Source: Heterotrichella gracilis (Eukaryota > Sar > Xanthophyceae > Tribonematales > Xanthonemataceae). From it: a stretch of DNA of 64,000 nucleotides. Each line of letters starts with the position of its first letter. Position 1 is the stretch's first letter. Under the pieces are notes generated by a model that did no database searches, was not told where the DNA came from, and was given only the letters and a program-made list of their open reading frames with translations. Below, piece by piece: positions 1-64,000 of the stretch. The position numbers and the translations under genes were made by a program. The stretch spans positions 41,879 through 105,878 of the forward strand of contig JAULBX010011101.1 of assembly GCA_032358255.1 (NCBI GenBank), read 5' to 3'.

Positions 1-1
1 C

Positions 2-115
2 CGCCAGGTGGCGAACGGGGAAGTGGTCCAGGCCCTCCATGTGGTTCGGCTGGCTGCTGACGTGGCAGTGGTGGTGCCAGCGATGGCAGCGGAGCCGGCC
101 TGTGGTTGGCTGTGA
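2..115 (+). CDS. Possible 3' end of an unknown reading frame, cut by window edge
   Basis: An open frame runs from the left edge to a TGA at 113-115 and encodes about 37 residues rich in Val and Ala (it includes ANGEVVQALHVV). The third positions are GC-rich, as in the real exons of this window, and the composition is not low-complexity. No domain is recognised. It could be the terminal exon of a gene or retroelement lying to the left, or chance. No splice acceptor can be assessed because the upstream sequence is missing. Confidence 0.2.
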   Translation, partial: RQVANGEVVQALHVVRLAADVAVVVPAMAAEPACGWL

Positions 116-652
116 CCAGAGCTAGGGTGCTCCGACGTTGTTACGCCTCGCAGTCCCGACGCTGTTTCGCCTCGCAGCTCTTTGAAGAAGCTGGGGTTGG
201 TTGGAAACCCTGGGGCAGGGTTTTGGGGCTGGCCCTGGCCCTCCCAGTCCACTACTACCACCATAATGGGGATGAGCTGGTTGGGGGCTGAGGAGGGGTA
301 CTGCACATGCGGGGTACAAGCAGGGGGGTAAGAAACAAGTAGGTGAGTAAGGAGTGTACCACTTTCTACACTGAAGAGTGGGGCCGCACAAGAACCCACA
401 CCAGGGCAAGCACCAACCCCCACAATGTAGCATGTACTACGAACCCACACGAGGCTGTGCACCTGCACAAAACCGTACACTAGGGTGTGCCCTAACCCAC
501 ACGCACACCCGCACCTGCACAGCCGGCGGCAGCACCACATCAGGCAGGCCCCTCGGCAGCCCGCACAAAACCCTACACTAGGGCATGCACCCTTAGCCCC
601 CCCACATTGGCTGTGCACCCTTCCAAAACCTCACACTATCAAACACCCTACA

Positions 653-3089
653 TTACAACCCCACCCGCACCTGCACAGCCGGAGGCAGCACCAGCTCAGG
701 CAGGCCCCTGCGCCTGCGAAGCCAATTTTGGCCCTGTAGGGTGCACCGCAGCCATGTGAGCATCAGCAGCAGCATCGAGGCAGCCATGCACGCCACGCCC
801 ACCATCCACATGTGCGGCGACAGCCTGCTTGTCTGCCCCTTGGCTACGCACTTGCTGGTGGAGTCAAGTTCGGAGGAAACCTGAGGGGGTGAGGGCGGGG
901 GAGGCGTCGGTGGGGCGGGGAGCAGGGTTTCCTATCAGTCACCCGCATAGAAGGGTAAGGGTTTTGTAAGGGTTTTGTAAGGGCGCCCACAACCCACATG
1001 TGGGGCGACAGCCTGCTTGTCTGGCCCCTGGCTATGCACTTGCTGGTGGAGTCAAGTACAGAAGACACCTGAGGGGTTGAGGGCAGGTGAGAGGGGCGGG
1101 AGAGGTGTCAATAGGACGGGGTGGAAGGGCCTTGTATCTGTTATTGACACAAAATGGTAATGATATTCCTATCGGCGCCCACATGTGCGGCAACAGCCTG
1201 ACTGTTGGGCCTCTGACAGTGCATTGGCTGGTGAATTCAAGTACAGCGGAAACTAGGTTGGCCACATAGATGAGGCCCACACCTATCGGCTGCGTGCCAA
1301 ACCCTAAACCTCAAACCCTACTTTCCAAACCCTATTTCCTCACCTGGACCTCGACCTCCAAGGGGACCCCACCCCCTCCTGGCTGCATGCTGTACCCTAA
1401 ACCCTAACTTCCGAACCCTAATTGCTCACCTGGATCTCGAGCTCTATGGGAGCCTCGCACCCATTGGCTACGTAGAAAAAGCCCATCCCTTCTTGGCTGC
1501 ACACCAGCCCTGTATCGTACTCCTCGTTGGGGTGCAGGAGGTTCAAGGGGAGGAAGGAACCAGGTGGAGCTGCGGAGCAGGGGAGGGATGTCAGAGTGCG
1601 AGCAGTAGGACTTTAATGTATCACTAGGAATTTAGCACATCAATATCTGATGTATCAAAACCCTCACAGTGCGGGTTCAAAATATACGTATATGGGAAGT
1701 AGTGGACCCAACAACGCGGATACTGGGGCGGTGGACAATGCGACGACCCTAAGTCAAAGCGCAGCGGGATCATGCCTGGATGGCTCTCCTTAAAACTGGC
1801 AGGCATACTACACGGCGTTGCACACCCAACAATGGCCCTTTTTATGTGCGTATAAAAATTACTGTACCTAGCTTCAGCGCCAGGGTGCACGGCTGCACTG
1901 TCAGCTTTTATCCCTAAACCCTAAACAAGGGTTTGGGTGCGGGGCACATGGTAGGGTGTGTTGTACCTAGCTTGAGCGCCAGGTTGCACTGGCCGCCGCC
2001 CTGTTCATAAACCATAAGTAAGGGTTTGGGTGTGGGACATGTGGTAGGGTTTGTTGTACCTAGCTTGAGCGCCAGGTTGCACTGGCTTCCACCCCAGCCC
2101 GAGGCCACCCCCACAAGGGTGCTGCATCCCCAGGAGGCAGCGGTGTTGTTGCGGGTGGTCAGGCAGGTGCCTTGCATGAACAGGCGGGACACGCTGCGGG
2201 ACAGGGGGTGGGGAGGACTTAGGGTTTGGTGTAGGGTGTAGGGTGTGCTCTGCTTGAAAGCCTTGGGAGGGAGTCCCTAATGCCTATAACCCTGACCCTT
2301 GACCTAACTGGAGAGAGGTGGTGGTGTCGTGGGTGGGGTGGGCTCCTGGAAGTGCCTGTGGCTCACAGTGTGGGTGGGTTTGGTGGGTTGCACTTTTCAG
2401 GCTCTAAGGGCAAAGGTCAGATTTGTAAGCACAAACCCCTAAACGTTCCTGAGGGCGACTGCAAGGGCGCACGGCTCACGAGGTGCCAACTCCCCCCACG
2501 GGAACCCTCGTGGCAAGGTTTCAAGATGCAGCTGTCCCCCACGTGCATGCACTGCGCGCTTTTGCACCATGGGTGTAAACAGATACGCCGAGCACTAGAA
2601 CTGCTGCTGCCCAAGTTGGCCTATTTACGGCGAGTAGCGCGTCCCTGTGACTGCGCTGGCTTCAAAACCTTGTTGGGCGGGTGCAAACGAGTCTGCCATG
2701 GTTAGCACCTCGAGGAAAAAGCCTGTCAGCGCTGGAAGACAGTATGCTACGGTGAACACGCAAACCGACAGTCCGTCTACACCTGAAAAAGGTCGGCCCA
2801 TACCGTTGGCGCACGCGTACTTCAAGCCACCACGAGAGATATTCATTCCCATATGTCTGACTGTCGTAGGGTCGTACCTGACCCTCGATGCGGCGCAACC
2901 CTGGGGCAGGGAGTACTCCACCTTTGCTTGGTACACGAACGGGTCGGAATAGGCGCTGAAGGCAAGCATCACGCACTTCCCCGCCTCGATCGTGTCGCCT
3001 GCTGTTTGCTGCAACAGGGAAACACATGCCCACATGCCCACAAGGGCCCACCTAGCCCCAATAGGGGGGTGTGGCCGTCTTGAGCGCAT
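653..3089 (-). CDS. Unknown secretory protein with C-terminal membrane anchor
   Basis: Four exons are supported: 2709-3089, 2060-2193, 1430-1569 and 653-880. The ATG at 3087-3089 has an in-frame TGA upstream (3111-3113) and opens a signal-peptide-like N terminus with a hydrophobic run (ALVGMWACVSLL). The ectodomain is Cys-containing and carries an NNT sequon in the second exon. The last exon holds a membrane segment (VACMAASMLLLMLTW) followed by a basic tail (LRRRR), as in a type I topology. Junctions between the last three exons keep phase: codon G|CT, then phase 0. The junction between 2709 and 2193 does not, so one small exon between 2.2 and 2.7 kb is missing from this model. A good acceptor (tctccag) sits directly before the ATG, so the start may be internal to a longer gene. 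The family is not recognised. Its introns hold repeated copies of its own exons. Confidence 0.5.
985..1262 (-). repeat. Two exon echoes of the last exon of the 0.65-3.1 kb gene
   Basis: Segments at about 988-1070 and 1163-1262 are diverged copies of 808-881, the 5' part of the terminal exon including its acceptor. All three share the core ACATGTG(G)GGCGACAGCCTG or a close variant, followed by the 'cacttgctggtggagtcaag' block. They lie upstream of the exon on the coding strand, each at an acceptor-like site. Short further copies occur at 485-560 (3' end of the same exon), 1326-1366 (donor end of 1430-1569), and 1862-1900 and 1915-2005 (donor end of 2060-2193). Confidence 0.7.
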
Positions 3090-3113
3090 CTGGAGACAGA
3101 AACAGACACGTCA

Positions 3114-5237
3114 GGAGGAAGAGACCGTCGTTGTACCGCGTTGTTTGACCTTGGCGAGGCTTGAGGTCAACAGCTTAAAGGAAGGAAGGCAATACCTCCC
3201 ACGTGCGATCCTCGGCCGCTAGACGATGGATGTCCCACAGCGCACGATGGATGCAGGAGCTGCCCAGTTGTTGGTTTCACTCAATCGCAGGTGTTTCTTA
3301 CAAGCTTCAAGCGCCGGATCGAACTGCTGCCCGCTCAGAGCCTGGGTTTGAACTTTTTAAAAGTCGTCCGGTACACCTTTGCCGAGTACGTGCCCAAACG
3401 GCCGGGGTAAACCCTTTGAAAAAGCGTATACACGAAGCAAGAGGGGCTGCTGGGACACCCAGTGGAAAGGGGTAACAAGCCACTGGGTAGATACCTTCGG
3501 GGCTGGCTGCAGGCCTAGTTGCAATGCACAAATATCGGCAGCGGCATGCGTCCACCGACCCACGTGCACATCAAACCCTTTGTAAACGCTATAACCCTCC
3601 AAGTTGCTGCACACAAAACACCCCCTTCGTTTCCTGTTTGTGGCCGATTGCCTCAGCCCGCGCGCCTTATGAAACCTCAAAACGTCTATAGGAAACTTGT
3701 AGAACGGTCACTCCACCGCCTGACCTGATTAGGCAGCAAGATCACCAACCACTGTACCGCTGTGTAGGTTTTCCCCTAGGGGCTGCGCGCTGTTGCACCA
3801 AACTCCTGCAAAGCAAGCCACGCAGGGTACTAGGCACGCAGCGTCCCTGCCAGCAAGAAAACGCGTTCCTTGCATTGTAGGGGTGAGTGGCAGCAATATG
3901 GTGCACCATGGCAGGGACAGTGGCAGGCTGCTGGCAACAGCAAGACTTCTAGAACCTTGTTGGCATACACATGCTGGCGGCAGGGACTCCCACCTTGGAG
4001 GTGCCAGCGGTTGCAGCAGCTTACACCACAACTGTTACAGGGATATGCGCAACATGCCCGCAATGGGACCAATCGCCTGGACAGGCTGCTGCCCACTTTT
4101 GTGCAATATTGCCTTCCAATTGAAGCTGCCCACGGCAGCCCTACCCCATTCCTCACCCCTGTGAGACACTGCATTGGGTGCATGGGCACTTGCTGCAACA
4201 TCAAACAGCCTGGGGGGTTGCAGGGAGGTGCGGGGGGGTTTAACGCACATGGTCAAGACGTTGGCACCTACAGTGAGAAAAGAAAGTGTGACGCATGCTG
4301 AGTTTCCAGTGTCTCCTCGCATGCATATGCCCAACTGAGCCACACTGTGGCGGGTGCCCTTCCTGCGGACAGGCTCTGCCATCTTTCAACTTGGTAGAAT
4401 TGCCTGTACTGTCACATTGTGACTTGTTGACATCAAGAGAGCGCAACCCAGGTGCCGCCAGAATTGCACATAAACAGGTGTTACAGATATGTAAGGTCGA
4501 TAATTTAGCTCCTACCCCCCGGCGGCAAGTGGTCAAGCGCACACCCGCCAGGTCACAACCCCTGTGCAAAGTACAAACATATATATTGTTGAGGCAAATG
4601 TAGGCCTGCATCTTCCTTTTCATCTCACCTACACAGGGTTCAGAACATGCCCTAGGCTAGCTGAAAACAGCATCTACAGCACAGCAGGCACCCCTGAGAA
4701 CCCTAAAGGCACCCCAGGGTGTCGCCTGCGTGTGCTGTTGGTTCCTACCCGTTCGCCCCGAATACAACACCTGCCCTATTCGCCTGGGCACTGCCGCAGG
4801 AGCCCCATGCAGCAGCGCCACCTGGCGAGCCGGTGGACCCTAAATAGCAACCCAAGAGAGACGTTGAAGTGCATGAATGCGCCCACCCCCCAAAACACAG
4901 AAACAGGAATACCCGCGGCGGCCCCCGGCAGCACGCCAATCAAGAATGAACCCTAAAACCCTCCCCGTGCCAGTAAAACCCTTCCGAGCCTGTCGGCACA
5001 AGGGGGGAAAGAATGTATGGGAGAAAAGCCCCCAAGTGAACACAGCACAGCCACTGCCCACCGCCCCCACCCACCGGCACAAACCCTACACCCTCGCCTT
5101 GCATACCCTACACACGCAGCCACACCACCCGTCCCATCAACACACAAAATGGCGCCAGCGCGCGCGCATCAAGGCGCCCCGGAAAAAGAAACCCTGCCCA
5201 GGGTTTTGCCGGTGCAGCCCAAAACGGGACCCCACAT
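3114..5237. other. Gene-free stretch between unknown membrane protein and CHLH
   Basis: No exon chain with consistent frame, splice sites or a recognisable family was found. It must hold the 3' UTR of CHLH at its right end and the promoter or 5' UTR of the 0.65-3.1 kb gene at its left end. Open frames here are short and overlap on several frames. Confidence 0.5.
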
Positions 5238-8200
5238 TTACTCCACGCCCTCAATCTTGTCCTCCACGTCAGTGTACAGCTGGCGCAGCCTGTCGATCTG
5301 GTCGGGGCTGGCCTCCCAGTAGCCCCTGCCGTTGGCCTCCAGGAAGGTGGCCACAAGCTTCCTGCAAAACGGGGAGGGAAAGGCGCAGTCAGCAAAAGGG
5401 CGAAACAGGGGTTGTGAGGGTGTATGCATGGCTGCTACCAGGAGGACAGGGTGAGCGGACTTGCATGACAAGACACTGCCCAAGCACTAAGTTCCAAAGC
5501 CTTGGCAAACCCCCACCCATACATAAACGCATTCCCACATGTGGTGCCCGACTCGAAGCAACCACCACCACAATCAATCCACCATCACCCGCCACAAAAC
5601 CCCACCTGAACGAGCTGGAGTTGGTGTCCATCAGCTTAAACCCTGAACCCTAAACGCACCACCTGAAGCTTCCTATGAGTTGGCGTTGGGGTCCTTAAGC
5701 CTAAACCCTAAACCCTACAGGCACCCACCTGAACGAGTTGGGGTTTGTGTCCATGAGCCTCTGCTGCATCTCCTCATCCTCGATGAACGTGGAGTTTGCC
5801 TCGTCATACACCCAGTTGTCAACCTCGCCAGAGGTGGCTGACCAGCCCATGGTGTTGGTCATGCGCTTCTGGATCTCGCGCACGCCCTCGTAGCCGGAGG
5901 ACAGCATGCCCTCGTACCTGAGGCAGTGGGGATTTGGCTGAGAATTTAAAGGGGTAATATTGGGTGCTAGGGGACCTAAATATTAGGGACCTACACATTC
6001 TCTGAGAGGAGTTTGTACAAACATGGATACTGCCCATGGTGTATGCACATATATACAACACACTCTATTCCTATGATTGCGCATACACAACACACCCACA
6101 ACCCTAACCATGCCCTGGCCTAGGGTTCCCACGCACCACTTGGGGTTGAGCAGCTTGGTGTGCGCGTCCAGCCTCACGGTCTTGCCCAGGCTGCGCACCA
6201 TCTACCCTAACACACCCTACCAGAGGGTCTCAACACCCTATAAACCCCACCCTAGTATAAACCCCATACCCCAGACAAACCCTAGCCAAAAATTTCCCAC
6301 GCACCACTTGGGGTTGAGCAGCTTGGTGCGCGCGTCCAGGCGAACAGTCTCGCCCAGGCTGCGCACTTGCGCGTTGGCGGTGGTGGTGTCCGCAATGAAC
6401 GACGCGGGCTTCTTCCCGTCCCGCCTCAGCCCCGCAACCAGCTTGGTGGGGTCGGAGTCAAAGTAGTGGGACACGTCGGTGAGCGAGATTTCCGAGGAGT
6501 CCAGGTTCTGGAAGGTGACGTCCACGGTCTTCATAGCAGCCACAAACACGTCGCGGTTCATCTCGCCGCCAGCGCCGGGCCTGTGAGTGGCGGGTTGGGG
6601 GTGGGTGAGGCAGCAAAGAGCGTGGGATGGGGGGATGGAGGTTAAGTGCGGCAAGCAGCTGTATGGCCGTGGGGGTGGGGGTGCAGCCGCTATATACCAT
6701 GCGCCCTAGATCGCCAAAGGATGCACTCTATGACATCGTGCAATGCGTTACACGTCCTGAAGTCCCATCCTCCCGTGTTACCCAGCCCCGCAGCTCACCT
6801 GTCGCTGTTGAATGCGAATGACTTGCGCGACACATACATCTCCTGCAGCTGGCTCTCATCGCTCCAGGAGCTGTTCTCCACCGCCAGGTTGACGTTGGAG
6901 GAGTAGGAGCCCGAGCTGTTTGAGAACACGCGGGTGGCGGCCTCGCGCAGGGAGACACCCATCTCCTCAGCCTGGGTGGGGAAAGGAGGGTTTGGGTTAG
7001 GGTTTTGGGAGGGGGTTGGTCAGGTTTTGAGAAGGCGCGGTCGGAGCCCACCCTTTCCGCCCAGAGAGGGCTTGTGGACAATGTATTTCCATGTTCAGTG
7101 TTAGGGCCCAGCAGCCAACTATCTCGTGCTTGTGCAGATTATTTAGGTCTAGCGTTTAGGTCAGCACTCAACCCATGATAAAGCTTTGCTCCGTGGCCAG
7201 TTGTCAGGGTTCAAACCAATGGACATTTCCAGAGCCCACCCGCTTACTCCATGCCTAGGGTTTAGGGTTACCGTATAACCCACCTGCTGCCTGGCGTGCT
7301 TGCGCACGTAGTTCATGTCCTCCGGCTCATCCAGCTCCGCCGCCATCTTCACAGCCCGATCCAGCAGGTTCATCTGGTTGACAAACAGGTCCCGGAAGAC
7401 ACCGGAGCAGTTGACCACCACGTCGATGCGGGGCCTGCCCAGCTCCTCCAGGGGGATGACCTCAAGCTTGTTCACGCGGCCGAGCGCGTCGGGAACGGGC
7501 CGGATGCCGATCATCATCAGCACCTGCGGGGGTGGGGAGGTAAGGTGAGTGATGAGGGAGGGGGAGGCATGCGTGCATCCTGAGAACCGTGGTGGAGGCG
7601 TGTGTGTGCAGTGGGTGGCGGGAGGAGGGGATTTTTTATGTTGCATGGGTGCGTGCAAGTCACCACAGCGCATGAGACCCACTGATTGAACCTGACAATA
7701 AGGTACCACACGCCGCTTCCAGGGCCTGGGAAAACAGCCCCACAGGCACCAAGGAACTGGGCGGAGTCTCACCTGTGCGAGCGACTCCCCGTAGGTCTTG
7801 ATGTTGTCTGTCCCCCACAGCACCAGCGCGATGGTTTCGGGGTACGCCCCGTTGTTCTCCACGCGCTGCCTCTCAATCAGGCGGTCCACCACCACCAGCG
7901 CGGATGCGACAGCGGCTGTGGTGGGGATTGACTGGGGATCCAGTGCGTGGATGTTCTTCCCCGTGGGGAGCACGCCGGGGTTGCGGATGGGGTCGCCACC
8001 TGCGGTGGTGGGTGGGTGAGGAATGGGGGGTGGGGATGGGATGGTTAGCCTCCTCAGCTAGACACCCGCTGGCTGAAAATCGCTGTTACAAAACTGCCAC
8101 TTGGGTCAAAGCCCTGAACTTTAGACCCTCCTTATCAGTCACATGCTTGCCATCCAGACCCTGCTTCATTGCACCCAGCCCACACACTGGCAGGAAACCC

Positions 8201-11200
8201 TGGCATAAACCCTTAAACCCTTGCTCCTCACCTGGGCCTGGCTCCACATACTCTCCGTTCAGCGCCTGCTTCAGGGCGCCTAGCTCGTTGTCCTTCACAA
8301 TCTGGCAAGGGGGGAAAGGGAGCAGGGGTCAGCAAGGGGAGGTCACAATACCCACCATATCAAATCCACCATGTGAACAACATACATCAACATCAAAGGT
8401 GACAAAAGCAATCGAAGACCAGACGTGTAAACAACGTGACGCAGCGCTGTCCAGGGTTTCTAGGGTTTTGTGCAGGGCTTCATATTGGATTCTTGTAGTA
8501 TAAGCCTCTCACCTGCTCCAGGCAGAACTCCAGGTATGTGAACAGGGTCACCAGCTCCTGCCTGTTGGCGCTCTTGAACTGGGTACCCTGCAGCGCCTTC
8601 ACCCAGGGCTCAACGCCCAGGCCTGCGGGGGAGAGGAGGGCAGGGTTAGGGCTTGAAAAGGCATGGGTAGGGTCCGACAGGCTTGACATGGCTTGGGACT
8701 GGCACTGGGATGAGGCACAGCCAGCAACATGTTGCAAAGCTGGATGGCAGCAGAGAAGCAGCACGGCAGCTGGCAGAATGTGTGGAGGATTTAGACGTAG
8801 CTTTAGGGTTTAACCCAAAGGAGGATGAATGCGCCACCCACCAGTGAACTTGGCCAGCTGGTCGAACACATTGCTGCCGATGCGCCCGTCTGCGCCTGTG
8901 CGCCGCTTGACAAACTCTCCCACAGCCACGCGCGAGGCACTGGTGATCTCCTGGAGAAGCTCAACCTCCGCCAGAATACCCTGCAGACATTAGGGTTTAC
9001 GGCATTAGGATTCGGGACTAGGGTACAGAATGGCAGGTTTCAGGCGTGATTTTAGGGTGAGGTGCTTTGGCTTTCTTTTTAGCAGAGCCACGATTCTCAG
9101 AGATTTTCCGTGACAGCGTGCGAGTTCCAAGCATCCTTTCACCGCCAACAACAGTTGAAGGGCCATGTGATTGAAACCCAGTCCCAAGCTGCACTAGAAA
9201 ATAGATAGTGCTGAGTCGCACCTTGTTGTTGTTGGCATAGATCTCCTCGATCGAGCGCCCTATGGCCTTTGCCAGGATGGAGGGCAGGCCCTTGATGGGG
9301 GGGTTGTTGTCGGGGCGGTCGATTTCAGCGATGTTGACCAGGGTGGCCACCGCCTCGTCCGCGGTGGGGGGGCAGCCAACCACGTGCAGCCCGCAGGGGA
9401 GGAGCCTGGGGGAAGAGGGGAGGAGAAGGTTAAATTTAAAACACGTAGGATTGGGGTAGGTGGGGGACATGCTGGAGTGGGGTGGGTGCAGGTATTGGTT
9501 GGAGCAAAGCATGCCAGCAGATTGTCCTGCATGCACCCGCCCCCCAGGATGGTCAGCAGTACCCTTCACTTGACCCTACACACGTGTGTATATATACCCT
9601 TCCCTTGACAGTAAAACCCCATCTTAGTGGTTCTGAAACCCCCACCCCGCGCCTCAACTCAATCTCCATGAGCTTGCAGTACACGTTGCCCACCACCAGG
9701 TCCCTAAACCCTGCCCCCAAACTCTCAACACCCCCAAAAACACCCTCAAAAATCCATTAACAACCCACACCCAACAAACCCATCGCCACTGCCCAGCCAG
9801 GCACGCCCCTTGACAGAAACAGAACGCACCTGGACTCAATCTCCATGAGCTTGCGGTACACATTGCCCACCACCAAATCCCTCTGCTCGGTGTCCAAGTC
9901 CTTGGCAAGGCCATCCGGCAGCTTCACGTCCTTGTCAAGGTTACACTGGCGGGCAGTGGCCATGATGGAGTCGCAGATGGCGGGGCCGCGGCCGCCCTCG
10001 CGCAGGGACTGGTAGGAGGAGATGAGCTCCTTCAGCTCCTGTGAAGGGGGGGAGGGTTGGCAAGTGGGTGAGCGTGGTGCAGAATCAGTGTTTAGGGTTT
10101 AGGAGAGCGTGTGGCAGTCCCTATGGCAGTGCAAACCCTAGGAGTTACACCCAATCAATATAACCCAGGCCATACAACCGCATAGAATGTGCCAGCGGTG
10201 GATTCCCTCGTACAACCCCGCGTTCTTAACAGTGGGCCAAAAAATAAGGGTTTAGGGCTTCACACTTCAGGGTTTTCGCCACCCACCTTGAGCCCCTTGT
10301 ACAGCCCCGCGTTCTCTGCAGGGGGGGTGAGGTAGGAGATGGTGTTGGCGTAGGAGCGGCGCTTGGCGATGGTGGCCTCGGAGGGGTTGTTGGCCGCGTA
10401 GTAGTAGATGTTGGGGATGGACCCGATGAGGGAGTCTGGGTAGCACACCCCCGACATGCCCACCTGCTTGCCAGGCATGAACTCCAGGGAGCCGTGGGTG
10501 CCAAAGTGGAGCACCGCGTCGGCCTGCGGGGGAGGGTTTTCAATTAGGGTTCTTGTTAGGGTTTGGAGTGAAGGGTTGTGGTGAGGGTAAGGGTTAAAAC
10601 TCCAAGGAGCCGTGGGTGCCAAAGTGGAGCACCGCGTCGGCCTGCGGGGGAGGGTTTTGGTTAGGGTTCTTGTTAGGGTTTTGTAGTGCAGAATCGTGGT
10701 GAGGATAGGGCAGGAACTCCAGAGGCTTCAGGCATGCTGGCAATAGGGCAGTAGAGGCCGTTGTGAGGGGAGGTTGTCCATAAGAACAGCAGATGCATGG
10801 CGTCATCCTCGTACACAAAGGTGGGGTGGGCTGCACCCCATGAACACACCCCACAACCCCAAAAAATTACCCTAAGATACCCTAGAAAAAACCCTCCTCA
10901 CCTCGAAGATCTTCTCCAGGTAGGTGTAGTAGGCGGCAAAGCCGTGGTGGGGGGAGGCGGAGCGCGAGAACAGCAGGCGCATGGGGTCGCCCTCATACCC
11001 AAAGGTGGGCTGCACGCCGATGAACACATTTCCAAAGGTCTTGCCGTACACCAGCAGCTGCTGGCCGTTGGAGTTGAGGTTGCCTGGCGGCTTGCCCCAG
11101 TTCTCCTCCAGGGCCTCGGAGTACTCGCACAGGCGCTGGTACTCGGGCACGTCCATCCTGGGGGTTGGAGGGTGGGGGGTGAGGGGGGAGAATGAGGGAT

Positions 11201-14200
11201 ATTGGAGCTGGTAGCTTGAGCTCAGTTTGGCTCATTTGGTGCGGGCGGTGGGTGAGGAGGAGAGGCAGTAAAAGATGGTTTTGGCGCCAAAAGCAGGTGG
11301 CGTGAATATTTTGAATGATCCGCAAATGGCAGAGAGTGGGCAGTGGGGGCGATGATGCAAGGCAGCACTAGGGCAAAACCCTAGCAAGGGTAAAGGCATG
11401 CTCCTCACCCGTATGGCACGCTGAGCTCGGTGCTTGATCACACTCTTCATCGAATCACCCAAAACCCAAAACCCTATACTCCACGCCATGACCCTACATT
11501 CCTCACCTGTATGCCACGTTGAGCTCCGTGCTGTTGAAGCGCGCCTCCTCGTTGTTGATGACGCTCTTCATCAGCTCGTCCTCGTTGGCGGGCAGGGTGC
11601 CCACGTCGTAGCCGTCGTCCTGGAGGTCCTTCAGAACCCTAGGGGAAAGGGGAAGGGTTGGTTAGGGTTTAGGGTTTTGCAGGGTGCCCATACAAACAGC
11701 TGTCGACCTGGAGGTCCTTATAAACCCCAAGAGGGAGTGCAACTACTCAGAGTGAGAGATTTAGGAACAGGAAGGGCATCGCGCAAGGCAGAAAGCTTTG
11801 ATGGATTCCTAAACCCAAAAAATATTTGAGCTCCCGCTCGAACACATGTAAGCATTCAACACATGGCAACCCACCTGTAGATGGACCCAAACACGTTGAG
11901 GTAGGCGGCGGTGCCCACGTTGCCCTTGTCTGGCGGGAAGCTGAACACAGTGATGGCAAGCTTCTACAGCTTTTTAAAACACCCACTTCTAAACTCCACT
12001 AGGGTTTTACACACCCTATTCCACCCATTTCCAAACCCTCCTTGCTACCCTAGTACCCACCTGTAGATGGACCCAAACACATTCAGGTAGGCAGCAGTGC
12101 CCACGTTGCCCTTGTCTGGCGGGAAACTGAACACAGTGATGGCCAGCTTCTTGAGCGCGGTGGGCTTCTTGGCCAGCTTGGCCCAGTTGATGGCGCGCTT
12201 GCACAGCGACTCGATCCGGTCGGGGAGCGAGTGCGACTTGCCGGTGTTGGAGTCGCGGCCCGCAAACACGATGGGCTCGATGCCGCCGTCAAGCTCGGGC
12301 AGGGCGACCTGCGGGATGGGTGATGGCGGGTTCAGGAGGGGGCTCCAGTAGAATATGGCGTGGAATTAGTCGGAGGATGAGTGGGTGGGGGTGTGAGGGG
12401 CTTGTGGTGAAGCTATTATATCCCCATGGCTGATGGGGGATAGGAAGGGGGCCTCACAACCAGGGCAGGCATCAAAATAACCCTCGCCAAGGGCATCTCT
12501 CCCGCACACAGTTTCAAAACCCTCCCAAAGGGATTTTGAATGTAGGATTTAAGGATTCCCATCCCCACAATCTTACCTGCAGCGCCACCTGCACGGGGTG
12601 CACCCCCAGCTCCGACTCCAGTCAAGGGTTTTCAGGGTTAGGGTTTTGGGGTTAGGGTTCCCGTCCTCACCTGCAGCGCCACCTGCACGGGGTGCACTCC
12701 CAGCTCCGACTCCAGCCACTCCTCAGTGGTCTGGAACACCAGGGGGAGCGACACCAGGTAGGGCACGTTCAGACCCTTGAGGGCGTCCACAGCCTTGGGG
12801 GCATCCTGGCGGGCGGGGCCACCCACCAGCGCAAAGCCTGTGAGTGGGGTTAGGGTTTAGGGTTTATAGATTAGGCATGTGACTATGCGTATGCAGTGTT
12901 GCCATTTTCTTTGTATACACTTTGGTCATATGATATATCTTATTGATAAATATTTAGTTGCAAGTTTCTCCGCAGGGTCACATCAGCGTGCAGATGCTGC
13001 ACATATGCACATGGCGCGAGCGTGCAACATGCAAAACATACAACGCATGTCCATCCCTACCAGTGAGTGACACCACGCAGTCCACAAAGCTCTTGCCAGA
13101 GCCCAGGGGGTCGTAAAAGTACTTCTTCACGGGCAGGGAGAAGTCCAGGCCGCCAGCAAACACGGGGATGACGCGCGCACCCCTGGCCTCAAGCTCAGAC
13201 ACCACACCTGCAGAGGGGTAGGGTTTAGGGTTTAGGGTTTTCTTGTAGGTTTTTTTTTGGCAGAGTAGAATTGAGTACTCCCCTTTATGTAGGTATGTAA
13301 GGGTTGCTTTGCGTAATAGGGCTGACTGCAGGATACAAGCCCATGGTTTGCGACCGGGACAGCCTTGAATTACAAGGGCACGGAGTAAAATCACCCATAT
13401 GCATTGCCACGGCGACCCTTCCGCCACCCACACCCCATACCCCAGCATGCCGGCTGCTAGCTTCGGCATTTGAATCCCCACCCCACCGCTGGCTATCTGT
13501 CCACCATTCCCAATCATGAGGCTGACAGTTGATGCACCTTATCCGGCGCTGCAGCGCTTATGATCAAACCTGGGACAGCCGCACTGCGGCACCCTACCCA
13601 CAGCACCACGCCAACCCCCTTTGCACATCCACCCAGAACGGTCCACCTGTTTGTGTGTGCAACCCCCCCATCTCCTGTCCCATCCCAGGAAAATGAACGC
13701 GGTATCGCTGTCCACCCATGCATGAATGCTTGGATTGTAGGGCAGTGCCTCTTAAAATCTCGCACTTTAGGCCTCCCCTCCCAAAACCACCCCGCACCCA
13801 CCTGCGTAGTGGCCCTCATCTCCGGTCACTAGGTGGGAGCGCTGCAGCACTAGGCCGATGATGGGGGCGTCCTTGGGCAGCTGGATGTCCCTGCGTGTGT
13901 CGTACCAGTTGAGGTACTCCTTCAAGTCCTCGTACATGGTGGGCGCCACCGGGTGCCAGATGCCGGTCTCGGGGAACAGCTCGGGCTCCTTGGTGTCGAA
14001 TTTGGACCCTGGAGGGGTGGGAAAGGGGAGGTGGATTAGGTATGATGGCTCCAGAGACCCTAGATTGTGCAATTGCTGAACCCTGGAACCCTAAACCCTT
14101 GCTGAACCCTATAGTGCGCCAAACTCGCCATTGTGCCGATTCACCATCCGGCGCATTCCAGCGGTTCCCACGCGACCACCCGCCCGCCCAAATGTATGCG

Positions 14201-16502
14201 GCCCCAGGCCTTTGCCCTTAAAAATCAGGGTCAGCTGCAGGAGTTCAGGGTTGAAGGTCGCTGCTTACCCTTGAGCTCCGGCACGTAGGCCTCTGTCAGG
14301 CTGAGCAGCAGGTTCTCAAGGATTCACGGTTTATACCTTAGGTTCTATGCAGGGTTTTCAGCGCTTACCCTTGAGCTCCGGCACGTATGCCTCGGTCAGG
14401 CTGAGCAGCAGGTTCTCCAGGTTGTCGAAGTTGCCCACCAGCCGCAGGGGCTTAAGGGTTCAGGGTCTAGGGTTTCAAAGTACCATCCTTTTGGCTCCGG
14501 CAAAAGCACCACCGCGCGCCTCAGCAGCAGGGGATCAAGGTGAAGGGTTTTTGCAGGGTTTGAGCGCTCACCCTTGAGCTCCGGCACGTATGCCTCTGTC
14601 AAGCTGAGCAGCAGGTTCTCCAGGTTGTCGGAGTTGCCCCCCAGCCAGTACTGCAGGCTCTGCACAAAATTGCGCGCGTCCTGCGCCTTGTCGCTGGGCA
14701 GGTACTTGAGCACCTTGGGCAGGGTGCGCACAAGCTTGAGCAGGCCCTCCTCAAAGTTGTCGTTGTTCTTGCGCGCGTTCTTCATGAACTGCAGGATCCC
14801 CGGTGAAATCGTAAGTTTGAGGGCAACTTCCAGTACAATCAGCAGGACTGTGATCACAATACGGGTTGCAGGACGGACTCCAGTAAATTGTGGGTTGAAG
14901 GCGAACCTCCGGTACACCTCAACCCTCTTTGATTCCTCAACTCCAATGTCCTCAAAGCTGCTTTGCAACCCTAGTAAAGCCCTAAACCCTACCTCGCCGA
15001 TCATGGACTTGCTCTGCCCCAGCTGGCTCATCTCGAAGGTCCCCAGCTTGTTGAGACGCATGACCGCGGGCATGGATGGGAACACCAGGCAGGCGTCCAG
15101 GGTGTCGCGGCAGGGCTCAACTGCGGCGGTGATCTGCAGGGGGATGCGGGTGGGTGAATTTAGTGTGGGTGTGGCGTGGTGTGGTAGGGGGAGGGGTGAA
15201 AGGGTGTTGTGTGTCTGGAGGTGGTGCAAGGTGCAGAGTGGTACTGGACTGGTGCGGTCATGCGGCTCTACTAGATGCACTTGGCGACCACCTGCCGCGT
15301 CTGTTGTGTAAAGTCTTTGGCATATTCTACAGCACTGCAAGTCCACGATGATTGCGACGTGCATCCTCCTTGCAGGTACAGCCTCCAGCCACTACCAACC
15401 CCCTTCCACCTGCTCACCCATCCACCCAGATGCTACAACATTCTGCTGATTCCCTCACACCCCCATGCACCCAGATCCCTGCCTTTGCACCCAGCCGATC
15501 CCTGCTATAAAACCCAACTTTCTCTTTTTCGCACCTTCTCAGCCAGCTCCTCGATGAAGATGAGCGAGCCGATGAAGATGTTGGCGTCGGCCACATCCTT
15601 CTGGAACATCTCGTAGTTGCTGGCATCGCGCAGCTCCTCCAGGAGGTACCCCACGATCTCGAAGCACGCCGTCTTGTTGGTGGCGTTGATGTTCTTCACG
15701 GCCTGGTCGAGGGAGGACTGGTACTGTGCCTCCAGCACGACGTACACCACCTTGACCACCTTGCGGCCATTGGCGACGGGCACCACGCGACGGGTCTCGG
15801 GGTTGGTGCTTGTGAACAGACCGCCACCTGGCACAAAGCAGGAGACAGGAAGGGTTCACGGTGTATGCTGCGTAGTTTGGGAGCCTTAGTGTGCTGGAGA
15901 GGGGAGTGTTGTCAGCAAACGGCCAACTTTTGGTTTGCATCAGATGTGAAGGGACCCATCAATGTAAGTGGTTTGTGAGCAAATGAGGCGAATATGAGGG
16001 ACGCCAGCAGCCAATTCAGCTACTTATAAGCCTGTAGTTGGAGGCTGTGGGATGCAATTGGGTGCAGGGCTTCCAGTGTTCATCGACGGACTAGATACGT
16101 GATGGTGAATATCTTACCTGGGCCACCACCCAAGTCCACCTTCACTGGCTTTGGTCCAGCTGCCACCATAGTAACAACCTACGGGGAACAGTAACAGTGG
16201 TTGACAAAGTTCGTAAACTCATACAAAAAAAGCAGCAACAGAACTGCAGGAAAGAAGCCCTCACCTTGCGTGTTTGGTTGACGCCATTGGACAGGCTAGC
16301 CCTCTGCAAGCAACAGGATTACAGTTAGACCAGCGCAACAAGCAGCAGAAGGTCATAACGCAGAAAGCCCACGAGTCCTCTGCCCCACCTTTCCAGAAAA
16401 GGGGTTGCTGCGGCGCGCCACACGGCGAGATGTGGGTGCAATCAGCTGCCTAAAGCTGCCAGTGCTGGTCTCTGCCTCGAGGGGCACCCTGTGCGACGCC
16501 AT
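5238..16502 (-). CDS. CHLH: Magnesium-chelatase subunit H, chloroplast precursor
   Basis: Large porphyrin-binding subunit of Mg-chelatase, which with ChlI and ChlD inserts Mg2+ into protoporphyrin IX in the plastid at the first committed step of chlorophyll synthesis. The model has 24 exons: 16389-16502, 16265-16303, 16118-16178, 15535-15827, 14993-15133, 14572-14788, 13802-14008, 13061-13207, 12671-12837, 12061-12308, 11507-11638, 10902-11157, 10287-10523, 9830-10038, 9222-9405, 8842-8980, 8513-8622, 8232-8301, 7773-7999, 7284-7523, 6799-6971, 6305-6580, 5729-5917, 5238-5361. Every junction is GT-AG and in phase. The sum is 4,200 nt, or 1,399 aa plus stop, the usual full length. Diagnostic stretches include [17 protein letters not shown] (exon 13), [16 protein letters not shown] (exon 6) and [20 protein letters not shown] (exon 23). 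The ATG at 16502 is chosen because an in-frame TAG lies at 16542-16544. A Ser/Arg-rich transit peptide follows. Introns carry exon echoes and CCCTAAA-like repeats. Confidence 0.97.
5603..5700 (-). repeat. Two echoes of the CHLH exon 23 donor end
   Basis: Segments at 5603-5634 and 5659-5700 each begin with the donor context (cacctgaa on the plus strand) and repeat the exon 23 3' end at 5727-5757, with substitutions. Both lie downstream of the real donor and are bounded by CCCTAAA-like sequence (5638-5660, 5697-5719). Confidence 0.7.
5697..5719. repeat. Telomere-like CCCTAAA cluster in CHLH intron 23
   Basis: Near-perfect tandem heptamers (cctaaaccctaaaccctac) lie only 10 bases from the exon 23 donor. 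Plant-type telomeres use the same unit. Here it is interstitial. Confidence 0.85.
6127..6199 (-). repeat. Echo of CHLH exon 22 donor end
   Basis: About 73 bp nearly identical to 6295-6367, the last 63 bases of exon 22 plus its donor and some intron. It lies downstream of the real exon on the coding strand. The peptide reading is conserved (TKLLNPKW), but it is not joined to the rest of the exon. Few substitutions suggest a recent copy. Confidence 0.9.
9654..9702 (-). repeat. Echo of CHLH exon 14 donor end
   Basis: About 49 bp matching 9833-9882 (the exon 14 3' end), placed downstream in intron 14 and followed by CCCTAAA/CCCTGCC-like sequence. Confidence 0.85.
10598..10683 (-). repeat. Echo of CHLH exon 13 acceptor end
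   Basis: About 85 bp, almost identical to 10479-10566. It includes the acceptor (ccccgcag), the first 44 bases of exon 13 (encoding [10 protein letters not shown]) and the preceding intron with its TTAGGG-like stretch. It lies upstream of the true acceptor on the coding strand. A short additional echo of the exon 13 3' region is at about 10203-10231. Confidence 0.9.
10796..10848 (-). repeat. Echo of an internal part of CHLH exon 12
   Basis: About 50 bp resembling 10980-11028 in exon 12 (the region around VQPTFGYE), with small indels. It sits in intron 12 and contains no splice site, unlike most other echoes here. Confidence 0.65.
11404..11452 (-). repeat. Diverged echo of CHLH exon 11 donor end
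   Basis: The segment repeats the donor context (cctcacc) and the first part of 11503-11580 with an internal deletion, ending in the block cactcttcat. It is downstream of exon 11. A short upstream echo of the exon 11 acceptor end lies at about 11694-11722. Confidence 0.6.
11870..11967 (-). repeat. Echo of CHLH exon 10 donor end
   Basis: About 98 bp matching 12057-12155 with a handful of substitutions. It holds the donor and about 90 bases of the exon 10 3' end, including the [19 protein letters not shown] reading. It lies in intron 10, downstream of the real donor. Confidence 0.9.
12574..12616 (-). repeat. Echo of CHLH exon 9 donor end
   Basis: About 43 bp copy of 12665-12717, including the donor (cacctgcag on the plus strand). 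It is separated from the exon by a short TTAGGG-like stretch at 12635-12660. Confidence 0.85.
13217..13241. repeat. Telomere-like TTTAGGG cluster in CHLH intron 7
   Basis: Two perfect TTTAGGG heptamers and flanking partial units lie just upstream of the exon 8 acceptor. Compared with 5697-5719 the orientation is reversed, so the heptamers occur in both orientations within one gene. Confidence 0.85.
14266..14452 (-). repeat. Two tandem echoes of CHLH exon 6 donor end
   Basis: Copies at 14266-14320 and 14364-14452 repeat 14568-14657, the donor plus the 3' end of exon 6 (YVPELK region). The second copy extends further into the exon. A TTAGGG-like stretch follows at 14455-14475. The three-fold repeat leaves three potential donors; only the 14572 boundary keeps the full exon. 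Confidence 0.9.
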
Positions 16503-16544
16503 CCTGTGCAGCCCTGCCAAGTCCGGTAGAGAGCTCCACACCTA

Positions 16545-18011
16545 GTTCAGCGCAAGCATGTTTCTCTCGCGATCAAGGGGCTGATGGATGCGCTGTGTGC
16601 TGCGGCCTGCACGAGCCACAGACTTTGTGCTGGTGCTGTCGTGGGACAGGGCTGGTGTGCGCTCTGCAAGCGCAGGTGGGGTGGGCAGGTGAGTGGGCGA
16701 ATCAGGGCTTATCTCGACAGGATCAGAGCCAATCGCGAGGAAATGGGTGCGGATCAGGTGGCCGCAGGCCGCAGGGCCGATGGGTCCCGCCTCCAGGGGT
16801 ATAGTGTATGACCTATCAACTGGGGACTTGCCAGTGCATGCAAATGGTTCAAAAATTGTGTATGGTGCAAACATGGTGTATTTAGCGAGCTGAAGGCAGC
16901 TGCTGAAGCCCAGAAGTGCAAGTGTTACAGCACAGTCCACACCAGGCTGACCTATCAGAGCTGCCAGCTGGGCAGTGATGGTCATCGCACCAGTTGCAAA
17001 AGCTATGTGCATGCAAATCGCGCCCTGCCAGTATTTCTGGCTGAAGGGCTTCAAGCTTTTGTAGTTGTGCTTAAACCCTGCACACCTGAAGTTGTGATTT
17101 GGGCCACTAGCAGTCGCTGGGGGTTTTAATCTTGACCTCTCAGAGGCTGCTGCCATAGGGTTTATCTACTGCGAGTGAATGCACTCGCCAGGAGTGAGGC
17201 ACAGGGCGGCTATTGTGGTGCTACAGGCACTTTGTTCAGGTGATACACTTCAAAATTGTTCAACCTGGTCTTGAGGGGGGATGGTGTGGGCAAGTCTCTG
17301 TGGGTGGAACGCACACTGTTATGGCACGAGGTTGTGAATCCTGCACGTTGCTCTGGTTGCCAGCCAGCTTCCCACTTTCCTTCTGGCCTAGTACTACTGT
17401 GAGTGGCCAGAACTGCCAGGTAGGGTGATAGGCACAGTGCGTGCTATAGTACATAGGCAGTGCTCAGCCATGGCAGAGCCCACATGGGAGAAGACAGGGA
17501 CAATACCACCACGGGTTCGTGCCCACTGGCCAGCTGCCCAACAAGCGCTTGTGGCCAGGTCACGTTGGCACCATGGTTTGGAGCAATAGGAGGATGCTGT
17601 CAGCCCAACCCAACCAGGGTGAGGACAAGTTGCCAACATGTGTTGGACTTGAGGATGTTACAACATACATACGAGTGGAATAGCGAGTTTCGAGGTGGTG
17701 GTTGGTGCCAGGTGGCTCCAGTAAGCGGGCTGTCATAATAGGTTGTCTGAACACAAACACAACAGCTTGGAGGTGTGCAGCAACTGAATAAGGTAGATAA
17801 GTAGGTCCAGCAAGACGTTTGCATTGCAGCAAACCATAATGAAAGCGCTGGTCACAGTGTAAGAAAACCAAACAATTGCTCTGCCAAAACAAAAGAGCGG
17901 CGGAGGCTGTAGACTGCGCAAGCTCCTGCCGTCAACAAGATGCCACCCATCAAAAACAACATGCGGTCAAGGGAAGGGCTGCAGCCATCCCATTCGTTTC
18001 ATACACCCAGT
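16545..18011. other. Upstream region of CHLH and 3' side of the next gene
   Basis: No supported exon. A 204-codon open frame on the minus strand ends at the TAG just upstream of the CHLH ATG, but it shows no family, no splice logic and atypical composition. The CHLH 5' UTR and promoter must lie here. A minus-strand TGTAA (ttaca at 17658-17662) is a possible poly(A) signal for the gene ending at 18012. Confidence 0.4.
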
Positions 18012-19520
18012 TTACTTGCCGCCCACAGGCATGCACAGCTTGATCTTTGCCAGGTAGTCGACCCTGTCATCGGTGGCCAGCCTGTACCCAGCAGGGCACG
18101 AGAGGCAGCCCGAGGATGGGTCCCATGTCCTGCACTTGAGCTGGTACTTGAAGTCGAGGCACCTGTGGGATTGGCGGGGGGGTCAGTCAGGAGGCTTGGC
18201 CCAATGGAGAGGCGCAGTTGTTTGCACAGGGCAAGAGGTTTAGGGTTTAGCATTCAGGCACCGTCACAGCAGGGCAGAAATCACCCAGCAGGGGAGAGTT
18301 CGTCAGGCAAGTCTGCAGCCATTCACAATGCACTGACTTTACGCGTTTGGCTGGTCCAGGCAACTGTTTAGAGTTAAGGGGGGGGGTAGGGTCCAGGCAG
18401 CGTACTTTGTGATGATGTTGAACTTCTTGACATATGCGGGCCTGCCCATCCACCATGGATTTTGCTTTGCGGCGCCCTTGGGGCACCTGGTGCACCCGCC
18501 TGGCTTGCCGGTGTCGCTGTCCTTGGCATCAAAGCCGTTGGGAGACTTGGAGTTGGGGTTGCAGTTGAGGCCCACATAGGCGCCGGTGCTGGACCTGCCC
18601 AGGCCAGCGTACTCGCACACAAAGGCGTTCAAGTACTTGTAGGGGTTCTGGGGGTCGCCCTCCAGACCCTTGATGGGGTCGTACCCGGCGAAGCTCCTGA
18701 TGTAGGCCTGCAGGGGGGGAGGAGGGGGGGGGCGTTGGTGTTGGTGGTGGGTAACCATGGGTGGCACCTGTGGCTGACGGGGGCCAAAGCCAACGCAAGT
18801 GCAGCTTTCAAATGACAGTAGGTACGAGGTTGCCCCGCGACAGAGCAGCTGTTGACTGAGGGATCAAAGCTAGTGGGTGTGGGTACAGAAGGGGAACGAC
18901 AAGCAGCAGGCAGCCATATACAGTGGTGCTTGCGGGGGCACAGTTTGGTACCTTGGGGCACTTGGTGCAGCCAATGTTGCGTTTGCAGTAGGGGCCTGTC
19001 GTGGTCTTTGTGGCGCCCAGGCAGCGCATGTTGAAGCAGCTGATGCACTGTTGGATGTTGTTCTTGGCATAGACTGGCGCCAGCACATCGCTCTTCTTCT
19101 TGCCACCAAGACCGATAATCAGCTTGGGAGAGATGATGACCAGCCCAGCACCACAGTTTGCGTTCTGTGCAGCCAATGCACCTGCAAGACGGGCAACCAA
19201 GGGCGTTTAATGAAACAGGGCAAACCCTACCAGAAGAGCTGCCTCCTCCCATGTTCAGGCAACGCACACCAACTGAGGCATAAGCCCATGGGTCCTTAAG
19301 GTGGGAGCGTGTTTGGCTAGTGTGACCGACCAAAGTGGGGGTCTTGCAGGCGTACACAATCACAGGTGGAGGCCTGCCAGGAGGGGTGGTTGGCGCAGGC
19401 TGTGCAAGGGTGGCTGCTCTCTGCACGGGTTGGAAGGCACGCAACTAACTGAAACGCATGCTGAGCCTCACCTGATAGGGTGGCGAGAGTGGCCACGAGG
19501 GCCAACAGAAGAGCTGCCAT
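18012..19520 (-). CDS. Secreted protein with three CxxCP motifs, unknown function
   Basis: Four exons (19472-19520, 18952-19181, 18406-18707, 18012-18162) join in phase to 243 codons plus TAA. The protein opens with a clear signal peptide (MAALLLALVATLATLSG, Ala-rich cleavage zone). Each of the three downstream exons brings a Cys-rich module ending in a CxxCP motif: CTKCPK, CTRCPK and CLSCPA. This points to an exon-per-module extracellular protein stabilised by disulfides. A longer N terminus from 19589 is possible, but the downstream ATG fits the signal peptide better. No family is recognised; cell wall, extracellular matrix or vacuolar roles are guesses. Unlike the other genes its introns are nearly free of CCCTAAA heptamers (one near 18239) and no exon echo was seen. 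Confidence 0.75.
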
Positions 19521-19599
19521 TGCAGCCTTTGGGCTGCGATCGGTACGCAGCAAGCCTTCCTCTCGGGAGAACTGCAGGGAGACGAACAACAGGCGTTAG

Positions 19600-22500
19600 T
19601 CTTGTGTGCAGCCATCTTGTATACTAACCCACAGCTCATGGTCAGTGTGGGCAGCCAGCAACCAGCGGTTTCAACCAGGTGAACTGAGTATGAAGTGCAA
19701 GTGCTCTAAGAACGTGAATGTGGTGCCGAGTTGCATAAAAGGTCAACCCCGAGTCGGTGGACCACAAACGCCGGTTTACAGCTGGCACAAAACTCGACCA
19801 CCGCCACAACGAACTTCCAGCAAGCACGCTTGCACCCACAACTTCAAGGTTCCAAGTTGCAACAATGCCCTTCATAACCACTGCTCAGTGTTCACATCCA
19901 CTGGTTTATGAGTTATACTCGTGTGTCGGTCATTTGGACAGGTTGGGGTGCGACACACAAAACGGTTGCTCTGACTCGATTACCCAATCCTAGGCAACAG
20001 CGGAGGGCGGTGAAAGGCAAAAGCAATTGGAAAGCACGAATGCGCTTCGTTGCAGAACAGGAGCCAGCAAAACAACGGCAGGGGGCACCAGGTGAAGCAG
20101 ATCTGGAAGGTGCATTGCTAACTACCAGTACAGGTGGGTGCCAGCCCTACCACACGGTGCGACCAACGCACTATCCAAGCCAACCGATCACAGCCTACGT
20201 GTGGCAAAGGGTAACACACTCGACGTGTTTTGCTTGTGAGATCCGTTTTTAATCCGTAAACGTGTCGCTGGGTGACAAGGTGAATCACCCCACCTACCCA
20301 ACCCAACCCCGCACCTAGATCCGACCTTGCACTTGACCACACGATACAATCAAGCACATACCTGTCTTTACTTGCTCGCGCTTGCTCGGAACTATCCTGC
20401 TCGGCCTGATTATGGTGTGCAGTTGTGTTAATCGGGTTGGGTTTATGAAGCAAGTGCACAGGCGCAAAGTCCGTCGCCGCCAACCACCACGCTGAGGCGG
20501 GGGCCCGAATAATTACACATTTAACATAGGGGTGTAATACAAACTGAGCCAATAATGGTGCTAACCCCTTCCAATTTGAAGCATTCTGAGCTCGTCTAGG
20601 TGGTCGGCGGCACTGTTTCCCACCGTCCGACATGCAGACCAACCGTTCGATTGCTGCAGCACACCTGGCACTGTGGCCAGCTGGCGAGCAAGGAAGACTT
20701 GAGAGGCCAAAGAGGGGTCAAAGCGCGTTCTCTATCGCTGCAACACAATAATATGTAGATAACAGGCCCTGGCGTGTCCTTGCACGTGGAAATGTACCAG
20801 CTTTTGCCAAAAGTGTTTGCCACCTGCCAACCCCCACCTCCCTGTCCCAACAGGTTTGGCATGCCACCCACCCACCACCCTCTTTCTTCTACCCTCCTAG
20901 ACACCGCCCATACCCACAGCCTGGGAGTCTTTCACCTTTGCCTATATGTGTTTATTTAGCCAGGCAAAGCCCCCCTTTTGGGAGGGAGGCCAAACGGGGC
21001 TTCGCCACAGTGTGCACAGGGTGAACGGTAAGGGCTCTGCATACTATTTCAACTATAAAGGCATGCCTTTGTGCCCTGGATGCAGTCTGTGGGGGGGCAC
21101 CTGGCCACTTGCATCCTCTGAATCTGCACCACATACAATATATTGGCGCTAAATAGCGCCTGTCTGCAAAGCACAATAGTGTGGTTGCCACCAGCGTAGG
21201 CAAAGGGTTGTCGTTACCAAGCCCGTGTCCTTGAGGCACATGCAGCACACTGCACAGTGCCCTTGCGTCCACACATGCATGCCCAAGCGCTATGTTAGTC
21301 CCCTCACTGGCCACAATTGGGCGCCCACCCCCCCTGCCCCCCCTGTGCTGGCCGAGGGGATCAGCCTGGCCACCACTGACCGGGACATGGGCCTTATATG
21401 CTAGGCCTGTGGTGTGGCAATCAGTATCTACTTTTATAGAGGAAGAATATAATTACATACGAGTGAAGGTGCCCCTGGCCTGCACACAGCAACCAGGGGT
21501 AGTCAAAGGTAGTCCATTCAGCCATTCTGCCCCTGCTGCCAGTCCTGCTGAAACTGGGCACGGCACACAAGTAATAAGCGTGCACGCCTGCTGCCCCAGG
21601 CTTTATGTCATCATAAATATGTATTCATTGTACAATACGTTTATGCACAGTTAGCACAACCAAGCTCCGCTAGTAGGTGCTCTAGGTGTGGGTCTAGGTC
21701 GCCTAGAGTGGTCATTAATAAGTACCCGCTTTACCTTTGCGTTTTACCCTATTTATATTTTTTTGGGTCTGGATTTAATTGGGTGGATAATTATTCTGCT
21801 TTTGGCCAGTGTCGCAATAACGCCTGGAGATATCACATTTTGGGCAAAGTTGGACCTCGTGTACATATCACGCATTGCAACTACGCAACGCAATTTAGCT
21901 GCATTGCAGAGATGGTATAAGGAGTATCAGACATGGCTGGCTGTCGCAAAAGCATTAATTGGGCGCCTTGCAGACAATACGGCAATCAAGATGGCAGTTA
22001 CAGTGTTACAGGAAAGTGTGCCAGATGTAGGTCACGCGCAATGTTCACAAAGCGTTCATGTGCCAGATTTGCACGCACGTGGCATCACCGGTACTACACC
22101 CCACACCGGAGTGAATTATTCTGCCTAGTACTAGTTTATTCCCTGATGATGGAAACACACAGCAAAGTTTTAACAAAAGGCTCTAGAGATATTCTAAAAA
22201 AATGTGGTTTCTATTGCTATATGCATGCCACTCTGCTCCGTTCCTTCACGTGCCAACAATTGGATGCAAACAATGGACTGGTCTTAGCATAAAGACATGG
22301 GCCTGCGTGGACACATGGCAACCAGCCTGGCACTCCAAGACCCAACATCATTGCCAACAACGTCCCATGAGCACACACACACACACACATGCTTGCACTG
22401 TTGCAGCAGCTTGAATGGCAAGGAAAAGACTGGCACTGCCTGCCTGAAAAAAGCCGCATGCCCACCCATGATGGCATACTCACCAAGATGTATGGCGCAA

Positions 22501-22945
22501 CCTCCCGTTTAAAATGTTAATCAAGAATGTGCACATGCGCTGTGCTGGAAAAATAATCCAACTGAACGACCAAGTTATACTAGACCAAAGCCCGCAAATG
22601 AAGGGTGTCTGCATGGCTTGCCCTTGGGCAACTTGTTGTTTGCTGCTGAAGCGCACAAAAGAGTGCTCCAGGGTGTGGCGAGTCATGCAACCAGCAATAT
22701 GCATGAAATAATCTAAGGGTTTAAGCTACCATGTTACTTAGGCCTGCAGCGATACTAAATCAGGTCACTGGTCTTGCGTACTAGCAAAATTGTTGCAGCG
22801 ATGGTACCCATTAACGTGACAAATTTATTCGCACTGTACCGTCATTAGCAACGCGTCCAAAGTCTGGTCAAATCATTTGTGTTGTGACACAGAGGTGAGA
22901 TAAGGTCACACATGATCACTAACAAGAGCACTCTGCAGAGTGCCA
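19600..22945. other. Gene-free region with simple repeats
   Basis: No confident gene. An AC-dinucleotide run is at 22374-22389. An open frame at 21688-22128 has low GC third positions and hydrophobic and Cys-rich stretches in alternating frames; it may be a decayed gene but is not called. No heptamer clusters or exon echoes are visible. Confidence 0.4.
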
Positions 22946-23360
22946 TCACATGTCCATAGAGGCTGCCCTAAAATACATGCGTGTGACATGTGTTCTGTTC
23001 CAAGCACTGGTTGCAGTCAGCATCTGGCCGCGGGTCAGGGGTTTCCCATGGGTCATCGAGAATAATCGTCGATCAAAAATGATCATGAACTTAACCCGTA
23101 GCAGGAGTACGACAGATATAGAAAATAATCCCACAGCAGCGTACAGCACCAGACTCCAGCCCATGATTTGCATTCCAGTCAATCCCGTATGCAAGGGCCT
23201 TGCCTGGCCTGTACTGAGAGCTCCAATCAGATCCACCAGTCATCTGTTGAGCAGCTACTGAGTTCTCTGAGAAACCATTGGCAACCTCCACATGTGGCGC
23301 CGTAGGAGGCGCGCTTGGCCACTTGAGCTCCTCAAACAGCTGGAGCTCGGATCCTCAGTT
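22946..23360 (-). other. Possible 3' exons of the 23.7-25.4 kb gene
   Basis: Two overlapping minus-strand frames look protein-like. One contains a strong membrane segment (VLYAAVGLFSISVVLLL) followed by basic residues. The other is a soluble stretch including QQMTGGSDWSSQYRPGKA. An acceptor with the right phase for the upstream exon lies near 23372 (cactgcag), but I could not find a chain that reaches either frame cleanly. Treat as candidate coding sequence only. Confidence 0.25.
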
Positions 23361-23750
23361 CCCACCCTGCAGTGATCAGCAACAATCCCATGAGTATACT
23401 GCGCATTGGTTGCATCAATGGGTGCACATGGAACAGGATAGGCAAGGCTGCTACCATGCACCATGCGCAGCTACCTACTCTGCGTGGCTACCTATGTACA
23501 TCGAAGGGTAACAGAGCTCTAGACTAGTTTGACAGCAAACAGTGCCACACAATATGTGGAGCGGCTGGCAGGGTTTGCTGGCAATACTGCGTGAGAACTA
23601 TATTTCTCAAATTAAGAAACCTGCTACACAGCCTGAGGTTTACTAACAGTAAAATGGGCCCAGCAGTATGCAAAAAGTGCCAACTTCCTATCCGGACAGC
23701 TACATCAGTACTTACTTGAGTATTCATATGTATATTTGTTCAGCACATAC

Positions 23751-25412
23751 CAGTCCACTGCATTGGAGGCCAAGGCCAAGCCCACCATGGAGGGTTCTGT
23801 TAGGGTGCAGCGCTGGCATTTGATGATGCACTTGCCGATGCCAAGCCAGATGAGGAACTCTGCTGGGTGCTGGAGGAGCTTGCACTGACAATGTTATTGG
23901 CACTGGCCAGGCTGGAGCCCTGAAGGTGGAGTTCACGCGTTGTACACGCAGCTTGCGGTGGAAGTGCTAGTACACCTCAAATTGACCCACAGGCGCGTGC
24001 TCTAATGTCTGTAAAGCTAGCGTATGAAAAGAATGACTATCGTTCAAGATGAGGATTCATTAATTTCTTCAAAATAGCAGACGAGTAAGGCGTATTTACA
24101 TGACTATATGTTTGAAAAATGCGCTGGGCCTGCAAATCATGCCCTCCAAAATGAGGTAACGATCCATGGATCTGAACGGTCCTAGTTAGATTCCTAAGAT
24201 AAAAAAAAATGCAGCGGTGGGATTGCCACCACACTCCAGTTTGGCACACTTTGTTTGTTGCCATCCACACTTTATGATCCGAATGGTGCAGCTGATGCAC
24301 TGGCATTACCTGTGGGACGATTGCTGGACCATATAGGCTTGAATTGTGTAGGGTCACACCAAATGAACCCATACTCGTTGACCCTTGTGCCGTAAAGCTG
24401 GTTGCCACCGGTGGTGGAGGAGGGCCAGACGCTGCCCCAGAGCCACTGGGCGGCACCCCTTGTTGGAGCTGCAGCTGCCCTTGCTGCCCGCCTGCAGCCA
24501 TGACCGCACAGATCTGGTACAGCTGCTGGGCATTCACCCCGTAGGTGCTGAACAGGCCCTGCAGGTCGGGCGTGGGGCACAGCAGGCAGTTCTTGAACAC
24601 CCCCGAGGACCACTCCGCTGTGGCTGTGATCTGGTTGCAGCAGGTTGTGGCGCTGGTGGAGTCGGGCGTGAGGAAGCTGCACCGGCCCAGGATGGCGTTG
24701 CGGACGGTGCTCTGGCTGCTGACGCTGGCTGAGGAGCATGGGGAACCTGCAGAGATGGCAAATACCTGGTAAGTCATGCTGCCCCAATGTTGCCTGTCTG
24801 GGTAAAACTTTGTGCGCAAAGTGATTTGCAACGTTCAGGACTGAAATACGACAATCTGCAAAATATGCAAAGTTTTAAAGATGCACATATGCCACAGGTG
24901 ACCTGCCGGTGCACTTGAGCAGAAGAGCATATAAAACTTGCATATGAGGCAGTCACCCAATATAATGCGTTATATAATGCGGTACCCATTCCAGTCAGTA
25001 ATTGTGCATGCTTTAGGCTGACTTACCTCCAACTAGTGGGCACAACTGTCTAGCCTATTCTGAGAATAAAATAAATAAACACAATAAATAGTAGTTGTGC
25101 GTTGAGTGCTGTATGTCACAGTAGTACGCATTAATGTTGCGCTGCGCACCATGCAGCCTTTTGCCCTTTGAATCTATCATTGCTGCACCGCAACATGGCA
25201 TAATGTGCATCTATAAGCCTTTTCAAATTCGTGAAACGTGTAATGTGAAACATGCTGTACTTACTGCATTGGCCATTTGATGACTGCATCAGCTTCCGGT
25301 GCTGTTGAGGTGACTTCGCCTGTGCCCATTGCTGCACACTATCGGCTGACTGCAGAGAATGGGACAACAACAACACACACAGCAATGCGCTGCCCACCGC
25401 CCTGAATTGCAT
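23751..25412 (-). CDS. Unknown secretory Cys-containing protein, 3' end unresolved
   Basis: Three exons fit in phase: 25265-25412 (ATG at 25410-25412, signal peptide ALLCVLLLSHSLQSADS), 24310-24746 and 23751-23884. The second exon encodes a Cys-rich segment (ATTCCNQITATAEW, CLLCPTPDLQGLF) followed by a Gln-rich and Pro-rich linker (SGPPPPPVATSF). The third encodes two Cys pairs (GKCIIKCQRC). Its frame was chosen over an overlapping Ser-rich frame because its third positions are mostly G or C. Exon 3 ends in phase 2, so at least one more exon follows below 23.75 kb. No family is recognised. No echo or heptamer was seen in these introns. Confidence 0.5.
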
Positions 25413-28009
25413 CAGATACCCTGTCCGCTGTGCGCCAATGTGATTAGCCATATTGTGGCTGTAAGCTCCTCTGCCTTGCAACCCCACGCCAGGTTGGGTG
25501 AAAGGCATGGTTGACAGTGGCGCTACGCTGCACAGCAAGTCTCAGACAGATGCGGTAGGGCGGGAATGTCTGAGGGAGCTGATCAATCTGCCAAGTATTT
25601 TGCACCAAAGCTGTTTCTGTCACGTGTAGTGCGTCAACTGGTACGGGAGACTGCTGCCTGGCCTTCTGTATGCGACCAGAGATATGCACAACTCAGCCTG
25701 CTAGGTGGTGGCCCGCAGCAGATTGCATGCCTGTGCTAGCTCCCATTAGCCTGCAGCAAGGTAACAACAGCTGAAAAGATGGTTTTGAAGGCAACAAATT
25801 TGTATAATAAAAGTATCAGCTTGTGCAACCACTAGGAGATTGACCCAAGTATGGCTAGCCCTGATAGTACTAGGAGTCCTAACCTCTGCTCTGAGTATGA
25901 CTGCGTGACAGCCCATGCTGCTACACAGTGATGCTGGTACCCCACGTGATCTGCAGATCATTAGCCCTGCACCATGGCCATCAGGGCCTCGACTGATCAT
26001 TCTGACCACCGGTGGTCCAAGGCTATTAGCAATCAATAAAATTACACTACTCTGAGAGTATCCAAGCCAACACTGCAGTCTGCACTGACAACAAGTAAAT
26101 TGCCAATGGCTAGCCACTTCAGGGATTCCATTCAGGTGCACCTGACTCAGTCTGTCATGACTTCAAATTCATGTTTGCAATGGCAATCAAGATGCCATCA
26201 TACCAGTGACACCTACCAGGCGGGGTCAGCAACTAGCTAACCCAGACCAGGCTGAGGACTGTCACTAAAATAGTGTGGCACCCATTGAAGCTCACCTGTT
26301 CAACTCGTAGCTCCACTGGAAGGCCTCCACTCCAGGACCACAGCAGTGCTACGCCTGCCAACGGACTACAACAGGTGGCAATGACGAACAACTGTTGTTA
26401 AGGCTTCAAGTGTCAGTCGTTTTAGCAGGTCTTGGACGTCAACACCAGACCAACCCCCACAAAACTTGCAGCCTCAACAACGGGTGCCAGTCCACCAAGA
26501 CTCAGCGATTCAAATGGACAGCACGATGCCCAAAAAGTACAACCAGAGCTCTGATTTGCTGCTTTAATTACTAGCAGCCAACGAGTTGACAAGGTTTCGC
26601 GCGGAGGTTCCTGGACCCAGTTTTCCAACGTGGAACGAGTGGCCTCAAGAAGTGTGTAGACGGCAAGCGCTGTGCTCACGAGTTACCAACAACAATTACT
26701 TTATGGGCGACACCTTGCCGGTAGCTTTTAGAGGTGGCTGTTGACACTCATGTACATAACAATGGAGGGACAGCTGTTTTGCGCCTCCGCTCTGGTTCGA
26801 CAGCTTTACACCAGCTGCAAGGTTTGCACAGCCAGCTTTCCCACGAGTCAAATCGCCACCCGCCCGCGCCCTACGCCAGCACATGCCCTGTGCTGTCATG
26901 CACGTGGTCCCAGGACCCTGGTGTGACGTGAATAGCAGCGGAGGCACGCGGCCCCATCCTTGGCAAAACCCTAGGAAAAACCGCACCCATGTGACATGAC
27001 GGCATAATTCATTGATGCGCACCTAGGACGCGTACGGCGCGCGGTGGACGCGCGCGTTAAGCAGCAAGGCACATGGTATGGATGACACGATTTGGGACGC
27101 CACATGACGTACATGGCGTCATGCAACCACACCCACCAGATCCTTCTAGAAGCTGGCGCGGAGCTGGACCAGGCTAACCCTCCATGCCATGTGACCGCCG
27201 CCAGTCATGGTGCTTGTTTTCGCCGCCAATCTGAGCCCTGACAGCTGCCAGCACTTGGCTTTGACATCAGTCTGAGCCTCACCCGGGGGTTTATAATGGG
27301 TGGGGTAAATTGCATGAATGCATGCACCTTCCAAATACCTATCTTTAAATATAATTTGCAGGAGATGGTCAGGTGGCTGGAATAGCCACACACAGCCTGC
27401 TTGGACCAGATCCAGAGCAGCTGGTGGCATGCGGTCTGTGTTGTGCTGGGGCACCTTCTGGGTGATGTGATGACATGCGAGCCTAGCTTGCCATGCCATT
27501 TGAAATTTATACAATCTACATGTCATGTGCAGCAATGTGCATGTAGCGCATAGGGTTGTTCTGCACATGGGCATCCTGATGGACATTAAACCCTCGCAGT
27601 GTGGCACAGAAGCAAGCACGCTATGATGTTCACACCACAGTATTTCATGTGTGAACATGATGTTCACACCACTGTTCACACCACAGTAGTTCATGTGTGA
27701 ACATGATGTTCACACCACTGTTCACACCACAGTAATATTCTCTGTCTTCGTAAATATTAATACTCCATTAAATGACCATGCGCTAGGGTGCATGGTGCGC
27801 CACAACCGTCCAATGGATGTTGTTTCAGTTGCAAACACAACAACAATGCAAATACAGCGACTGCAGAGTACAATGTACTTCCTGCATGCAAGTATCCAAC
27901 CCCAGTAAACAATACATTTAGTCTGCAATACTGATTTTAACGCGCTGCGACCCCATGCCGCTGGCGGTGCCGTCCCCATTAGCCAATGCCTCCTCCAGGC
28001 CACTGTGCT
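25413..28009. other. Gene-free region
   Basis: Open frames exist (for example 26422-26679 and 27146-27694 on the minus strand) but none shows domain features, splice logic or strong codon bias. A short tandem repeat at 27624-27735 is listed separately. Confidence 0.4.
27624..27735. repeat. 46-bp tandem repeat with internal dyad
   Basis: Two full 46-bp units (27644-27689, 27690-27735) and a partial one upstream. Each unit holds the inverted pair TTCACAC/GTGTGAA, so the array can form hairpins. Confidence 0.85.
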
Positions 28010-28170
28010 AAAATATCCGGCTGCCCATGTAGCCAGTCAGGCAGTTTGAGTCCCGGCGCACCGCCATCCACCACTAAGTCCCCGCCTTGACCACCCAGCG
28101 CCAGGCGCTGCCCTTCCCCTCCCCTGCACCACGCACACCCTTCCCCTTGGGGTTGGTCAACAGCCCATGA
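28010..28170 (-). pseudogene. Decayed copy of the 3' exon of the 40.3-42.8 kb coiled-coil gene
   Basis: This segment aligns with 40410-40570. Both carry, on the minus strand, the reading GEGKGSAWR and then W/M-V-x-AG. The block gcgccaggcgctgcccttcc and the following CCCCTCCCCTGCA are shared. Flanking parts are diverged and the frame is not open to the homologous stop, so this is a broken fragment. Confidence 0.7.
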
Positions 28171-28404
28171 GCACAAGCTGGGTGGTCTGCATGCCGATGA
28201 CATCTGGCTGGCCCTGCTCTCCCCGAGGCTCCATTGAAAATGCGCCAACTCATGCGGGCCTTCCTCTGACCCTGCTGCTCAGCGGCACACCTGCCATGGA
28301 AGGCACCCGCCATGAGGAGTACCTTGGTGGGGAGGGTCCACGCTCAATGTGATCTAGGGAACTCTACCAGGATCCTAGCTAGGGTTAGGTACTGTGAGAA
28401 ACCC

Positions 28405-29660
28405 ATGAAATGTGGTATTTGTACCATCTGCAACTGGTGATAGTGAGAGCAGTATCATTGATGCAACAGCAGTACCTGATGAGCTGGAACGCCTCCAAGA
28501 ATAAGGCGTGGACCCCCTGGTTGGCCTACCATGACCAGGTTTCCTTGGCCCAAAGAGGCCTGGCCACAATAGGTCAGCCTGGAGCTCCACGGCTCATTCT
28601 TGGAAGCAGCTCAGAGCTTGGGCTGCCTCAAATGCAAGGTACAGCCTTGCCCCTGAAAGCGTGATGTGCACCTCAAAACACATAATTTGCTGCAGGCTGG
28701 AGTAAGGATTACCTAAATCCCTAAATCCAGTGCTGAGTCCTGGAGATGGATCTGGGCATTCACCAGCTGCACTTAAAGCAAATCCTGGGCAGCTTGTAAG
28801 GGCAGTACAGTTTTGCGCAGCGACCTAACCCCCACATGTACAGCCATTGCTTGGTCTGCTGGGACCAGTGTGGACCAGTGCAGGTGGACTACACACCGCC
28901 CAGCGGCCACTGCAACAGCTGGACAAGTGCGGCTACACGGCTGCGCACAGCTGCGCTGCCGTTGAGAGCTACGCGTTGTAATGCTGGAAATGCAGCTGGT
29001 GAATGCCCTCACCTGGCTCCAGGGCCAAGCACCGCATGTAGAATTTTAGGGTAACGCTTACTCCACCCTGAAGCAAATCAGGGTTTTGGGTTAAGAGTGT
29101 GAATGCCCTCACCTGGCTCCAGAGCCTAGCACTAATGCTCGCACTGGGGTCATCCCAGTGTAGGTACCAGTGCATGGCCAGGCTGTCGTTGGGCGGACTG
29201 CAGCAGGCTGCTGAGCTCCCAACCGCCTGCAGTGGAAGAACAAGTTTTTACTGGGTCAGAAGGGTTTCATATGCTGAAACATTGGATGCGCACTAGTAGT
29301 TGATTCATGTCAAGCAGCTGTGAGTGCGTCAGCAGTTGCAAGCAGGTTTTGACATGACCCTATTAGGGTCATGTGACATGCTACAGCATGTACCCAAAGA
29401 TTGTCGCCAAGGCTTTTTGTAGAATTGATTTGCCTTGTTGAATACCTTCCTGCTAGGGTCTGCGTTGCCAGGCGCACACCAGCAGCCAGTCACACGATGT
29501 TGGCCAATTGCTCTCAATCAATTGTTAAACCATACTGTTTTCCTCAATGCGGCCATTGCCATGCGCACACTCGATGCTGCTTGATGTCAGTGAACCAATT
29601 GTTTGACATACTCACCAGGTATCCACCATCAGGCACCCACACTGCACCTCGCTTGATCCA
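28405..29660. repeat. Large duplication, copy A
   Basis: Blocks in this segment recur in the same order at 31037-32560 (copy B): GCCTCCAAGAATRAGGCGTG near 28490 and 31095; the TCTGGGCATTCACCAGCTGC block at 28749 and 31501; GAATGCCCTCACCTGG at 29101 and 31841; and the CTCTCAATCAATT block near 29512 and 32407. Overall identity looks moderate, with indels. Minus-strand readings contain coiled-coil-like fragments. Confidence 0.8.
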
Positions 29661-30515
29661 GGACCAATCATTCCGTGTCCAGTCTGTGTACAAGACCTGC
29701 AAGGAGGCACACAATTTGCTCAGCACATGGAGTAGGTGGAGTTTCAAAGCCATGAGATGCAACAGCACGCAGCCAGGGGCAAGGCTTTTACTTGCAGCAA
29801 GGTGTGCCACGCAAGCCATTCAGTCAGCCATTGCTGGCAACAGCTCAAAGAGTGTGAAGGAGGAAAATTGAAAGGATGTCGAGTGCAGCCGGCACTGCAT
29901 AGTCAGCGCTCACCTTGCTACCCAGGAAACCACTCCCTTTGCCCTAAACCCTAAGCAGTGTTTCTTCCAGACCAGGCTAAAGTCAACAACGCTGCTCAAC
30001 CATGAAGGGTTCCTGGTCCTCCCCACATGCACCCTTCACCGGATTCACTTTTTCACTCACAATTTAAACTTAAAATCCTGTCAGCTATTTGCAGATCTCG
30101 TTGATCTTGTTGATTCTTTGTGGGCAAGAAAGGTGACAAGCGTGAAGGTACTTGTGGGGGCAGGTTGCAAACATTGCTATATATCCTTTAAACCCCACCG
30201 GGTCCAGCACTAGGCACCAATGGTACAAGGCCGTATATCATCGATGTATGGCCAGCTGCCAAGCATCACATTCCTTACGCAGCTGTCCTCTCCTGTACAG
30301 CCAGCTGCGGAACATCACCGCATTCAACCAGCAGCCCTACAGGAAGATATGTGCATCTCCCTGTAGGCTGCAGACTGTAGGCGGTAATGCTCTGCAGCTG
30401 CTTGAAACAGGAGAGGGTAGCTGTCTGTGCAGGACAGCACCTGCAATATGGAAGCTTCAGTTCATGGCATTTCATTAAAAAATAGGCAAGGACTGAGGGG
30501 TGTGCATCAAGGTTC

Positions 30516-30932
30516 TCAGGAACGCAGCATGCGCATGGGTGAGTATGCAGAGTGGTGAAAATGCAAGCGCAGGTTGCCTGCTATTTTGGGCAAGAGGCAC
30601 TGTGCATGAAGTTCCACTACTTTTGGGGCAAGAGGCGCTGTGCAGGAAGTCTTACTAATAGTCGCTGTTGGTGCCATACTGAACAGAGTAAATAATAATA
30701 GGACAGCAAGCATGGGTGTACAAAGCTTCAGCAAGAAGATGGGACGTGGTAAGTTATTGTACATGACATGTTTCATAGATGCAAGCAAAACAGACATCCT
30801 GGCGCTGCTATGCAATATAAGGGTTTGCAATGCAAGGTTCCACGTGGTCAGCAGGAATTTGGACCGCCTACCTCCGTCCATCACTCTCCTTGCCCTGGAG
30901 TCCAGAGCCGCCTTCTCCCTCTGCCACTCCAT
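30516..30932 (-). pseudogene. Coiled-coil gene fragment
   Basis: The minus strand opens with a heptad-like piece, MEWQREKAALDSRARRV, and then degenerates. Related readings occur in inverted or direct copies near 34240-34300 (AMEWREEKVALE on the plus strand) and 38821-38924. No complete gene could be built. It appears to be a scattered piece of a coiled-coil protein family also seen in the 32.6-38.7 kb array. Confidence 0.4.
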
Positions 30933-31036
30933 GGTTTCCCCGGTGCTGACACTGCGCCACAGCTGTAGGCGCCCAATGTGAGCTTAAGAACCCTAGCTAG
31001 GTTTGGGTAGTGAGAGGAGTGCACGCATGACGCTCA

Positions 31037-32560
31037 GTGCTTGATGATAAGATTGGTATCATCGAAGCAAAGTTGTACCTGATGCGCTGGAGCGCCTCCA
31101 AGAATGAGGCGTGCAGCTACTGGTTAGCATGTAGTGACCATGTCTCCTTGGCCCAAAGAGGCCTGGCCACAACAAACCAACTATGGGCTGCAAGGCTCAT
31201 ACTTGGAGGCAGCCCGAGGCATAAGCTGCCACGAATGTAAGATACACCCAAGACCCCAAATGCGAAACCCAAATGCGTGCTATGAACCCTACAATCCTAC
31301 AACCTAGAACCCTACATTTGCTCCATGCCAGAGCCTCCTTACTTGGAGTAGGGGTTAACTCAAGATCCTAAATCCAGTGCTGGGTCCTGGAGCTCAACCT
31401 TGTATGCAGCATAGACCCTTAACCCAAAACCCTAAATTGCTCCTGGCCGGAACAAGGGTCCATCATAAACCCTAAATGTGGTGCTGGGTCCTGAAGCTGG
31501 ATCTGGGCATTCACCAGCTGCACTTCCAGCGAATCCTGGGCAGCTCGTAAGGGCAGTACAGTTGTGCGCAGCAACCTAACCCCCACATGTACACCTGTTG
31601 CTTGGCCTGCTGGAACCAGTGTGTGGACCAGTGCAGGTGGACTACCCACCGCCCAGGAAGCCTGACAACAAACTGACAGGTGCGGCTACATGGCTGCGCA
31701 AAACTGCATTGCCTTTGCAAGCTGAGCGGTGTCACCGGTGATGCAGCTGGTGAATGCCCTCACCTGGTGCCAGGGCCCAGCATCGCATGTAGGGTTTTGG
31801 GTAAACCCTTACTAGCAAGTTAGGGTTTAGGGCTCAAGAGTGTGAATGCCCTCACCTGGTGCCAGGGCTCAGTCCTGCAGCTTGCACTGGGGGCGGCACA
31901 GTGTAGGTACTAATGAATGGCCAGGTTGTCCTTGGGAGGACTGCAGCAGCTCCCAACCCAACTGCGCCATGCTGGCAGAACCCGCCTGCGCCTGCCTGGC
32001 AGAACAAGTTTTCATTGTGTCAGAAGGTCTATAGTATGGGTGTTAACCTATAATTTGTGTGAAATGGCTTGGCAAATGCCGGTTGGGGTCATGAATTGCA
32101 ATTGAATTGCAATGCCATGCAACAATCAGCCTAATTAGCTGAGTTATGGCTGCACTAGTCATCGTGCTGTGCATAAAGGCAAGCAGATTCTGCCATGACC
32201 CTAGCATGTACCTAAACATAGCAGCCATACCCTTTTTAAGCTGTTGTTGATCCTTGCAAAGCAACTTGTTACGGCACAAGAAACAAGTTGTATAACAAGG
32301 AACACACACAGTCTAAAATATTTGCTACTATCCTTGGGTACGTGCTAGGGTCATGACAGCAAGGCCAGGCGTCCAGTCATCCAGTCACATGCTGTGGGTC
32401 AATTGCTCTCAATCAATTATTAAATAGACCTTGTCTTAATGCTGCTGTTGCCATGCACACACTGTAGTGTAGCAGTGGATACAGTAGTTTGAAACCTAGG
32501 TTCCAATGTGCCCAATCCAACGACGTCACTGACATCCAGTATGTGCATGGCAATGGCCGC
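31037..32560. repeat. Large duplication, copy B
   Basis: Second copy of the 28405-29660 segment, about 2.6 kb to the right and in the same orientation. Between matching blocks it has gained CCCTAAA/TTTAGGG-rich spacers (31408-31435, 31790-31830). A third partial copy of its right part (the CCAGGCGCACAC to CTTAATGCTGCTGTTGCC block) lies at 33125-33245, and short pieces recur near 35770 and 39180. Confidence 0.8.
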
Positions 32561-32820
32561 ATTGCGTGACGCCCCAGAGCATGCACTGGCAGCTGCAGCA
32601 CCCATCATGCACCCACCTCTGGTGTCCAACCTAGCAGCACTACCACACGCGTCTCCCTCAGGACCTGTTCAAGCGCTGGAACGCGGGAAGGAGGCGGCCC
32701 GCAGCTCCCTGGAGGTGCTGCAGCTGGTTTAGTGTTTCATATTTAGGGTTTCAGGTCAAGGGTTTTGATGGAGGTGGCCTGCAGCTCCCTGGAGGTGCGG
32801 CACCAGGATTAGATCTCAGG

Positions 32821-32856
32821 ATTTAGGGTTTAGGGTTCCAGGTTTAGGGTTTAAGG
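32821..32856. repeat. Telomere-like TTTAGGG cluster
   Basis: Four TTTAGGG/TTTAAGGG-like units lie between two copies of the GCAGCTCCCTGGAGGTGC block, the same arrangement seen between exons and their echoes. Confidence 0.85.
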
Positions 32857-34553
32857 GTGCAGCCTGTGACATCACGCAGCTCCCTGGAGGTGCAGCACCA
32901 GGCACCAGGCACCTCCAGCAACCGCAGGCTGCCTCTCTCAACGCGTTCCAGCGCATGAACAGACTTGAGGAGCAAGTGCAGCATCAGGCGCATGACCAGA
33001 CAGTTGTCCTCAACTGTGGGGGCAGGGCCTGGTGATGCATGCGCCTGGACCTGCAATTGACCTCCCAGTCTGTTCATGCGCTGGAACGCGTTGAAAGAAA
33101 GGACCAGAGCTCTGGGTACATGGTAGAGTCATGTCTGCGCTGCCAGGCGCACACTGTCATCCAATCACCCGCTATGGGTCAACTGCTGTCACCCAACCAT
33201 TGAATCAGACTTTTTCTTAATGCTGCTGTTGCCATGCACCTACTGGATGGCAGTGTAGCAGCGGATAAATTATGCTGGAACCAACACTTCAAGGTTCCAC
33301 AGCAGTTGAGAGGTGCAGCGATGCAGAGGTGAGGCATGGTCCCCGCTGTGACTTACAAAGATGGGGTTACATTGTTTACCTAGAGGCTGGTTTATATACA
33401 TACTAATTAGGGTTTAGGGTTGAAGTTTAGGGTTGTATAGTTCCCCTGCAGGCTGTTTTAGGGTTAAGGGTTGTAGAGTTCACCTGGAGGCTGTAGTCGT
33501 TGTTGAGTTGCAGCTGGAAATTGTCCAGGCACCCCTGTAGGACACAAAGTTGGCAAACTATCAGGTGGAAACCGGTGCGACAGACTCTTAATTAGTAAAC
33601 TTGCATCGGTTGTGTAAAGATACCAGGTCATATTTTGATATTAATGGGATGGAGAGGATGGATTGAGAGCAGATGAGACGGTGGCATGGGTTGCAGGGGT
33701 TGACAGTGTATGCTGCATGGGTTTACTATAAACAGGGGTGGGGTGGAATAGTCATAGGGGCTATGGTACATATAATCCTATATTCATGGACTTGATTCAT
33801 GGATATATCATGTTTCTGCACCTGAAAGCTGCAGAGTGATGGGTGATATGGCTAACATGCAAAGAAACATACATACATTGGTGACTTTACAAATTTCCGC
33901 CCAAAATCCACAAAGCTTCGTTGCTGGAGATGGCGCCGCCACGGTGTCAAGACCGTGTAGGTTGTGACATTGCTTTCCAAGTTTTTTGAGCGTGTTCCGT
34001 CCTGCAAGACACAGAATTGATGCATGCATGGCCGACCATGGTCAGACAACAGGCTCACAAAGCAGTGCCACGACCAGAGCTACCACACTTATATCCTCCA
34101 CCCCAAAGATGCAGCACCTCCAGCAGTGCCTGGCAGCCACCCTCAATGCCTTCCAGCACATGAACAACCTGGAGGACCATGTGCAGCGCCAGGCGCATGC
34201 ATCACCAGGCAGCCCTTGTGGCAAAGCACCAGCAGCAGGCAATGGAGTGGCGAGAGGAGAAGGTGGCTTTGGAAAACAAGACGCCCTGCCCTCCAGAGCC
34301 ATCTGCCTCCCTCCGGCGCCATTCCATGGCTTCCCACTTGCGCAGCACTACTGGGGCTGCGGGGTGATGCATGCAGCTGACGCTGAGATTGATCTTCCAG
34401 GTTGTTCATGCGCTGGGAGGCGTTGAAGAAGCAGGCATGAAGCTCCTGGTTAGCTGGGTGTCCCATGGGATTGCAATGAGATGCCTCCATGTCAAGCTGC
34501 TGTGCTGAGACGTCCTGCGGCAGGGCAACCGCATCCTCCAGCTGCGTTTCCAA

Positions 34554-34682
34554 TGATAGCGCGTAGCTGGATAGAGCGGTGCAGTTCTCCGAAGTAGCAG
34601 AGGGCCAGTACAGTTTTCTGTAGTGACAGAGGCCCTCTGCTACTCCGAGAACTGCACCGCTCTATCCAGCTACGCGCTATCA
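34554..34682. repeat. Near-perfect foldback, about 52-bp arms
   Basis: The left arm 34554-34606 and right arm 34631-34682 are reverse complements except for one small indel, with a 24-base spacer. A partial third copy of the arm end follows at 34696-34712. The element would extrude or transcribe as a strong hairpin. Confidence 0.92.
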
Positions 34683-35271
34683 CTTCAAATGTACTGGTCT
34701 ATCCAGCTATGCACTACCACTGGAAACACAGCTTCATGCCACTGCCGCTGGTTTGCAGAGTCCAGCTAGTTGCAGGACGCCTCAGAGATGGAGGCTCTGG
34801 AGGGCAGGGTGAGTGGGAGCCAAACCTTGGTCCCTGCATAGCAACAATAATGCCTGATCAGCCTGACTGGAGCATACACCCTGAGCTGCCCATACGCAGC
34901 TTTGAATTTTGCTGCTGGCTTCTCAACACATTTTGCTGCAGGCAGAATGGTGCGCAGTAGTTTTAAGCTCTGTACGCAGTAATAGGGATGTCAACCCAAA
35001 AAATTGCATGTTAGTGCTTGACATCAAACAGATCAGCCTTGGCAATGGACACAATGGGTGTTCCACCATTAATGGCCAAGTTGTCATAGTGTTCAACAAT
35101 ATGCCCATCCACATCCGTGGCGTTCTTCACTTACCCTAAAGCCTGAAGCCCTGCCTCCCATGTCAAAGCAGTACCTTGGTGGAACGCCCCCACACGCTGT
35201 GCATAGTGGCAGATTGGTGGGTTCCTGCAGGAATGCTCATTCTTCAAGGGAAATGTTTGACATTGTGTGTC

Positions 35272-35468
35272 AGCTGGATCTGGACGCCATCCACAAAATG
35301 CCGGAGGGCGTCGTCTGACATGAAGACACCCCCTACGAGAGCAAAGTCTGACGCCTCCCACTGAGTGGGATCCCACTTTATTTTGAGAGCGCTGGCTTTT
35401 GTAGGAAAGGACTTCATGACAAACAACACAATCCGGCACTTTGAGGGTGGCGTCCAGATCCAGACAAT
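35272..35468. repeat. Diverged inverted duplication with protein-like reading on both strands
   Basis: The left arm (about 35272-35342) and right arm (about 35395-35468) are inverted copies. The minus strand of the left arm reads LRHFVDGVQIQ and the plus strand of the right arm reads IRHFEGGVQIQ, each preceded by a related V-G-x-x-F-M stretch. The two arms therefore preserve the same peptide in opposite directions. The parent gene was not identified. Confidence 0.7.
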
Positions 35469-38400
35469 CTGTGCAAGGGGAATGGTGGGGGTTGCCGGAG
35501 GGAAGGGCAACCACCTGAACCACACACAATCGATGATCACTGGGTAAGGTCATAGCTGGCATCCAATGCAAGCATGCAGCACAGGCAGACCATATCACAA
35601 CGACAGGTCACCTCAAGTTTAGTGCGCACGAATTAACATTACATGGCAGGCAAATTTTGAAGCATCAGGCCGGTTGAAGCAAAGCAACGCAAAGATAATC
35701 TAGTACTTTTGTCCACCACAGGTGGCTTGGGGGCTTCTGCACTCCGCCCAAGTACAACCTGATTCTGCTCTAAGAAGTTCAGAGGACAACCAGGTTGTCC
35801 TTGGGCGCATTGCAGCAGCTCCCAAGCCGCCTGCGGTGAAACAATATTCACAGGGTCATAAGGTTTGGTTTTATGCCCTGAAAGTAGTGTGATATGGCGC
35901 TATCCAACAATTTGTGCTTTGAGAGCACTTTCCCAGAATAGTGAGCTGACATTGTCAAGGCATGCTCGTGCATGCATCGTCAGAAACACGGGATACATGC
36001 AGGACAGGGAGTTGCCAGACACACATGAGCAGCTTGCATTGGATGCCTTTACTTTGTCATTATTCTGACTTCAAGATATGTAACGATTTTAGTAATTGTA
36101 ATGTTATTGTTGTGCATTCTCACTTCAAGACATGTAGCGATTTTGATAATTGTAATGGTAATGTTTCACATTCGAACCTAAAATGTAAAGGCTAATCTTT
36201 AGATCGCCACAATTATAACCCACATAAATTATGTGACATAATATGAGGGTGTAAAGGTTCCAGTGTACCTGATCCAAAGACGTCACTGACATCCAGTGTG
36301 TGCATGGCAATGGCAGCTTACGTGACGTCCCAGAGCATGCGCCCATCATACACCCACCTGTGATGCTCATTCAAGCAGCACTAACACACGCTTTTCCCCC
36401 ACCTCGCAGGACCCCTTCATGCACGGCAACGGAAGGAGGTGGCCTGCAGCACCTGCTGGAGGTGCAGCACCAAATTAGGGTTCAGTATTCAGTATTAAAG
36501 TTTACAATGCATGCGGCACCAGGTGACATCCTGCAGCAGCTGCTGCAGCCCACCTCTTACCAGTCGCAGTGCCACACGCGTCTCCCTAACCAGCCGCATG
36601 ACCTGTTCATGCGCTGGAACGCGGTGAAGATGAGGCGTGCAGCTGCTGCTGGAGGTGCGGCACGTCCAGGTCCAACACTTGCAGCATCAACTGCATGCAT
36701 CATCCTTCAACGCGCTCCAGGGCATGGACAAACTGGGAGGCCAAGGTACATCATCATTCGCATGATCAGGCGGCCTGGAGATGCATGCATGCGCCTGCAC
36801 TGTTGCAGCTGCAGCGCCCATCATGCCCCTCTGATGCCCCCAAAAATCAGCACTAGCGCACGCGTTTCCCCACCCTGCATGCCCTGTTTATGAGCTGCAA
36901 CGCGTTGAAAGAGGCGGCCTGCAGCTCCTAAAGGTGCAGCTCCTGGTGCAGCACAGCCAAGGAGCTGCGGCTGCCCCTTTTCACGCAGTGCATCGCATGA
37001 TCAAACTGGGAGAGCAAGTCCAGCATAAGGCGCATGACCAGGCAGCCTGGTGAAGCATGCATGCGCCTGCACTGTTGCAGCTGTCGCATCATCACGCACC
37101 CACCTCTGGTGTCCCAAACAACTGTACACCACACCCGTCTCCTCCACCCTGCAGGGCCTGTTCATGTACTGGAATGCGTTAAAAGAGGCGGCCTGCAGCT
37201 CCTGCTGGAGATGCGGCACCATGTGCAGCCTGTGACATCCTGCAGCAGCTGCTGCAGCTCTTACTAGCAGCAGTGCCACACGCGTCTCCCTAACCAGACG
37301 CATGACCTGTTCATGCGCTGGAACGCGTTGAAGAAAGTGGCCTGCAGCTCCTGCTGGAGGCGCGGCATCAGAATTGGGATTTAGGGTCTAGAGTTTAGGA
37401 TATAGGGTGCACCAGGTGCAACCCCTCCAGCACAGCTGCAGGCCTCATCCTTCACCGCGTCCCAGCGCTTGAACAAACTGCAAGAGCAAGTGCATCACCA
37501 GGCGGATGATCAAGGCAATCTGGTGATGCATGCGCCTGCACTGGCAGCTGCACCGCCCATGCACCTTTGAAACGCAGGACTAACACACGCGTCTTCCCCA
37601 CCCCGCAGGACCTGTTCAAGTAGTTCAAGCGCTGGAAAGCATTGAAGGAGGTGGCTTGCAGCTCCTGCTGGAGGCGCGGCATCAGGCTTAGGATTTAGGG
37701 TTTAGGGTGAACCAGGTGCAGCCCCTCCAGAATCAGCTGCAGGTCTCATCCTTTAACGCGTTCCAGCACTTGAACAAACTGGGAGAGCAACTCCAGCATG
37801 AGGCGCATGACCAGGCAGCCTGGTGATGCATGCGCCAGCAGCTGCAGTGCATGCATCACCTCACTGCATCTGCTGCAGCATGCATCACCTGTGGAGCAGA
37901 AGGACTGCTGCTTTTTTAGGGCGCGGGCACTAGCGCAGGGCCTGTTCATGCGCTAAAACACGTTGAAAGAGGCTGCCTGCAGCTCCTAGAGATGCAGCAC
38001 CAGGTGCAGCACATCCAAGGAGCCTGCAGTCCCCCCTAATCAACGTGCTTCAGCGCTGAACAACCTGGAAGGCCAAGTTACAGCACCAGGCGCATGACCA
38101 GGCAGCCCCAGTAGCACAGCACCAGTGGGAATCTCTGCTGCCTGACCATGCATGCGCCTGCACTGGCAACTGCTGCGCCCATCATGCACCTCGGATGGCC
38201 CCAAAAAACAGCACAAGCACACGCGTCTCCCCACCCCGCAGGGCCTGTTCAAGCACTGAAACACGTTGAAGGAGGCGGCCTGCAGCTCCTGCTGGGGGTG
38301 CAGCCTGTGGAATCCTGCAGCAGCTTCTGCAAGTCACCTCATACAACGCCTGCCAGCGCATGAACACCTGGGCAGGAAGAGCAAAGTGCAGCGTCAGGAG

Positions 38401-38713
38401 GGCGACCAGCCAGCCTGGCCACCAGCTTCAACGCGTTCCAGCTTGTGACCACTATGGAACAGCAAGCCCAGCATGAGGCGCATGCAGGAGCAGCTCTGCA
38501 TAGTTCTAGCACAGCACCAGCAAGAAGCCATGGTTCCATGTGCTACAACTGCGGCAGTCTGTCATGCATGCAGCTGACGCTGAGATTGATATTCCATTCT
38601 GTTCACAAGCTGGAACGCGTTGAAGGAGAAGGCATGAAGTTTCTGGACCAGGTAAACTGGGTGAGGGGTGGCCAGGTCTCGTTGAGATGCCTCCAAGGCA
38701 AACTGCTGTTTTG

Positions 38714-38752
38714 AACACAGTGTTGAGACGTCCGACGTCTCAACACCGTGTT
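38714..38752. repeat. 19-bp inverted repeat, almost no spacer
   Basis: Arms 38714-38732 and 38734-38752 are reverse complements with one mismatch, centred on GTCCGAC. Confidence 0.9.
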
Positions 38753-38820
38753 GAGCACAGCATGTTGCCTTTTAGGCAGCTCAACGAGATCCAAGGCTTG
38801 GGTCAGGCTAACGTATTCGC

Positions 38821-38924
38821 CTTGCCCTCCAGAGCTACCTTCTCCCTCTACCACTCCGGAGAACCTGAAGCGCCCTAGGTTGTTAGGAAGTGGTAGAGGG
38901 CGGAGGTAGCTCTGGAGGGCAAGG
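38821..38924. repeat. Inverted repeat with about 37-bp arms
   Basis: Arms 38821-38857 and 38886-38924 are near reverse complements (shared core CCCTCCAGAGCTACCT) with a 28-base spacer. On the strand antisense to the left arm they resemble the REKAALDSRA coiled-coil coding block at 30.9 kb. Confidence 0.85.
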
Positions 38925-39425
38925 CGAGTGGGCGGGCAAACCGTACTTTCTGTGTACCAAACCCACAATACCTGACAGTGACCAGCCTGACTGGAGTATG
39001 CAACCTGAACTGCCCATTGTGCTACCGGTAAAAGCAGCTGGAATGAGGCGCAGGTATCAAGGCACTTCACACAGCCGCTGAATAGGAACGCAGCCCACTG
39101 GGAGATATCTGGCAGATAATTGGCATCCGATGGCAGCTCAGGGCTCAAGGAGACAAGGCTTGGCAATGGAGGCACTCAGTGGTAGGCTGGATGAATGGCC
39201 ACGTTGTCCAGAGCGCTCTGTGATATGTATGGCCAATGGGATGGCATCCGTATCCTATCCGAAACGCAAACCCTTGCATGGAGTCGCCTGGAGTTCAAGA
39301 CTTCCCCGAGACACTTGATTGTACCACACGAATGCGATTTTGCCATCCCCAGGAGCACCTCCTGGGACACCCCATAATCCCACATCATCACACTGAATAA
39401 TCCAACATCCCTTGGCAACCAGAAA

Positions 39426-39513
39426 CTTTGTCATTTACAGAGTTACTCTGTCATTTACAGACAGGTACTCTGTCATTTACGACAGGTGAAACTCTGTCAT
39501 TTACACCAGGTGC
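39426..39513. repeat. Minisatellite, about four copies of a 20-24 bp unit
   Basis: Direct repeats of CTCTGTCATTTACAGACAGG and variants, with small length changes between units. Confidence 0.85.
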
Positions 39514-40100
39514 TTTCAGGTGCACTGGAGTTGTCTTGGATGATACGATTGAGAACATCTGTGTCCCTGTCCCTGTCTATAGTATCCATGTGCTACGAGC
39601 TGAGCGCTAGCAGGGTCACTGGCATAGTATGTAACGAGTAAGAAGATAGCATGGGATGGACCCACAGTGGTAGATTGTCATAAGTACCTATCTACGCAGA
39701 GATTTAGCAGCAGGGGAAGGCCCGCCTGCGCACTAAAACGCTGAAGCATATATGCTGTGTACGGGAACAACCCATGCATAGATACACGCATAATTAAATT
39801 TAATTCACCGCATATGTTCATTCACATCTAAATGAAATCTGTATCCCTGATGCAGAAAAATTGTGTCCCATGTACATGTGTGAGCAAACACTAACCGTAA
39901 AAACTCTCAAAATGGCCACAACGCTGTGCCACATGGCCATGGCGCCACATGGCACATATCATTGCAACAGATGGCACAGGCTACCAAAGCAATTTGTGTC
40001 AACAGCCATGGACTGCAGAATTGATTTCACCGGGTTCATTTGTCAACTCTACCCCCTAAAATGGTAAAATCGGAGTCCAGGGGGATCACTGGTGGCTAGC

Positions 40101-40295
40101 AGCCGTCACGCCAATCGAATTCTGGCTAGCAACTTGGTGTCACAGTCGATAAGTGACACCTCAAAAACCACATGCTATATGCTACACTACATGCTACACT
40201 AAGTACACTAAGCCATTGGATCAGGGAGCAGTCGTGCTGATAAAATCTGGCTAGCAAAGTGGTGTCACGGTCAGTAAGCGACATCGCAAAACCCA
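40101..40295. repeat. Diverged tandem duplication, about 70-bp units
   Basis: Units at 40101-40172 and 40229-40295 share the blocks TCTGGCTAGCAA, TGGTGTCAC and GTAAG/ATAAG-GACA with CAAAA. The start of a third unit (GCAGTCACGCTGAT) overlaps the stop region of the adjacent gene. The 39.5-40.1 kb segment around it has no gene. Confidence 0.75.
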
Positions 40296-40311
40296 CTGAT
40301 AAAAAATGCTA

Positions 40312-42811
40312 TCAGGCAGCAGTCACGCTGATCCCTACCTCCTGCCCTGCCCTGGCACCTGCGGTGTCCCCCCCCTTGGCCCACTCCTCCTCCACCCCAC
40401 CCTGTGGAATCTTCTGCCTGCCCACGCAGCCCGTCAGGCACCTGGAGTAGTGGCGCACCGCCGCCCACCGCTGGGCCCCCGCCCTGACCATCCGGCGCCA
40501 GGCGCTGCCCTTCCCCTCCCCTGCATCGCCGCGCGCACCCTTCCCCTCGCCAACCTTTACCGCTGGAACCAGCACATGGACATCTGCTGTGTAGTCAGCA
40601 GGCGCCGGAGGCAGGGGCGTCTGGCTGGTGCTGCGCTTCCCCTGCCCTACCTCCCCCGCAGATGCGCTGCGGGTGCGGCTCTCCCCCTGGCCGCTGCCGC
40701 GCCGCGCCACACCCTTCTTACCCCCCCTGCCACGGGGGTCTACACCCGTCATGATGGGCTTCTCGTCGATTGCATCCCCCAGGCTCCACGCCGACCGCAC
40801 AGGGGCAGCTCCCTGGGACGAGCCCTGGATGCCCCCTGATGGCTCGCCGCCACCAGTGGGAGGCGTCGCCTCCTCCAGTCCCTCCACTGCCTGCTGCAGT
40901 TCCTCCCCTGCAGGCAGTTCCTCCCCTGCCGCAGCTGCCTGCTGCGGCTCTTGTAGGTCAAGGTCAGGCAGGGGGGTCAGCGGGTGCCTGTTCAGCCAGC
41001 ATGTCGCGTCCGGCTGCACTGCAGGCTGAGTGGCTGGTGCTGGGGCATTCCCACGCGCTGCACAGCGACAGCATCGGTGGGCGCCTGCAGGAGCGAGGGG
41101 CACATATTGGGGTCAGCTGGAGCAACTGGGCCATGCGCAGGGTGGCGGGTGGCGGAGGGGAGGGCACCCAAGTAAACTACATGCAATTACTGAATGCTGT
41201 GTAGCGTCGTAGTTGCTGTCGAAGTGTGCAGCACATGGTATTCGGCCATGAGTCAAAGCAAATAAGCGAATAAAATCTAATAGTTTAATACATCAATAAA
41301 TCAATAAGGGCCAGTCAGGTATGCAGCCTGCACTGAATTTGAGCGTTGTTTTTGGATGAGGAGGGGTATGCACAGGGATGCACTCAGGACAGTACAACTC
41401 TTGTGGGAGGCGAACGCATCAGAGCAGTCAATGGTACGACGCAGGGAAAAGGTTGCACAGCTTCTGTACCTGCTGGGTGAGCGCCACCAGAGGGTCTGTC
41501 CTCCCCTCCTCCACCTCCACCGCTTCCTCCCCTTGGAACTCCACTGCCTGCTGTGGCTGCCGCTGGGTAGCTGGGTGACCCGCTGGTGCCTCAGCAGCAA
41601 CCAGGGCGTATCCCGCCGCCCGGCCAGCTGCTGGGCCCACCTTTGGGCTGGTTGCCTCCCCGTGAACCTCCACTGCCTGCTGCGGCTGCTGGTTGTCAGC
41701 TGGGCTGCCATCCGATGCCTCGCCAGCTGCATGGTTCAGCTCCGGGCTGGTGGCCAGGCACTGCTCCAGGTGCTGCGCCTGCGGGGATGGGGGAGTCGCG
41801 CGTGTGAGTGGGCACTGTGTATGGGTGTTTTGAACAGCGTGGGGAGGGTGGAGCGCAAAGGGACAGCCATAGCTGAGGAAGTGCTGCCACATAGCACTGT
41901 ATTGACAACATCTGCACTCAAGCATACACCACAAGGCAGCGCTAGCATGACAAGTTTTGATCAAGAAGCGTACAGAACGATGGACCCATGCACAGCAGGC
42001 ACACTTCTGGCCTATAGCTACCAGGCCAGGGGTGACAGCATGCTTTGCACAGTTTCAAAGCAAATCGGAACCAAGGGGCTTGCTCAAGTCAGGCTAGTCA
42101 GCACTGGTCAGGCATTGTTGGTACGATACACAGGGAGACAAGGTTTGCCCATCACTTGCCTTGGGTTCCAGAAGCACCTCCTCGCTGGTCTCCCGGTGCT
42201 GAGCTGCAACCACAGCCTGCATCTGCTCGTTCTGGGATCTCAGCTGAAGCTCCAGCGAGTGCACCTGAGCCTCGAGCGCCCCGTTGCGCTTGTACTCCTC
42301 ACGCGAGTAGGCGTGCAGCTCCTCAATGGCCTCCTTGGCGGCGGCCAGCTCCGCTTGGGCGGCCTGGAGGCGGGCGTTGGACTCCCACAGCTTGGCTTCC
42401 AGCGATTGCGCGTGGATGGCGAGGTCGGTGCAGGTCTGGCCAGCCATCAAGCCGTAGTCGTACAGCTTTTGGTTGGTTTGTCGGGCTTCGTAGAGTTCGC
42501 CCTGGGTTTGGAGCAGCGACGAGTGGTAGAAGTCCACTAGGTCCCGCAGGGAGGCGTTCTCCTGGCTCAAAAACAAAAGGACGAACAGCTCGAGGTGAGC
42601 GAAGAGGACCAGTTTACAGTTGTGGGTGGCAGTGAGCTCGGGAAGGGAAGGTCCTTTGGTGTGTTGGAAAGGCGCGTTTTTCACAGCATGCATGCATGCA
42701 TCGATATCGGAGACACAGTGATCCAAGAGCGAGGCCAAGGAGATTGGCGACGACAGAAGCGTTACCTCCAAGTCTCTCACTAGGACGACAGCCTCCAATG
42801 CGCGTTGCTTC
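40312..42811 (-). CDS. Coiled-coil, Gln/Glu-rich protein; 5' end not resolved
   Basis: Supported exons are 42766-42811, 42160-42561, 41470-41778 and 40312-40941 (stop TGA at 40312-40314). The 402-nt exon encodes a long coiled coil with clear heptads (LRDLVDFYHSSLLQTQGELY, QAAQAELAAAKEAIEEL, LEAQVHSLELQLRSQNEQM). The next two exons share a repeated QQAVE motif (QQAVEVHGEA, QQAVEFQGEEAVEVEEG, QQAVEGLEEA), which supports their common frame. The C terminus is basic and disordered. The intron after 42160 has a strong GC donor (AAG|GCAAGT) that gives phase 0, whereas the nearby GT does not. If the 41470 donor is skipped, the frame stops at 41428. N-terminal exons above 42.8 kb were not found. No known family; a structural or scaffold role is a guess. 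Confidence 0.6.
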
Positions 42812-44748
42812 CTGGTCACCGGTGGGCAAGCTGAGTTTCAAAAACTCGTGTGGCGGTTGGCAATGCAACCCACCACGAAACGACCACCCAACAAAGCAAG
42901 GAGGTTTATGAAGAAGCCACCTTACGTCTAGATTGCGTGCTAACAACAGCAGTCAAACGAAACACTCCGCACGCTGTACGCAGCGAGCTGTGTGTGGGAT
43001 GGGTCAGAAGTAGTCCGCAGGAATGGCACTTGCAATTGCAAACCGTGTACGGCAGACAGAGCGTGGATCCCAACGTGAAACAACCACCCAGAAGGAGATG
43101 AGGACCTAACGTAGGCAGTAAACGTGCGTGGTGAACGAAGAACTGATGGTCATGATGCTGCAGCAAGAGTCGCACGCTTTTATGCAGGCACTCTTTTGGG
43201 GGAAACACAAAGCGCGTCAAACATCGTCCCCGGGATCACTAGCAATGTACCCTAAAGGGTAAAACGCAAGACCCACATTGTGCCCTTGCAAGAGGACCTC
43301 GAAACCAGGGCCCTACAAGCAGTGTCACAAGCACTTGGAGGTCTCCTGCCAGTGTTACTGTAGTAGACGCTCTCAACCTACTCGCTGGACTACCAAGGGA
43401 GTGCCTAATCACCGAACCCCATCACAACCAGGGAGGGCTCATCTGTACTGCAGTCCCGACACACCCCAACAAGCGCAACCAGGAGAGTGGCCCCTGCGCA
43501 CGTGTGATCCAGAGCATGGTGCACGCGTGGTTCTGCCGAAGGTAAGCCTAGTTCTGAGCTAAGTTCAACCATGCGCTAGCACTGTGAATATCCTATTTGT
43601 GTGCCTCTAAACCCGCTGCGGCCGTGGACTACCTTGGACACACGCCGTCACTCACCGAAGGGCCTGTGTTAGTGGACTAATGCGCTTGCATTGTCCGGTT
43701 TCGTGCCCGGCAGCACGCATCACAACTCCGCAACTTTCAAGTGGATTTTCGGACACATATGCATGCATGCATGCATTGGTCACCTAGCCCCCCCCGAGGT
43801 GCGATGATGACGCTCGGATCCCAACTAAAGGTTCCGTCTTTTTTTTAGCGTTGACAACCAGCCTTCCCCGTCCCAACGGGGCAAGCAACGCTGGGTAAAC
43901 CTAGGGTTGTATGGGAGGATGGGCATGCACCTTTTGAGCCCGCAACTATGTGACACGACCTTGTGTACCTATGGGCACCCTTCCTGATAAACACAACAAC
44001 TCACTCTATGTGATTTCATCCAAGCGAAAGGCGTCCACCGCTGTTCTACCCCATCCCAGCGTTTGAAGATGGCGTGACTTCCTCATCCTCTCTCGTTAGT
44101 ACCTGCATGAACCCTGGTGTTAACACTTGCGACTGACTAGACGCCTGCTTGGTTGGGCTATCGAGGTGACTCGGTAATTTCAAACCCTTCAGCCCTGTAC
44201 CCCTTGACCCCCCAAACCCTAGAGGTCTAACACCCTGATATCTTGGAAACGCTCACCTCCCTGTTTTATTCTGCAGCAGGGGGGTCATCGTCATGTCTAG
44301 GAAGGCCACTCAGGGCCGCGCTTCCCATGCAAGACCCTGCTTAGGGCCTGACGTGGCCCACCAAGGGTAGCGCCGCCTCCCTCATCGTCCCTCCGAACCA
44401 GACACATTCCAGTGCCCAAGACAGCCCAGTGCCCTTCTGTTTTGAGTTCTCGACTGCCAGCGCGAAGCAACCCTCCCATCAGGGGGTTATAGTGCTACCG
44501 TCACGCCCTGGGCGCCACCTGGCGTCAGCCTTTCGACCAACTTGATAGGAGGTCGTCAATCCTATAAGGGTTATAACCCTGTAACCCTCGCCTGGGCTGC
44601 CCTCCCCTTCAAACCTACCCACCACCATTCCAACTCGGCACCGCTCCCACCCCTGCCAGATTGGCGGACAGGCCAGCCGTCTAGGGTTCTCGAGCCCGAA
44701 CGCAAGTCCTCCCCAAAACCCTAGGGAGGGTGCAGCGCGCGCGCAGGC
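42812..44748. other. Gene-poor stretch between divergent genes
   Basis: Should contain the missing 5' exons of the minus-strand coiled-coil gene and the promoter of the plus-strand decarboxylase gene. I could not define either. Short CATG alternations occur at 42685-42700 and 43757-43776. CCCTAAA-like units appear from 44180 onward. Confidence 0.4.
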
Positions 44749-47700
44749 ATGGGGGGTACAGCCAGCTGCCTGAAAACAGGGGAGGAGAAGGGGGATAGCA
44801 ATTATAATGGGAAAGGGGAGGTGGTGGATGGGCCAGATGCCACCAAGGCGAGCTATGAGGGCAAGGCACAGTCGCCCCCCAAACCTTCACCAGGTGGGCC
44901 CCGGATACCCTACAGAACAATCCTACACCCCAAACCCTACACCCCGAAACCATACATCCCAAACTTCTGATCGTGAAGTTCCCTGACGTTCCCCAAAATT
45001 CTTCACTAGGTGGGCTAAACACCCCAAACCCGAAAGGCTGAACCTCATACCCGTACCCTGACTGGTCAAGGGGCCTACGTATAGTTTCTATGCCAACTCC
45101 CTCCCCCCCCCCATATTTTATCCGCCTTTACCCTTCCATCGCCTAACGTGTTTCAATCATTGCCCAGTAATTCAGCTTACAAAATGTCCGCTGCAATTTT
45201 GAATGTCATGAAAAGAGGTTTTGTGTTTTCCATCAGGTGGCGGCAAGGCAGTGGCTCGGCTGGACAGCACCGTGTTTGCGGATCGGGACCGCGCCATCTC
45301 CCGAGCCACCACCTACGGTTTGGTCAAAGTGGTCATGCATGAGGCGGAGCTGCCCGGTCAGACTGGCAAGTTCCATGCCGTGGTGGCCATCGGAAGCCAG
45401 GTGGGGTTGAGGGTGTGGGCTGTAGAAATGTAGGGTGAATAATGGGCATACAGGGGATAGGGTTGAGCAAGTTGGGAGATTTGGGCCAGTGGTTGGCCAT
45501 CGGGAGCTACATTGCAGGGGGGGTTAGAGTTTGAACCCAAGGATTATTTGATTATTTGATTACATGGGAAAGGTCTATACAGTGGTCGCCATCTGGGTGA
45601 GGTGGGTGAGGTGGGTGAGGTGGGTGGTTGTTGCGCGGGGAAGGATTTCAGGCGGTGTGATGCGACAGGTATTCCTGATCCTGTTGTGTTGTCATGTTGT
45701 GGCATACGCAGGGACTGCCCACCCCAAATGGTATCTTATTTTGAGGCCTTTATTTAAATGTTTCCCCCATTGCCTGCAGAGCTACATGACCCAGAGGTGC
45801 CCCGGCCCACACCCAGTGTGGAATGCAGGTGCGATACCCTAAACCCAAACCCTAAACCCCTTGAGCGGAGGTGTGTTTTGGGCTGGAGAGAAGACTTAAG
45901 GTTCAGGGATACGTGTGCAGGGTTTGAACAATGCCAGTGTTTGATGTTGCATGCCCTTGTGCCGCCGAAGGCTGGGGCCACCCTTGCACATGTGTCAATC
46001 TAGGACAACAAGAATGTTTTTCAATAATTCATAACCATTTTCAATAATAACAACATTATTCAAGGTTGATGGGTTGGAGGAGGGGTTTAGGTCCAAGGCC
46101 CTAAACTAGGGCCCTAGGCTAGGGTTTGAGCGAGCAGTGTTGCTATGACCACCACCTAATGCTTCAAAAGGCTGGGGCCACCCTTGCGCGCATGTCCATC
46201 TACAGGTCATCAATCATGAATTATGTAGGGTTGAGCAAGGGTTTAGGGTTTAACAAGTGATGCTAAGGGTTCACAAGCGCTGCTGCTATGCAGGCCACCA
46301 CCTTGTGCTTCAGAAAGCAGGGGCCACCCTTGCACGTGTGTCAATCTACCGGGCTGTGGCGAAGAAGGGCATCAAGGGGGCAATCACGCAATCAGAGAAG
46401 CGGGAGCTGTTTGGGTGAGTGGGGTAATTTGCAAGGGGGCTAATGTGTTCCTCATAGGTGGTTTGGAAGTTTGAAGTACTACTTTGTGGCAGCACGCGCA
46501 CCAGGGGTGTTCATACTATGAAAGAGGAAACTTCCCCTTGGCCAGATTTACTGTAAGGAGCTGCACCAGGATGACCATAATTAAATATAATTAAATATAG
46601 CTTCATCAACCACACCACCGCTTCGGCACGTACAGTGCACTTCTTACGGTACTATCCCCCTCCCCTCCTCCCACGAAATTCGCAAATACTTCACTCCCAA
46701 ACGCAAATTTGGTGGACATTTCACCCCTATTCCCCTTGCAGGTGGTGTGATATTGACCTTGCAAGCTACTTTGAAACACCTGCCGCCACCACCTCCGCCA
46801 CCACCACCACCACCACCACCCCCGCAGCCACCACCACCCCCGCAGCCACCACCACCGCCACCACCACCCCCGCAGCCACCACCACCACCACACCCACGGC
46901 CCCCACCGTGCCCCCACCCTCCGAGGAGATGTGGGTCAATCTTTATGACCCCACCGAATTTTCCAAGGTCGTGGGGCGATGCCACCTGTCGACTTCTGGC
47001 GCCTCATTGGCCGATATCGAGCGGCAATTTTGGACGCGCATTTTTGGGATTGCGGACGTGGATGGGGATGGGAAATTGGAGCTTCCAGAATTCAAGGGGC
47101 TGGTCACGGTGAGTTGGGGGATTGGAATATTCTAGAAGGGATCAGGAAAACCCTACTCGTTTAAGATATCGGTGTTTGATATCCCAATTACCAGGGCATG
47201 CCAACACTCATGCAGGCATTTGGCGCCACATTCCACAACATGTATTTGAATTGCACTAAGTTTGACCTCCAGCCGCGTTGCAACCCTCGATGTTGCAACT
47301 GCTAAACAGCAGGCATTGCCACCCCTCTTCCCCTCTTTTGCTTGCGCCTGGTAAACCCAGAGGTGGTTCAATACTATATACCAGGGGAACCCCCTGGTAT
47401 AACTGGCCATAGCCCACAGAAAATGGAAAGAAATGGGTCTCAACTCCCCCCCTCCATTTCTCAGGCATTTGGCGCCACTATAGACGACGACTATCTGGAG
47501 TCGCTGTTCCGCCAGGCGGACCAGAACGGGGATGGCACGGTGAGCCAAGCTGAGCTGGCAGCCATTGTGATGAAGAAGTCAAAGGAGGGGGACCTGTACC
47601 AGCTCATAAAGAGGTGAGGAAACCGGCATGTTTGCACAAGTGGTAAAAACAAGTTATTTCAAATAACTTGCATATTTCAAATGCATTACTGGATTTTACC

Positions 47701-50700
47701 ATAGCTTCGAATTCTTAGAATAATGGGGGCTGAAAGAGTTGGCCTCTTGGAATGATCTTGCCGATACCATGGGGCAGTCACAACAGGTACATATGTTTAC
47801 TCACTCGTGTATTAGCACCCCTGACATGCCATATATTCACTCACTATAATGAGCATCAGTAGTATAAATAATGTGACACCTCTGGCGCGTTGCAGGTGCC
47901 CCGTGTCTGGTGCTGCGCTGGTCCCCGGAGACAACTGGGGCAACATGCTGTACATGACACTGTGCATGGATGAGGGCACAGCCAGCGCGGCGCAGGTGGG
48001 TGCCCAGGGTTAGAATCTAGGGTTCGGGTAGGGTTTCTCGGTAGGGTTTGGGTGGGGTTTGGGCAGGTGAAACATGCTGCGCATGACCCTGTGCATGGAT
48101 GAAGGCACAGCCGGCGCTGCGCAGGTTGGTCGGGTTTTAAAGGAAGGGTTTGGGTAGGGTGGGGTTAAAGGCAACATCCTGTGCGTGGATGAGGGCACAA
48201 CAAGCGCGAGGCAGCTGAGTGGGCTGGGTTTCAGGGTATCAAAACAGGGTTTGGTCAGGGTTTTTGGGGGTAAAGGCAACATCCTGTGCGTGGATGAGGG
48301 CACAACAAGCGTGATGCAGCTGGGTAGGGTGACGACTCTTGATGCTAGGGTCTGGGTAGAGGCAACATGTATGCAGCGCGTGATGTATGATCCCATTGTG
48401 CCAAAGTTGCCACTCCCTGCTAATCCCCCCATCCCCTCCTCATGCCCAGGCTGGCCTGGAGAGCAGCGAAGCCACCAGCCGCCTCTTTCTGTGGAAGCTC
48501 ACAGAGTGGTCTCCATCCCTGGGATCGGTGCCGGGGATGTCCAGGCTTTCGACGATGGTGGGGAAGGTCAAGGGGACCCCTGCCCAAATGGAGTACTCGG
48601 GCCAGAACCTGGTGTATGATCGGGAGTCAAAGCGGCTGGTGCAGGAAACCATCTCGCCCTATCTACTCATGGCTATGAAGAACATGTATCAAACCAGCGT
48701 GAGTGACAAATGCATGATGTACCCTCGTGGCTTTTGCATTCATGCCTAGGACATGGCGCATATTGTGGTCCTTGCATGCTTGCACCGATGCATGTGTGGG
48801 GGTTCAGGGAGGATTTAAAGTGCAGACAAGGGTGTGTATGGCAGGGGGTTGAAGCGGCTGGTACCTGAAACCCATGTTCCCCCTTATCTGCTCATGGCTA
48901 TGACGAATATGTACCAGACCAGCGTGAGTGGCAAATACCCTAGGGAGAAGGGTTTACCGCCCTCGGCAGGAGGGATTAGGGTTTAGGGTCCATTTTGGGG
49001 CCCTCGCTTGCACACACGTGGGAGCTTGTTGGACACGGGTAAGCCTGGTTGGGAATGCCGAGCGCTTGGTGCAAGAAATTACCTCGCCCTATCTGCTCAT
49101 GGGCCACGAGTCATGGCCATGCAGAACCAGCCAAGCGTGAGTGACAAGTGCTTGGTGCCCCACATTATGTGCGCGCTCACTCATAGGGCGTGCCCCATCT
49201 TTCAATCCTTGCAGTAGCCTTGCTGCCCACTCCAACCCCAGTCCAATAGTGTTGATTACCAATAATGTCATCAATCGGCTCCCCCCCTTGTGTGCAGATG
49301 GGCCGCCTGATGTACACCAGTGGCGCATACAACCTGCTCCAGGAGCTGACAGAGGAGAAGGGCAGGTTCATGGACTCACCAGAGTCAGTCAAGGTGGGTG
49401 TAGGGTTAGGCCTACCTGAGTACAGCCTGCTCCGAGAGCTGATCGATGGGAACTTCCCAGGAAAAAATATCCATGGGCACGGAATTAGTTGAAGTGGGTT
49501 CAGGGCAATTCTCGCTGTATTCAAACAGGATATCAATGCCTTCTTGAAACTCTGAATACTACAATTTTACCAGTTCCTGTACCCCCCCACATTTGCAGGA
49601 AATCCAGCCGTTCCTGGCGGCATTCAAGGGGGAGGTCAACGCCGACGACATCTTGGAACCCCTGTATTCCTTCAAGAATTTCAACCAGTTCTTCTATCGC
49701 AAGCTCAAGCCCTCAGCTCGGCCAATCGCAGATCAGGACAACCCCGACGTGGTAGTTTCTGCTGCCGATTGCAGGCTGGTGGCGTTTGATGGGGTGGACG
49801 ATGCTGTGCGGTTCTGGGTCAAGGTGGGTGGTGGGTAGGCTAGGGTTTACGATGGCCCTAGCTAGGGTTCAGAATTGAATGTTTAGGCTGGTGGCGTTTG
49901 ATGGGGTGGACGATGCTGTGCGGTTCTGGGTCAAGGTGGGTGGTGGCCTACCCTAGGGTTTTGGCCCAGTAGGGTTGCCTGGTTAGGGATTGGATTGGAT
50001 GCTAGTCGAGATTGAGGGGGTGGATGGTGTTGCGCAATCCTGGGTCACGGTGTTGAAAGTGCTGAAATGCCACCCTCAATACCTGAGGTAGCTAAGGTGT
50101 GTTGGCTGGAAGGTGAGCACGTCCTCCCCATCAAACCCTAAACAAACCCTAATTTACCCTCCCCCCTTTTGCAGGGCAAGCACTTCAGCATCGCGGGCCT
50201 GCTGGCGGATGACAGCCCCACCAAAACCCTAAGCAAACCCTACCAAGGGGGGCAGATGGTCATCTTCCGGCTGGCACCACAGGACTACCACAGGTGACCA
50301 GGATTTGAGTGTGTGCATGCATCTGACCTTATGGGTGCGGACGCATTTGGGTGCGTATTGTTGTGGGGCACGTTCGAGTTTGCATGTGCATGTGGGTGGG
50401 TGGGGAACAGTGTAGTGCACGTGCGTGTGTCAATGTAGGTGGGGGTCGCGGTGGATACAATGATGGATCAAGGAAACGCCATCATTCATTCCTGAAACCA
50501 TCTCTCGTTACTGTTTCAACAACCCCACAGGATCCACTCCCCGGTGGGCGGCACCCTCCATCACCCCAGTGCATGGGAAGTACTATAGTATACACACTCA
50601 AACCATATAACTATTCCACCAGGATACTACATCATATAAATCTTATCCATCCAGGCCTCAAAACGAGTGCAAAGTAGTGCACATGCGCGCACGATGTGGC

Positions 50701-51604
50701 CAACAGACTTGCTTTCTTATCTCATGTCTGCCATTCTGCAGGTTCCATTTTCCTGTGGGCGGCACCCTGCGCTCCATCACCCCCGTGCACGGGAAGTACT
50801 ACACAGTCAACCCAATAGCGGTGAACTCCACATTTGCAAATGTGTTCACGGAGAACAAGCGCGCCATCGCGGTCATCGACTCCCCGGAATTTGGCCCCGT
50901 GGCATTCGTGGCGATTGGCGCCACGCTGGTGGGGTCCATTATCTTCACCGCAGAGGTGCGCGGCAGACCCTAGGCCCTTAAAGGCTTTTCAGATCCTGAA
51001 CCCTGAGCCAGAATTCCTAAATGGACTACTAAGAAAGAATCGCAGTATTGTGAGGGTTTTATTGGTTGGCGATACATAGCCCACCAGTACATGGTTTAGG
51101 GTTTCAAGGTGTAGGGTGTAGGGGTTTCTGGCTGGAAATATATGCTCACATGTAAATGGGTCTCGCACATTGGCATGCGGCTGATGCTCGGTACTTTCTG
51201 CACCCAATATATACCCCCCTTTTCGCCCCACTCCCCCTGCCACAGGTGGGATTCCCCTTTTTCTACCCATGTATTCTGACGTGATTTCCCCCGCGCACCA
51301 GGTGGGGAAAGAGTACCGCAAAGGGGATGAGCTGGGCTACTTTGCATTCGGAGGGAGCACAGTCATCACCCTTTTCCCCCCTGAATCCATCGCATTGGAT
51401 GTGGATCTGGTGGCAAATAGCCGCAAATCCCTGGAGACATACCTTCAAATGGGGACCCGAATTGGGGCCCGCCAGGGGTCGGAAATGGTGCAGAGTTTGA
51501 GGGATCGAACCAAATCCAAGGAGGTGGTGGAGGCAGCCACCCAGGGGGTGAAGGAGATCAATGAGCGGGAGGGGTACATGGGGGAGGGGGAGGTGACTGT
51601 GTGA
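44749..51604 (+). CDS. PSD: Phosphatidylserine decarboxylase with C2 and EF-hand domains (PSD2/PSD3 type)
   Basis: Converts phosphatidylserine to phosphatidylethanolamine. Thirteen exons: 44749-44893, 45237-45400, 45780-45828, 46294-46414, 46742-47108, 47465-47613, 47896-47995, 48450-48698, 49298-49393, 49599-49823, 50175-50293, 50742-50955, 51302-51604. They total 2,301 nt in phase (766 aa). Visible features in order: an N-myristoylation signal MGGTAS with Cys7; a C2 domain (YGLVKVVMHEAELPG ... PHPVWNA); a Thr/Ala/Pro linker; EF-hand loops at residues 265-276 (DVDGDGKLELPE) and 301-312 (DQNGDGTVSQAE); and a catalytic domain with FFYRKLKPSARPI, RLAPQDYHRFHFPVGGT, GKYYTVNP and FVAIGATLVGS. The self-cleavage site FGGST has pyruvoyl Ser at about 685. 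This layout is that of plant endomembrane enzymes rather than mitochondrial PSD1. Exon 11 contains exonised telomere-like sequence. Length exceeds the roughly 640 aa of plant relatives, mainly because of the linker. Confidence 0.95.
45004..45016 (+). repeat. Short echo of PSD exon 1 donor end
   Basis: The block CTTCACTAGGTGGGC copies the exon 1 end and donor at 44886-44899 and lies downstream in intron 1. Confidence 0.5.
45485..45610 (+). repeat. Two echoes of PSD exon 2 donor end
   Basis: Pieces at about 45485-45515 (GGCCATCGGGAGC) and 45565-45610 (GTGGTCGCCATCTGGGTGAGG) resemble the exon 2 end 45370-45405. The second passes into a GGTGAGGT minisatellite that repeats the donor itself four times (45597-45630). 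Confidence 0.6.
45941..46206 (+). repeat. Two echoes of PSD exon 4 acceptor end
   Basis: Segments at 45941-46004 and 46142-46206 repeat the start of exon 4 (46285-46350), sharing GGCTGGGGCCACCCTTGC. Both lie upstream of the real acceptor and are separated by CCCTAAA/TTTAGGG-like spacers. Confidence 0.85.
46781..46912 (+). repeat. In-frame ACC trinucleotide repeat in PSD exon 5
   Basis: ACC/GCC/CCC triplets encode a Thr/Ala/Pro linker between the C2 domain and the first EF-hand. They have GCAGCC interruptions at regular spacing. The length is likely polymorphic; a change by one triplet keeps frame. Confidence 0.95.
47208..47250 (+). repeat. Echo of PSD exon 6 acceptor end
   Basis: The block GCAGGCATTTGGCGCCAC copies the exon 6 acceptor and first codons (47461-47478), about 255 bp upstream of the real one. 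Confidence 0.75.
48065..48330 (+). repeat. Three tandem echoes of PSD exon 7 donor end
   Basis: Copies at about 48066-48130, 48165-48225 and 48265-48330 repeat 47940-48000 (ATGCTG...GATGAGGGCACA...GCAG|GT). The last two are more alike than either is to the exon, so they arose by later rounds of duplication. A fourth, very short piece is near 48358. All lie downstream of the real donor. Confidence 0.9.
48843..49145 (+). repeat. Two echoes of PSD exon 8 donor end
   Basis: Copies at 48843-48935 and 49058-49145 repeat 48625-48712, including the donor AGC|GTGAGTG. A TTTAGGG motif (48977-48986) lies between them. The readings keep AAGCGGCTGGT-like and TCTGCTCATGG blocks but have lost the frame. 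Confidence 0.9.
49408..49460 (+). repeat. Echo of PSD exon 9
   Basis: The segment containing ACAGCCTGCTCCGAGAGCTGA resembles 49326-49356 in exon 9 and lies just downstream of its donor, after a short GTAGGGTTAGG spacer. Confidence 0.7.
49887..50055 (+). repeat. Two echoes of PSD exon 10 donor end
   Basis: 49887-49945 is a near-identical 59-bp copy of 49775-49833 with the donor AAG|GTGGGTG. 50008-50055 is an older, diverged copy. TAGGGTT-like stretches separate exon, first copy and second copy. Confidence 0.93.
50515..50583 (+). repeat. Echo of PSD exon 12 acceptor end
   Basis: Copy of 50736-50800 with an intact acceptor (ccccacag). A 3- to 4-base loss after GGCACCCTC shifts the frame and meets a TAG at 50585-50587 region. 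If spliced in, it would truncate the decarboxylase before its pyruvoyl site. Confidence 0.88.
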
Positions 51605-51654
51605 TGGGGTAATTTTGGGAGCTGCCCGCCTGTAGTAGCCACTTACTCTGCCGA

Positions 51655-51830
51655 ATCGGCGTTTGCATTGGATCCCTGGGATCGGACATGGGGCAGCAAC
51701 TGGCGGATAGGACCAAATCTATAGCCCTGAAGCTGCTACCCAGGGGGCGAAAGTGGTCGATGGTAGGGGAGGGATACATGGAGGAACGGGAGGTGGCTAT
51801 GTGGATGAGGTGACGGGGGACTGCGGTGCC
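51655..51830 (+). repeat. Echo of PSD terminal exon beyond the stop
   Basis: Diverged copy of 51470-51625, from the GATCGGACATGG block through GGATACATGGAGGA...GAGGTG to a TGA-bearing tail. It is the only echo that follows a terminal exon, so it would lie in the 3' UTR rather than an intron. Confidence 0.85.
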
Positions 51831-51849
51831 GGCACTTGCCTGTGGTGCT

Positions 51850-54145
51850 GCCAAAGTGCGGGGGGCTTTTTGCCTTGATTTTTCAGGTTTTGGGTGTCGT
51901 ATATTTGAAGTGGAATTAGGAAAGTGGCTTTTTTTCTTTATTTAAGTTTGTGATGTTGGGAAAGTGGGCCCCACCTGCGTGGAATACACACGTGTTGCCC
52001 ATGGTTCTGGCTCAGGGCCTGGTGGCTTATGGTGTGGCATGATGCGCTGGATGTGAGGCGCCCCTGTTGTGTACAGGTGGTGCGTACTGCCTAAGGCGAT
52101 CTGTTGTGACAAGGGGTGAAATCATATTGCGGCTTCTTCTCGCCTATGGCATTGGTTTTCACTGTAGCTTCTTTTCATTGGAAGGCTACCAGGCTGAGGC
52201 TAAGCAATAAGCACAAAAACAAGACTGAATAAGCACAAAAACAAGAGTGTGGGGAAGTGTGTGCTGCAATGTTGTAGAACTCCTGCTCTGAGAAGCTTTC
52301 TTATGGGTGAATCCTCCGGGGATGCGATCCTGCTCTTTTGCCCCCAGGGAACCCATTGAAGGTATATGAAGGTTAGTTGATGCAATACGTTTAACGAGCT
52401 GAGCAGCGCGGCGGCGCAGAGCTGAGCTGCAATAGTTGCCAACGCCGTTGAGGTGAACATGCGTCCACAGCTTTTCTGTGGTGCAGGGATGAGGAACGAA
52501 GGGTAGTGGCCGGCCGGCTTGTAGGGGGTTTGCAAGCAAGGGTTTGCTACCGAGGAGCCATCCCAAACCCATTTTCCTTTTCCTTAAACCTATTTTCTTT
52601 TTCTGCAGTTTCCCACGTTTTCGCCAGTTGTGTTCTACCTCCCCTGTTGCATTGCAAACCCAAAAGGCATCTTCTGCACCTTGCAGCAAAAGCAAATGGC
52701 ACATAAGGGCTTCCAGCCTGGTGACGAAACACATACGAGGCCCAGATACTTGGCGTTATTTCCAGAACTAGCACACCTTGCCACAGTCTTAGCATCGTAC
52801 CTCTACAGAACCCCGTTTTGGAGCTTTCTCAGAAAGGTCTGCAACCACTAGCGACTACAACCCCAAGTTGCCAGCTTGCCGCCAGGAGCATCGACGCCGA
52901 GACCTCCTTGGAACCCACAGGTGGGTGTAGTGGCCTACATCTAGCTATGCGAGCGGGGATACGGGCTGTGAGAAGGGCAATGCATGCATATACCCAGATG
53001 CATGCAACCTAGCCTGATTGCAGTCTAGGTACAGGAGAAACCTTGACAGCCGGAAAGTGCTTCATGTGACCTAGGTATCGCATCACGTCAACACCCGTTG
53101 CCCGGAACGGTGTCGCACCTACTATTCGTGACCCACATGGTCAACCCTAAGTTACCCCAGCTGGGACTTTTTTCTGAGTCGGAGTCCTGCGTCGTGTTGC
53201 CGTTTCCTTACTATTAACACTACCGGACGTATCGCGCGTACAGCTGCCGCGTCTCAATGCGTGTTCACCCTTCCTACCCAAGACTGGGTAGACACTGTGG
53301 GTGCCTTGTGAGGGAGTGGGTTGCGTTGTGTTGGTTTTGAGCTGTCAGTTTACGTCATTACACGTCTTCATCCTGGCTTCCGTTACCCGCCTGACTCCCG
53401 GTCTCCGTCAAGCCCCGCCTTGCCTCAAGATGATGGAGGGACCATACTTGTACAGTTTGCGTGTACCACTGCCGGGGTCAGTAATGGGAAGCAGTGCGAA
53501 CTAACCTCTTCCCCCACGTAGCTGTATCCACCCTTATCCACATCCACATCTCACCACCCACACCACCTCCTTCACTTAGCCAGCCCTCCCTGCGCAGGGT
53601 GCACCCCACAACCCCCATCCCGCTCTCCCGAGGGGTTGACCAAACAGCCAAACCTCAATCAGGCCAAACAGGCGATTCACAGAAAGGGCAGTCATCTTAA
53701 TCCTCACGGCAGTTTACTTGATCCCCACGGCAGCCCTGCCCAGCCCCAGCCCCAGCAACCTACCAGTAGGCGACCCCGAAACCCCAAGATACCCTAGGGC
53801 ACAGCCAACAAAGCCAAAACCCTCCGCTCTCCTCAGCCAGCCCAGGGTGTACAGTACAATACCCTCCACAAGGGTAACGGCGCACCGCAGGCGTGGGCCC
53901 AGCTAGGGTTTCGCAAGGGCCGCATGAAACCCTCAACAGCAGCACTCCAACCCCCTCCGGACCCTTCGACCAGTCAACCCTCAGGCACAGCGGCAAACGC
54001 CGACCAATAACCCTAATCCTAGGGCGCAGCCGCAGGCGCCTAGCACTACCCTAATCCTAGGGCGCAGCAACAGCGACAGGGGCAGCGACAGCGACCTAAA
54101 ACCCTCAGCTAGGGCACACAAGGGAGTTAGCAAGGGGGGCATCCT
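51850..54145. other. Intergenic region between PSD and CIPK
   Basis: No supported gene. The left part is the PSD 3' UTR. A 182-codon minus frame (52186-52734) has no recognisable features. From 53750 CCCTAAA/CCCTAGGG-like units become frequent up to the CIPK start. Confidence 0.4.
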
Positions 54146-57100
54146 ATGAAGGAGACCTTCAAAAAACGGGTGGGGAAGTACTACCTGGGGCGAACATTGG
54201 GGGAGGTGGGTTGTGAAACCCTGTACCCTACACCCTTTGCTCCACACGCCATCTGCACCCAAGCCTGCGTACCAGCTCCAGTCCTTTGAATCTTCCCTTG
54301 AATCTTCCTTAACCCCACTTGCTTCCCCCTCCCATCTTCTCTCCCAGGGCACCTACGCCAAGGTCAAGTATGGGCAACACGTGGACACCCATGAGCCGGT
54401 GGCAATCAAGGTGAATATCCTAGGGGGTTTGTAGGGTTCTTGGGGTTTTTAGAGCCAATATGGGCAGCATGTGGACACGCACGAGCCGGTGGCAATCAAG
54501 GTGAATACCCTAGGGGGTTTGGTAGAGTACTTACGGTTCAGGGTGTCATGGTTACTTACGCATGTCAGGCAACTGCAGCGGATATGCCCAGGAGTTGGTG
54601 GCAACTATGGCGAATACTCTAAGGGGTTTTGGTAGGGGTTGACCAGGTAATCTGTGCAGGATATTTATTTTGCGCGGCTTGCACCATCCGTACATTGGCA
54701 CACCCGACACCATTTGACACATCAAGGCTGCAAAACCCACATGCATGGTCCCATTACCCTGGATCCATCTGACAACCCAATGCTGCAGCACTCATGCATG
54801 GTGCGGTCCTCTCCAAAACGCGAGATATAAATCCAGTGGTGCCTGAACCACCCCTACATCGCCAACCCTAGCACCAAACCCTACACCATCTGACAAACCA
54901 AGTCATACACGGTCCCACAACCCGCTATAAAAACCATGAATTTGGTATTCCCATTGAGTTCTTCCTCCATTGCCTGCAGATCCTGGATAAGGCCAGGCTG
55001 GTCCAGGCAGACATGGTTGACCAGATAAAGCGCGAGATATCAATCCTACGAGGCCTCAACCACCCCTACATCGTCAACTTGCGGGAGGTGATGGCTAGCA
55101 AGGACAAGATCTTCATGGTGATGGAGCTTGTCACAGGGGGGGAGCTGTTCGATAAGATTGCGGTGGAGGGGCCGATGAAGGTGGGTGGTGGGGAGATCAG
55201 GGATTTGTTCCTGGGCGGGCTGCACCTGCGTGGACCTTGTAAACCCTTAAACCCTGACCAGCAGCTCTGTTCCAGGAGTTGCCTATCCCCAATTAAAGCC
55301 CTACTTTCATACCGTACTTTCAACTCCTAACTTGTGAGTGGTATTCCACAATCGATGAACCCTTGAACCCTGTGTATGAGCCCTTGTTTAAGAACCCTGT
55401 GTATGAACCCTTGAACCCTGTGTATGAGCTTCAGGTGCTTCGGTTATTCCAGCAGCTGACTAGCCCTAATTCCAAAACCCTAATCCAAACTCTAATTCCC
55501 CTTTTGTAGGAGCCAAAGGCACGGCACGTGTTTCAGCAGCTGCCTCACTTTCCAAGCGGAGTCTATTACCTAAAACACTAATCCAAACCCTATAACCCTT
55601 GTGCAGGAGCCAGAGGCGCGGCGTGTGTTCCAGCAGCTGCTTGACGGGCTGGCATACTGCCATGAAAGGGGGATATACCACAGGTGTGCGGGGGAGGAAA
55701 CAGGCTACGCTGGTTAGGACGCTTGCAGGTCGAATAGAGGGATGGTCAAAGTGCGCGTTTTTTTGGTTCACAGCCTGGTTGCACTGGAGGGGGGGTTGAG
55801 CATGCTGCATGTTATCACGGGGATGGTCAATATGCACAATTTTCTTTTACAGCCTGCTCCTGGTGCAATGCACATGACGAATAGGGTGGACCATGCTGCA
55901 TGTTTTGACGAACAATGGTCACCAGCCACCCCCATCCTTCCGCTCCCCACTAATCCCCACCTCAACCCCACCCCTTCACAGGGACCTGAAGCCAGAGAAT
56001 GTGCTCCTGGCTTCCGACGGGACCGTCAAATTGTCGGATTTCGGTTTGGGGGCGCTGCCCAACACCACCCGCGACAACGGTCTCCTCATGACCACCTGCG
56101 GCACCCCCAACTATGTGGCACCAGAGGTGCTGACGCACCGGGGGTACGAGGGGGGGCCTGCGGATGTGTGGTCGCTAGGTGAGTGGGGATGGAAGCTTTG
56201 GGGGGGAATCATTATTGGAGGGGGGTAGGGAATGCCAGAAAAGTGCCGAGTTGCAAGTTGTCGTGGTAATGGTCTCCTCATGACCATCTGCGGCCCCCGC
56301 AAGTATGTGGCACCAGAGGTGCTGACCCACCGGGGGTATGAGGGGGGGCCTGCGGATGTGTGGTCGCTAGGTGAGTTGGTGGAAATTTTGAGGGGGGGGC
56401 GCAATAATAGGGGAGCCCTGTAAGGTCAACGATTGTCGCGGAGAAGACAGTGCTGCTCAGTATGGCGCATGCACCTGAGCAAAACCATCAACATTCTTGC
56501 TGTAATGGATGTTCGAATTGCATCCTCTTTTGGGGTAAAGTATAACTTTTGCCTCCCAGGTGTGGTGCTGTACGTGGTTCTGTCGGGCTGCTTGCCCTTT
56601 GACGAGCCCACCATCGCCAGCCTGTTCAAAAAGATCACCGCGGCGCAGTATGACACCCCCCCCTGGATGAGCGAGGGCGCCAGGCGCCTGGTGGCACGCA
56701 TGCTCAACCCAGATTACACCAAGAGGTGGGTGGGAAGAGTTCTAAGGAAACCCTAGAATCCCTAGCAGTACCCTAGAAAAAAGGGAGATGTTGCGCAGTA
56801 TGACACCCCCCTTGGTTGAGGGAGGGGGCCAGGCGCCTGGTGGGGCGCGTGCTCAACCCCGATTACAGCAAGAGGTGGGTGGGAACCAGGCACCCTGAGT
56901 TGAGCCGATCATGCGAAGTAAGATATTTTAAATTACCTTCGGAAATGCTTGGAATAGAATACCAGTCCACCTGGGCACATGATCTTGCACATGCCGAGCC
57001 CCGAATTCACCAAGTGATCGGCCAAAATGAGTCTACCTTATCCCGGCCTATAACCTGGCCCAATGCCCTACACACATGCCCTACACAAACCCTACCCTGT

Positions 57101-58769
57101 GCAGGGCCACGGTGCAGCAGCTGAAGCTGGATCCCTTGGTGATGGAGGGATACCGCCCCCTCCAGTTTGAGTCCTGTACCACAACCCTGCCCCAAAACCC
57201 TAGTCGATCAGTAGTCACTTGGGCCCGCGTTCCATTATGACCAGCAGGTGCCCGAAACCCTACCCAAACCCTACTCAAAACCCTACCCAACTGCCTGTGC
57301 AGGGCCACGGTGCAGCAGCTGAAGCTGGATCCCTGGGTGATGGAGGGGTATCGCCCCCTCCAGTTTGAGTCCCGCCACTCAAGCATCGCGGGGGGTGACC
57401 TGTTGGCTGAGGGGGAGGTGGAGAAGGAGCTGACGGTGGAAGAGCAGGTGGGGTGATGATGGTGGTGGTGGTGGTGGTTGTTGCCTTTGGTCATGTTCAT
57501 GGCGGTGGTGGTGGTGGCGGTGGTGGTTGTGGTGGCGGTGGCGGTCGTTGTGGTGGGTAAATGTCGTGGCGGTGGCGGTGGCATGCAAGAGTGACCCACT
57601 GGCTGAGGGGGAGGTGGAGGAGCTGACGGTGGAGGAGCAGGTGGGGTGAGGGCGGTGGTGGTGGTGGTAATGGTGGTGGTGGTGGTGGTTGGGTGGTTGT
57701 GGTGGTAGGAGAGTTGGTGTGAGCGAGCGGCGGAGGCGAGCGGCGCCCATTACAAAACTCTCAACCCTAAACCTCCACATCTTAAACCTTACTCCCGCTC
57801 CCACAGGCCGCCGCCACCGCCGAGGCCCACTCGGTGACCTCCCCGACCTCCCCCCACCGCATGAACGCATTCGCGCTCATCAACAGCGCGCTTGACCTGA
57901 GCGCAATGTTTGAGAAGCGGGAGGATGTGGTCAAGCGCCGCACGCGGTTCACCAGCCGCGCCGACGCCGCCGCGATTCTGGCGGGCATCGAGCGGGTGGC
58001 GGTGGCGTACGCGGCGCGCTGCGACACGTCAGAGGAGGGCAGGTCGGGTTGTGGTAGGGGTTTGGGTTGGGTTGGGGGGGGGGGGGCGGTGGGCGTGGGT
58101 GAGGAGGTCGTGGGTTTGATCCTGGGTGGGGTGCCGCGGTTTACCAGTGGAGCAGATGCCGCTGGAATCCTGGGGGGTGTAGAGCGGGTGGCGGTGGCAT
58201 ACGCTGCGCCCTGCGACACATTGGAGGAGGGCTGGTTGGGTTTTTGCTGGGGTTTGGAGTTTGGGGTGGCGGGAGGTCGCAAGGCAAGCAGACGCTGCCG
58301 CAAGCCTGGCGGGCGTGGAGCGGGTGGCAGTGGAGTACGCGCGGCGTGTTACGAGTGGTAGCGCTGGTCAGCCCCCCCCTTCCCCGGGGGTACAATTTGC
58401 CAATTTATTTACGCGAGTCTTAAAATTCGGATTAGCCCCAGTGTGTGTAGTTTGAGCCGCTGACCCCTGACACCACCCTCAACCCCCTCCCCACCCCCCA
58501 CCCTCCACAGGATCAAGGTGCACATGCGCGACAGCAAGGGGGGCGCCCTGGGGGTGGTGGCGGAGGTCAGCTCCGTGCTCCCGGGGGTCCAAATCGTGGA
58601 GATCACCAAATCCCTGGGATCCAGCATGGAGTTCTACACCTTCTACAATCTGCTGCTGGACGGGCTGGGCGAGCTGGTGCTTCGCAACAAGCGCGCTGAG
58701 GTCAATAGCCAACTCAAACACCAGCTAGAGGAGAGCCACGTGATGGCCAGGAAGAAGGGGGGTGTATGA
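54146..58769 (+). CDS. CIPK: CBL-interacting-type protein kinase (CIPK/SnRK3)
   Basis: Ser/Thr kinase that in plants is activated by calcineurin-B-like Ca2+ sensors and regulates ion transport. Nine exons: 54146-54205, 54348-54410, 54980-55180, 55607-55683, 55982-56178, 56560-56725, 57303-57447, 57807-58042, 58511-58769. They total 1,404 nt in phase (467 aa, the normal length). Kinase motifs: Gly-rich LGEGTYAKVK, VAIK (Lys41), HRDLKPEN (133-140), DFG (153-155), [10 protein letters not shown] ending at Glu182, DVWSLGVVLYV. The regulatory tail has the NAF/FISL signature [18 protein letters not shown] (NAF at 323-325), the CBL-binding segment that separates CIPKs from other SnRKs. A KA1-like C terminus follows ([18 protein letters not shown]). 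Almost every intron carries an exon echo. The gene is convergent with nothing nearby. Presence of a CBL partner cannot be judged from this window. Confidence 0.95.
54455..54640 (+). repeat. Two echoes of CIPK exon 2 donor end
   Basis: 54455-54520 copies 54366-54430, including donor AAG|GTGAATA and the following CCTAGGGGGTTT. 54558-54640 is a more diverged third copy (GGTGGCAACTATGGCGAAT). All are downstream of the real donor. Confidence 0.9.
54820..54880 (+). repeat. Echo of internal CIPK exon 3 sequence
   Basis: The block CGCGAGATATAAATCC...AACCACCCCTACATCG copies 55030-55078 in exon 3. It sits upstream in intron 2 and passes directly into CCCTAGC/CCCTACACC units. Confidence 0.85.
55436..55560 (+). 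repeat. Two echoes of CIPK exon 4 acceptor end
   Basis: 55500-55560 has an intact acceptor (ttttgtag) and GAGCCAAAGGCACGGC, a copy of 55600-55645. 55436-55475 is a shorter copy (TTCCAGCAGCTGAC). CCCTAAT-like units separate them. Confidence 0.88.
56262..56376 (+). repeat. Near-complete echo of CIPK exon 5 3' half
   Basis: 115 bp almost identical to 56078-56192, including the donor CTAG|GTGAGT. It encodes the activation-loop end, but CGTP has become CGPR. There is no acceptor, so it should be spliced out unless an upstream cryptic acceptor is used. Confidence 0.93.
56795..56890 (+). repeat. Echo of CIPK exon 6 donor end
   Basis: Copy of 56643-56733 with a small frame-breaking change (TTGGTTGAGGGAGG for TGGATGAGCGAGG) and an intact donor AAGAG|GTGGGTGG. 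Confidence 0.92.
57099..57190 (+). repeat. Echo of CIPK exon 7 acceptor end
   Basis: Copy of 57295-57383 with intact acceptor (gtgcag). Trp of LDPWV is changed to Leu, and the reading runs out of homology at GAGTCCTG. Use of this site would give a truncated kinase tail. Confidence 0.93.
57448..57715 (+). repeat. GGT/GGC trinucleotide arrays and an echo of CIPK exon 7 donor end
   Basis: GGTGGT-rich arrays at 57459-57560 and 57645-57715 flank 57596-57650, a copy of the exon 7 3' end and donor (57401-57455) with a GAG-AAG deletion. The arrays begin exactly at the donor of exon and echo, so the array was duplicated with it. Confidence 0.85.
58126..58380 (+). repeat. Two echoes of CIPK exon 8 donor end
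   Basis: 58126-58240 copies 57940-58060 (CGGTTTACCAGTGGAGCAGATGCC and GAGCGGGTGGCGGTGGC). 58262-58380 is a second copy with a CAAGCAGACGCTGCCGCAAGC start. Both lie downstream of the real donor. Confidence 0.92.
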
Positions 58770-59179
58770 TGTGGGATGTGTGAGGGGAGGGTTTTTCCCC
58801 ACCCATGAAGGGCTTTTTGTGCACCCACTGCAGTTTTTCGGCCCCTGGGTGGGTGCAGTGGCTCCTTTTCGGTTGCAAAGCTCAACCCTGGGGGTTACGA
58901 GCATAATCCTTGCGGGGTGGCTGGCGCATGGGGGAAGGGGTGTGTGCATTTTTAGCCAAGCTGATAATGCATGAGTTGGGAAGGAGGGAGCAGATACTAT
59001 AAGATTAGAGAGGTGGATGGGCTTGGTTGGAGCTGTATTGTATGGTATGTGATGGCGGTGCTGCTGTTGGGGGCAGTATGGTATGGTTGTAGGATGATCA
59101 GCCGCTGTGCAATCGCCAGCTGGTGCCGTGATCGGTCCACGTGGCGTGTGGTGTGGTGTGGTATTGTGATGTGATCCCA

Positions 59180-59184
59180 TGTAA
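59180..59184 (+). terminator. TGTAA poly(A) signal candidate for CIPK
   Basis: The pentamer TGTAA is the usual polyadenylation signal in chlorophyte algae. This is the first plus-strand copy noticed after the CIPK stop, about 410 bases downstream, a plausible 3' UTR length. Confidence 0.45.
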
Positions 59185-59825
59185 CCCCTTGTGATGCACC
59201 GTGATCCAATGTGGTGTGCGTGCTGTTGTGTCATGTGGTCAAGTGTGGTATGTGGGAGCCTGTGTGGCCTTTTCAGAGCACCACTCCTGTTGTGCTGTTT
59301 GGCGCAGAACCATACATTCTCATTCTCCATTTTGCTGGTGATGTTGGCCCGCATGGGCCCGTGGGGTGTGCCTCATGGTCTTGCATTGAGGTGACTTCCT
59401 GCACGTCCAACACGCATGTTACACCCCCCTTTGTTGGCGCATTCCCACAGTGCCACGTCATCACCCCAAAGGTCTGCCGTCCCCTGCCCTTGTCCCTCCC
59501 ATATCTTTTTCCCCCTGTGTTGTTGTGTCCCCCTTGTGGTTCTCCCATCTCTTCCTCCCATGTTTTCATCCCCATTGTGGGGTCTGTCATAGTCCTTCAC
59601 CCGTCGCCTTACAGCGTGTGATTCTGATAAAGTGCCCCTGCCCACACACCCTCATGCACATGTACCTTCACCCAATGCACAGTCATACATTTCTGTTACT
59701 CCCCTTGACCTCCCCATTTACTTACTCACTTGCGTCAGGGGGATTAGAATAGGACTATTCTAGTCCCCCTGCTTGCACATGTACCATCACCCGCACATGC
59801 CTGTCACGCATTCCTGTCATCCCCC

Positions 59826-60299
59826 TTGACCTCCCCGTTTACTTACTATCATGCGTTCCAGCGACCTCCCCGTTTGACCCCCACCAATGCCCTTTTCCTC
59901 CTTGTCCCACAGCACCCCCGCCCCCTGTGGCTCACCTCCCGCTCCTCCATGAACCTGGTGGCTATGGGGGAGTCCCCACCCACCACCATCACCACCACAC
60001 CACCACCACCACCCGCACCCACACCCACACCACCCACAGCCGCACCACCAGCCAGTGGTCTAGGGGGTGAGCCAGCACCAGCCACACCACCAGCCACCCC
60101 ACCGGTCGCAGCCACAGCCACAGCCACACCACCAGCCCTGGATCCAGCGCCATTGGCTGAAGAACCCACGGCACCAGCACCACCACCACCCACAACCTCC
60201 GCCACCGACCCAACCCCGCCCCCGCCCCCCCACCACTCCTTCCTCCCCCACTCCTTTGGCCGCTTGCACCTGCACCACTCCACGGGGCACCACCACTAG
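59826..60299 (+). CDS. Pro/Thr/Ala-rich open frame, doubtful
   Basis: The frame ends at a TAG after a His-rich tail (HHSTGHHH). After an acceptor-like site (gtcccacag at about 59912) it reads a short non-repetitive start (LTSRSSMNLVAMGE) and then a long stretch of Pro, Thr and Ala from CCA/ACC repeats. It could be an alternative 3' exon of CIPK, a small gene or a low-complexity artefact. No domain is seen. Confidence 0.2.
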   Translation: MTSPFTYYHAFQRPPRLTPTNALFLLVPQHPRPLWLTSRSSMNLVAMGESPPTTITTTPPPPPAPTPTPPTAAPPASGLGGEPAPATPPATPPVAATATATPPALDPAPLAEEPTAPAPPPPTTSATDPTPPPPPHHSFLPHSFGRLHLHHSTGHHH

Positions 60300-62119
60300 T
60301 GGGGAATGGAGGAGGGAGGGATGGGGGGGCGCAGTGGGTCAACTTGCACAACAAGGAGTACGTAGAATCTCATTGTTGGAACTGTAACAGTACGCACCAA
60401 CCACCTGGTTTTTAGAATGCACAGCCAATATGCTGGAAAACCCCAATTGGTTGAAACCCTAGAGTGGCTAGGGTTTGTTGCATTCTAGGAGGCAGCGGCA
60501 CATGTGTGGCGGCCCGTTGAAGGGTATGTTGGTGATTGCTTGTCATGATCTTATGTCATCGCTCAAACCACCTCCTCAGGTTTCAAACCCTGCTTTGTAG
60601 TGTGTGACCGACATCTGGATTCGGCTGTTTCTTTCAAAGTTACGATTTTACGCTTTAATTTTGCCCCTTCCCGGGGACCAAAGGTAGATCTAGCTCCAGG
60701 GACTCTGCGCTGCGCCTCTCCTTTCCTTTTTTATTATGATAGCATGCATCATCCATCCCTTACAAATGGTTGTTTTTGCTCAGCGGCTGTGCCTTTTTTG
60801 TGCTCCTTCTTGTGACACAGCTCGCTTTTTCCCTTGTGTGCTGCGGCAAGCACTTGATTCTATTATCACACGAGGTCATGGTCCTTGCAGTTTCTTGTAT
60901 TTTAGAGGCCAGTCGTGTTTTCCCCCTGTTCTCTGCCACCAGCATTCTCTTTTCTGTTTCCTTTTGCAAAGGGAAACAGGGACCTTCGCCTCCAAGTAGA
61001 GTATGGATTTGTAGGCCTAGCCCTAACCATGTTGAAGCCTAGCCCTATACACCAATACTAGTACGGTGCGCCTACTAGTACGGTGTGCAGAAAGAGTTTT
61101 TGCAACACTGTGAACGAGTTTGCTGCACATCTTTCAAGGTGCCAGTGCGCGTTTCACAGTCAATGGTAGGACACCGCCTTGGGACCTGCTGGTCTGGTGG
61201 ACGATCTAGGTAAGACGCTTGTACTAGCATTTGAGGTATTGTGGATCTTAGATACGCACTCATTATGTTGGCCCCTGGAACTGCTTTTTTTAAGGGGTTG
61301 TAAACCCATTCCCTGGTTGGCTACACAATAGTGGATATTTAGCTAAGTGGATGCAGGGCGCATCTCTGTAACGGTACCGATTTGCCTGGCAAATATACGT
61401 GGGAGCCAATGGGAACCTCTGGCCAAAGGATGCTTAGGCTCTTAAAGCGGCTGCATACAACAGGAGCGGCTCGTGCCACGCAGTGTGGGTTACTGAACCC
61501 TCATGAGGGTTCTTGTGGCTTGCCTGCCAACTTCCTCAACATGAACGGAGCACGCCTGATACTTCACTTCCCAGCCGGCCTCAGTCCATTCAATACGCGT
61601 TCACGGAGAAAACCCTGCCTCCTCTTCGCTGTACAGCCCTTCTCCACGTCGCCCACTTGCATCAGGCGCTTGTCGACGCGCGCCCACCCACCCCGTGCAT
61701 GCATATGCCCGGTTCCTATATGCGAAAACACTAGCCAGCCGTGCAAACGGTATGCCCTATTTCCAGTTTCCAAAACGTCCCTAAGGTCATATATACCTCT
61801 CTTTGGTATATATATCTGTTGTTTAGTTTAGCTTTTGGCTGCGCTGTAGTTTTAGCTAACCTTTTGCACCTCGCCCACCAGCCATGGAGCACCGAGTATG
61901 CCTCCAGCGCAGTGCGCTAAGCCAGGGGCACACAAAACACCAGGTGCGCTACAAAAAGCCTCGTGCTTGCCATATCCAAACCACAAACGGTGCTTTAATT
62001 GCCAAATCAGCGTATGTCACACACACAACCCCTCAGCTAGCCATCCCCTCGTCCCCATTAACCCCCCTTCCGCCCCACAGCCCTCTACAACCCCCACCCG
62101 CCTCCACCCCACCACCTCG

Positions 62120-64000
62120 ATGCACCGCCGCCTAGCATGGCCCGCACCAGCAAACCCTACAGGGTGTGTGCGGAACCCTAGGCACCGCCTGAGCGCAGCG
62201 GCATACCCTTCAGGGTTTGGCCCAAACACCTTGCGTGTTGCCAGTACCTGGCGGGTGGGGATGAGTGGCCGGTCTCGCCCAGGCGTGGCGGTGGCATTGA
62301 TGGGGAGCAATGAACCTGGTACGTCCAGTTATTATTATCATCATTACTATTACTATAAAATGTTACCCATATACATAGGTCGGGCCAGGCATGGTGATGG
62401 CGTCATCGAAGAGCAGTCACTCTACCACCAGCACAGTAGAATGGTATTATATATAATATTTATATATCCTGTTTACATATTGTGTCTACTCGCTCTGTTA
62501 ATATCAAATTACATATTACTTGCATTACTGAATTTATCGTATTATAGTTGTTTATGTCTTGTGATGGACCACGAGGGGGGGTGGGCTGTTTTCCCTGGGT
62601 GTGGGCACCTGCCACTGCACTTTGCGTTTGGCGTCACTCCTTCACTTGTCCCTGTGCTTGACCGGCCGTTCTGGCTGGTCGGTGCCGTGGTGCGAGCCAG
62701 TGGCCCCTGAACTCCGCCTTTGTGCGTCCCCTTTCTTTCTTTCTTTCTGTCCCTATCACATGCCCCCCCCCGCAACTGGACATGGGGAGCAAGCAGGGTG
62801 GGGGTTTACCCATGCTCTGGGAAGGGGCAGGCCACGCTGTTTTGGGGCTAGGGGCTAGGGTTTAGGGTTTATGTGCACAGGGCATGACCCTTAGCGAGGG
62901 GCCACAGGTCTCGGGTTCAACCAGTAGAGGGCTCCCAGGTTCGGTGTCATCAGGATGTTAATATATAACCTAGAAATTGAAGACCCCTGGTGCACATTCC
63001 TGGTTTATGTTTTACCACCCCTGGTGTCATTAGGGAAATACTTGTATGGTGGGCCTGTGCATGCGTCCGCACCAGGAGACCCTGGGTGAATTTTCAAGGG
63101 GTTGTGTGCCACGCCTGTGCAGGAGAGGAGGGCGTCAACGTCGGGAGGCGCACACGCCAGGTCACCTTCACCTGCGACAAATGCGGTGGGTACAAATACG
63201 AAACATTTATCTATCACTGTCTTTAATCCTCAAGTGCTCCTGTTGCACCATTGCGTTACCAGCCTGGCGCATTTCAAATTAATTTCGTTTGGGGACTTTA
63301 TGCAAAGTGATACCTTTACCATCCTTTATACCAAAAAACCAACTTTCATCCTCACTCACCACCCAGCTCCAGACCCTGTGCATTTTACAACTGGCTAAAC
63401 CCATGTCCTGCCACACAATTTTTAAAGCCCTAAACCCTAAAACCCTAAAACCCCAGGCTCGCTCACCACCCGCATGTTCAACCCAGGGACAGGAGCCTGG
63501 CGTTCTGCAGTGCTGGTCGTGCACAGCCGACAACATCCTAAGCCCTAAAACCCTAGTGACAAAACCCCAACCCCCTGAAACTCTACTTGTTAAACCCAGC
63601 ATTCCCATTTCCCCCCAGGTGTGTTTACCACCCACATGGTCAACCCGGCAGCCTGGGACAGCGGCCTGGTGTTTGTGCAGTGCCAAGGGGTGCACAGCGC
63701 ACAACACCTCGAACCCTATACCCTAACGTTGACACCCTATCCCCCTGACTACTACACCCTTCACCCTAAAACCCTAGTCCTTAAACCCTAATTCTCATTT
63801 CTCCGCAGGTGTGCGCACCACCCGCATGGTCAACCCGGTAGCCTGGGACAGCGGCCTGGTGTTTGTGCAGTGCAAGGGGTGCAAGGTGTGGCACAAGCTG
63901 CGGGATGAGCAGAACCTCATCGAAGAAATAGTATTCGTCGATGATGGGGACGAGAGGGAGAAGAGAGAGGAGGGGGTGAAGGGGGGGTCGGCGGCGGGTG
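62120..64000 (+). CDS. DNL-type zinc-finger protein (Zim17/HEP-like), cut by window edge
   Basis: Organellar HSP70 escort proteins of this family keep the chaperone soluble and folded. Exons: 62120-62318, 63123-63185, 63809 to the window end. Both junctions keep phase (codons G|GA and G|GT). The N terminus is Arg-rich with few acidic residues until the end of exon 1, as in a transit peptide. The zinc site is split by the second intron: CDKC at residues 84-87 and CKGC at 109-112, with the family stretch RTTRMVNP.AW and GLVFVQCKGCKVWHKL. The DNL motif is not intact (RDEQNLIEEI). An acidic tail follows (DDGDERE). The frame is open further upstream (from 61898), so the start is uncertain. Exon 1 contains two CCCTA telomere-like units in coding sequence. 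Confidence 0.88.
63425..63455. repeat. Telomere-like CCCTAAA/CCCTAAAA cluster
   Basis: Three tandem units, two of them of the 8-base CCCTAAAA type, immediately precede an exon echo. CCCTAAAA is the Chlamydomonas-type variant of the telomere unit. Confidence 0.85.
63452..63710 (+). repeat. Two echoes of the zinc-finger gene exon 3 acceptor end
   Basis: 63610-63710 copies 63800-63895 with an intact acceptor (ccccag|GTGTG) but has one extra base in TGCCAAGGGGTGC, which destroys the second CxxC. 63452-63525 is an older copy (CACCACCCGCATGTTCAACCC). CCCTAAA units occur between all copies (63537-63560, 63765-63790). Confidence 0.92.

Follow-up and report, generated by a model that had tools for sequence, protein, structure and literature searches.

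Tandem duplication within genes has reportedly been invoked to explain the origin of introns, in Rogers' AGGT model and by Gao & Lynch 2009, Zhuo 2007 and Lehmann 2010, and in plants tandem duplications are said, by Schiml et al. 2016 and Vaughn & Bennetzen 2014, to arise at adjacent nicks with a length close to the nick offset. To our knowledge, there is little event-by-event documentation of how introns lengthen and of what sequence they consist. In mouse and human cells, fill-in by CST-Pol α-primase at 3' overhangs yields small tandem duplications, the induced overhangs being 43 or 50 bp (PMC8355091). Telomerase inserts telomeric repeats at breaks, in some cases together with duplications, and among interstitial telomeric loci 6 of 130 in rodents and 4 of 25 in primates came with a duplication (PMC2246262, Table 1). 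Intron gain in Daphnia has been attributed to break repair with short direct repeats (Li et al. 2009, via PMC3488318), and short repeats at intron borders have been reported to be 4-30 bp long, with a mean of 11.4 (PMC11782384).

From the genome of Heterotrichella gracilis we analysed 264 kb, comprising a 64-kb window (the whole stretch of DNA presented here) and ten 20-kb pieces of other contigs, in which 37 genes and 306 introns were modelled, and we observed that about one in five of the sampled introns, 61 in all, contain part of the adjoining exon as a decaying copy, termed here an echo. The intragenic models of intron origin likewise have the exon-intron structure reshaped, but there a new intron arises and here an existing intron grows; the plant paired-nick events would share with ours a duplication at nicks, but are not known to involve telomere filler or a link to splice sites. 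The CST/Pol α system is alike in that the segment between staggered cuts is duplicated and telomere end-filling enzymes act at breaks, as we propose below, but its overhangs are induced and the portions of the report compared hold no telomere filler (PMC8355091), whereas the echoes are natural and fixed, have spacings of ~100 or ~200 bp, carry filler and lie at exon edges. Interstitial telomeric sequences, in the parts of that report compared, are also short internal telomere tracts, sometimes with duplicated flanks (PMC2246262); the present case differs in that direct repeats flank 49 of the 169 tracts in introns, where most tracts lie. Direct repeats at intron ends are taken as traces of break repair in the described intron gains as well, but these, as far as the compared sections of the two papers go, involve short repeats and the birth of an intron (PMC3488318, PMC11782384), whereas here copies of ~30-150 bp lie mostly across one splice site and an existing intron is lengthened. 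Among the matches listed in titles and abstract openings of the open-licence literature, we found no description of exon-edge echoes with telomere filler.

Genes were modelled with a self-trained HMM that admits GT-AG introns only, with a score cut-off of 60, and homology was checked in three of them (CHLH, PSD and a kinase gene). Exons called by the HMM were dropped automatically when no longer than 15 bp, and likewise when shorter than a neighbouring exon and mostly aligned to it, a rule that decides which of two copies counts as the echo. Manual corrections were made to one exon end in CHLH and to the kinase gene model. The density correlation, intron-part homology, tract position, tract-flank, edge versus intron-only and N:S figures, together with the first spacing and spacer figures, come from the models before the kinase correction; the own-intron and control match counts and the identity range of pairs come from the corrected models, with which the principal results on spacing, spacers and codons were repeated. 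A GGT-rich zone (57440-57720) and a repeat zone at 27-39.5 kb, the latter containing 24 of 163 local repeat pairs, were excluded.

In the sense orientation, 67 of the 612 pairings of an exon with its own flanking introns gave a match, compared with 0 of 3,184 for other introns of the same gene and 0 of 101,162 for introns of other genes; the corresponding antisense counts were 0 of 612, 1 of 3,184 and 2 of 101,162. The mismatched-pair and antisense controls led us to reject chance similarity and low complexity, and they bear out the claim of an earlier note on this DNA that the copies are real. An assembly artefact was rejected too: identity lies between 70 and 95% in 88 of 93 pairs, and a codon-position pattern is present. 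With direct orientation and close neighbourhood as the marks of local tandem duplication, the sense excess over antisense among own introns (67 versus 0) has this character, and direct local repeats outnumber inverted ones in 8 of the 9 pieces compared, piece L020 having neither (at score 50, 76 versus 12 in the window and 77 versus 2 in the other pieces pooled). At a score of at least 50 the corrected models yield 27 exon-intron echo pairs in the window, where more than 25 had been claimed; the list of 36 from uncorrected models included 2 double counts from the mis-split kinase gene, 4 GGT-repeat matches and 3 pairs below 50.

Matches to exon 3' ends lie downstream in 43 cases and upstream in none, and those to exon 5' ends lie upstream in 25 and downstream in none. 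A further 17 matches are to exon middles (11 downstream, 6 upstream), and none of the exon-intron echo matches in the 264 kb spans a whole exon. The earlier note had staked its reading on an own-exon excess and on this rule of side, and across the 264 kb we found both; its statement that nearly all copies lie at a splice edge also holds, the exon-middle matches being the exceptions. We stress that the side rule is not independent evidence for an interpretation: geometry requires a unit holding the donor to place its second copy downstream, in the intron, given that the gene still works. Duplication of segments mostly spanning a splice site is secure, and the original outer splice site probably remains in use. 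Homology between the intron portions of a copy pair surpasses that in all controls in 38 of 78 events, or in 35 once telomere motifs are masked; in the remaining events these portions are decayed or hold filler. Three-copy arrays are present. Introns with echoes are longer (median 432 versus 298 bp), although longer introns also leave more room for a match. Events touching an exon edge number 82 and those confined to introns 17; from geometry, edge events should make up between ~33% (for units of 100 bp) and 62% (for units of 200 bp) of the total, and the excess is partly detection bias.

The CHLH echoes lie on the minus strand (d, spacing in bp). Donor-side echoes occur at 5601..5635 (exon 5729-5917, exon copy 5724-5758, d=123, 88.6% over 35 bp, telomere-like spacer 5636-5723), 6126..6198 (exon 6305-6580, copy 6294-6366, d=168, 91.8% over 73 bp, telomere-like spacer 6199-6293), 9648..9705 (exon 9830-10038, copy 9825-9882, d=177, 87.9% over 58 bp), 11402..11434 (exon 11507-11638, d=98, 87.9% over 33 bp, score 46), 11869..11965 (exon 12061-12308, copy 12055-12151, d=186, 93.8% over 97 bp) and 12572..12624 (exon 12671-12837, copy 12666-12718, d=94, 94.3% over 53 bp, telomere-like spacer 12625-12665). 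The exon ending at 14567 has two, at 14340..14443 (copy 14544-14646, d=203, 90.4% over 104 bp) and 14263..14321 (d=303, 93.2% over 59 bp). On the acceptor side of exon 10287-10523, the echo at 10598..10710 (copy 10480-10592, d=118, 89.5% over 114 bp) is a nearly complete tandem unit with a TRF period of 118, and an internal part of exon 10902-11157 (10941-11028) recurs downstream at 10757..10848 (d=180, 75.3% over 93 bp).

On the plus strand, PSD exon 46294-46414 has an acceptor-side echo at 46118..46206 (d=144, 76.1%) and a second at 45955-46002 (d=346, 87.5%), and exon 50742-50955 has one at 50528..50585 (d=211, 81.0% over 63 bp). Donor-side, exon 47896-47995 is followed by an echo array at 48071..48331 (spacings ~129, 219 and 324; repeat family D20), exon 48450-48638 by an echo at 48834..48936 (copy 48612-48711, d=222, 80.6% over 103 bp) and exon 49599-49823 by two echoes within 49885..50052, the first of which (49888-49945, d=112) is identical at 58 of 58 positions, with a telomere-like stretch between the copies. 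The end of the last PSD exon (51302-51604) is copied in the 3' flank at 51675..51811 (d=203, 71.1% over 142 bp). Donor-side echoes in the kinase gene, which lies on the same strand and is the presumed CIPK gene of the earlier note, occur at 54459..54538 (exon 54348-54410, copy 54369-54447, d=90, 87.5% over 80 bp), 56268..56396 (exon 55982-56178, end corrected, copy 56076-56206, d=192, 90.1% over 131 bp) and 56793..56885 (exon 56560-56725, copy 56643-56736, d=150, 89.4% over 94 bp), and acceptor-side echoes at 55474..55543 (exon 55607-55683, copy 55572-55640, d=98, 82.9% over 70 bp) and 57058..57174 (exon 57303-57456, copy 57250-57372, d=192, 84.8% over 125 bp); part of exon 54980-55180 (55027-55078) also recurs upstream at 54815..54866 (d=212, 82.7% over 52 bp). 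In the putative zinc-finger gene of the earlier note, at 57.8-60.3 kb and an HMM model only, exon 57807-58042 has donor-side echoes at 58135..58276 (plus strand, copy 57943-58082, d=192, 78.2%) and 58288-58341 (d=328, 83.3%). A weak HMM model at 0.45-2.1 kb (score 52, under the cut-off) contains real local direct repeats at 984..1246 on the minus strand, spaced ~188 (copies near 806, 994 and 1179), with others at 86, 99 and 156, all outside the counts. The copies run from identical to barely visible, as had been claimed of their ages; of three examples called near-identical, the one at 49887 is so (58/58 core, 59/60 over 60 bases), and those at 56262 (90%) and 10598 (89.5%) are less alike.

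The spacing between copies is bimodal, with classes at 102±17 bp (n=54) and 200±18.5 bp (n=39; Silverman p for unimodality 0.0025); the corrected models give 54 and 40 pairs. Harmonics of three-copy arrays were rejected as the sole source of the 200 bp class, since re-alignment found no further copy between the members of the 39 remaining pairs; 14 pairs with a middle copy, 9 of them at least 160 bp apart, had been left out of the spacing set.

The DNA between the copies is enriched in the telomere motif TTTAGGG, most strongly in donor-side events with ~100 bp spacing. Mean telomeric cover of the 66 distinct spacers is 16.7%, versus 4.1±1.3% for random intron intervals of the same contig (maximum of 1,000 draws 9.8%); with uncorrected models it is 15.3% versus 4.1±1.2% (maximum of 500 draws 9.5%). 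Donor-side ~100 bp spacers (n=15) are 36.3% telomeric, compared with 2.8% of the corresponding flank beside the other copy and 2.3% for the reversed motif, and the near absence of the tract from that flank implies an insertion besides the duplication. The signal is weak in acceptor-side ~100 bp spacers (n=8, 7.0%), and donor-side ~200 bp spacers (n=28) show no excess (5.7% versus 5.8% in the flank); 33 of the 66 spacers are without any tract, and the telomere-like share of the remaining intron sequence is 2-3%. Direct repeats flank 29% of the 169 intron tracts, versus 7.8% of random positions and 1.2% of mismatched flanks, and echo density tracks telomere-motif density over the 11 pieces (Spearman 0.90). 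The internal repeats match the genome's own telomere unit, with 5,629 exact CCCTAAACCCTAAA sites (overlaps counted) versus 5 of the reversed pattern; TTTAGGG arrays stand at the starts of contigs C70 and C140, and the genome has matches to a telomerase RNA-binding domain and a Ku domain. In the freshest pair (49776/49888) the filler is imperfectly telomere-like and, by eye, resembles the sequence after the second copy. Fused telomere ends, with G-type followed by C-type repeats in one spacer, are not supported: 32 of 33 tract-bearing spacers have a single orientation, and by exact heptamers two spacers have both, one in each order.

We hypothesize that the echoes are scars of break repair in which an exon edge was rejoined to itself with an overlap, probably through telomere end-processing, and put the probability of this reading at about 0.46. 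A DNA break or paired nick would arise at the exon-intron boundary, the stretch bounded by the two cuts would be filled in at both ends before joining and so be present twice, and the gene would be rejoined to itself with overlap. In many events, above all the donor-side ~100 bp ones, the end would be extended with telomere-type repeats before joining, which would leave the TTTAGGG/CCCTAAA-like filler; candidate agents are telomerase, then a CST/Pol α-primase-type fill-in, then end-joining. With the outer original splice site kept in use, the second copy would fall inside the intron, lengthening it by the spacing, and would then decay, free of coding constraint. What we observe is duplication mostly across splice sites, specificity for the adjoining exon, a consistent side, spacings of ~100 or ~200 bp, tracts concentrated between the copies and frameshifts in the echoes; we infer the break origin, the action of telomerase and a fill-in polymerase, and an overhang length that sets the spacing. 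The excess of direct over inverted repeats, the density correlation, the homologous intron portions, the telomerase and Ku domain matches and the published CST-Pol α and telomerase precedents also count in favour of this reading. A stronger version, in which such processing (telomerase extension plus C-strand-type fill-in) at exon-intron breaks is a main engine of intron growth here, a regulated single-strand overhang of ~100 nt, sometimes doubled, sets the quantised spacing, and copied length plus filler is constant, seems rather doubtful to us. Extension of a 3' end by telomerase should place G-type tracts against the first copy and C-type tracts against the second, and the data disagree: on the donor side the closer copy is the second for 7 of 11 G tracts and the first for 8 of 13 C tracts, and on the acceptor side it is the first for 6 of 7 C tracts and the second for 2 of 3 G tracts, so that in the tract-bearing spacers we found no orientation-dependent adjacency to the expected break end. 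The skew of tracts to introns (169 versus 19 intergenic) also counts against our hypothesis, since random breaks would not produce it, and so do the unequal telomeric enrichment of the spacer classes, the tract-free half of the spacers and the imperfect filler of the freshest pair.

A possible though somewhat unlikely account is ordinary tandem duplication, caused by slippage during replication or by template switching at forks and promoted by pre-existing telomere-like tracts in introns that act as fragile sites. The homologous intron parts, the three-copy arrays and the density correlation agree with it, as does the equal tract level in spacer and flank of donor-side ~200 bp events, as if tracts had been co-copied; but a pre-existing tract within the unit should double, which the donor-side ~100 bp events contradict, and two spacings are not predicted. 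The earlier note's proposal that introns grow by tandem duplication across splice sites is only partly supported. The duplication and the greater length of echo introns stand, but tandem duplication alone does not account for all events: intron-part homology is above the controls in 38 of 78, and in donor-side ~100 bp events the tract makes up 36% of the spacer and 2.8% of the flank. The two spacings and the telomere-like DNA between copies are new beyond it. Improbable, in our view, is the placement of paired nicks or staggered breaks by chromatin (nucleosomes, or nucleosome edges at exon-intron boundaries), followed by plain fill-in and end-joining, with the telomere-like motifs as an unrelated intron feature; the narrow spacing peaks and the exon-edge excess suit it, but the tracts concentrate between copies and are flanked by direct repeats, and so are not unrelated.

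A mobile, introner-like element that makes long target duplications would fit a mostly intronic distribution and inserts flanked by direct repeats, yet it is very improbable: within the 264 kb the telomere-masked spacers share no inserted-sequence family, only 5 of 66 matching elsewhere (E ≤0.01) and over 16-37 bp, and exons had no match in other genes' introns. Scarcely credible is the reading of the echoes as functional alternative or mutually exclusive exons, for which the difference rates by codon position (0.088/0.078/0.195, the third highest) and the CHLH echo at 11869..11965, where 6 of 6 exon-part differences are at third positions, might speak. Against it, of 46 gap runs within the coding portion of echoes 42 shift the frame, 13 of 1,625 echo codons are stops, and the copies are partial; because of the frameshifts we rejected functional echo exons. 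Pairwise N:S (0.84, versus 2.65 for random changes) at first suggested conserved echoes, but one constrained and one neutral copy suffice for the third-position bias, and we read the ratio as probably reflecting such a pair plus mutation bias. To judge by their sequence, the echoes look untranslated.

About one-fifth of the sampled introns carry a directional scar next to its source exon, and in many of these scars the spacing is set and the spacer contains telomere-like filler. Intron growth thereby becomes measurable event by event and is linked to break repair, and the echoes preserve naturally occurring traces of what telomere enzymes may do at internal breaks. In CHLH the gene finder took echoes for exons, and the annotation of similar genomes may therefore carry the same error. 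Compared with Synechocystis ChlH (4zhj, phmmer), at least three echo HMM 'exons' are insertions (22, 4 and 3 residues), the 22-residue one being the echo at 11869..11965, and two more fall inside an unaligned stretch. Spliced without echoes, the PSD and kinase genes are complete, covering PF02666 over 1-197/198 and PF00069 over 3-263/263, respectively, the kinase domain being the sole domain found in the latter.

From the assembly (68.5 Mb, 903 contigs) we analysed the window (64 kb), which belongs to contig C113, and ten 20-kb stretches from other contigs, leaving out two of 36% GC (L002, L003) and two consisting entirely of N (L012, L013). C1, at 894 kb the longest contig seen, has about 36% GC at 20001-40000 (L002 and L003) against 53-59% in the other pieces read, and is possibly another replicon or organism. 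Gene models came from a self-trained HMM, with hand correction for CHLH and the kinase gene; the set comprises 37 genes with 343 exons and 306 introns (60 kb of exon, 110 kb of intron). At a score of at least 40, sense matches between an exon and the introns on either side of it occur in 67 of 612 pairs, versus 0 of 3,184 pairs with other introns of the same gene and 0 of 101,162 with introns of other genes; the corresponding antisense counts are 0/612, 1/3,184 and 2/101,162. These counts over 264 kb bear out the earlier note's claim that introns contain partial copies, or echoes, of the adjacent exon. At least one echo is present in 61 of the 306 introns and 23 of the 37 genes, and the claim extends beyond the window: of the 261 introns sampled on other contigs, 45 have an echo. 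The spread is uneven: L016 and L020, with 27 introns apiece, have none, and in L018 8/20 introns carry one. Telomere-motif density is also low in L016 and L020 (contigs C8 and C10; 0/54 introns with an echo).

The rule proposed in the earlier note, that copies of exon ends with the donor lie downstream and copies with the acceptor upstream, held without exception: counted as hits, exon 3'-end matches are 43 downstream and 0 upstream, and exon 5'-end matches 25 upstream and 0 downstream. Exon-middle matches fall on both sides (11 downstream, 6 upstream), and there are no whole-exon matches. A tandem-type duplication must yield this rule, since a donor-containing unit places its second copy directly downstream, inside the intron, and a gene spliced at the inner site would make a changed protein and be lost. 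The rule thus supports local duplication plus selection rather than a separate targeting process, and we regard exon-edge duplication, with the side rule as its consequence, as well supported. As to which copy is the exon, the HMM called several CHLH echoes exons; in the alignment to 4zhj, the ChlH of Synechocystis, followed up to the last two of these echo exons, a 22-residue block, QVAL and ADA, each repeated, appear as insertions, and two more echo exons fall in a stretch that does not align. PSD and the kinase, spliced without their echoes, give full-length Pfam domains.

Analysis of the sequences indicates that echoes decay and have no coding role. In 93 pairs from the corrected models, the coding part has 46 gap runs, of which 42 are frame-shifting; stops account for 13 of 1,625 echo codons, and divergence from the exon at the three codon positions (0.088, 0.078 and 0.195) is close to that expected for one constrained and one neutral copy; the 98 pairs of the uncorrected models give 46/51 frame-shifting gap runs and 10 stops in 1,715 codons. 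A few pairs appear better kept than this; for instance, at 12055/11869 all differences (6/6) are at third positions, and at 49776/49888 all 58 bases are identical, with intron parts beside them that visibly differ. Gene conversion may lie behind such pairs. Median intron length is 432 bp with an echo versus 298 bp without, although longer introns also give matches more room.

Two features go beyond the earlier note, the spacing of the copies and the telomere-like filler between them, and both shift the explanation towards break repair with telomere-type end processing. The spacing is quantised. We collected 163 local direct-repeat pairs and removed 24 at 27-39.5 kb of the window (27000-39500, a stretch of direct and inverted repeats that have diverged, kept out of the spacing counts); 112 pairs were spaced 60-250 bp, exon-exon pairs and those of the GGT zone (57440-57720) being excluded, and removal of 14 with a middle copy left 98. 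Of these, 54 fall in the 60-139 bp range (mean 102, SD 17), 39 at 160-244 bp (mean 200, SD 18.5) and 5 in between; two Gaussians are preferred over one by 40 BIC units, and a Silverman test for a single mode gives p=0.0025. Re-alignment found no third copy between the members of any of the 39 ~200 bp pairs. With the corrected models, 113 pairs less 14 gave 54, 40 and 5, and 9 of the 14 removed were spaced at least 160 bp. Splicing selection is not a likely cause of the spacing, because intron-only pairs (n=17) are mostly at ~100 bp and 5 of 7 intergenic pairs are near ~100 or ~190 bp. An intergenic array at L024:13657-14334 has spacings of 191, 193, 293 and 484 bp, its youngest pair being 97.9% identical. 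Repeats within predicted exons, spaced 60 to 420 bp (L006:9395-9874, L016:4324-4622, L004:15350-15606), are perhaps in part the echo process inside coding sequence.

Measured with 10-mers allowing one mismatch at most, telomeric cover has a mean of 16.7% in 66 distinct spacers versus 4.1±1.3% in random same-contig intron intervals, whose highest value in 1,000 draws was 9.8%; cover by the reversed motif is 2.2% over all spacers, and echo-free introns are 2.4% telomeric. Cover in the spacer and in the corresponding flank at the other copy is 36.3% and 2.8% for donor-side ~100 bp spacers (15), 7.0% and 3.4% for acceptor-side ~100 bp (8), 13.1% and 1.7% for acceptor-side ~200 bp (10), 5.7% and 5.8% for donor-side ~200 bp (28), and 28.6% and 11.6% for the five in between. 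Of 14 ~100 bp spacers with a tract, 12 have a tract-free flank (10% cover threshold on both sides), so the tract there lies outside the copied segment. Direct repeats flank 49 of 169 intron tracts, against 7.8% of random positions in the same pieces, 1.2% for the flanks of other tracts and 1 of 19 intergenic tracts. No inserted family other than the telomeric one was seen: 5 of 66 motif-masked spacers match elsewhere in the 264 kb, all of them shortly.

A staggered break filled in at both ends and rejoined would leave a duplication as long as the stagger. In mouse and human cells, such duplications at 3' overhangs are described as products of Pol alpha-primase guided by CST, which fills in telomere ends (PMC8355091), and PMC2246262 describes telomerase-added telomere repeats at mammalian breaks, with flanks sometimes duplicated. 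Fill-in duplication and telomerase extension acting jointly would give copy, telomere filler, copy, and a fixed overhang length would, we infer, explain constant spacing with variable filler. Both the telomerase RNA-binding domain and Ku have matches in the genome. Against telomere end-processing, however, the orientation of a tract is no guide to the copy it abuts, 33 of 66 spacers are tract-free, and donor-side ~200 bp events have no filler beyond flank level and are often plainly tandem. Filler is found mainly in donor-side ~100 bp events, and some contigs have no echoes. Exon-edge events outnumber intron-only events 82 to 17, above geometric expectation, an excess explained in part by exon sequence remaining recognisable for longer.

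Of the heptamers with 40 or more occurrences, the twelve most enriched in introns are all TTTAGGG/CCCTAAA rotations; the density of telomere-motif heptamers per 10 kb is 107 in introns, 30 in intergenic DNA and 4 in exons, and across the 11 pieces it correlates with echo density (0.90). Telomere tracts number 169 in introns versus 19 in intergenic DNA. TTTAGGG arrays sit at contig starts, and the CHLH gene lies inside the window; together they suggest a green alga as the source. Genome-wide, CCCTAAACCCTAAA has 5,629 exact 14-mer sites (overlaps included) versus 5 for the reversed pattern. The genome is rich in interstitial telomere repeats (for example G000:C173:89224-89497 and C120:45692-45792). 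Within 30 bp before TGCAGG, CCCTAAACCCTAAA occurs at 353 places and TTTAGGGTTTAGGG at 185, and TTTAGGGTTTAGGG follows CAGGTGAG within 30 bp at 55 places.
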